From positions 19,399,582 through 19,463,581 of the forward strand of contig NC_091173.1 of NCBI RefSeq assembly GCF_040958095.1: a stretch of 64,000 nt of DNA. The letters run 5' to 3'. This DNA comes from Procambarus clarkii (Eukaryota > Arthropoda > Malacostraca > Decapoda > Cambaridae). Under the pieces are notes generated by a model. It made no database searches. It was not told the DNA's origin and saw only the letters and a program-made list of their open reading frames with translations. Positions 1 through 64,000 of the stretch are shown piece after piece (the stretch's first letter is position 1; every line of letters begins with the position of its first letter). Both the position numbers and the translations under genes were made by a program.

Positions 1-50
1 GCTCCAAAGAGCCTCCACTTACGGGTTCACCATAGCCCGTGCTACTTTTT
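1..50 (-). repeat. Dispersed repeat copy, partner of 56066-56125
   Basis: Read on the minus strand this stretch has AGCACGGGCTATGG, then CCCGTAAGTGGAGGCTCTTT. The same string with a few changes lies on the plus strand at 56066-56125. It is a dispersed repeat of unassigned family, cut by the window edge. Confidence 0.6.
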
Positions 51-91
51 GTAGCTGAATCTAAAACAACAATATTAACACAGTAGAATTT

Positions 92-144
92 GTCTTTGAA
101 AATGTGAGGAGAGACCTTACGAAACGCATCACTAGGCGTCAGAC
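92..144 (+). ncRNA. Hammerhead-type ribozyme fold (degenerate core)
   Basis: Stem I is GTCT (92-95) with AGAC (141-144). The first core strand (96-102) reads TTGAAAA where the consensus is CTGATGA. Stem II is GTGAGG (104-109) with CCTTAC (115-120), including one G-T wobble. The second core strand is GAAA (121-124). Stem III is CGC (125-127) with GCG (136-138), followed by TC, giving a GTC cleavage triplet ending at 140. Hammerhead motifs are a known part of Penelope-like elements. The catalytic G8 position is A here, so activity is doubtful. The same fold with different stem sequence occurs at 46419-46474. Confidence 0.65.
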
Positions 145-286
145 CTAAATAAAAAGTAAAAATTAACTTTGGAGAGTTAATTTTTCAACTTCCTGTTTCA
201 GTGAAGAAAAAGATAAGGAATATCGAGAAGATTCGTGCCAGAATCATAAATCTAAAACTTTGTCGTTTTCAACAAAATATGTAATA

Positions 287-314
287 AATAATGGTCACTT
301 AAGTGACCATTATT
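287..314. repeat. Perfect 28-bp palindrome
   Basis: Two 14-base arms (287-300 and 301-314) are exact reverse complements with no spacer, centred on CACTT/AAGTG. It lies at the edge of the Penelope-like fragment. It is not a recognised regulatory site. Confidence 0.85.
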
Positions 315-557
315 AGGAAAACAAATATTTCAATGTGGATTTTTTTTCTAAAACCGTTCAATACAAAGTTATGTGAAGTGTCCAAAAGACACATCAGCAG
401 TAATATTTCTAAGAACGTTGAGTTAAATACTCCTTTGTCGGTGATGTATTTGTTGATAGTACAGATACTACCAGGAGGCCACTGAGGAGACCTGGTCAGA
501 GACCAGGCACCCTGACCCCCGGAATCGCCGCAAGGTAAGCACTGGTGAAGGAGGACC

Positions 558-1712
558 TCACTGTGCTGCGAGTCTGACGGTGAGCGCTAGTGCCTTCGTG
601 CCGAGGACGAAGGCCACCGCCACCCCAGCCAGCACTAGTACTACCCACACTCTGTTGAGCCTCAGAGTGGTACACGCCACCGAGGAGGGAGGCACCGTGG
701 TGCTGGACGGGGGTAGGTTCCTCGTGGACGGCGGTAACGGCTTCCCAGGGGAGGCCTCCATCACTCCTGGGGGAGGGTTGTGTGTGGGGGTGATGGCGCA
801 GCTCTCAGACTGCTTCCAAGTGTCATTCTTGAAGTATTCGTTTCTCCCACAGTTAAGGGACCCCATGGATACTTTCTTCGTTCTCAGCCGAAACCTGAGG
901 AATGAAACATTGCAGTTTTTGAAGACTTTTTTGCTGGTGAAGAAGCAGGAGTCTGGGCCTTCTCTCACGCGAATGCAACCCCCATGGAACTCTTTTTCTA
1001 TGTAATAAATGGACACCTCGTTCCACACTTCAGCCTTTAAGTTCAAATTTTCTTGGGTAACGACTTCCATATCTAAATTTTCCTCTTTGAAAACACAATT
1101 TTTAATCACTACGGAAAGGTTTAGCTGGAAATGGTCTTGGGGTAGCATGAAAAGCGTGTTGTTCTTGCCGTTTAAGTACACAATGGAATTATCTTGCATC
1201 ACTTGTTGACCAATGCAGCGTCGGGGACATTCCCAGACCAGCCGGGCCGTTGTGAGCTGGTACACGAGCACCTCGAACTGCCTACACCCCTCCCTCACGC
1301 CAGAGCTGATAGTGTAACTATGGTTCTGGTGACTGGTGGTAGCCTCCAGGACGCTCTCATTCGTCAACCTAAGGTCAATATCAGTCCAATTAGCAACAGA
1401 AAAAACTTCGGCGGGCCAAGAGTTCGATTTAATTAACTTTTCGCCTGTGTGCAGTGTGACCATTAGTTTGTTCTTGTTCTTGTAGTCAAGTCGAAGACCC
1501 AAACGCCATTCAGAGTTAGGACCTTTGATGATGAAATCAGCGGACCAGTCCTGACGTGTGATGCTGACGCCGAAGGTGGTAGGCAGCAGTGTCTTGAACA
1601 CATTGTTGACCTGGTGATGAGCGTAAGGCACACAAGGCTGCCAAGAACGCGAGGTCAACACCTCTGACAGCAGTGCTAGACTCAACATGAAGGTGGCAGC
1701 CAAGAGTGCCAT
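558..1712 (-). CDS. Orphan secreted/type I membrane protein, intronless
   Basis: I do not recognise this protein. The frame is open upstream, but the first ATG, at 1712, starts a good signal peptide (MALLAATFMLSLALL), which decides the start and gives 384 residues. The ectodomain of roughly 300 residues has about eleven cysteines and seven N-glycosylation sequons (NWT, NES, NHS, NNT, NLS, NVS, NDT), with a paired WECPRRC motif in the middle. Next comes a Pro/Ser/Thr-rich stalk (PPPG...PLPPSTRNLPPSS), then a hydrophobic segment (VWVVLVLAGVAVAFVLG) and a short tail. This is the layout of a type I surface protein with a mucin-like stem; a cleaved secreted form is possible. No splice sites interrupt it. 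I infer a lineage-restricted arthropod gene and cannot assign a ligand or function. Confidence 0.7.
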   Translation of the reverse strand: MALLAATFMLSLALLSEVLTSRSWQPCVPYAHHQVNNVFKTLLPTTFGVSITRQDWSADFIIKGPNSEWRLGLRLDYKNKNKLMVTLHTGEKLIKSNSWPAEVFSVANWTDIDLRLTNESVLEATTSHQNHSYTISSGVREGCRQFEVLVYQLTTARLVWECPRRCIGQQVMQDNSIVYLNGKNNTLFMLPQDHFQLNLSVVIKNCVFKEENLDMEVVTQENLNLKAEVWNEVSIYYIEKEFHGGCIRVREGPDSCFFTSKKVFKNCNVSFLRFRLRTKKVSMGSLNCGRNEYFKNDTWKQSESCAITPTHNPPPGVMEASPGKPLPPSTRNLPPSSTTVPPSSVACTTLRLNRVWVVLVLAGVAVAFVLGTKALALTVRLAAQ

Positions 1713-2290
1713 GTCGTTCAGGATGCGACAAAGGGAGCGTACTTCCACTCTCCGTCATGTCTCGTAGGCGACTGGTGATGCGTGCTTTGATTTGGTAAGT
1801 AAACTCGAGCGCATGCACACAGAGGGCACCTCTTGGTGCGTATATGACGACAGGTGCGAACATCATGACTTTTCTCTCTGATGTAACATCTCTCGAGAGT
1901 AAACTTCGTATTGCTTCATAGATTGCTTTTACGTGTAGTTACAAGTTTCATTTCCTGAACACAGACATGTTTAAGCGCTTGGTGTGGGGGAAAAAAAGCA
2001 CAATTTGGGTTTTCGTATTAGGCTCTTCTAAACACAAGGTCATACATGGCTCTGGTGGGTTCCCTTGGCTTCGCGGAGGTAGAGGGTGAGCCGACGACCA
2101 GAGGCGTCGACCAGAGCCGTCGACCAGAGGGTCGACGGCTCACAAAGTGGCCAGGATCTTCTGGCTGCACGCTGAAGTTGCCTGACCGCGGGGGGAGAAT
2201 CCATTCTCTCTGGAGTCAGAGGAAACCGATACGAGTCGTGTTGTATTTAATCAGGACTGTCCAACTTGGGCTTTTTTTTCATTCATTTTG

Positions 2291-2363
2291 ATCATCGGAG
2301 ATTCGAACTCGGACCTTAAAAGTACAAGATTTTTGTCCTACTGACTAGGCCATGGACGATCCA
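2291..2363 (-). mobile_element. tRNA-derived SINE head
   Basis: On the minus strand a box A-like TGGCCTAGTCAGTAGG and a box B-like GGTCCGAGTTCGAATC sit at tRNA spacing, and GGATCGT can pair with ATGATCA as an imperfect acceptor stem. The T-arm pairs well and the anticodon arm is poor. An A-rich run follows. This fits a SINE head better than a working tRNA gene. Confidence 0.55.
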
Positions 2364-3116
2364 AGTGAATGAAACATTATTACCCACGTAGGATGGGCAC
2401 AGGAATTTGCACACCAGTTGATAGACAGTTGAGAAGTGGAACCAGAGCTGAAGCTCGACCTCCGCAAGCAAAATTAGGCGAAATCAGAACTAACACCAGA
2501 CATGAAAAGCTGATTTCATCCTTAGTTTTAAAATACTGAACAAATTTAAAAATGTTATTCCAGATAATTTTAAAAGGTCAAATGCATACAAGCCCGGGTA
2601 ACAGCTCCAAGCTCGTAGATGAAATTGTTTATGTAATAATCCATTGAGGTCTGATAAAAACCTTTTTGTGCCGTCTGCAATGCTTCTTTGCGCTACCGCT
2701 CGCAGGACGAGTATGGGGTGCACAATAAACTAGCCGCCTCCAGCGGCAACAATCAAAAGCTCGACAAGCTTCCTTTTAGGACAGAATTTTTACTGGTACT
2801 GCGGGACCCTTTTGACATCACTCGTCTTGTCAACATATCGAATGATATAAAAGACTTAACCGTTCTGCGCCAGAGACGGGGTTAAATATTATTGCAGGCT
2901 AAGTGCCTTCTTTTGATAACTGTTTACTTAGGCAAAGGTAAGGCAGGGTTCGAATTCATCTTGGCGCTTGGATTATTTGCTTGCTTCTGGATAAGTGATT
3001 TTGGAGAGAAGAGCTGAAGAAGGTTCTCAGGTTGTGGAGTGTATTGGTTCTGGACAACGGGGATCTAAAACGTGTGATTGTACCAAAATAAAAACGATAG
3101 GTATGAATGCTAAAAT

Positions 3117-3122
3117 TTTATT
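3117..3122 (-). promoter_or_regulatory. Poly(A) signal of the DM4/DM12 gene
   Basis: AATAAA on the minus strand about 245 bases past the stop at 3365. It is the nearest canonical hexamer downstream. Confidence 0.5.
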
Positions 3123-3195
3123 CAAAATATTTACACAGGTAAAGTTGCCGCTTGTTCAGTGTACCTCATCTATCCCGTCCTCAATGGACGGGGAG

Positions 3196-3197
<2 letters not shown>

Positions 3198-3232
<35 letters not shown>

Positions 3233-3250
3233 AGGGAGAGGGGGGGGGAG
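3198..3250. repeat. (GA)n microsatellite grading into G-rich tract
   Basis: About nine AG units pass into GGGAGA units and a G run. It lies close to the DM4/DM12 stop, probably in its 3' UTR. Confidence 0.9.
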
Positions 3251-3364
3251 GCGAGGTAAGGGAAGAGGGAGGGTGTGCACTCACTGGAATACTATGAGCA
3301 GAAGTGACCAACCAGGCCGCCATTAGACCAGGGGACCGCCCTGAAGGAAGGTTGTGGCCTTACT

Positions 3365-6300
3365 CTAGTAGACCGGAGTAATCGTGGTAAAAAAGTCGGC
3401 GAAGGAGACGGGACACTGGGAGTAGATGGAGTGACAGGACCCGTGGTGGCGACCATAATGCTCAGCCGCAGCGTACTCGTTGTCTAGGTCGCTCTCCACC
3501 TCGTTGAGCGCTGCGGCGCTTATCCTGGAAAACGAAATCACAATCAAAACATAAGCCTTAGTTCCCGCACTTTAAAAGGAGCAAGATGTGGCGGCCTTGC
3601 TTGAAACGGAACAAAACTAAAGTAAAATTTCCTCCGTAGACTTTCCTCTGGAGAGCTCGTCATTACTTTCTAGAATTCTCAGTGTGCAAAGAAAATTAAA
3701 CATGATGTAATTGATTTTTAAACTATACAAGGACACTGAACCAGCGAGCATGGGACTTGCAACACCGGACACCACATGCAGGTACACGAGCCGGCCGTGT
3801 TCGGGACACCCTTCAGGCACACTGCAGGTACCGTAGGACCAGGCTCACACGGGGAGCTCCGGGACCTTCCACTGGTCGCTGATTCACATCCCCGAAATGT
3901 TCCTTACTCTCACAGTGTTACATTCAATCTTAAGCCAATTTAAACGGTAATATAATTAATTTTCAGCTTAAGAATTCTATAAATAAGCAGAGAATAAGCT
4001 ATGGAATATTCTAAGAGTTCTTAAGCAAATTTTTCATAATGGAAAGTACAATCAGAATAGAAGCACCAAGTAAAAATCCACATTTATCTTTAAGAACACA
4101 GAGCTGAAAGAGACACCAAAAGTGGCAGGTCGTAGAGAGGCAAGAGAGAGAGGCCAAAGTACCTCACTGACGGTCGAAGTGACGACTAAGTTACACGTAA
4201 ACGTTGCATTGGTACTCACGATAAAATTAAGTTGGCGACCTCCCCGAGGAGCCCGTGCTGGAAGGGCAGGTCAGCGACCTCGCAGATGGTCCTGAGCGTG
4301 CATTCGTGACCGTTGTAGCCCAGGCTGGTCAGGTCAACGCGGAGGAGAGGTTACATGTGGGTACAACTACCGTCTCAGGGTAATCAAGTATAGTATATGA
4401 GAGTATACCTGACAGTTAATATTGTGGTAACAAATGAAAGCACCAAGCCGAAACAAAAATAATCTAACAGTTCGGATTTATTATCAGTAATAGTAATGAT
4501 TATAATAATAATAATTCCAGGGAACATAGGATTAAGGATTTGCCCGAAACGCTACGCGTACTAGTGCTTGTACAAGAATGTAACCACTCTTGTATATATA
4601 AAAAAAAATTATTTATAATAAAATTTTAAAGATACGCATGCTCGCACCCCCTCCCCCCCCCCCCCTTCCCCTACCTGTCAAGAAGCATTTCAATTTCACG
4701 GTAGAAGTCAAAGCGCTGCTCCAAAGCCTGCAACGATCGTCCAAAACTGATGGTGGTGGAGTTGTTGAGGTTAAAGAGCATTGAGCTCTGGAGTGCCAGG
4801 TTGCTGAGGTACCCGACTCCGGGCAGAGGCAGTCGGAGATTAGTTTGTACCTGTGGAGGAAGTAGTGATCAAGAGAAGACACCAAGCCCGGGGGGACTAG
4901 GTAACACCAGTGAAGGATGATACGCTACACAGTCTAAGAGGAACTCGCTGAGAAATTACTACAAGCTCTTCCCGCCGGACGTCTTTTGACGTCTCGCCGA
5001 GAAGGAAATTTTAAGACCGAACTCGCGTCACTAGACTTCCCAGACACGTGCACCACCGAATGGACCATGAGAAGGTGCGTGTGCCTTGGGGGAGTCCAGG
5101 AAGGAGGGTTCGATCCCATTGAATGACCTCATTATTGTGAATAAATCCACAAGAGCCGTGAAGAAGGTTCGAGTTTGTGTCTCGGAGAGACTGCGGGATC
5201 CGTGTGAGAGCAGTAGCAATCCCGGTTGCAATTCTTTTGACCATGTCGTGACTCAGTCGATTAAGACACGTCCGGGATCATCCTGGACGTAAGTTCGAAC
5301 TCTCATCACGGCTCTTGTGAATTTATTCATTTGATATATCACGCTATTGTAATTTCTGCGTGGACTTCAATACTGTATCACTGGTTCACTACGTTCTCGC
5401 GATGTCACTGCACGGGGGCACATTGATTGGTTTAGGCCATTATCGGTAACTAGGAGTATTGTCACTATAATTCTATATTACTTTGAAGGGAGACGAAGAC
5501 AGTAAGAGCTGGGATACGAGGATGAAAGGGAACTATCAGGAGAAAGCGCCAAGCCATTACGACTATATAGCGCTGGGAAGGGGTCAGGATAAGGATTCGG
5601 GGGGGGGGGGGAAGGAATGGTGCCCAACCACTTGTGGCGACCTCCCCGAGGAGACCGTGCTGGAAGGGCAGGTCAGCGACCTCGCAGATGGTCGCTGACC
5701 ATCTCGGGGTCAGGGGATTGAACACGATGGACAGTCGGGGATTGAACGCCAACCTGCATGGCGCGAGACCGTCGCTCTACCGCCCAGCCCAAGTTGTTGG
5801 GATGGAGTGAAGGAATGCTGCTCAACCACTTGGGCAATCGGGAATCGAATGCCGACCTTACACACGAAGCAGTGCAGTCACTGTACCCACCAGCAGCGGG
5901 TACAGTGTACCCTCTGTGGGCGCCTCACAGCTGAGTAGACAGCGCTTCGGATTCGTATTCCAGAGGTTCCGGGTTCGATCCCCGGTGGAGACGGAGACAA
6001 ATGGGCAAAAATGTTTCTTTCACCCTGATGTCCCTGTTACCTAGCAGTAAATAGGTACCCGGGAGTTAGACAGCTGCTACGGGCTGCTTCCTGGGAGGTA
6101 ACAAAAAGGACCGAGGACCGGGCCGCAGGGACGCTATGCCCCGAAATCATCTCAAGGTAAGCTCAACATAACCAATCGAAGTGGACGGGGCTTGATATAA
6201 AGAATATGTTGTTTTCCTATCCAAATTTACAAATACTTTAAATTTAATCCTTTTAATTTGTAAAGTTGTTTTTCTCTCATGGTTATTATAGTTGTACTTA

Positions 6301-6559
6301 GTAGTAAACGAGAATGGCAATCATTTCTTCGGTGTAAATAATGGACAAGATGGTGGCGACAACGGCTTACCCCGAGTAAACTTCCCAATGGGAAGATAAG
6401 GAAGCGTCTCTTGCGATATTTAGCGACCTTACTTCCCTCGGGGACATTCTGCAGCCACTCTGGCGTATCCAACTGGTCGCCCTCGGGCAACGCGGCCAGC
6501 GCCGCCATCACCACGCTCATACTCGACGTCACCAGCACAGCCTGCAGAAGCTTGACCAT
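3365..6559 (-). CDS. DM4/DM12-family secreted protein, 4 exons
   Basis: Exons (minus strand) are 6371-6559, 4675-4850, 4220-4324 and 3365-3524. All have GT-AG borders and join in phase to 630 nt, or 209 residues. The ATG at 6559 begins a signal peptide (MVKLLQAVLVTSSMSVVMAA). Residues 51-63 carry the family's RRFLIFPLGS-type basic/hydrophobic motif and exon 2 opens VQTNLRLPLPG. The family core follows: C130 and C136 in CTLRTICE, then C187 and C194 in the GSCHSIYSQC end. One NST sequon lies in exon 2. These features match the arthropod DM4/DM12 family (Pfam DM4_12), small secreted proteins of unknown biochemical role. Intron 1 holds SINEs and a stray copy of part of exon 3. The gene appears intact. 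Confidence 0.85.
4540..4615 (+). mobile_element. LINE/SINE 3'-tail fragment in intron 1 flank
   Basis: The stretch has CCCGAAACGCTACGCGTACT, then TACAAGAATGTAA, CTTGTATATATA and an A run. The same tail recurs at 31510-31660, 32779-32890, 49025-49160, 55497-55625 and 56432-56602. It lies in intron 2 of the DM4/DM12 gene. Confidence 0.7.
5040..5335 (+). mobile_element. Two tRNA-derived SINE pieces in tandem
   Basis: The first part has a box B-like GGTTCGATCCCA at about 5107. The second (about 5240-5330) has a box A-like GTGACTCAGTCGATTAAG and box B-like AGTTCGAACTC. Both are followed by the CACGGCTCTTGTG-type string that also occurs at 56930, in one case as its complement. They lie in intron 1 of the DM4/DM12 gene. 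Confidence 0.6.
5635..5693 (-). repeat. Near-identical partial copy of DM4/DM12 exon 3
   Basis: These 59 bases match exon 3 bases 4233-4291 with one visible difference. The copy lies in intron 1 of the same gene, in the same orientation as the gene. It starts and stops inside the exon with no splice sites, and SINE-like sequence flanks it on both sides. It is a fragment, not a usable exon. Confidence 0.9.
5700..5900. repeat. SINE-like sequence around the exon copy
   Basis: Two related GGAATG.TG(C)CCAACCACTTG strings (5614-5634 and 5813-5833) flank the exon copy and tRNA-arm-like pieces with GATTGAAC and GAATCGAATGCC. It is probably one or two degraded tRNA-headed SINEs. Confidence 0.45.
5920..6172 (+). 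mobile_element. tRNA-headed SINE, tail type 2
   Basis: A tRNA-like head with box B GGTTCGATCCCCGG leads into the body ATGGGCAAA...TTTCACCCTGATG...CTAGCAGTAAATAGGTACC. It ends in GACCGGGCCGCAGGGACGC...CCCCGAAATCATCTCAAG. The same order occurs at 8948-9187, 47421-47632, 24733-24985 and 51081-51328. It lies in intron 1 of the DM4/DM12 gene. Confidence 0.85.
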
Positions 6560-7321
6560 AGTAGTGAACTCTCTTGACGTGTGCGGGGCAGGAAGTCACT
6601 TTCTTGACGTCTGCGGGGGTGAAATTAAGACACTGTCTTGACGCGTGTGGAGGGGGCCTTGATGTTTGCAGGGAAAGGGAGCCTTGTTGCGTTTGCGTTC
6701 GTAGTTAGCACAATGTTGCCCTCGTGTGCGGCGGTCCTTGCACCCATCCGTCCGTAGCACTCTCCCAGTAACACAAGATCCCCCCAGAAATGGGCACAAG
6801 ATCCCCCCAGAAGCTCTACGGACATGAGCTGGACGGACACTACAGGAGGACACCGGCCACAGTCCCTTCATATACTCCAATCTTCTCTCGTTACCGGATA
6901 ATTATTTAATGGCTCCGTCCCGCAATGACATACAATTAGCGTTCCGTCATTGTCAAAGATCTGGAGAAGAGATCTCCAGGTAGCGTCCTCCCAAGGGGAA
7001 CACACAACAGTGTCTAGGTGAGTACACAAGCCTCCAGGTAACGGAGGCTACCTGGAGGACGGAGGCTGACGCCATACACGGTTTCAAATGTAGATATGAT
7101 AAGAGCCCAGTAGGCTCAGGAATCTGTACACCAGTTGACTGACAGTTGATAATCTCAAACATGCAATGGCCAGTTACCCGAGGGCTTGCTAACTGCATAA
7201 TCCCTCGACAACAATGGAAACAATCACTTAAACGTTCGCACAGTCCAGACAGGTCCGTTATCGACGGAATTTTATTTAGGCTGTACTCGAAGTTCCATGT
7301 TTTGCTAAGGTGTTCTGACCC

Positions 7322-7411
7322 ATCCCGTGGGCGGTAGTAGGCCCCACACCCATCCCGTGGGCGGTAGTGGGCCCCACACCCATCCCGTGGGCGGTAGTGG
7401 CCCCCGCAAGG
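7322..7411 (+). repeat. Three copies of a 30-bp unit
   Basis: Three head-to-tail units read CCATCCCGTGGGCGGTAGT followed by GGCCCC and ACACC, with one base difference. The CCCATCC.GTGGG core is also part of a dispersed decapod-type repeat seen at 33070 and 55855. Confidence 0.8.
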
Positions 7412-8214
7412 TATCAGATTCACCAAGGATTCTATCGAGGGTCAGGTAACCGCGAGGGTCAGTCGGGAAGCAAGACGCATGCACGTCCTGGAAGTCCGGA
7501 CATTCAACAAGAATTCTGCACGACCTTAAGAGGGGAAATGCGGTTTGGACAACAAGGAGCGGTGCTTCATTAAGTGCCCGTGAGTTAAACGCGTATGGCC
7601 AGTAACCTAGCCAGAGCCGTTTCCCACCGCCGGTAACGGTGGTGGAGACACACTACCCTTAGGAACACACAGTTTGTTACCAGTAACACAAGACCAACGA
7701 CCCTGCCAACGGGCAAAGATTGAGGAATGAATAACTGGGTAGAAGTCGGAATAAGGAACACCTCTGAGGGAAATGGGATAAGTACCTATAGTCTCCTTAG
7801 CGACAACATCCGCACGCCCATTTAAGGAAATGCCAATATGGCTGGTAACCTAGCAAAACTCCACCTGCTTAATTCTGATAGAGAGGAGAAACAACCAATA
7901 TTGGATTTCTACCACAGGATGTATTGGGTTAAATGACTCCAAAGCCACGAGAGCACTTCGAGAGTCAATCACGATGACCATGGATCGCTGACGACATAAA
8001 CACAATCGACAAAGGACATACAAGATAGCTTACAGTTCAGCTGTGTGAAGACGCTAGCCAGGGGAGGTAGGCGGCACTTGTAGGGTTGGTCTAGAAAGAT
8101 AGAATAGCCAACACCGTCGGAAAACTTCGACCCTTCCCAGTACGAAGAACAATTGTCAAGGGTAAAGACGTTTCAGAACAAGAGGAGAGGGGTAGCGGCC
8201 ATTATCACATGGGT

Positions 8215-8345
8215 CAAAGAGGTGCACCATAAACCACTGCTCACAGGACGAGTATGGTATACAGTAAACCACAGCTCAAGACGAGTATGGTATACAGTAA
8301 ACTACCGCTCACAGGACAGTACCAGGTCGACGATAACACAGCCGC
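8215..8345 (+). repeat. Short tandem of a dispersed-repeat segment
   Basis: Successive units carry ACGAGTATGGTATACAGTAAA preceded by CTCA(CAGG)A, about 40 bases apart. Related single copies lie at 2695 and 55425. Confidence 0.6.
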
Positions 8346-8947
8346 CACCAACAGTAAAACCCGCGTGTACATACCCGTTATGTGAATGAATGCCAACTAT
8401 TGTGACCGTAAGGCAAGGCGACATTACCCGGTCGTTAGACACGGCTGGCGGGTTGTACGTCATGCCTGTGCGTCCGGTGATCGCCCCCCACCCCCCTAGT
8501 TCTCCATTGATCCCCTCTCCCCAGCCTAGTTCTCCATTGATCACCCCCAACCCCCTAGTTCTCAGCACTCGTGGTCAGCACTATATGCCTAATTGCCACT
8601 TCGTACAAAAAAAATACAATTGTTTTGCCTAACCAAAAAGCTATAAGCCCGGGTAACCCACTTAACGTTATCGAGATCTATTCGTAGAAAACAAAAACGT
8701 CAAAATTACGGTAATATATATATTATTGTTAATACGTTGCATTTTTTACGGTTTGGGCCGCTTCCGTAAAAAAAAATATGGGACGTAATAAGCGAGAGAA
8801 CGGGTAACTCCGGTCTTGCAAGTCATTATCTCATCGTACGGGAGATTATCTGGACAATCTGAAGAATGTTGTGTAGGTCAACAAATGACTATCTCGTGGA
8901 GACTGCATCACCGTGCAGTCTGTTGCAGTCGGTCACCGGTGGGAGCC

Positions 8948-9187
8948 GGTCGGCCGAGCGGACAGCACGCTGGGCTTGTGATCCTGTGGTCCTGGGTTCG
9001 ATCGCCAGGCGCCGGCGAGAAACAATGGGCAGAGTTTCTTTCACCCTATGCCCCTGTTACCTAGCAGTAAAATAGGTACCTGGGTGTTAGTCAGCTGTCA
9101 CGGGCTGCTTCCTGGGGGGTGGAGGCCTGGTCGAGGACCGGGCCGCAGGGACACTAAAGCCCCGAACTCATCTCAAGATAACCTCAA
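8948..9187 (+). mobile_element. tRNA-headed SINE, tail type 2, near full length
   Basis: The head has box A-like GTCGGCCGAGCGGACAG and box B-like CTGGGTTCGATCG. The body has TTTCACCCTATGCCCCTG and the CTAGCAGTAAAATAGGTACC block. The tail is GGCCTGGTCGAGGACCGGGC...CCCCGAACTCATCTCAAG with short AACCTCAAG repeats. This is the clearest copy in the window. Confidence 0.9.
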
Positions 9188-10548
9188 GAAGATACCTCTG
9201 ATATTATAATATTTATGTTTCTCTGTGGTAATACTTTGTCTTATATCTGCTCTCTGATCTCTTCTCTTGCTTCAGTGGTGGTTCTTTATCATTATGTCCC
9301 ATCTGGAGTTTGACTTGGAGTCGGTCTGCTCTCTTAATTGTGCACCTCATTTGATTCCCGGGCAAAATTTTCACCACTAAATAAACTGAACCCAACCTGT
9401 CTTATCCTAACCAGCAGATAAAATATGGTATTTACACATGGTATGCAAAAGGCGTGTGATGACACTATAACATAGCATTGTTCAGGCTCAGATTTTAGAC
9501 TACCGAGTGGGACAGAAATGACTGGGTACATTTCCTTGCATCTGATGTGACTGTTCACCTAGCAGTAAATAGGTACCTAGGAGTCGACAACTTTTATCAG
9601 TTGCATCCTCGGGAAGGAAGGTAGCTCGACCTAAAGGAGACCTTGATACAGGCTTCCTGTCCCTGACACCAGATATGGAAATTATAATGTTGAATAGTAT
9701 CAAGTTCTTTTTCTACAAATTTACAATTACTGTACTGAGTTGAGAATTTTTTTTCACCAGAAATTAATAGTAGTGATACTACAACCTAATTCTGACTATT
9801 ACTATGCTACACTTCTTGGTGGATGCTTTGTGTTAGGGAGGGTAGAAATAGCCTAAGCTACTCTATCCCTTTGAGATGTATGTTTTCTTGTCTCGATAAA
9901 CATACTTGAACTTGTGCTCTGTCCATAGTCATGTTCTTAACACATTACAGCTTTACATACCAGACATTTTCTGCCATTTAGGTGTTTGTGGTTTTGTTGA
10001 GACAAGGTTTTTGAAATGGTGTGGTTCAACAAAGACTACGATATCCAGGTCAGGTATATTATATGAGGAAAGTGATAAAGCAGTATGACTATACAGCACA
10101 TGAAAGGGATATAAGGACAAGCTGGGATAGGTACAATTTCATATATTACATGCAGCTTGAGCCGACTTACCTGTTATGATTAATACCAGAGACAGTATGC
10201 ATACAAGAAAATTCTGACTGCACAGCAATTATATATATATATAATTATAACCAGCAATTATAACCACCATATTCCTATTATGTAAGTTGGATTTTCAAGT
10301 CCTTGAATGATGAAAAAAAAAAAAGTCCTATAATTTCAGTGCATTAGAATAGTCTGTGTCCACCTTTTGTTTCTATATAATTACACAGTGTTACAACATA
10401 AGTTGACAGTAAAACACAGAGCCATCTGTGTAAGCATAAATCCTTATGTGGCCATAATTCATTTACAAGTGTTACAAGCTGGTGCTTTAAAGTATCAGTT
10501 TTCATCACAATGTTGAAATAATGGCTGTGTATGACGTATGTATTACAG

Positions 10549-10570
10549 GGGGGGGGGGGGGGGGGGGGGA
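10549..10570 (+). repeat. Poly(G) tract
   Basis: An almost uninterrupted run of about 21 G. Similar homopolymers occur at 4651-4665 (C) and 5599-5611 (G), so assembly lengths here may be unreliable. Confidence 0.9.
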
Positions 10571-11007
10571 AGGGGGGAAATAGTGCCATATCCAATGTGG
10601 TTGTCAGCACCTTTGCTCAGCCCCTTCATAAAGAGTCTGCACATTCCAACACTGGCAGTAAGTACTTTCTGGCCTACTAAGAGTACTGCCAGTTATTAGG
10701 TATTATTCAGTATGTCAATACAAGACACGAAGAAATAACAAGAGATGTTACTTTATCAAGAGACAACTCAAAGGAACAGTGGGAGCTTAAGAAATAGGTC
10801 CTGCAGGGAATGGGCAAACTTTATGCCATTTTGTCTACATTTCTTTGTTAAAATTTACCTAACTAGACAGAAGAGTAAAATAAATTGGATAAAAATTGGG
10901 GTCTAAAAAAAAAATCAGAATACTTTACAGTACAAATACAGACTACAAAACTTTAGTCTACCTTTGCTGATGAATAAGGTATGAAAGAATACATGCTGAA
11001 TACTTTC

Positions 11008-11013
11008 TTTATT
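11008..11013 (-). promoter_or_regulatory. MTHFD1: Likely MTHFD1 poly(A) signal
   Basis: AATAAA on the minus strand, about 390 bases past the MTHFD1 stop at 11406. An AT-rich stretch follows. It is a candidate only. Confidence 0.45.
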
Positions 11014-11405
11014 AATGTATTTAACAATTTTACAAAAATATGTAACAAATTCATGTATATTCCCCAAAATTTAAAATACTGTATACTCAAAACTACATTT
11101 ATGGAACCACAATTTCTAGATATACAGTATAACTAAAAAATATTACACAACAAATTTCATGTGGCCAGGAACAGGTTAACTCTTCCCCCTAACCCATCCT
11201 TCACACTTCAATTAATAACAAACCCATCCCAGTTGCCAAAATATAAATCACACTTTACCTATTGGCAAGATGAGCAACAAGACAGCCCTTATAAGCAAGA
11301 TGAGCAACAATACACAGCATCATATAAGCTGCTAGGCAACGTACACAGCCTCTTCTAACCAATTATGGTCACAAAGCACTTAGGGGAAAAATATTGCAAA
11401 ATTCT

Positions 11406-30345
<18,940 letters not shown>

Positions 30346-30572
30346 TCTGTTAAAACGAATTTACATTAATTGACAAACTAATATGTATAAGAGCTTAGCA
30401 TAAAAATATACTTGGCAACCTCTATATACCTCAACCAGTTACGATATGCCAAGTACAACCCTCCACACACACCAATAGGTGAGTACATAGCTAGCAGCAG
30501 CAGCTCTAACACAGCAACATGGTGAGTGATCACTGAGGCATGTCACACGGTCTGTGTCTCGGGGCACCTTAC

Positions 30573-30700
30573 CTAACACACACAGGTGCCTCACCTCATC
30601 AGCAGCACAGAAACAAGGGCGTGACGAGGGCGTGACAAGAAACCGTGGCAGGAGCCGGGTGCTGGACTTCACAAACCGCTCGGGGCACAGCTGCTACGCT
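30573..30700 (-). promoter_or_regulatory. MTHFD1: Possible MTHFD1 5' UTR exon and promoter region
   Basis: On the minus strand GTGTGTTAG is followed by GTAAGG at 30572, a good donor. A matching acceptor, TTTTAACAG, lies immediately before the start codon. A non-coding first exon spliced to just upstream of the ATG is therefore plausible. Its 5' end cannot be set from sequence. Confidence 0.4.
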
Positions 30701-31509
30701 CTCCTCATTCGTACACCACCCTCTGCCTCTCCTCGTTTCGTACTATCAACAAACATCTTTTAAATATATCTCATTTTGTAACTCCTTTACACGCATAGTT
30801 TGCTACGTGATTTTAAAATATTTAATATATATTATGGGGGTACTTTATGCTGGGGTAGATTTTGTTTTTTAAAATCCTTAGGTAAACTGTCTACTATACG
30901 AGTCATCTGTATCCATGCCCGCCGGGTACGAATCCTCAAAACATGATTTTATTTTCCAATATTGCTAAAAGGAAAATACCAAGGATGGGAAATTTGTCTA
31001 ATATACCAAGTTATATTATAAATATATTAAAGGTTATCTCTTGGATGAGTTATATATATATATATATATTTTAAAGTTAGCAAATTAAAATAATGATACA
31101 ATAACAGTTGTCTGTGATCGACAAGCCTAATGGAGGTGCCACTTTTCTGACTGGTCATATTAATTATTGACAATATGCATACTACACCATAATTTTTTGA
31201 TCACAAATAAAGTTATGCATTAGATATTTGACAACAATCTGCTAAACAAACAAATTCTAAAGTCAGTATGAGCGTATAAATATGTGTAAATAGAGCGGTG
31301 TGTATGTGTGGAGGCATGAGAGTGGCGGGTGACCTTGAAACAGGTCGGTTTTTGTCAACTGTTGCTATTAGCGCCTCGCTCGCTGCTCCCTCTTTCTCCT
31401 AGTCTGACTCCAGTAGTCGGGGTTCCCTTTCACTACACTATCCTCGTGCCTCGCATTATAAATAAAACAAGTGATTTTGTTGTTTTATATAAAATAAAAT
31501 ACATATTGT

Positions 31510-31531
31510 GGAAATTTCCGCGAGAGTGTGG

Positions 31532-31562
<31 letters not shown>

Positions 31563-31660
31563 TGCATATACAAGAATGTACATAAAAAATGTGAGGATAC
31601 AAATATGGTAATTACAGTCTTGTAAAGCCACTAGCACGCGCAGCGTTTCGGGCAGGTCCT
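31510..31660 (-). mobile_element. LINE/SINE tail type 1 with (TAAA)n end
   Basis: On the minus strand GGACCTGCCCGAAACGCTGC is followed by GCTTTACAAGACTGTAA, ATTCTTGTATATGCAT and seven or so ATAA units. The simple-repeat end marks the 3' terminus. Confidence 0.7.
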
Positions 31661-31684
31661 TAATCTAAGAAACTTAATCTAAGT

Positions 31685-31772
<88 letters not shown>
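31685..31772. repeat. (TA)n microsatellite, about 88 bp
   Basis: A nearly pure TA run, self-complementary and prone to cruciform extrusion and length error in assembly. Smaller TA tracts lie at 46604-46641 and 60190-60235. Confidence 0.95.
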
Positions 31773-31775
<3 letters not shown>

Positions 31776-32529
31776 GACGATAATCTCTTTCAAGAGAGAT
31801 TGAGCCTGCTCTTCCCTACATAGTTACGTCTTTCAAGTACAAGATACTATATTGAAGATACGTCCACCAGTATCGCCAAACGTTTTGCCCAGGAAGCAAA
31901 GCTTACCAAGCACAACCCGACACACTGGCTACCCCCCGCCGTCAAGTATAATTTGAATAATTTGATTTCTGCAAATGAAATTTATCTTAGGGGTAACTGA
32001 CATATATTGGTCTCGACGAAGAAAGGATTAGTAGAAATTCTAGGAGAGAATTAAATAGTTTCCGACTTTCATATTATTTCACCTGTCAGCAAATGATATT
32101 AGGTGAACATGCTTGTGCTTTAATTTTATTTAGTAGCCCCTCATATATAATATGGTATTAGTAGTAGAAGTAGTACATTGTACTACCTAAGCTTTTAATC
32201 AAAACAAAATGCATAAATTTCACTATACAATTGAGGTTCTTATTTGCGTCTTATTTCATTGTAAAAGGAGTTAATTTCCAAACAGGGTTGTATAAATAAA
32301 TCTTATCTTATCTTTGCATTCAATTTTGTACGATAATTTTTCAAACTTAAAATGTAAATAGCTATATATATATACCCCCTCTGAATGAAAAATGGCCTAA
32401 TTTAACATATATGCTAAAAATATTAACATAAATAATTCGTTTGTTAGATAACAAGATATTCATAGCAATAAGGTTTCTTGGAATGGCCTCTAATGCACGC
32501 AAATACTAGTTTACGCACTTTTCGGGTAG

Positions 32530-32658
32530 TACGCCTGGAATTTCAAAATGGCGTTCAAACGGCGGTTGGTCGTTGAACGCTCAGGCGCTCAGTACTGTCG
32601 ATGCCGCCAACGCGACAACATGTATCGCTGATTTCCGACATCAGCAACATTGCTCCAG
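32530..32658 (+). other. Possible non-coding first exon of the downstream + strand gene
   Basis: A CG-richer island in AT-rich surroundings ends with CTCCAG|GTAAGAGTG, a strong donor at 32658/32659. It contains AAAATGGCG starting a 27-codon frame that closes at 32633, so any downstream coding exon would have to use another start. The next plus-strand acceptor with a real gene behind it is WDR83OS at 46671. The link between the two is inference only. Confidence 0.35.
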
Positions 32659-32778
32659 GTAAGAGTGATAATTCTTTTTGACATATTTATATCTTATATA
32701 TACCCATTATATAGAATTATATAATATAATGGGGTTTCGCGTTATGAAGTTTGCTTCGAACAATGCCTAACAATGTTT

Positions 32779-33045
32779 TTTTTTTTTTTTTTTGAGATAT
32801 ATACAAGAGTTGTTACATTCTTGTACAGCCACTAGTACGCGTAGCGTTTCGGGCAGGTCCCTGGAATACGATCCCCTGCCGCGAAGAATCGTTTTTTCAT
32901 CCACGTACACATTTTACTGTTGCGTTAAACAGAGGCTACAGTTAAGGAATTGCGCCCAGTAAATCCTCCCCGGCCAGGATACGAACCCATGACATAGCGC
33001 TCGCGGAACGCCAGGCGAGTGTCTTACCACTACACCACGGAGACT
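32779..33045 (-). mobile_element. tRNA-headed SINE with LINE tail type 1 and poly(A)
   Basis: On the minus strand the head has box A-like TGGTGTAGTGGTAAGACAC and box B-like TGGGTTCGTATCCTGG. The body runs GGCGCAATTCCTTAACTGTA. The tail is GGACCTGCCCGAAACGCTAC...TACAAGAATGTAA and ends in about 16 A. The tail equals the tail of the LINE fragment at 49025-49665. The element seems complete. Confidence 0.85.
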
Positions 33046-33049
33046 GCTT

Positions 33050-33110
33050 AATGTTAGTTTAGTTCGTTTATTATGCACCCCATACCCATCTTGTGGGCTA
33101 CCTTGGAGGT
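33050..33110 (+). repeat. Dispersed repeat, CCCATACCCATC type
   Basis: TTTAGTTCGTTTATTATGCA and CCCCATACCCATCTTGTGGG match 55835-55870 almost base for base. Confidence 0.7.
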
Positions 33111-33440
33111 GCTTCCGGGGTTTAGCGTCCCCGCGGCCCGGTCGTCGACCAGGCCTCCTGGTTGCTGGACTGATCAACCAGGCTGCTCGTAGCCTGACGT
33201 ACGAGTCACAGCCTGGTTGATCAGGTATCATTTTGAGGCGCTTATCCATTTCTCTCTTGAACACTGAGGGGATTGCCAATTATGCCCCTTATGTGTAGTG
33301 GAAGCGTGTTGAACAGTCTCGGACCTCTGATATGTTGATGGAGTTCTCTGAGTACCTGTTGCACCTCTGCTGGACGGTAGTGGAAAGGGTTACAGAGGCA
33401 CATAATGGGCTCAGGGACTGAACCCCACAATTCATTAGCT
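33095..33440 (-). mobile_element. LINE 3' end: RT C-terminus plus tail type 2
   Basis: On the minus strand, peptide pieces FHYRPAEVQQVLRELHQH, GPRLFNTLPLHIRG and FKREMDKRLKMIPDQPG, then YVRLRAAWLI, form a non-LTR reverse-transcriptase C-terminus with a frame break. It is followed by GGCCTGGTCGACGACCGGGC and CGCTAAACCCCGGAAGCACC. That tail is the one carried by the SINEs at 5920, 8948, 24733, 47421 and 51081. Confidence 0.75.
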
Positions 33441-33689
33441 AAGCAAGTTACAATTTTGATGAGCTAGTTACAAAATTCAATATAAGTCGTCACATCAACA
33501 ATGGGTTCGAGATCGACCACAAGTACAGGTTCTAAATTAAGCACCTGACATATGTGGAGAGCTAGTGTCACAATTTGTTTGTCCTGCACACCGCCCCCCA
33601 TCCAGTGGGCAGCGGTGAATAGGTTACAATCACTCAGTTACTACCTACAGTTAGCAGACTGGGGATATTTGGCTAAAATTTCTGGTAGC

Positions 33690-34310
33690 AGATCAGGTCC
33701 CCCATTTGTTCTGATTTTTTTTCAAATTGGATTTTACAATTCGTGTTATGTTATTTACTGCTTTAGCAGATAGGCGGTTCCATGGGTTTATAACCCTGTG
33801 GGTGAAAATATAGCTTATGTTTTCAGTCCTACACTGCGGCTTGTTGGACTTGAAACCGTTGTTCCTTGTTTGTGTTCCATCTGACCTTTTGAAGTTGTTC
33901 TCTGGATCCATATCTTCGAAACTGTTCAATATTTTAATAGGCAGGCGATGAGTCACAATAACGTGGCTGAAGTATGTTGACCAGACCACACACTAGAAGT
34001 TGAAGGGACGACGAATTTCGGTCCGTCCTGGACCATTCTCAAGTCGATTCAAGTCGATATTTTAATAGTTTCGGTGAGATCCATCCTGGCATGCCTAGTT
34101 TGCAGTGTTTACTAGTAGTGTTTTTGCGGGGGTTGAGCTTTGCTCTTTCGGCCCGCCTCTCAACTGTCAATCAACTGTTTACTAACTACTTTTTTTTTCC
34201 CCCACACCACACACAGTGCAGTGTTGTTAGCCCGCTGACCCTCAACCATTCATGGTATGAAACTAGACTTCATTCTGCAATTATTTTTGTCGCCTGGTGT
34301 TCAATTTTCT
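33690..34310 (-). mobile_element. LINE fragment, interrupted, abutting the minisatellite
   Basis: Minus-strand pieces MEKIEHQATKIIAE (about 34270-34310) and FTHRVINPWNRLSAKAVNN (about 33735-33790) are typical of non-LTR retrotransposon RT C-termini. The stretch resembles 48595-48905. Other repeat sequence is inserted near 33955-34050 and 34150-34200. The left edge of the 11-kb array begins just beyond it. Confidence 0.65.
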
Positions 34311-34332
34311 CCATGAAAGGTTGGCGCGGGGT

Positions 34333-34575
34333 GGGTTCTCTGTCGGGCTCCAAGTGGGTTCTCTGTCGGGCTCCAAGTGGGTTCTCTGTCGGGCCCCAAG
34401 TGGGTTCTCTGTCGGGCCCCAAGTGGGTTCTCTGTCGGGCCCCAAGTGGGTTCTCTGTCGGGCCCCAAGTGGGTTCTCTGTCGGGCCCCAAGTGGGTTCT
34501 CTGTCGGGCCCCAAGTGGGTTCTCTGTCGGGCCCCAAGTGGGTTCTCTGTCGGGCCCCAAGTGGGTTCTCTGTCG
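34333..34575. repeat. Zone A: 23-bp unit, about 11 copies
   Basis: The unit is GGGTTCTCTGTCGGG plus CCCCAAGT. The first two copies have CTCCAAGT; the remainder are identical by eye. Confidence 0.93.
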
Positions 34576-35059
34576 GGGCTCCGGGGTGGGTTGTCGGTCG
34601 GGGCTCCGGGGTGGGTTGTCGGTCGGGGCTCCGGGGTGGGTTGTCGGTCGGGGCTCCGGGGTGGGTTGTCGGTCGGGGCTCCGGGGTGGGTTGTCGGTCG
34701 GGGCTCCGGGGTGGGTTGTCGGTCGGGGCTCCGGGGTGGGTTGTCGGTCGGGGCTCCGGGGTGGGTTGTCGGTCGGGGCTCCGGGGTGGGTTGTCGGTCG
34801 GGGCTCCGGGGTGGGTTGTCGGTCGGGGCTCCGGGGTGGGTTGTCGGTCGGGGCTCCGGGGTGGGTTGTCGGTCGGGGCTCCGGGGTGGGTTGTCGGTCG
34901 GGGCTCCGGGGTGGGTTGTCGGTCGGGGCTCCGGGGTGGGTTGTCGGTCGGGGCTCCGGGGTGGGTTGTCGGTCGGGGCTCCGGGGTGGGTTGTCGGTCG
35001 GGGCTCCGGGGTGGGTTGTCGGTCGGGGCTCCGGGGTGGGTTGTCGGTCGGGGCTCCGG
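34576..35059. repeat. Zone B: 25-bp unit, about 19 identical copies
   Basis: The unit is GGGGCTCCGGGGTGGG plus TTGTCGGTC. I saw no base difference among copies until the last, which runs into CGGACAGGC. Such uniformity points to very recent expansion or assembly-supported homogenisation. Confidence 0.93.
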
Positions 35060-35955
35060 ACAGGCTTTAGGTACTCAACTGGCGGGCTCTGGGTGGGTGA
35101 CTGTTCGGGCTCCAGGTGGGTGTCTGTCCGGCTTCGGGTGGGTTCTTGGTAGGGCTTGGGGGGTGTGGGTTCTTGGTAGGGCTTGGGGGGTGTGGGTTCT
35201 TGGTAGGGCTTGGGGGGGTGTGGGTACTTGGTAGGGCTTGGGGGGGTGTGGGTTCTTGGTAGGGCTTGGGGGGGTGTGGGTTCTTGGTAGGGCTTGGGGG
35301 GTGTGGGTTCTTGGTAGGACTTGGGGGGGGGGGGTGTGGGTTCTTGGTAGGACTTGGGGGGGGGGGGGGTGTGGGTTCTTGGTAGGGCTTGGGGGGGGGT
35401 GTGGGTTCTTGGTAGGGCTTGGGGGGGGGTGTGGGTTCTTGGTAGGGCTTGGGGGGGTGTGGGTTCTTGGTAGGGCTTGGGGGGGTGTGGGTATTTGGTA
35501 GGGCTTGGGGGGGGGGTGTGGGTATTTGGTAGGGCTTGGGGGGGTGTGGGTTCTTGGTAGGGCTCGGGGGGTGTGGGTTCTTGGTAGGGCTCGGGGGGGT
35601 GTGGGTTCTTGGTAGGGCTCGGGGGGGTGTGGGTTCTTGGTAGGGCTCGGGGGGGTGTGGGTTCTTGGTAGGGCTCGGGGGGGTGTGGGTTCTTGGTAGG
35701 GCTCGGGGAGGTGTGGGTTCTTGGTAGGGCTCGGGGGGGGGGGGGGGGTGTGGGTTCTTGGTAGGGCTCGGGGGGTGTGGGTTCTTGGTAGGGCTCGGGG
35801 GGTGTGTGGGTTCTTGGTAGGGCTCGGGGGGGGGGGGGGTGTGGGTTCTTGGTAGGGCTCGGGGGGGTGTGGGTTCTTGGTAGGGCTCGGGGGGGGGGGG
35901 GTTGGGTTCTCTGTAGGGCTCGGGGTGGGTTCTCGGTAGGGCTCGGGGCGGGCTC
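35060..35955. repeat. Zone C: TGTGGGTTCTTGGTAGGGCT units with variable G runs
   Basis: About 30 units differ mainly in the length of the terminal G run (5 to 13) and in CTTG versus CTCG. The switch from CTTG to CTCG units occurs once, near 35560. Confidence 0.9.
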
Positions 35956-38900
35956 CAGGTACTCAACTGACGGGTTCCAGTTCACTCAACTGGCGGGCTC
36001 CGGTTCACTCAACTGGCGGGCTCCGGTTTATTAAACTGGCGGGCTCCGGGTGTTTGACTGGTCGGGCTCCGGGTGGGTGACTGTTCGGGCTCCAGGTGGG
36101 TGTCTGTCCGGCTTCGGGTATGTTCTTGGTAGGGCTTCGGGGTTGGTTCTTGGTAGGGCTTAGGGTTGGCTCCCGGTCAGGCTCAGGGTGGGCTCTTTCG
36201 GGTTCGGGATGGGCTCTCGGGCTTGGGGTACCTCTGTAGGGCTCGGGGTAGGTTCTTGGTCGGGCCCAGGGTGGGTTCTCTGTAGGGCTCAGGGTGTTTT
36301 CATGGTAGGACTAGGGGTGGGTTCTCTGTAGGGATCAGGGTGGGTTCTCGGTAGGGCTCTGGGTGGGTTCTCGGTAGGGCTCGGGGCGGGCTCCAGGTAC
36401 TCAACTGACGGGTTCCAGTTCACTCAACTGGCGGGCTCCGGTTCACTCAACTGGCGGGCTCCGGTTTACTAAACTGGCGGGCTCCGGGTGTTTGACTGGT
36501 CGGGCTCCGGGTGGGTGACTGTTCGGGCTCCAGGTGGGTGTCTGTCCAGCTTCGGGTGGGTTCTTGGTAGGGCTTGGGGTGGGTTCTTGGTAGGGCTTGG
36601 GGGGTGGGTTCTCGGTAGGGCTTGGGGGGTGGGTTCTCGGTAGGGCTTGGGGGTGGGTTCTCGGTAGGGCTCGGGGTGGGCTCTTTCGGGATCGGGATAG
36701 GCTCTCAGGCTTGGGGAACCTCTGTAGGGCTCGGGGTAGGTTCTTGGTCGGGCTCAGGGTGGGTTCTCGGTAGGGCTCGGGGCGGGCTCCAGGTACTCAA
36801 CTGACGGGTTCCAGTTCACTCAACTGGCGGGCTCCGGTTCACTCAACTGGCGGGCTCCGGTTTACTAAACTGGCGGGCTCCGGGTGTTTGACTGGTCGGG
36901 CTCCGGGTGGGTGACTGTTCGGGCTCCAGGTGGGTGTCTGTCCAGCTTCGGGTGGGTTCTTGGTAGGGCTTTGGGTGGGTTCTCGGTAGGTATTAGGGCT
37001 GGGTTCTTGGTAGGGCTTGGGGGTGGGTTCTTGATAGAGCTTGGGGGTGGGTTCTTGGTAGGGTTTGGGGTTGGCTCCCGGTCAGGCTCGGGGTGGGCTC
37101 TTTCGGGATCGGGATAGGCTCTCGGGCTTGGGGAACTTCTGTAGGGCTCGGGGTAGGTTCTTGGTCGGGCTCAGGGTGGGTTCTCGGTAGGGCTCGGGGC
37201 GGGCTCCAGGTACTCAACTGACGGGTTCCAGTTCACTCAACTGGCGGGCTCCGGTTCACTCAACTGGCGGGCTCCGGTTTACTAAACTGGCGGGCTCCGG
37301 GTGTTTGACTGGTCGGGCTCCGGGTGGGTGACTGTTCGGGCTCCAGGTGGGTGTCTGTCCAGCTTCGGGTGGGTTCTTGGTAGCGCTTGGGGTGGGTTCT
37401 TGGTAGGTATTAGGGCTGGGTTCTCGGTAGGGCTTGGGGGGTGGGTTCTCGGTAGGGCTTGGGGGGTGGGTTCTCGGTAGGGCTTGGGGGGTGGGTTCTC
37501 GGTAGGGCTCGAGGTGGGCTCTTTCGGGATCGGGATAGGCTCTCGGGCTTGGGGAACCTCTGTAGGGCTCGGGGTAGGTTCTTGGTCGGGCTCAGGGTGG
37601 GTTCTCGGTAGGGCTCGGGGCGGGCTCCAGGTACTCAACTGACGGGTTCCAGTTCACTCAACTGGCGGGCTCCGGTTCACTCAACTGGCGGGCTCCGGTT
37701 TACTAAACTGGCGGGCTCCGGGTGTTTGACTGGTCGGGCTCCGGGTGGGTGACTGTTCGGGCTCCAGGTGGGTGTCTGTCCAGCTTCGGGTGGGTTCTTG
37801 GTAGGGCTTGGGGTGGGTTCTTGGTAGGTATTAGGGCTGGGTTCTTGGTAGGGCTTGGGGGTGGGTTCTTGGTAGGGCTTGGGGGTGGGTTCTTGGTAGG
37901 GCTTGGGGGTGGGTTCTTGGTAGGGCTTGGGGGTGGGTTCTTGGTAGGGCTTGGGGGTGGGTTCTCGGTAGGGCTTGGGAAGGTGGGTTCTCGGTAGGGC
38001 TTGGGGGGGGTGGGTTCTCGGTAGGGCTTGGGGGGGTGGGTTCTCGGTAGGGCTTGGGGGGGGTTCTCGGTAGGGCTTGGGAAGGTGGGTTCTCGGTAGG
38101 GCTTGGGGGGGTGGGGGGTTCTCGGTAGGGCTTGGGGGGGTGGGTTCTTGGTAGGGCTTGGGGGGGTGGGTTCTCGGTAGGGCTTGGGGGGGGTGGGTTC
38201 TCGGTAGGGCTTGGGGGGGTTGGGTTCTCGGTAGGGCTTGGGGGGGTGGGTTCTCGGTAGGGCTTGGGGGTGTGGGTTCTCGGTAGGGCTTGGGGGTGTG
38301 GGTTCTCGGTAGGGCTTGGGGGGGGGGTTCTCGGTAGGGCTTGGGGGGGTGGGTTCTCGGTAGGGCTTGGGGGGTGGGTTCTCGGTAGGGCTTGGGGGGT
38401 GGGTTCTCGGTAGGGGTCGGGGTGGGCTCTTTCGGGATTGGGATAGGCTCTCGGGCTTGGGGAACCTCTGTAGGGCTCGGGGTAGGTTCTTGGTCGGGCT
38501 CAGGGTGGGTTCTCTATAGGGCTCGGGGCGGGTTCTCTGTAGGGATCGGGGTGGGTACTCGGTAGGGCTCGGGGCGGGCTCCAGGTACTCAACTGACGGG
38601 TTCCAGTTCACTCAACTGGCGGGCTCCGGTTCACTCAACTGGCGGGCTCCGGTTTACTAAACTGGCGGGCTCCGGGTGTTTGACTGGTCGGGCTCCGGGT
38701 GGGTGACTGTTCGGGCTCCAGGTGGGTGTCTGTCCGGCTTCGGGTGGGTTCTTGGGGTGGGTTCTTGGTAGGTATTAGGGCTGGGTTCTTGGTAGGGCTT
38801 GGGGGGTGGGTTCTCGGTAGGGCTTGGGGGGTGGGTTCTCGGTAGGGCTTGGGGGGTGGGTTCTCGGTAGGGCTTGGGGGGTGGGTTCTCGGTAGGGCTT

Positions 38901-41900
38901 GGGGGGTGGGTTCTCGGTAGGGCTTGGGTGGTGGGTTCTCGGTAGGGCTTGGGGGGTGGGTTCTCGGTGGGGCTTGGGGGGTGGGTTCTCGGTGGGGCTT
39001 GGGGGGTGGGTTCTCGGTGGGGCTTGGGGGGTGGGTTCTCAGTAGGGCTTCGGGGGGTGGGTTCTCGGTAGGGCTCGGCGTGGGCTCTTTCGGGATCGGG
39101 ATAGGCTCTCGGGCTTGGGGAACCTCTGTAGGGCTCGGGGTAGGTTCTTGGTCGGGCTCAGGGTGGGTTCTCGGTAGGGCTCGGGGCAGGCTCCAGGTAC
39201 TCAACTGACGGGTTCCAGTTCACTCAACTGGCGGGCTCCGGTTCACTCAACTGGCGGGCTCCGGTTTACTAAACTGGCGGGCTCCGGGTGTTTGACTGGT
39301 CGGGCTCCGGGTGGGTGACTGTTCGGGCTCCAGGTGGGTGTCTGTCCAGCTTCGGGTGGGTTCTTGGTAGGGCTTGGGGTGGGTTCTTGGTAGGTATTAG
39401 GGCTGGGTTCTTGGTAGGGCTTGGGGGTAGGTTCTTGGTAGGGCTTGGGGGTGGGTTCTTGGTAGGGTTTGGGGTTGGCTCCCGGTCAGGCTCGGGGTGG
39501 GCTCTTTCGGGATCGGGATAGGCTCTCGGGCTTGGGGAACTTCTGTAGGGCTCGGGGTAGGTTCTTGGTCGGGCTCAGGGTGGGTTCTCGGTAGGGCTCG
39601 GGGCGGGCTCCAGGTACTCAACTGACGGGTTCCAGTTCACTCAACTGGCGGGCTCCGGTTCACTCAACTGGCGGGCTCCGGTTTACTAAACTGGCGGGCT
39701 CCGGGTGTTTGACTGGTCGGGCTCCGGGTGGGTGACTGTTCGGGCTCCAGGTGGGTGTCTGTCCAGCTTCGGGTGGGTTCTTGGTAGGGCTTGGGGTGGG
39801 TTCTTGGTAGGTATTAGGGCTGGGTTCTCGGTAGGGCTTGGGGGGTGGGTTCTCGGTAGGGCTTGGGGGGTGGGTTCTCGGTAGGGCTTGGGGGGTGGGT
39901 TCTCGGTAGGACTTGGGGGTGGGTTCTCGGTAGGGCTCGGGGTGGGCTCTTTCGGGATCGGGATAGGCTCTCGGGCTTGGGGAACCTCTGAAGGGCTCGG
40001 GGTAGGTTCTTGGTTGGGCTCAGGGTGGGTTCTCGGTAGGGCTCGGGGCGGGCTCCAGGTACTCAACTGACGGGTTCCAGTTCACTCAACTGGCGGGCTC
40101 CGGTTCATTCAACTGGCGGGCTCCGGTTTACTAAACTGGCGGGCTCCGGGTGTTTGACTGGTCGGGCTCCGGGTGGGTGACTGTTCGGGCTCCAGGTGGG
40201 TGTCTGTCCAGCTTCGGGTGGGTTCTTGGTAGGGCTTGGGGTGGGTTCTCGGTAGGGCTTGGGGGTGGGTTCTCAGTAGGGCTTGGGGGGTGGGTTCTCG
40301 GTAGGGCGGGTTCTCGGTAGGGCTTGGGGGGTGGGTTCTCGGTAGGGCTTGGGGGTGGGTTCTCGGTAGGGCTCGGGGTGGGCTCTTTCGGGATCGGGAT
40401 AGGCTCTCGGGCTTGGGGAACCTCTGTAGGGCTCGGGGTAGGTTCTTGGTCGGGCTCAGGGTGGGTTCTCGGTAGGGCTCGGGGCGGGCTCCAGGTACTC
40501 AACTGACGGGTTCCAGTTCACTCAACTGGCGGGCTCCGGTTCATTCAACTGGCGGGCTCCGGTTTACTAAACTGGCGGGCTCCGGGTGTTTGACTGGTCG
40601 GGCTCCGGGTGGGTGACTGTTCGGGCTCCAGGTGGGTGTCTGTCCAGCTTCGGGTGGGTTCTTGGTAGGGCTTGGGGTGGGTACTTGGTAGGGCTTGGGG
40701 GGTGGGTTCTCGGTAGGGCTTGGGGGGTGGGTTCTCGGTAGGGCTTGGGGGGTGGGTTCTCGGTAGGGCTTGGGGGGTGGGTTCTCGGTAGGGCTTGGGG
40801 GGTGGGTTCTCGGTAGGGCTCGGGGTGGGCTCTTTCGGGATCGGGATAGGCTCTAGGGCTTGGGGAATCTCTGTAGGGCTCGGGGTAGGTTCTTGGTCGG
40901 GCTCAGGGTGGGTTCTCGGTAGGGCTCGGGGCGGGCTCCAGGTACTCAACTGACGGGTTCCAGTTCACTCAACTGGAGGGCTCCGGTTCACTCAACTGGC
41001 GGGCTCCGGTTTACTAAACTGGCGGGCTCCGGGTGTTTGACTGGTCGGGCTCCGGGTGGGTGACTGTTCGGGCTCCAGGTGGGTGTCTGTCCAGCTTCGG
41101 GTGGGTTCTTGGTAGGGCTTGGGGTGGGTTCTTGGTAGGTATTAGGGCTGGTTCTTGGTAGGGCTTGGGGGTGGGATCTTGGTAGGGCTTGGGGGTGGGT
41201 TCTTGGTAGGGCTTGGGGGTGGGTTCTTGGTAGGGCTTGGGAAGGTGGGTTCTCGGTAGGGCTTGGGGGGGGGGTTCTCGGTAGGGCTTGGGGGGGTGGG
41301 TTCTCGGTAGGGCTTGGGGGGGTGGGTTCTCGGTAGGGCTTGGGAAGGTGGGTTCTCGGTAGGGCTTGGGGGGGTGGGGGGTTCTCGGTAGGGCTTGGGG
41401 GGGTGGGGGGTTCTCGGTAGGGCTTGGGGGGGTGGGGGGTTCTCGGTAGGGCTTGGGGGGGTGGGGGGTTCTCGGTAGGGCTTGGGGGGGTGGGTTCTCG
41501 GTAGGGCTTGGGGGGTGGGTTCTCGGTAGGGCTTGGGGGGGTGGGTTCTCGGTAGGGGTCGGGGTGGGCTCTTTCGGGATTGGGATAGGCTCTCGGGCTT
41601 GGGGAACCTCTGTAGGTCTCGGGGTAGGTTCTTGGTCGGGCTCAGGGTGGGTTCTCTATAGGGCTCGGGGCGGGTTCTCTGTAGGGATCGGGGTGGGTAC
41701 TCGGTAGGGCTCGGGGCGGGCTCCAGGTACTCAACTGACGGGTTCCAGTTCACTCAACTGGCGGGCTCCGGTTCACTCAACTGGCGGGCTCCGGTTTACT
41801 AAACTGGCGGGCTCCGGGTGTTTGACTGGTCGGGCTCCGGGTGGGTGACTGTTCGGGCTCCAGGTGGGTGTCTGTCCGGCTTCGGGTGGGTTCTTGGGGT

Positions 41901-44900
41901 GGGTTCTTGGTAGGTATTAGGGCTGGGTTCTTGGTAGGGCTTGGGGGGTGGGTTCTCGGTAGGGCTTGGGGGGTGGGTTCTTGGTAGGTATTAGGGCTGG
42001 GTTCTTGGTAGGGCTTGGGGGGTGGGTTCTCGGTAGGGCTTGGGGGGTGGGTTCTTGGTAGGGCTTGGGGGGTGGGTTCTCGGTAGGGCTTGGGGGGTGG
42101 GTTCTCGGTAGGGCTTGGGGGGTGGGTTCTCGGTAGGGCTTGGGGGGTGGGTTCTCGGTAGGGCTTGGGTGGTGGGTTCTCGGTAGGGCTTGGGGGGTGG
42201 GTTCTCGGTAGGGCTTGGGGGGTGGGTTCTCGGTAGGGCTTGGGGAGTGGGTTCTCGGTAGGGCTTCGGGGGGTGGGTTCTCGGTAGGGCTCGGGGTGGG
42301 ATCTTTCGGGATCGGGATAGGCTCTCGGGCTTGGGGAACCTCTGTAGGGCTCGGGGTAGGTTCTTGGTTGGGCTCAGGGTGGGTTCTCGGTAGGGCTCGG
42401 GGCGGGCTCCAGGTACTCAACTGACGGGTTCCAGTTCACTCAACTGGCGGGCTCCGGTTCATTCAACTGGCGGGCTCCGGTTTACTAAACTGGCGGGCTC
42501 CGGGTGTTTGACTGGTCGGGCTCCGGGTGGGTGACTGTTCGGGCTCCAGGTGGGTGTCTGTCCAGCTTCGGGTGGGTTCTTGGTAGGGCTTGGGGTGGGT
42601 TCTTGGTAGGTATTAGGGCTGGGTTCTTGGTAGGGCTTGGGGGTAGGTTCTTGGTAGGGCTTGGGGGTGGGTTCTTGGTAGGGTTTGGGGTTGGCTCCCG
42701 GTCAGGCTCGTGGTGGGCTCTTTCGGGATCGGGATAGGCTCTCAGGCTTGGGGAACTTCTGTAGGGCTCGGGGTAGGTTCTTGGTCGGGCTCAGGGTGGG
42801 TTCTCGGTAGGGCTCGGGGCGGGCTCCAGGTACTCAACTGACGGGTTCCAGTTCACTCAACTGGCGGGCTCCGGTTCACTCAACTGGCGGGCTCCGGTTT
42901 ACTAAACTGGCGGGCTCCGGGTGTTTGACTGGTCGGGCTCCGGGTGGGTGACTGTTCGGGCTCCAGGTGGGTGTCTGTCCAGCTTCGGGTGGGTTCTTGG
43001 TAGGGCTTGGGGTGGGTTCTTGGTAGGTATTAGGGCTGGGTTCTCGGTAGGGCTTGGGGGGTGGGTTCTCGGTAGGGCTTGGGGGGTGGGTTCTCGGTAG
43101 GGCTTGGGGGGTGGGTTCTCGGTAGGGCTTGGGGGTGGGTTCTCGGTAGGGCTCGGGGTGGGCTCTTTCGGGATCGGGATAGGCTCTCGGGCTTGGGGAA
43201 CCTCTGTAGGGCTCGGGGTAGGTTCTTGGTCGGGCTCAGGGTGGGTTCTCGGTAGGGCTCGGGGCGGGCTCCAGGTACTCAACTGACGGGTTCCAGTTCA
43301 CTCAACTGGCGGGCTCCGGTTCATTCAACTGGCGGGCTCCGGTTTACTAAACTGGCGGGCTCCGGGTGTTTGACTGGTCGGGCTCCGGGTGGGTGACTGT
43401 TCGGGCTCCAGGTGGGTGTCTGTCCAGCTTCGGGTGGGTTCTTGGTAGGGCTTGGGGTGGGTTCTTGGTAGGGCTTGGGGGTGGGTTCTTGGTAGGGCTT
43501 GGGGGTGGGTTCTTGGTAGGGCTTGGGGGTGGGTTCTTGGTAGGGCTTGGGGGTGGGTTCTTGGTAGGGTTTGGGGTTGGCTCCCGGTCAGGCTCGGGGT
43601 GGGCTCTTTCGGGATCGGGATAGGCTCTCGGGCTTGGGGAACTTCTGTAGGGCTCGGGGTAGGTTCTTGGTCGGGCTCAGGGTGGGTTCTCGGTAGGGCT
43701 CGGGGCGGGCTCCAGGTACTCAACTGACGGGTTCCAGTTCACTCAACTGGCGGGCTCCGGTTCACTCAACTGGCGGGCTCCGGTTTACTAAACTGGCGGG
43801 CTCCGGGTGTTTGACTGGTCGGGCTCCGGGTGGGTGACTGTAAGGGCTCCAGGTGGGTGTCTGTCCGGCTTCGGGTGGGTTCTTGGTAGGGCTTGGGGTG
43901 GGTTCTTGGTAGGTATTGGGGCTGGGTTCTCGGTAGGGCTTTGGGCTGGGTTCTCGGTAGGGCTTTGGGCTGGGTTCTCGGTAGGGCTTGGGGCTGGGTT
44001 CTCGGTAGGGCTTGGGGCTGGGTTCTCGGTAGGGCTTGGGGGGTGGGTTCTCGGTAGGGCTTGGGGGGTGGGTTCTCGGTAGGGCTTGGGGGGGTGGGTT
44101 CTCGGTAGGGCTTGGAGGGGGTGGGTTCTCGGTAGGGCTTGGGGGGGGGTTCTCGGTAGGGCTTGGGGGGGGGTTCTCGGTAGGGCTTGGGGGGGGGGGG
44201 TTCTCGGTAGGGCTTGGGGGTGTGGGTTCTCGGTAGGGCTTGGGGGGGGGTGGGTTCTCGGTAGAGCTTGGGGGGTGGGTTCTCGGTAGGGCTTGGGGGG
44301 GTGGGTTCTCGGTAGGGCTTGGGGGTGGGTTCTCGGTAGGGCTCGGGGTGGGCTCTTTCGGGATCGGGATAGGCTCTCGGGCTTGGGGAACCTCTGTAGG
44401 GCTCGGGGTAGGTTCTTGGTCGGGCTCAGGGTGGGTTCTCTGTAGGGCTCGGGGTGGGTTCTTGGTAGGGCTCGGGGCGGGTTCTCTGTAGGGCTCTGGG
44501 TGGGTTCTCGGTCGGGCTCGGGGCAGGCTCCAGGTACTCAACTGACGGGTTCCAGTTCACACAACTGGCGGGCTCCGGTTCACTCAACTGGCGGGCTCCG
44601 GTTTACTAAACTGGCGGGCTCCGGGTGTTTGACTGGTCGGGCTCCGGGTGGGTGACTGTTCGGGCTCCAGGAGGGTGTCTGTCCGGCTTCGGGTGGGTTC
44701 TTGGTAGGGCTTGGGGGTGGGTTCTTGGTAGGGCTTGGGGGTGGATTCTTGGTAGGGCTTGGGGGTGGGTTCTTGGTAGGGCTTGGGGGTGGGTTCTTGG
44801 TAGGGCTTGGGGGTGGGTTCTTGTTAGGGCTTGGGGGTGGGTTCTTGTTAGGGCTTGGGGGTGGGTTCTTGGTAGGGCTTGGGGGTGGGGTCTTGGTAGG

Positions 44901-45420
44901 GCTTGGGGGTGGGGTCTTGGTAGGGCTTGGGGGTGGGGTCTTGGTAGAACTTGGGGGTGGGGTCTTGGTAGGGCTTGGGGGTGGGGTCTTGGTATGGCTT
45001 GGGGGTGGGGTCTTGGTAGGGCTTGGGGGTGGGGTCTTGGTATGGCTTGGGGGTGGGGTCTTGGTAGGGCTTGGGGGTGGGGTCTTGGTAGGGCTTGGGG
45101 GTGGGTTCTTGGTAGGGCTTGGGGTTGGCTCTCGGTTGTCAAGCTCGGGGTGGGCTCTCGGGCTTGGGGTACCTCTGTAGGGCTCGGGGTAGGTTCTTGG
45201 TCGGGCTCAGGGTGGGTTCTCTGTAGGGCTTGGGGTGGGTTCTCTGTAGGGATCGGGGTGGGTTCTCGGTAGGGCTCTGGGTGGGTTCTTGGTTGGGCTC
45301 GGGGCAGGCTCCAGGTACTCAACTGATGGGTTCCAGTTCATTCAACTGGCGGGCCCCGGTTCACTCAGCTGGCGGGCTCCAGGTGGGTGTCTGTCCGGCT
45401 TCGGGTGGGTTCTTGATAGG
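35956..45420. repeat. Zone D: higher-order repeats, 18 anchors
   Basis: An anchor containing ACTCAACTGACGGGTTCCAG, then repeated CACTCAACTGGCGGGCTCCG and a GTTTGACTGGTCGGGCTCC string, starts near 35961, 36399, 36796, 37212, 37633, 38587, 39200, 39615, 40061, 40497, 40943, 41730, 42416, 42832, 43277, 43720, 44535 and 45317. Between anchors lie variable numbers of 24- or 25-bp units and a second fixed cassette with GGGCTCTTTCGGGATCGGG. Most spacings are 397-446; others run from 613 to 954, mostly through extra small units. Confidence 0.93.
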
Positions 45421-45432
45421 GCATAGGGTTGG

Positions 45433-46590
45433 CTGCCCAGACAAGTACAAGGGGAATGTTGTCTACGCTTATGTCGACCGTGCTCTAAGCCACAGCTCAG
45501 GATGGAAGCAAGTCGATGAAGAACTCTGTAGGGTAAGGCAGGTCCTAGTCAACAATGGCTTCTCCAATGGTTTCGTTGAAGACATCATAAAAAGGAAAGT
45601 GAAACACCATTCAACCTCTGAAGAGTCAACTAACACAACACCTGTACCCCCTATTAGACTATTTTACAGGAACTTCTTTTCCACAGCTCATAAAACGGAG
45701 GAAAGGGTCCTGAAAGATATTGTTAATAGGAACGTTATCCCTACAGACAAAAATCAGAAGATACAATTGACAATTTACTATAAAACCAAAAAAACAGCCA
45801 ACCTACTCATGAAAAACTCTCCTGACACAAAGCAGAACGCCTTAAAGGAGACTAACGTCGTCTATGCCTTCGAATGCCCACTTGGGGACTGTAAGCCTCA
45901 AAGAACTCAGTATATAGGCAAGACAACAACATCTCTTTCCAGGTGATTAACAATGCATAAGCAACAGGGCTCCATTAAGAAACATCTCTTCCCACAATCA
46001 GGCCATCACCAGAGAAGTCTTAACAAACAGCACAGAAATCATCGATAGATACAGCGATAGCAGGCAGCTTGACATCTGTGAGGCACTACACATCAAGAAG
46101 TCAACACCAGCAATCAACAGCCAATTGATGCACAACTATATTCTACCCACTTCAAGACTCCGTACCAATATAGAAGCATCAAGAGGAAGTATGGGTCAAT
46201 AGGCCCTTTGCAGTTACTTCCATTCTTCCCTCTCATTTATCCAATTTATACCCATTGTTCCGTGTTCTGTGTTGGTCAAAAGTTTGTTCACCTCATCCAA
46301 AACTGTTGCAACACATCACCTCACCCAAATGCGAGTATATAAGACAATCTGTTTAATGTTAGCATAAGTAAAACTCTGTTTAGTGTTCTCAGGTTACAGT
46401 TGTGTGTGTATAAACTAAAGTCTCTGAAAATGTAACAAGTTATTACGAAACGCGTTCAAGCCTCGCGTCAGACTAGAAATAAAAAAGAATTTTGGAGAAT
46501 TGATTTTTCAATTACCATCCACAGTAAAAATAAACATAAATATTGAGAAAATTCGTTGTAGAATTATTAATCTTACTTTTTCGGTCATAT
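45433..46590 (+). mobile_element. Penelope-like element fragment: endonuclease end plus pseudo-LTR
   Basis: The frame from 45433 reads the C-terminal part of a Penelope-like protein, with GNVVYAYVDRAL, PPIRLFYRNFF, VVYAFECPLGDCKPQ and QYIGKTTTSLSR. The last two match the cysteine motif and GIY-YIG endonuclease start of the family. Related coding sequence continues to about 46195 (HIKKSTPAINSQLMHNYIL) after at least one break. A non-coding part with a hammerhead fold follows, then a stretch resembling the start of the element. It is 5'-truncated exactly at the minisatellite edge. These elements have no capsid and move by reverse transcription. Confidence 0.85.
46419..46474 (+). ncRNA. Hammerhead-type ribozyme fold in the Penelope-like element
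   Basis: Stem I is AGTCT (419-423 of this kb) with AGACT (470-474). The core strand CTGAAAA differs from CTGATGA at positions 7 and 8. Stem II is GTAA (432-435) with TTAC (443-446). GAAA lies at 447-450. Stem III is CGCG (451-454) with CGCG (464-467), then TC, so cleavage would follow C46469. Stem lengths and sequences differ from the 92-144 copy while pairing is kept. The G8 to A change in the core is shared by both copies. Confidence 0.7.
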
Positions 46591-46603
46591 TTAACAATAT
46601 ATA

Positions 46604-46641
46604 CATTATATATAATATATATAATATATATATATATATTA
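46604..46641. repeat. TA-rich microsatellite
   Basis: Imperfect TATATAA and TATATA units between the Penelope-like fragment and the first coding exon of WDR83OS. Confidence 0.85.
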
Positions 46642-46671
46642 CTCTTATTACAAATTCGCTATTTTCCGCAG

Positions 46672-46785
46672 TTTGGATCTGGCAACCGTGGTCCCCGTGG
46701 CCCGGAACCTTCGGCCTCCACCAGCACTGTTGGGGACCAGCAGACGACATACAGGAGCAGCTCGCTAGCAACATTCCCACCCAAA
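46672..46785 (+). other. WDR83OS: 5' UTR part of the first WDR83OS coding exon
   Basis: It begins after a TTTTCCGCAG acceptor. It is open in the coding frame but precedes the conserved start MQTSNN, so it is most likely untranslated. An acceptor here implies at least one upstream non-coding exon. Confidence 0.5.
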
Positions 46786-49700
46786 ATGCAGACGTCAAAC
46801 AACAGCTCTGACCCACGGAGAGTGGATAAGATTGTTAGGTAAGTGAATGTAGGGGGGGGATATTATAGTATAAGATGTTGTTATTGTGTAATGATGAGGA
46901 TCTGTGTGTGTGGGGGTGGGGGAGAGGAAGTTAGGTCATCATATGGACAATTCGTTCTTATATAGGCATGGGTTTTCTTGTCTGTACAATGCTTTGGTGT
47001 GTTCTTTAAAGAATTACTTGTCTGTACACCTATATGGGTGGGATTTAGGGTATTATGGTTCGGTATTTTTGCTTTAGGGGGTATAGGTCATTACGTATAC
47101 AAGATGCTTAGTTAGCAGACTTAAAACGATAATGATTAATGATAAAACAACCTAATCCATATGACATAACCAAGTCTAACTTAGTAGTACATTTTTATCA
47201 GAAAACTAGCTTTGTTGAAATGATTTTTTTACTCCCATTTTGTTTGGAGTTTGAAAAGAAATGGTGAGGGGTTAAACAAAGCTCATTTATTTATTTATAT
47301 ACAAGAAGGTATACAAGATTTTTACTTAATTTTTAGTTTTGACAGATAAGACCATATTAAATCAGATAAGTCATACCACATACACGATGATTTGCAAACA
47401 AATGTTAAAACCTATCTAACCTAGGGTTTCCGGGTTCGATCCCCGGTGAAGGCAGAGACAAATGGGCAAAATGTTTTTCACCCTGATGCCCCTGTTACCT
47501 AGCAGTAAATAGGTACCTGGGAGTTACAGCTGCTTCCTGGTGGGGGTGTAACAAAAAGGAGGCCTGATCAAGGACCAGGCCGCGGGGACGCTAAGCCCCG
47601 AAATCATCTCTAGATAACCTCTCAAGATAACCTAGCTCAACCCAACCTAAACTAACCAAACCAAAAAACAACCTAACGCAAACCAATGGAGTCCAGTACA
47701 GCTTAACCTAAGCTAAAACATCTACCATAACAATATAGTGTATACGGTTTTAACAAACGGGAAAACAAGCATCGTCGAATTATTTCATGTCCAAAAAGTA
47801 CCATCCATAAAGATTGATACGTTAGGATGTATTAGCCAAGATTAGGCTGTGTTTGGCTTGGTTGGTTTGAGTTAGCCTGGGTAAAGTTAGGTAAATTTTC
47901 CAATCCATTGGTGAACAGTCATGTGTACAGGGTGACACTTTATTACAGACCGTATTACTTGTGGAAAAAAAGCAATGTAGGACTAACACAACTATTGGAA
48001 AACAACAGTTGTGTTATCAGTGTATAGTAGTAATTAATAATTTTATACAAAGTTTGCATAAAAATGTTAGGTATTTCAAGTAACTCACTAGGTTCTGGTA
48101 GACCTTTCATGACCTGTATAAAGGCCAGGCTGTGTATGAAGAACTGTTAAAACCATCAACAGGTAATCTACAGAAATGTTTATTGAACTAAATGCAGCTG
48201 GCCGAAGCAACCATTGACATGAAACTGTTAGCGGCCAGTTTCATGTTGGTTACGTATTTATGGAAACTCTCCATCAGCGACCACATAACCAGATTTTAAA
48301 ATGCACTAATAATCTTAATTTAAATATATTATGTTACAGTACTGTATCTGGTTTTCTTCACAAAGTACAGTATTTATATCTTCCTGCTCACAACAGTTGT
48401 CTAATTTCCGAGTACCTGTTTACTGCTAGGTGAACAGAGGCATTAGGTGAAAGGAAATGTGCCCAGCCATATCTGTCCTGACTGGGAATCGAACCCAGGA
48501 TCCCCAATTGGGAGTCAAGGGGGAAGGCAACCGATTTTTACCTGACTTTACCTGAGGGCCACTAACGTATTAGTGGCCTCGACAAGAACAGAAAAGCTTG
48601 TCCAAAGTCCCCTCATTTGCCTCGATTTTTTTTTTCCAGTTGGATTTTAAAATGTAAGAGTTTGGGCAATTATGTTTGGCAGGTAGGCAGTTCCATGGGT
48701 TTATAACCGTATGGGGGTAAAAGGCATCTCTTGTTTTCAGTCCTATGTTGTGGTTTGTTGAGCTTTTATAAGACATTGTCTGGATCAACTTCCTCCAAAT
48801 TGTTCAGTATTTTAAAATTTCAATGAGGTCTGCTAAGTCATGTCTGGTTTGAAGTGTTGTTAGTGCTGTGGCCCTCAACTGTTCCTGGTATGAGAGTTGA
48901 TTACACTGTGATACCCTCAACTATAATAAATTCTGTTTTCAGACAACATACAGCCTCTTTGCTCAAACCCCTGGACATACTAAACATTTAATCCGTACTC
49001 TTCATTCTCTTCACATTATAAGAATAATAATAATAATAATTTTTATTTAGGTAAAGGTACATACATAGAGATTTTACAAAGTTTGTTGGCTTTATAGATA
49101 GAGCTAGTACATACAATGCCTAAAGGCACTATTATGCAAAGCGTTTCGGGCAGGAAAAAACACTGACTAAAGCTTAAAACTAATGGGTAAAAAGAATAAA
49201 ATGTGTTGAGTACAAATAAAAATAGAGGTAAAAGAGGGGGAAACATTGTTGAAAAAGCAGCACAAATACAATTACAAATTATTACAGAAAATTACATTCA
49301 AACAGCGTTGAATTGAAACAAAAAAAAAAAAAAACATACATGGGTTGACAACAGAGGGGTAAGGTAGGTTACAGGGAATTTATTAGGTATAGCTTCGTTT
49401 TTAACTTAAACTGGTTGAGAGAGGTACAGTCTTTAACATGGTTGGGAAGGTCATTCCACATTCTGGGCCCCTTGATTTGTAGAGCATTTCTGGTTTGATT
49501 AAGTCGTACTCTAGGAATATCAAAACTGTATTTATTTCTGGTGTGGTGCTCATGGGTTCTGTTACAACCTTCTATGAAGCTTTTGAGATCAGGATTGGCA
49601 TTATAGTTTAGCGTTTTATATATGTATAATACACATGAGAGAATGTGCAGTGACTTAATGTACAATAAGAGTACAATAATATTGTACTTTCTTATTTAGG

Positions 49701-51951
49701 GTTTTAATCTTATAATATTTATATTGAGGAATGTGTTTTCTACTCAATTTATGAATTTTAATCCTCCAAATACTGTATTATTTAAACTATGATTATAGAA
49801 ATTTTAGACATTGTTGTTATAAATGATACTCTATAGTGAACTCATTATTTTTTACTTGCAGCTGAAGTGGTGTGCTTGGGTTGCGCTATACTGCTCCTGC
49901 ATCAGCTTTGCCAACTCGAGAGTCAATGACGATACGAAACAAATGCTCAGCAGCTTCATGTAAGGTTTATCTTATTTTCTTCTGAAATTTGTATTACTAA
50001 ACCCATAAAGGTACAACCTGTCCTCATAGCACATCACATTTTAACATTTACTTTACCCAAGGCCAAAACCTGGTGTACTAAGGCAAATAAACATTGCTGC
50101 AGGGTAAATACCCTAACTGTGCAACCTGTCCTCTTACAAATTACGTCTGAATTTGGTCGTTTGCCCATATGGCCGAAAATGGACGTAATTTAAAAATAAA
50201 AAAAAAAAATAAATTTTAGATTTTGTTTCAAAACAGTAAGTAAAGGGTCCTCTCGTAGGTTAGGAGGGCAGGAAATTGTCCTCAAGTTTCAAAAGCTATG
50301 AAAAACGTTAATTGAAAGTTTCCTCTCCTAACCTTTCAGAGTAAGCCAGAGGACTTGCAGAAAACGCAACAGTAAGTCACTTTCGTGAGCCAATTTCATT
50401 TCAAATTACGTCCATTTTTGGCCATAGCACGCATTCGAACGAAAAGCGTTATTTTCAAGAGGACAGGTTGAACCATGATGTGCCTGACCACCATCATATG
50501 GTGGGTCAGGTCACCTAAAGTCCCAGCTAGCCTGCCATCCCCACTCGTTGAGCCAAATGGAACATCCCAAAATGTTCCCAGCTGGTTGTGTTGTCTTCAA
50601 AGATTGCCTTGATAGCATTGCTCTAGTTGTTTGAGCTGCTGCTGTGGGATGTGGTTGCATATTTACACTATATGTGGTTGCATATTTACACTATATGTGT
50701 ATCTCTATACTGTATACAGTACCCGAATATTCTATAGGGAAGAGAACAGGACTGGGAGGTGAGCTATTGACTACATGCCTGAAAAAGGCATTTCATTACC
50801 TGGATCTGGATTTATACCTGGATAAGGGGGTTCTGGGATTTCTTTTCTCCAATCCTGGCCTGGGCCAGGCATGACGTGCAAGATCTTGGTCCAGTAGACT
50901 GTTGCTTGGAGTGGCCTGCAGGCCCACATACCCACTTACAATCTGGTTAGTCCAGCACTTCTTGCAGGAAACTCTAATTTTTTCTTGAAGAAATCTTTTG
51001 TTCCAGCCATACTTATTTTATTTGCTGGGAGGATATTAAGCAGCCGTGGTCCTTTGATATTCATACAGTGTTCTATGATTCTTGAGGTTATCTTGAGATG
51101 ATTTCGGGGCTTTAGTGTCCCCGCGGCCCGGTCCTCGACCAGGCCTCCACCCCCAGGAAGCAGCCCGTGACAGCTGACTAACACCCAGGTACCTATTTTA
51201 CTGCTAGGTAACAGGAGCATAGGGTGAAAGAAACTCGGCCCATTGTTTCTCGCCGGCACCTGGGATCGAACCCAGGACCACAGGATCACAAGTCCAGCGT
51301 GCTGTCCGCTCGGCCGACCGACTCCCGATTGTTCCGATTGGCACCGATTGTTCCTGTGGCACCTTTATTCTTCACTTGCGCTGTTCTGCATTTTCTACCA
51401 TATTGTTCGCTCCACAATGTTATAATATTGTGCAAATTTTGGACCTGGCGTTCAGTTATTTTCCATGTATACAGTACATGATACCTCTCTTGTCTCCTTT
51501 CCAGAGAGTACATTTTGGGAGCTTCAAATGGTCCCAATAATTTATGTACTTTATTGTGTTCGTGTGCTGAGTATGTTCTCTGTATTCCCTGTATTTCAAC
51601 AATCTCTCTTGATCTGATTTGTTATTTTTGGGAGAGCCCTGTCAGTAGTTTTCTGAGCTTACTTGTCAGTCACTCTAATACTGACTTCATGATTTTCTTA
51701 AGGGTGACAACAATTGCATAATTGTCTTTTGTTATTAAATGTAATTTAAATTACATTAATCCAACCCATTGTTACTGGCTAATAGTTCTGATTTTCAAAG
51801 TAAATTATCATAATTAAACAAATATACATTTATTTGCTTGTCACAAATAATTTACTAATTATATTAACATTTCAGGTTGTCCATTTCTGCAGTTGTGATG
51901 TCCTACCTTCAAAACCCACAGCCAATGACACCTCCATGGTCCAATATATAA
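46786..51951 (+). CDS. WDR83OS: PAT complex subunit Asterix (WDR83OS/PAT10); central exon not found
   Basis: Exons seen are 46786-46838 (coding part; acceptor at 46670-46671), 49862-49959 and 51876-51951. They encode [38 protein letters not shown] plus [12 protein letters not shown], and [20 protein letters not shown] with PWSNI and the stop. This is the small (about 106-residue) ER membrane protein Asterix, which with CCDC47 forms the PAT chaperone for multipass proteins at the translocon. The usual middle segment (YKPPP... to ...CGLML, about 35 residues) should lie between 46838 and 49862. I read that intron base by base and did not find it. Flanking phases require an exon of 3n+1 nt. Splice sites and ends are otherwise good. 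The missing exon could be an assembly loss. Confidence 0.85.
47421..47632 (+). mobile_element. SINE, tail type 2, head truncated, in WDR83OS intron
   Basis: It opens at the box B region (GGGTTCGATCCCCGGTG). It keeps the TTTTTCACCCTGATGCCCC and AGCAGTAAATAGGTACC body, and ends GGACGCTAAGCCCCGAAATC followed by ATAACC units. CCTAAAC/AACCTAA-rich sequence follows. Confidence 0.85.
48398..48530 (-). mobile_element. SINE fragment in WDR83OS intron
   Basis: The reverse-orientation body ACTGCTAGGTGAACAGAGGC and box B complement GGGAATCGAACCCAGGATCC are present. The tail is missing. Confidence 0.65.
48595..48905 (-). mobile_element. LINE RT C-terminal fragment in WDR83OS intron
   Basis: Minus-strand pieces [20 protein letters not shown] and WNCLPAKHN followed by [11 protein letters not shown], and the DNA upstream, resemble 33690-34310. 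It is a decayed member of the same LINE group. Confidence 0.65.
49025..49680 (-). mobile_element. LINE 3' end: RT C-terminus plus tail type 1
   Basis: On the minus strand 49369-49665 encodes [20 protein letters not shown] and [14 protein letters not shown], then [10 protein letters not shown], a clear non-LTR retrotransposon C-terminus that closes with a stop. The 3' UTR follows with CCTGCCCGAAACGCTTTGC and ends CCTAAATAAAAATTATTATT. The tail motif is shared with the SINE at 32779-33045. It lies in the WDR83OS intron, antisense to the gene. Confidence 0.8.
50122..50470. mobile_element. MITE-like element with 14-bp terminal inverted repeats
   Basis: CAACCTGTCCTCTT at 50122-50135 is matched exactly by its reverse complement at 50457-50470. 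Inner inverted matches include the ACGTC..ATTT region and GGTTAGGAGGGCAGGAAA against TTTCCTCTCCTAACC. No coding capacity. A third copy of the end motif (CAACCTGTCCTC) lies at about 50018. No clear target duplication was seen. Confidence 0.65.
50960..51080 (-). mobile_element. LINE RT C-terminal fragment
   Basis: Minus-strand peptide [20 protein letters not shown] followed by [12 protein letters not shown] resembles the GPRL.N.LP...FK..L signature. A type 2 SINE follows directly at 51081. Confidence 0.6.
51081..51328 (-). mobile_element. tRNA-headed SINE, tail type 2, near full length
   Basis: This is the reverse of the 8948-9187 copy: GAGGTTATCTTGAGATGATT, AGTGTCCCCGCGGCCCGGTC, AGGTACCTATTTTACTGCTA, then the GGGATCGAACCCAGGACCAC head and GTCCGCTCGGCCGAC box A complement. 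Confidence 0.9.
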
Positions 51952-53620
51952 ACAGTTCTATATTATCGATTGTTTTTGGTTGAATGGAAATGTATAATTG
52001 CCTCACCATACTTGTATTAAAATTGTACTGCTGAATGACAGTGACAATTTTAGTTTTAATAAGCTAGCTAATGGTGCCAGGTTTGTATTATGATGTGCAA
52101 TATGGAACAGTGCCAACATTTGATGATGTGCATGAGTTACAAAATGGCTTGGTTTGTTAATCTTTTAATTTGTGTAGCCTGCACTATATAATTCTTGTAT
52201 TATACTTCCCATCCAAAAGTTTCTTGTAAGCAGCTTGTCTTTTTTTTTTTTCTTTAACAAATGGACAAATTTGTATTGTCCCATAACATTATCATGTCAT
52301 TCATGCCAGTGTAAAAGGCAATAGCATGAAGGTCAAAGCTTAAAATATCCTGGAATATGAAGTACCATACGAGTTGATCCTCGAGTGACAACCACATTAG
52401 TACAGTAGATAGCCTCCATATTAGACATAAAAGGAAGACTTGATCACCACGTTAGAAATAGAAGAGTGAAAGGGAATTGGGAGTGGAATGGTAGGCAGTC
52501 AGTATGGGGGAAGGGAGACTTTTGGAGTACAGTACAGTACTGTCCATTCAGTAGAGCCAGGCTGTCACCTGATCGGATGACAGGCAAAGTTATCAGTCAC
52601 TAGCACTGATTTTATAGTTTTCTTCGAGGTGACATCAACTGCATAATATCTTTTTGATCATGAAATTACATTAACTCCAACCAGTTACTGCTGGCTAATA
52701 ATTCTTAGACATAAAGGAAAGAGGACAAATCAGAAGAGCATGTTAAGATAGGGCTACCTGAATAGGTTTCAGTTGTGGTTACTCCATCAGAGGGGCGTTC
52801 ATGGGGATAAAGACAGATTCTACAGTAAATTGTTAATTCCTCTTTTAGGACTGCCTCCTCTTCCATTTTGCTTAGTTATGCAAAGTTGTTGTTTTATGGT
52901 TACAAAGGAAACATATCATTCCTTAATTTCTTATTTTAACTATCAGAATTTAGAATTTCTAAAATATAGTTACAGGTTGTAAGTACAGTATGTATAACAG
53001 TTTATACAGTACTATACTTAGTGTATAAAATATATATTAATGCAGGCCATATGTATTATTGTTAAATATGTACTTTTGTATTTCATAGTAAACCTTTTAC
53101 CATAATATATAATTATCTTCTCCTTTCAATAGTGCATTTGTCATGTTGAATTATATGGTACATCAGGATTTTATCGGTACTACCTCGTTGACTGCGTGTT
53201 CCTCCCGTTACTATACTGTATACAGTATCTCTCCTTCCCATTACAGTATTACGCTGAGATGCATCAGTAAGGTGGTTGGGCTCACTGGCTCAAGCAAAGA
53301 ATATTCACTATACAATACTATATTGAATATAAATTCAGTGGATTTTGCACTACATGGGAACCTGGTCCAAGATAGTGATTTTAATCTAGCCAGTGACCTG
53401 TACAAGGAATTTGGCATCTAGATAATACAGAATTCCTCCAAGACTGATAATTTTAAATTAATATTACTAAAAAATTCAAACAGTGCTTTTTCCATTGGAT
53501 TTCTGCATCAAATTATGCACAAATGTATGCCCTATCATGTGCACAAATAAAGGGTGAATGCTGTGTATCTTGTTGTCCATTAAAATCTGTACAATAAAGC
53601 TTTCAGTCACATGCCATCCC
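51952..53620 (+). other. WDR83OS: WDR83OS 3' UTR and flank
   Basis: No gene seen. Canonical AATAAA hexamers at 53546-53551 and 53593-53598 could end a 1.6-kb 3' UTR; none is nearer the stop. The open frame at 53143-53421 has no splice sites or recognisable similarity. Confidence 0.4.
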
Positions 53621-53850
53621 TAAGGTGTGGCGTTGTTTACAATTTCCCATTTAGAATCCTTTCATTAGAAAGTATTTACACCACAGTATTGTATGTCGAA
53701 CATAAAAAATATTAAATGTATAAAGATATTGTACACAATGTGATAAATCAATGATATAATCTTTAGAGCAGGACAGCACGATCGAACCAATGTTGTGGAT
53801 AACCACAGATGTGCACCTTAACCCATGGACTAAAAGTGTGCTAAAAGTTA

Positions 53851-54063
53851 TACGACCTGGACCTGGAGTCCACCTGAACTCGCTGCTAATTTGGAGGCGC
53901 CAATCTGGTTCTCGGTCCAATTTTTACACATAGCTCGCATACACTGGTGAAGGTAATGGTGTTCTCGACCATACTTTATTATTAACAAAGCGGCAGAAGT
54001 TTTTGTCAATAGGAGATACTTTTTCAGTGATGGTAAAGCAATGGATTCATCTACCCATTTAAG
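53851..54063 (-). CDS. Possible terminal exon of an unrecognised gene
   Basis: On the minus strand TTGGTTTTTACAG is followed by an open frame of 70 codons (LKWVDESIALPSLKKYLLLT ... to a TAA near 53851). I do not recognise the peptide. It has internal heptad-like leucines and a basic patch and does not look like a retroelement. No upstream partner exon could be found, so this may be chance. Confidence 0.22.
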
Positions 54064-54199
54064 CTGTAAAAACCAAGATAGATTCAGTTCAAAATGTAAA
54101 AAATTATAATGAAGAACGGGTGATGGGGGGGATCTTACACAAGCTACCACTGGGTACATCAACACCAGTACATTTTCTAAACTAGGTGTGCATGTCAGA

Positions 54200-55490
54200 A
54201 TCTGAGCATAATCACCTCAGTTGTGAAAGTAGCCACCAAATAAGCACACACTAAGAATAAATGAAATGTTAAGATGCAACTTTCTAACAGAATTCCGATT
54301 AATTAATGTGATGAGATTTGAATCCTTTGGCTTCTAAAAGCTGTAACCAGACATTGTCAGCATCCCGTGCACTATTAAGACATTTAATATTAGAAAATAA
54401 CTACAGTATAGCCATAGCACCAGAGGTTGTAACTCTTGTAGTATTGCCATAATTGGTGTAGGAATGTGGGGCTACCATTACGCACCAGTGTTGCAATCAA
54501 CCTTACATCCCCTGCATTATAGGGTTGGGTTGGATTGGGCTAGGGACCCAGCTTCCCAAAATTTATTCACACTTGCCCAGACCCACGAAAGCAAAGTTAA
54601 ATTGATAGTAACATGGAACGTGTGGAGAATGAATATGGAACAAGTTGGACGTTTAAAGGAAAGCTAAATTTGCCAAGTTAATGGTAGGCTATGATAAAAG
54701 TAAATTATGTGAAGAGCAGAATTTGAGTAAATGTTATAAAACAGGATAACAAAAATTAAAGTGGGTAGGGATCAAGGATGCTTGTGGAGGTGCACAAACT
54801 GGCAGAAGACAGAATCCTGGTTGGGAAGGACCGACTAGACACCAATCCTTAACTGTACGCCTCTGATCACCGAGCAGTGATTGGGTACACAATTGTTAAA
54901 CGCTTAGTAGGTTGTATTCCGGGGACAACTTGTGGGTAAGGCTTTCCGTGAGCTATAGGAAGGGAAAGCTCTCGGAAGGTTAACAGAAGTACAACAAAAA
55001 TGTTTAGTGTGATGAAGTGGCAAATGCAGTTGATAAAATAATCATAAATTTATCTTTTGGACGTAAAGTTAACGAGTGAGAAGTCGAGATAACGATAGGG
55101 AAAAGGAAGGGCACGTAAGTAAGTAATTATCAAATGAAGGCACCAAACCGGGAACGCTATGTAGCAAGGGGAGGGGCAAGAAAAGGAGAGTATAATGAGA
55201 GAGAAACGTATGTGAAAAGGTAGTTTAAGAAGAAATAAACAGGAAGCAAATAGAGATAGGAGAATAATAATAAAAAAATAATGTAAATTTTCTAAGAAGC
55301 TAGGCAACTGTTGGTTACTTTTTGGGACAGGTCAGTACAGTAGCTGGCCAAGTAGCAGGGGGATCTCGAAGCCTAACATCAGGCTTCCTGTTTCAGTGAC
55401 TATAGAAAACCACACCGCCATACACAGGATGAGTACGGAATACATTAATAAATTACTGCTCGCCAAGTAAGTACGACTGCGCCACGGGAC
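54200..55490. other. AT-rich spacer, no gene seen
   Basis: No exon or clear element was recognised. The segment near 55085-55150 (AGTAAGTAATTATCAAATGAAGGCACCAAACCG) resembles 57120-57165 in reverse and parts of 4430, suggesting one more dispersed repeat. Confidence 0.4.
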
Positions 55491-55496
55491 CACATT

Positions 55497-55625
55497 TTAA
55501 TAATAATAATAATAATAATAATAATTTTATTTGCAGGAAGGTAGAATGGGTTGGTGAGATTACAAAAGATTGGTAATTCATGCAAAGCCACTAACTAACA
55601 CGCATAGCGTTTCAAGCAGGGTATT
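55497..55625 (-). mobile_element. LINE/SINE tail type 1 with (TAA)n end
   Basis: TAATAA units at 55497-55525 mark the 3' end. GCATAGCGTTTCAAGCAGG at about 55601-55619 is the tail core in reverse. Confidence 0.65.
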
Positions 55626-55834
55626 TGGGTATAATACCGCCTGCTACAGAGTGCATATAATTTAATGAATAAAACAAAGTAATGTAAATAATAGTGTTAT
55701 GCACAATAAATCCTGTATGTGGTGTAGTTCTGCTGAACGAATTTGGCTCAACTGAAAGGTCTATACATTAAATTCCCGCGGCAAGATAGAAACGTTTAGG
55801 CACGTTTCCTTTCATGTCACACTGATCTTAGTTT

Positions 55835-56130
55835 AGTTCATTTATTATGCACCCCATACCCATCCTGTGGGTATAAGAAAAAAATGGTTATGTTGGCACA
55901 TAATGGACTCAGGGACTGAACCACAAAATTCAATTAGCTAAGCAAGTTACTGTCTTGATGAGCTAGTTACAAAATTCAGTGATGATCACGACATCTCCCA
56001 TGCCAGCCAAGTATGTTGCATCCAGCTGCTGCTGTTGTTTTAGATCCAGCTACTCAGAACAAAAAGTTCCAAGCAGCACGGGCTATGGCGAGCCCGTAAG
56101 TGAAGGCTCTTTGGCGCTATTATCTGTAGC
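55835..56130 (+). repeat. Dispersed repeat, CCCATACCCATC type, extended copy
   Basis: Starts TTTAGTTCATTTATTATGCA and CCCCATACCCATCCTGTGGG, like 33050-33110. It also holds TCAATTAGCTAAGCAAGTTA, shared with 33430-33460, and AGCACGGGCTATGGCGAGCC, shared with 1-50. This joins three separate fragments of the window into one repeat family. Confidence 0.65.
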
Positions 56131-56230
56131 TGATACGGGAGATCGCATCCACTGGGTGCCTTGGGTAAATGTGCACTTAAGTTCCTAAAGGAGGTGGGTG
56201 AGGAACTCATTAGGCAAACTAGAGACTCAA

Positions 56231-56760
56231 GAAACTAATGAGATGATCTGACACCACTGTAGAAACTAATGCGATGATCTGACACCACTGTAGAAACTAA
56301 TGCGATGATCTGACACCACTGTAGAAACTAATGCGATGATCTGGCACCACTGTAGAAACTAATGCGATGATCTGGCACCACTGTAGAAACTAATGCGATA
56401 ATCTAGCACTACTGTAGAAACTAATGCGATCTGTTTCTGCCCGAAACGCTGTGCGTACTATATAGTGACTACAAGAACGTAAACGGGGACTGATCAAATC
56501 GTCTACTGCAGTTTCGGATACAAACACCATGCTATGTACCCTCACAAACTCAATGTACCTCCTCGTATATATATAAATAAATAAATAAATAAATAAATAA
56601 ATCTGGCACCACGGTACGAACTGACAATAAATAACCTGGCATCACTGTAGCAAATGACAAGAGATAATCTGGCACCAGTGTAGGAGTTAACTTGATATGA
56701 TCTGGCATATCTGTAGGAGCTAACCAGAGAGGATGTGGCACCACTGTAAGCATGTAAACA
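56231..56760. repeat. 31-bp minisatellite with an inserted LINE tail
   Basis: Seven close copies (56231-56447) of GAAACTAATGCGATGATCTG plus GCACCACTGTA, then older diverged copies from 56603 to about 56750. The two parts are separated by a tail type 1 insertion. Confidence 0.9.
56432..56602 (+). mobile_element. LINE/SINE tail type 1 inserted in the minisatellite
   Basis: CTGCCCGAAACGCTGTGCGT and TACAAGAACGTAA end in eight or so AAAT units. ATCTG at the left edge and ATCTGG after the AAAT run may be a short target duplication. Confidence 0.7.
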
Positions 56761-57203
56761 AAGCTTGTGTGCATTCGTCGTCCTCCTCCTCCTCGGTCGC
56801 TTCGACCAAGGTATTTCATTTACTAACCTGTGATTAAACAGATTGCAACGTGGAATTTACCCTGAGGTGTATGACAGTTGTCATTGTGTATTTTATGGAG
56901 GGAGGTGCTGTCGGGCTAGCCTCATCACGGCTCTTGTGGATATGTTCATGAGGCTCCCATGTTTTCTTGCTTTGCAATATGTAAAATTCCTGGATTAGTA
57001 TTAGGATTTGGTGGAATGTTAGGCTCTTGGCATAATTGTTTCTGTTGTAAAATCCTGCGCTTGGCATATAGTTCCCAGCTGTTTGGGACAAGAAGTTTGC
57101 TAACAGTATATGGTGCTACATAGCCTTCCCGGTTTGGTGCCTTCTTTTGATAATTACTTACTTGCTAACAGTATCAAGGTTTCCCTAAGCCAAAGTGTGA
57201 CCC

Positions 57204-57526
57204 GGTCCGTCTAATTACTGCAAGCTACCACAAGCTTCACTAAGCTTCCTGGTAATATGTTAGTAATGAATAAATATGATATATTTACTCATTATAATGT
57301 TGGTGCTGAATGTACAACACGAAAAAACATAATTTTAATCTGAAAAAGTATCTTTTTATAAAGAAATTAGACGAAAATAAAGAGCTGGTGACGCCAAATC
57401 AAGTCAGCGATCCAAGCGTCAGTTAGGTTAGGTTAGGTTAGGTCAACCTAACGTAACATATCATATTTATTCATTACTAACGTATTGCCAGGAAGCTTTG
57501 TGAAGCTTGTGGTAATTAGACGGACC
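57204..57526. mobile_element. Foldback MITE-like element with long inverted arms
   Basis: The left arm 57204-57283 (GGTCCGTCTAATTA ... CACAAGCTTCACTAAGCTTC ... GTTAGTAATGAATAAATATG) pairs with 57458-57526 in reverse, with an about 10-base extra piece in the left arm. The centre is AT-rich and holds four TTAGG units. No coding capacity. Confidence 0.75.
57423..57442 (+). repeat. (TTAGG)4, arthropod telomere-type repeat
   Basis: Four exact TTAGG units followed by TCAACCTAAC. They lie inside the foldback element, so they are interstitial and probably part of it. Confidence 0.85.
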
Positions 57527-57539
57527 CATGTGACCATCC

Positions 57540-58640
57540 TCAGGATGCAACCCACAATAGTTACCTAACTGTCTGGTAAACAAAGGCCTCAAATATAAGG
57601 AAATGTGCCAAAATGCCTCATCCTGTCTGAGAATCAAAATCTGGTAGAATCTGTCATGTGCTATTATGTATAATAGCATTTACTTTTCTATTGCAATTTA
57701 TATTAAAATCTGTCAGATTGTATTCCTTTCCCCAGTTTTTCAGATTTAAAATTATAACTGTCATTAAAAATATTGATCATAAAGAAGGGTAAAATACAAT
57801 CAATATCTTATTGAAACTGGTACAATTGAGGGATATCAATCTTGCGTCACAATTCATTCACACCTACAAATTCAGGAATGTTTATAACGAACACAGTACA
57901 AGACCTGGTTATGTAACCTAAATTCTTATCTTATCTTATTACTTTATCACTTCTTATGCTATCTCTTTATTGTGCTTGCCATCTGGTGGTGGTCTTGGAT
58001 GATAGCTCGGCAGGTCAACTAGCAATGAGCGGTGTGATGCTTGAATGTCTCTCTAAGGCTGAGTATCACTTGGAGAAGATTTTCAATATAGATAAATGAA
58101 CCTGGATTGAGTTTTTCTCCAGTGTTTCACTTCCTCCGCTATAACACAGGGAATGTTCGTTTGAAATTATCCACATTGTGCTGAGGAGTATATAATTATT
58201 GACATGACCTGGCTGTTGTCTTGTCCTGTCCTTAGAAAGAGTAGGACATTACCTAAGAAACCAAGTGGCCTGCTCAGAAAGAAGCTTTTAATTTACACTC
58301 AAAGACTTATCTTTTTTGTATTATTAATATATGTTTTACAAAGGTGAATACAGTATTTATATAGTGCATATAAGAACATAAGTAGGCATCACCACAGCAG
58401 ACCCCTATTGGCATATTCTGGAACATTGCCAACCCCTCTTTCCCATGTATTTATTGATCCTTTTTAAAGCTAGTTACACCATTTCTCTTCATGAAATTGG
58501 TTGACACTGTTTTCTACTTCCCCTACCATCCTGTTACCAAACCAGTACAGTACTTCCCCAGTAAAGCGGACTGCATTATTTTTCTATACAAAATTAGTGC
58601 TTGTGTTACTTTAAATACATAATTTTTTCAGGTTAAATAG
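57540..58640. other. Spacer upstream of HSPBAP1
   Basis: No gene found. AT-rich, with a short stretch at 58390-58560 that resembles decayed LINE C-terminal sequence in reverse. An upstream HSPBAP1 non-coding exon should lie here or further left. Confidence 0.4.
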
Positions 58641-58641
58641 A

Positions 58642-58689
58642 ATGCTGGCAAAGCAGTGGAACTTTGATCAAGCATTTTTCTGCAAGTGA
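58642..58689 (+). promoter_or_regulatory. HSPBAP1: uORF in the HSPBAP1 leader
   Basis: ATG at 58642 opens 15 codons (MLAKQWNFDQAFFCK) and stops at 58689, eight bases before the main ATG. It lies just after a TTTTTTCAG acceptor-like site at 58632, so it would be in the mature leader and could lower translation of the main frame. Confidence 0.5.
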
Positions 58690-58696
58690 TAAAAAT

Positions 58697-60157
58697 ATGG
58701 CTGAACAATTATCCAAACGATTATGCCAAGATCCCACTCAACTGTATGAAGAACAAGCTCAAGTTATAAATCCCAATGAAATCAGAAAAGCTATCCTTCA
58801 TGATTTAACAGAGCCTTTAGTGTTTCGAGGTTACCTTTCAACTTTTAAATGTGAGGATGAGCATGTCTCCCAGTGGAAATGTATGCAGTGGGATGCCTCA
58901 GATTGGGTTAAACTTTTTGAAGAAAAGGTACTTAAGTTTCGTGTAGGCATGAGATTAAAGGATAAGACAGTGCTTTCTGCTCCGCAGTGGGAAACTGCTT
59001 GCTATAAGGCAAATATGACATATTCTGAGTTTCTTCAGTGGTCACAAGGGAAGAGAAGTTGCACAACTTTTTGTAACCAAGAAGTGAATTGTAATGATCA
59101 CTGGGCTTATTTTGATTATTTTTATATGAAGGACATTGAGAATGTTAACCAGGTGGAAGGTGCTTTGGATTGGGGTTTATTTGGCTTTCCTGACAGAGGA
59201 GTTCAAGACAGTACTCTTTGGATAGGAACGACTGGAGCAAACACCCCATGTCATATAGATACATATGGCTGCAACCTTGTGGCACAGTTAATTGGTAGAA
59301 AAAGATGGGTACTCTTTCCCAGAACCCAGTCTGAGTACCTATCACCAACACGTATTCCATATGAAGAATCTAGTATATATAGTGAAGTAGGCTTTCCTCA
59401 TCCTAGTGTGGCCTCCCATCCCAAATTAATCTCTAGTACTCCATATGTATTCACACTTGAGCCAGGGGATGTTTTGTTTGTTCCAAAGCAATGGTGGCAC
59501 TTTGTAGAGAATTTAGACTTTGCAGTGAGTATAAACACCTGGTTAGAACTTCCTTCTGATCATGAGGAGCGGGTTAAAGAGTCACTAGTGATGTATCAGG
59601 TTGCCAGTTTGTGTCAGGGATTAGAGTCTTTGGACCTTATTAGTTCTGTGTTTAATCCTAATATGATGGATGTTGCTACTATGACATCATCTGAACTTTT
59701 AAAACTTTTGACTAAGCGTGTGTTTAAAAATTCAGTTCCGAGAGAAACTACTGCTGCTAAAAGTAACTGTGAAGAGGTAATCAGGGAGAAACCAATGAGA
59801 AAACAGTCTTTGATAACAAAAGATTGCAATCTTTTGTTAGACAGAAAATGTACTGATTTTAACTGGAAAGATGAAAAGTGGTGTGCAAATCACAACATTG
59901 AAAAGGTTTGCAGTATGTCATTTTTGGATTACATGCATTTAGTTTTTGGACCTGGTTCAGGAAATTGTTGCATGGAGACTGAGGTATCTATGAAAAAGAG
60001 AGATTCTCTCACCAAGGCTCAAGATGCCAATTCTAGAGACGATGATGATGATGATATAAATTTTTCACAGATTAAGCTTTTGGTTGATTCCTTTACTGAT
60101 CAAAGGGTTATAAGCATTTTGAAAATGGTTATAGATGAAAAATTAGCAGAAAATTGA
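58697..60157 (+). CDS. HSPBAP1: HSPB1-associated protein 1 homologue, JmjC domain, intronless CDS
   Basis: The frame is open from 58664, but the first ATG (58697, AAT-ATG-G context) gives 486 residues, almost the human length (488). The N-terminal third has EPLVFRGYL and KFRVGMRLKD, then FWAYxDY-type NDHWAYFDYFYM. The JmjC core follows: DSTLWIGTTGANTPCHIDTY with Fe-binding H186 and D188, GRKRWVLFPRTQSEYLSPTR, IPYEESS, then LEPGDVLFVPKQWWHFVENL with H268 and SINTW. HxD...H is complete, so a 2-oxoglutarate/Fe(II) fold is intact; the family's substrate is not settled. The C-terminal 200 residues are poorly conserved, with an acidic DDDDDD run. One exon carries the whole CDS. A splice-acceptor-like TTTTTTCAG at 58624-58632 suggests a 5' UTR intron. 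Confidence 0.95.
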   Translation: MAEQLSKRLCQDPTQLYEEQAQVINPNEIRKAILHDLTEPLVFRGYLSTFKCEDEHVSQWKCMQWDASDWVKLFEEKVLKFRVGMRLKDKTVLSAPQWETACYKANMTYSEFLQWSQGKRSCTTFCNQEVNCNDHWAYFDYFYMKDIENVNQVEGALDWGLFGFPDRGVQDSTLWIGTTGANTPCHIDTYGCNLVAQLIGRKRWVLFPRTQSEYLSPTRIPYEESSIYSEVGFPHPSVASHPKLISSTPYVFTLEPGDVLFVPKQWWHFVENLDFAVSINTWLELPSDHEERVKESLVMYQVASLCQGLESLDLISSVFNPNMMDVATMTSSELLKLLTKRVFKNSVPRETTAAKSNCEEVIREKPMRKQSLITKDCNLLLDRKCTDFNWKDEKWCANHNIEKVCSMSFLDYMHLVFGPGSGNCCMETEVSMKKRDSLTKAQDANSRDDDDDDINFSQIKLLVDSFTDQRVISILKMVIDEKLAEN

Positions 60158-60189
60158 CATATGGTGTAAGTCATGTTTTTATGACAAAA

Positions 60190-60245
60190 TAATATATATA
60201 TATATATACTGTATATATATAATATATATATACATACATACATAT
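60190..60245. repeat. TA-rich microsatellite in the HSPBAP1 3' UTR
   Basis: AATATATATATATATATA, GTATATATAT and TACATACATACATA units, 30 to 90 bases past the HSPBAP1 stop. Confidence 0.9.
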
Positions 60246-60335
60246 ACACTGTATAATGACCCAATTCAGGTATTTTTGAGAGATTAGGTCCCGATCATAA
60301 GTGCTATAAAAAAAGATTGACTGAATTTTATACCA

Positions 60336-60341
60336 AATAAA
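60336..60341 (+). promoter_or_regulatory. HSPBAP1: Likely HSPBAP1 poly(A) signal
   Basis: AATAAA about 180 bases past the stop. Confidence 0.5.
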
Positions 60342-60344
60342 TAA

Positions 60345-61180
60345 TTAGACTGTTCAGTCTAAAAAGAAGTTGATGTATGCAGTATATGAGTATAGTGTCA
60401 AATATACATGAAAGAGTGTCAAATATACCATGAAAGATGAATAGACTTTCAATATTAAGTTGTAAATATACATGAAATTGACAAAAATCCTTTACTGCAT
60501 ATAATGTATCACTAACTAAAAGCTATCTTAAGTAAGTACTAAATGGGTTGAACTATCCAAAAATCGTCAACTCTTTGTAGCCTTGGATAGATCAACTGGT
60601 TAGTACATTAAATAGGCCTTTAGTTTAATGATACGTATAGAATTTTTGAAACTGTCCTTTGTATTTATAGCTTATAGCAATTCTTTATTCCAAAGGCACA
60701 CTATGCATCAATAAGAGTCTCCCAAGAATATGAATTTTCCATTATAATACGCTGCAGACAGTTTCAGTCACATGGCTTGTGAGTGATACAAGTGTTCACA
60801 CATTCTCATGTGTTAACTATACTTTCTATTTTGGGCGGGGGGAAGGGGGAGCTTTAGTGATAGTTGGTGTTGCAAATTGAGGTAAATATTGTATATAACC
60901 CATTCATGGTACAGTATATTAAAAGAAAAATTAATAACAAGTCAATTGATAAAGAATTTAATGCGACCCGTAATGAAATATCACAGAAAATAAATATTTT
61001 ATGCAATTATTTTTTATTTTTACCTTGTGATAGAACAATTATTTAAGAATATATATATACATGTAAAGAATGACCTACAACATACACAATTGTTCAAATG
61101 TAAAATTGGCAATAAAAACCTAAGCTAACAAAATTATTTTAAACATTCACATTTAGCTGCTTACACTTAATTCACTTGAG
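60345..61180. other. AT-rich spacer
   Basis: No coding exon, RNA gene or clear repeat was recognised. A GGGCGGGGGGAAGGGGGAGC stretch lies at 60833-60852. Confidence 0.5.
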
Positions 61181-62430
61181 GGGTGTGTGATGGATGACTG
61201 CCTGGAAAATAGAGAGCCCCTATGGCTTTCTGGAGCTTACCGGGCTGTTACGTATGTATTAGACCATCAGTCGATTGAAGTTCTTTTGCCTACTGGGGAC
61301 CACAAGCCAGAACCTGGGCTCCTCAGAGAGGCTAGGGGAGCAATGGCCAATGGAAACCCCCATGTACATATTTGGAAGCATTCCCTATCTGTCATTGACC
61401 GGGGTTGGCACCCAAAAAGGTAGGCATCACAAAACAAACCCTACATGGTAAAAAAAATATTTTTGCTGCCCTAAGACCGAACAGAGAAAAGAACCCCCCT
61501 CAATTCTAAGACAAGCAAACATCACACTCCGCCGTCGCGTTGCTCATCTGCACAGCCCCCCACCCAACACCCCTGGACCTCCCACACCATTCAGTTCTCG
61601 GCTGATGTCTGACTGTGGACGTTGTCGACTTTGGCCTCTCATGCTGTGCGGTCTTGTGTCTTGTGGAGTTTTTCTGAGGTGCGGTGCACAGGCCAGGAGT
61701 AATTTATCAGTACTGGGGCTGCATGTGCTTAGGGTCACCTTCCCTAAGTGCTCTGTAAGTACTACCCTTGCATTCTGGGGTTCCCTTCCACAGGGCGATC
61801 AGGAACCGCTTCCGTAGGGATCTTTTGCTGCTCGGCAATTGCACACCCTTGGGGTCAGCTGGGGGTTTTCATTTCTTTTGTTTTGCCTTGGGTTGGAAGT
61901 GGTATCGTTGCTGGTAGGGGCGCATATTACTGTGCAGCTTGTCTCCCATTACATACAGTGGCCGGTTTGTTCCTCCTGGAGCCGTTGTGCTTTCGCAGGG
62001 GTTTTCTTTTTCTTTTTGTTTATTTTGTTGCTGCAGCATGCTAGGTTGATTGCTCACCCGGATGCCCTGAGGCTGCCACGTTTGGGTTATAGGGACCCGA
62101 ACTTGAGGGTGTTAGTCGCTTTGACCTTGATTTCATCCGCGCTATCAAGTCCTTCCCTTGTTGGTGTTATCCGTCCTGCTTCCCCCCCCCCCCACCCTCC
62201 CTGCTCCCAAACGTCTGAGGGTTTAGGAGTTGGGGCAGGGTTTAGACGGAAGTGAGACTCGGGCGGCTTCAGGGGCTGCCCCATCCGGATTGACAACTGA
62301 GGCATTTGAGCCGGTTCCTCCTGCTGAAGCTTCTGCGTTTTTACCAGACTTCACTGGGGTGCACTCTGGCACATTTTGCCTGCATACCACTAGGACCTGC
62401 TTGTGGCTCACTGCTTGATTTTCTCACTAG
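61180..62430. repeat. GC-richer dispersed sequence, family not assigned
   Basis: Composition changes sharply from the AT-rich spacer. The stretch at 61190-61425 has an open frame (AYRAVTYVLDHQS ... LLREARGAMANGNPHVH) that looks like part of a mobile element but matches nothing I can name. The rest (61700-62430) has several short open frames on both strands. No host gene is supported. Confidence 0.35.
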
Positions 62431-62441
62431 AAATCGTTCCA

Positions 62442-63290
62442 TTAAAGATTGTTTTCCCTTCTTTGCAACACTTGTCTGTAGTGAGGCATCACATTGTCAT
62501 TGAAAAGGTTAATGCAACGGCTTACTACAGCTTTCTCTGGGTAAGTCGTTTCAACAAAAGTTTGCATTTCTTCCCACAGCCTACACCACTTCCTAATTGT
62601 TGAGGAAGGGACATTCTCTACTGCCTCCTCCTCCTCTGAAGAAATATCCTCAGCTGCCTCTTGTTGCTGCTCCTTTTGAAGGGCTTGGAGTTCTTCGGTG
62701 GTCAGTTCATCGCTGTGTTCCTCCACCAACTCCTCCACATCAGCACCATCCAACTCCAAGCCCATTTTCCAGCCCAGAGTAACAATTTCCTCAACAATAG
62801 GCACTTCATTTGCAGGCTCAAACCCCTCAAAGTCAAGTTCTGAAACACCTTCAGGCCACAATTTTCTCCAGCCAGAGATCAGGGTTCTTTGAGTCACTTC
62901 TTGCCAGGCTTTATCAACGAGTTTTAAAGCACTACAAATGTTAAAATGTTTTTTCTAGCACTCTTTGAGGGTGAGGTTTGTGGCATCAGTCACTTCAAAA
63001 CATTTCTGGAAAAGTGCCCTTTCATGAAGTTTCTTAAAATTGGCAATGATTTTCTGGTCCATAGGCTGAATTAGAGGAGTGGTGTTATGAGGAAGGAACT
63101 TTATTGTGACAAAATTAAATTTGTCCAACAATGCATCTTCCAAGCCTGGAGGATGAGCAGGAGCATTGTCGAGAAGAAGCAGGGCCTTGAGTGGCAAACT
63201 TTTCTCCTCCAGATATTTTTCTATGGAAGGGCAAACCGCCTCATTCACCCACTCCATAAAAAATAGCCTAGTCACCTATGCCTTATTATT
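62442..63290 (-). pseudogene. Tigger/pogo-type DDE transposase remnant
   Basis: Minus-strand pieces in one frame are ALLLLDNAPAHPPGLEDALL (second catalytic Asp region), KFLPHNTTPLIQPMDQKIIA (family NTT..IQPMDQ motif), then KLVDKAWQEVTQRTLISGWR, KLWPEG and a C-terminal acidic tail ending RQVLQRRENN. This is the second half of a TIGD-like transposase. In-frame stops replace Trp codons near 63276 and 62955, and the usual ending RFLV continues in another frame, so it is not functional. The N-terminal DNA-binding half was not found. Confidence 0.85.
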
Positions 63291-63571
63291 ACCCCTCCAC
63301 ATCACACATGATATTTACCAAGAAAGAGGAAGAGATATTTGACATTCAGTACCTTCCTCCCTTGGGTAAAAGTGACTACAGTATGTCTTTTTGGGAATAA
63401 AGTATGCAATGCGTTATAATCTGGAAGAAAATGAGGTTGGAGTATTTGAAAAACCTGATTTCAGGAGAGGTCATTATGGGGAACTCAAGACATTTCTTTA
63501 AGGACTTTGATTGGAAAGACTTGCTGTTAGGACATGAAGTAAATGAGATGTATGTCAAGTTTTGTGAAAGA

Positions 63572-63640
63572 CAGTGGCACCTCTATTAATGAGTGTAATC
63601 CGTTCTGGCACCGAGCTCGTTATGTGAGTATGTGACTGTG
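63572..63640 (+). mobile_element. Tigger-type terminal inverted repeat end, facing right
   Basis: CAGTGGCACCTCTATTAATG, AATCCGTTCTGGCACCGAGC and TCGTTATGTGAG follow the layout of pogo/Tigger ends (CAGTGG.ACCTC...AATCCGTTC.GG). It points away from the transposase remnant on its left, so it is the start of another copy or a rearranged one. The matching end is not in the window. Confidence 0.6.
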
Positions 63641-63800
63641 GCATGCTTTCCCTCTTGAATTTTGGCAAACCTCTCCTGACCATGTTAGGCACATACCCCA
63701 CAGGAATTAATGCAAAGTTGGGTGAGGCTAGCCCAAAGCATCATGCCTCCATCTTCAGACAGACATTCTAAAATATATAGAATGTCTAAATGTATGTATA

Positions 63801-63960
63801 TTTTGTATTAACTTGAATAATTTTGTATTAACTTGAATCATTTTGTATTAACTTGAATCATTTTGTATTAACTTGAATCATTTTGTATTAACTTGAATCA
63901 TTTTGTATTAACTTGAATCATTTTGTATTAACTTGAATCATTTTATATTAACTTGAATTG
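63801..63960 (+). repeat. 20-bp tandem repeat, 8 copies
   Basis: The unit TTTTGTATTAACTTGAATCA is repeated eight times, with changes only in the first and last copies. Confidence 0.97.
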
Positions 63961-64000
63961 TTGTTTGCTTTGTTTTATTGTGTTTGCTTGTCATATTCCT

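What the first reader, a model, noticed from the sequence alone, without database searches (positions are those of the whole stretch)
92..46474. Two Penelope-linked hammerhead folds with co-varying stems and the same non-consensus core base
Copies at 92-144 and 46419-46474 both fold into three stems around GAAA and a GTC cleavage triplet. Stem II changes from GTGAGG/CCTTAC to GTAA/TTAC and stem III from CGC/GCG to CGCG/CGCG with pairing kept. Both have AAA where the consensus core has TGA, so G8, a catalytic base, is A in both. Hammerheads in Penelope-like elements are known. A shared G8 change could mark an active subfamily with a variant core, or one that spread after losing cleavage.
Basis: partly seen in the sequence, partly recalled or inferred. 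Interest (0 to 1): 0.75.

Follow-up and report, generated by a model that had tools for sequence, protein, structure and literature searches.

The report
Penelope hammerhead with swapped core pair
Two copies of a self-cutting-RNA motif carried by a jumping gene belong to a huge family in which one internal base pair of the ribozyme has been swapped for an equivalent pair, a change already known to be tolerated, so the family looks like a working variant although these two copies are themselves old fragments.

Summary
Both folds are real: hammerhead motifs at 92-144 and 46420-46473, each followed by the start of the next Penelope-like element (PLE) unit. The shared A8 is the family's own letter, not decay. 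Of 40,953 genome matches to a pattern free at positions 3, 7 and 8, 40,685 have U3 and A8, 123 have C3, 22 have G8. In the same genome another PLE family (13,078 matches) shows C3-G8 in every row listed; a third motif family (30,612) shows U3-A8 in all listed rows but one. Natural, active U3-A8 hammerheads are in print (PMC3088659 section 8). Most likely this is a working variant core in a PLE lineage, with a short stem III, 15 nt before the ORF start of a tandem unit. Copy 1 is a solo 3' fragment. Copy 2 is a passenger in a larger duplicated block and its C3.A8 mismatch is decay. Rfam finds neither site, but misses a canonical-core copy too. Activity was not tested.

The parts
92..144 (+). 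copy 1 hammerhead motif: U3 at 96, A8 at 101, extra U at 103, GAAA 121-124, A15.1-U16.1 = 124/139, predicted cleavage after C140
   Evidence: sequence, regex, fold; 20 fetched relatives: U3 in 19, A8 in 19, both in 18
145..282 (+). copy 1 'tail': start of the next PLE unit (frame NFGELIFQLPVSVKKKIRNIEKIRARIINL); the in-frame ATG present in 13 of 20 relatives reads ATT here, as in 6 of the 20; match to the unit ends at 282
   Evidence: match to tandem unit L062 ends at unit position 357
45433..46225 (+). 5'-truncated PLE body of copy 2: end of RT, GIY-YIG-like region and start of the 3' UTR, 90% identical to tandem unit L062
   Evidence: domain calls on L062
46420..46473 (+). copy 2 hammerhead motif: C3 at 46424, A8 at 46429 (mismatch), GAAA 46447-46450, predicted cleavage after C46469
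   Evidence: the identical motif stands in 22 of the rows listed, this one included; flanks
46474..46602 (+). copy 2 'tail'; the ATG of L062, L015 (two copies) and L018 reads AAG here; match to the unit ends at 46602, TA repeat follows
   Evidence: unit position 355
45373..47500 (.). duplicated block that carries copy 2 as passenger. Non-PLE sequence downstream of 46602 is shared by 5 of 5 fetched relatives (95-97%); the PLE truncation point is shared by the 3 that cover it in matching sequence (L065, L066, L067), L063 starts inside and L064 diverges before 45632. 45373 rests on L065 alone; 47500 is the end of the stretch compared
   Evidence: L063-L067

Best explanation
The two sites are remnants of a Penelope-like retroelement whose pseudo-LTR ends in a type I hammerhead with the core pair U3-A8 instead of C3-G8. 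Shown: a tandem array with units of 2,765 bp and this motif at each unit start, an RT/GIY-YIG reading frame (broken by one stop in the copy read) between them, the predicted cut 15 nt before the first in-frame ATG, inserts that end about 183 or 220 nt after the motif's start, and near-fixation of U3 and A8. Inferred: RNA of tandem copies folds at each junction and the ribozyme cuts after GUC with U3-A8 doing the job of C3-G8 (the ribose of residue 8 is held to supply the acid, so the base change is tolerable while the pair is kept), giving unit-length RNA that starts just ahead of the ORF; the element then inserts cut or uncut RNA by internal initiation at the tail site, so every insert ends in a hammerhead plus tail. 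Copies 1 and 2 are such 3' ends. Copy 1 keeps U3-A8, with A instead of the usual G at the free N7. Copy 2 lost U3 and was multiplied as a passenger.
For: Core letters: 40,953 matches free at 3, 7, 8, reversed-pattern control 0; U3+A8 40,685; C3 123; G8 22, of which 1 also C3. C3-G8 PLE family: 13,078 matches, every listed row C3-G8; two of its head-to-head copies, L068 and L070, hold YVDD-type RT and GIY-YIG-like frames by tblastn and by eye, 25-28% identical to the U3-A8 PLE. Other U3-A8 motifs: 30,612 matches, all listed rows U3, one with U at 8; L005:4570-4606, stem I of only 3 bp, ahead of a PLE-like frame. Stem II: 89.0% of cells paired, 5 of 6 pairs with two-sided changes; with the 3-8 pair 84.6% against 69.4 +/- 2.4 shuffled, slid controls 31-58%. 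Unit 2,765 bp, cut to ATG 15 nt. Weak Pfam matches RVT_1 E 0.0016 and GIY-YIG E 0.00076, both under Pfam's cut-off, in the second frame piece. Insert ends at unit positions 355-357 or 392, as the PLE 'tail' of PMC11167929. U3-A8 natural and active elsewhere (PMC3088659 section 8).
Against: No cleavage was tested. Rfam recognises neither site, nor the tandem-unit copy. Copies inherit the master's letters, so 40,685 is one or few evolutionary events, and the other U3-A8 motifs may share that event. The pattern fixes the rest of the core and stems I and III, so their conservation is not tested by it. The covariation set was picked by eye from listed rows and is rich in C3 rows; the 3-8 pair alone is 58.8% standard there. 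One of 10 shuffled descriptor hits outscored every real one. Copy 2's bare 54 nt prefer another fold. The strand between stems I and II is one base long, and another register (N7 missing, G8 kept) is possible for TTGAGAAT, though not for TTGAAAAT. The first frame piece of L062 had no Pfam match. In the PAc element hammerhead mutants still inserted in vitro and cleavage needed protein.
Confidence: 0.78

Rival explanations
1. The family lost cleavage and spread without it; A8 (and U3) hitch-hiked in a successful master copy, and the fold persists because it overlaps a signal used by the PLE protein.
For: PAc hammerhead mutants did not affect insertion in vitro (PMC11167929). Rfam gives no match. 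Copy number alone cannot show activity.
Against: A neutral loss would not be expected to change both partners of the one core pair; in the two-subfamily alignment the rest of the core is kept in most rows while N7 varies (exceptions such as L023, L029, L033, L037, L039); U3-A8 is also found with different stems in other motif families, though shared descent is possible.
Confidence: 0.15
2. The two window copies are independently decayed copies of a C3-G8 hammerhead that happen to share A8.
For: Both are dead fragments.
Against: A8 is in 19 of 20 relatives of copy 1 and in all 19 of 20 relatives of copy 2 that parsed, and G8 is in only 22 of 40,953 pattern matches.
Confidence: 0.02
3. Chance fold or a different three-way junction (protein-binding structure of the PLE 5' end) that only resembles a hammerhead.
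For: No Rfam support; one shuffled descriptor hit scored above all real ones; copy 2's bare sequence prefers another fold.
Against: Descriptor hits exceed shuffles in number, 12 places against 0.33 per set; the core letters other than 3 and 8 are present in both copies; same place in the element as the PAc hammerhead; stem II covaries.
Confidence: 0.05

Closest known systems
Hammerhead of PAc, a Poseidon-type PLE of Anolis carolinensis (PMC11167929; parts 1 and 2 of 4 of the text read)
   Same: Hammerhead at the pLTR/ORF junction of tandem PLE units, an AUG at the start of stem II, inserts ending in a short tail from two initiation sites
   Different: There C3-G8 and the cut is 26 bp after the start codon, with stems I and II and loop II named but no stem III; here U3-A8, stem III of 3-4 bp plus A-U, and the cut 15 nt before the first in-frame ATG
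Natural U3-A8 hammerhead core variants (Perreault et al. 2011, PMC3088659; section 8 and passages read)
   Same: C3-G8 replaced by U3-A8, reported in several natural examples and earlier shown active in vitro
   Different: The text read does not say in which elements; here it is near-fixed in a very large PLE family
Minimal PLE/Terminon hammerheads (Cervera and de la Pena 2014; Lunse et al. 2017; both not held, known here through passages of PMC6155905, PMC7229834, PMC7761336)
   Same: Type I hammerhead in PLE pseudo-LTRs
   Different: Those are described as usually lacking helix III and possibly cleaving as dimers; the window's family has a short helix III, while the L005, L008 and L012 motif types have only the A-U pair there (by sequence)

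Membership tests
Hammerhead ribozyme, type I | Three stems around U4-G5-A6, A9, G12-A13-A14, A15.1-U16.1 and H17 | tested here: met
   Both copies by sequence; fold of copy 1 as such, of copy 2 only with flanks; one extra U before stem II
Hammerhead ribozyme, type I | C3-G8 Watson-Crick pair of the core | tested here: not met
   U3-A8 in 40,685 of 40,953 pattern matches: pairing kept, identity changed, a variant in print. Copy 2 has C3.A8, no pair
Hammerhead ribozyme, type I | Match to an Rfam hammerhead model | tested here: inconclusive
   No match at gathering or at E up to 10; the one C3-G8 PLE copy tried is missed too
Hammerhead ribozyme, type I | Self-cleavage after H17 | not testable with these tools
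   needs RNA
Penelope-like element (canonical, EN+) | RT with GIY-YIG endonuclease in one element | tested here: met
   L062: RVT_1 E 0.0016 and GIY-YIG E 0.00076, both under Pfam's cut-offs, in the second of two frame pieces; none in the first. YVDD motif by eye. A stop separates the pieces. Window 45433-46225 is 90% identical to L062
Penelope-like element (canonical, EN+) | Tandem or head-to-head units with pseudo-LTRs | tested here: met
   Four motifs 2,761-2,765 bp apart on C1 near 11.00 Mb and head-to-head pairs; unit 2,765 bp; L015 inverted arrangement
Penelope-like element (canonical, EN+) | 30-40 bp optional tail at the 3' end | tested here: met
   Matches end at unit positions 355-357 (both window copies) or 392 (L015 twice, L018), about 36 nt apart
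Retrozyme (non-autonomous, circRNA) | Short tandem repeats (about 170-400 nt) without coding sequence | tested here: not met
   Unit is 2,765 bp and coding

The most novel reading that the evidence does not exclude
PLE lineages of one animal genome use two interchangeable hammerhead cores, C3-G8 and U3-A8, each near-fixed in more than ten thousand copies, and in the U3-A8 lineage of this window the ribozyme is also a translational switch: the AUG built into its core is followed at once by a stop (AUG-UAA or AUG-UGA), and cutting removes that decoy start 15 nt ahead of the true ORF start.
Probability: 0.12. Interest if true: 0.65.

Novelty: new member of a known kind. Interest (0 to 1): 0.38.

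Why it matters
The C3-G8 pair is a contact of the hammerhead core whose exchange has been argued largely from mutants. Here one genome offers PLE families with C3-G8 and with U3-A8 at master level, each with more than ten thousand copies: a natural double-mutant test of that pair and a ready set of RNAs for asking whether PLE hammerheads are used in the life cycle. It also warns that searches which demand the consensus core or a longer stem III, Rfam included, overlook very large PLE families.

Tried and rejected
Rfam RF00163 in the whole genome gave nothing, nor did 14 control genomes, so that search is uninformative. A PDB sequence search and a Pfam scan of the short window fragment 45404-45943 gave nothing useful; the domain evidence had to come from L062. 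I considered that the extra U is an alignment error: the C3-G8 family has the same length and the same ATG, so it is a family feature. I considered that copy 2's C3 marks an active sublineage: the flanks show a duplicated block instead. A link of the 30,612-match motif (L008 type) to a PLE protein was looked for in L008 and L069 and not found; only the similar L005 motif has a PLE-like frame. Papers: none of the titles listed, nor the passages opened in seven papers (PMC11167929, PMC6155905, PMC7229834, PMC3088659, PMC10085705, PMC2837043, PMC7761336), reports U3-A8 in PLE hammerheads; the most relevant papers (PMC4209133, PMC5785218, also PMC5850863 and PMC1986816) are not held, so I cannot say that it is unpublished. 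A broad all-family pattern and an exact C3-G8 count did not complete.

Full report
What is there. Copy 1 (92-144) and copy 2 (46420-46473) each show stem I GTCT/AGAC, an eight-base strand, stem II, GAAA, stem III and TC before AGAC. Lowest-energy folding gives these stems for copy 1; for copy 2 it gives them when four flanking bases are kept on each side, while the bare 54 nt prefer a fold with stem I slid into the core. A scan of 22 stretches (271,201 bases, 12,103 of them N, both strands; sizes) with a hammerhead descriptor that leaves positions 3, 7 and 8 free gave 12 places, scores 9 to 13 (copy 1 appears twice because L001 overlaps the window). Thirty first-order Markov versions gave 10 places in all, one of which scored 18, above every real one. 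Two of the 12 (window 60095, L019 5787) look like chance to me. So the motifs are more frequent than chance, though a single hit would prove little.

The core. Relative to the consensus C3-U4-G5-A6-N7-G8-A9 (numbering recalled), copy 1 reads U-U-G-A-A-A-A and copy 2 C-U-G-A-A-A-A, both followed by an extra U and the G of stem II. A pattern free at 3, 7 and 8, but fixed in stem I, U4-G5-A6, A9 and the extra U, part of stem II, GAAA, stem III and TC, has 40,953 matches and none for the reversed pattern. Of these, 40,685 have U3 and A8, 123 have C3, 22 have G8 and 1 of them also C3. Copies that decayed elsewhere in the motif are left out by this pattern. Copies taken by similarity alone agree: of 20 fetched relatives of copy 1 (out of 40 scored matches), U3 is in 19, A8 in 19, both in 18. 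N7 is G in 18 of the 20, C in one, A in one; copy 1 has A. Copy 2 and the L015 and L018 copies have A7.

Other families of the same genome. A motif with stem I CCTT/AAGG and the core CTGANGATG has 13,078 matches with 3, 7 and 8 left free, and every row listed (the tool lists only the first places) is C3-G8. Two head-to-head copies, L068 and L070, hold frames with YVDD-type RT and a GIY-YIG-like end, seen by tblastn and by eye, that align with the L062 frame at 25-28% identity; no Pfam scan was made of them. A motif with stem I CGAC/GTCG and the core TTGAGAATG has 30,612 matches; all listed rows have U3 and all but one A8. No PLE frame was found beside it. A similar motif in L005 (4570-4606, stem I of 3 bp) stands ahead of a frame starting ATGAGTTTTGGAGAA that is 55% identical to the start of the L062 frame over 53 residues. 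In the 22 stretches L001 also holds a decayed CCTT-type motif with U3 and G8. So at master level the two core letters are found together as C3-G8 or as U3-A8. PMC3088659 (section 8 read) states that C3 and G8 pair, that they covary to U3 and A8 in several natural hammerheads and that such ribozymes had been shown active in vitro. The variant is therefore known; its host family here is what is added.

Anatomy of the element. Four motifs on C1 near 11.00 Mb lie 2,761, 2,765 and 2,765 bp apart on one strand. The unit between two of them (L062) carries two long frame pieces separated by a stop; the first has no Pfam match, the second matches RVT_1 (E 0.0016) and GIY-YIG (E 0.00076), both below Pfam's cut-offs. 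The predicted cut lies 15 nt before the first in-frame ATG. Window 45433-46225 is 90% identical to unit positions 1929-2723, and motif and tail follow up to unit position 355; copy 1 (70% identical) ends at 357; the L015 and L018 copies end at 392. Two ends about 36 nt apart fit the optional 30-40 bp tail that PMC11167929 links to two internal starts of reverse transcription (parts 1 and 2 of 4 read). Inserts thus end in pseudo-LTR, hammerhead and tail, which explains solo motifs such as copy 1: the 6.6 kb upstream of the window hold no match to the L062 unit.

Copy 2 as passenger. A search with the copy 2 region returned 40 scored matches, 11 of them with the same score of 329 bits. Five taken with flanks (L063-L067) match the window at 95-97%. 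All five share non-PLE sequence downstream of the insert. The PLE truncation point and 7 to 60 bases before it are shared by L065, L066 and L067; L063 begins inside the PLE, and L064 diverges before 45632 and has a further break downstream. Of the 20 short copies fetched, 19 parsed: 17 have C3, 2 have U3, all 19 have A8. The simplest reading is that C3.A8 arose in one dead insert that was later multiplied with its surroundings; the carrier was not identified and the other 15 copies were not checked for flanks. It does not argue for a working C3-A8 core.

Stem evidence. Between the two window copies stem II differs by G.U to A-U and by length, which is weak. On 17 chosen rows from four motif types, stem II has 5 of 6 pairs with changes on both sides and 89.0% of cells paired; the whole structure with the 3-8 pair is 84.6% against 69.4 +/- 2.4 in shuffles (0 of 500 as high) and 31-58% in slid controls. 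I chose the rows from listings, C3 rows are over-represented, and the 3-8 pair alone is 58.8% paired in that set. Stems I and III were fixed in the patterns and are not tested by them.

Model searches. Rfam gave no hammerhead match at either site, in the tandem unit, in one CGAC-type copy or in one C3-G8 copy, at E up to 10. Since it misses a canonical core with a one-pair stem III too, the absence is no evidence against.

How it most likely works. Inferred: tandem transcripts fold at each unit junction; U3-A8 holds residue 8 as C3-G8 does; cleavage after GUC gives a unit RNA that begins 15 nt before the ORF. The short stem III could let single motifs act, whereas PLE hammerheads are described as usually lacking helix III and perhaps needing dimers (PMC6155905, PMC7761336, passages). 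Whether cleavage is used is open: in PAc, cleavage needed protein and mutants still inserted. A role of the AUG-UAA/AUG-UGA inside the core is a speculation from the letters only.

Verdict. Observation sound; interpretation half right. It is a member of the PLE hammerheads with the known U3-A8 core exchange, notable for copy number and for the clean contrast with a C3-G8 family in the same genome.

Noticed in passing
window 102-107 and 46430-46435: The AUG formed by A9, the extra U and G10.1 is followed at once by a stop codon in both subfamilies (AUG-UGA, AUG-UAA), ahead of the ORF's own ATG.
   Followed up: partly
window about 45373-47500: Copy 2 sits in a duplicated block with non-PLE flanks, 95-97% identical in five fetched places; the carrier was not identified.
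   Followed up: partly
window about 34000-45300: Long tandem repeat arrays with overlapping open frames on both strands.
   Followed up: no
G000:C1 rows: Many hammerhead pairs stand head-to-head with only a few to some tens of bases between them, forming inverted repeats.
   Followed up: no
L008 97-135 and 4009-4050: A 30,612-match motif family with U3-A8 and no stem III, for which no PLE frame was found in the stretches held.
   Followed up: partly
window 558-1754 (-), 58637-60157 (+), 62442-62954 (-): Open frames that look like a membrane or secreted protein, a JmjC-type protein and a transposase end (by eye).
   Followed up: no
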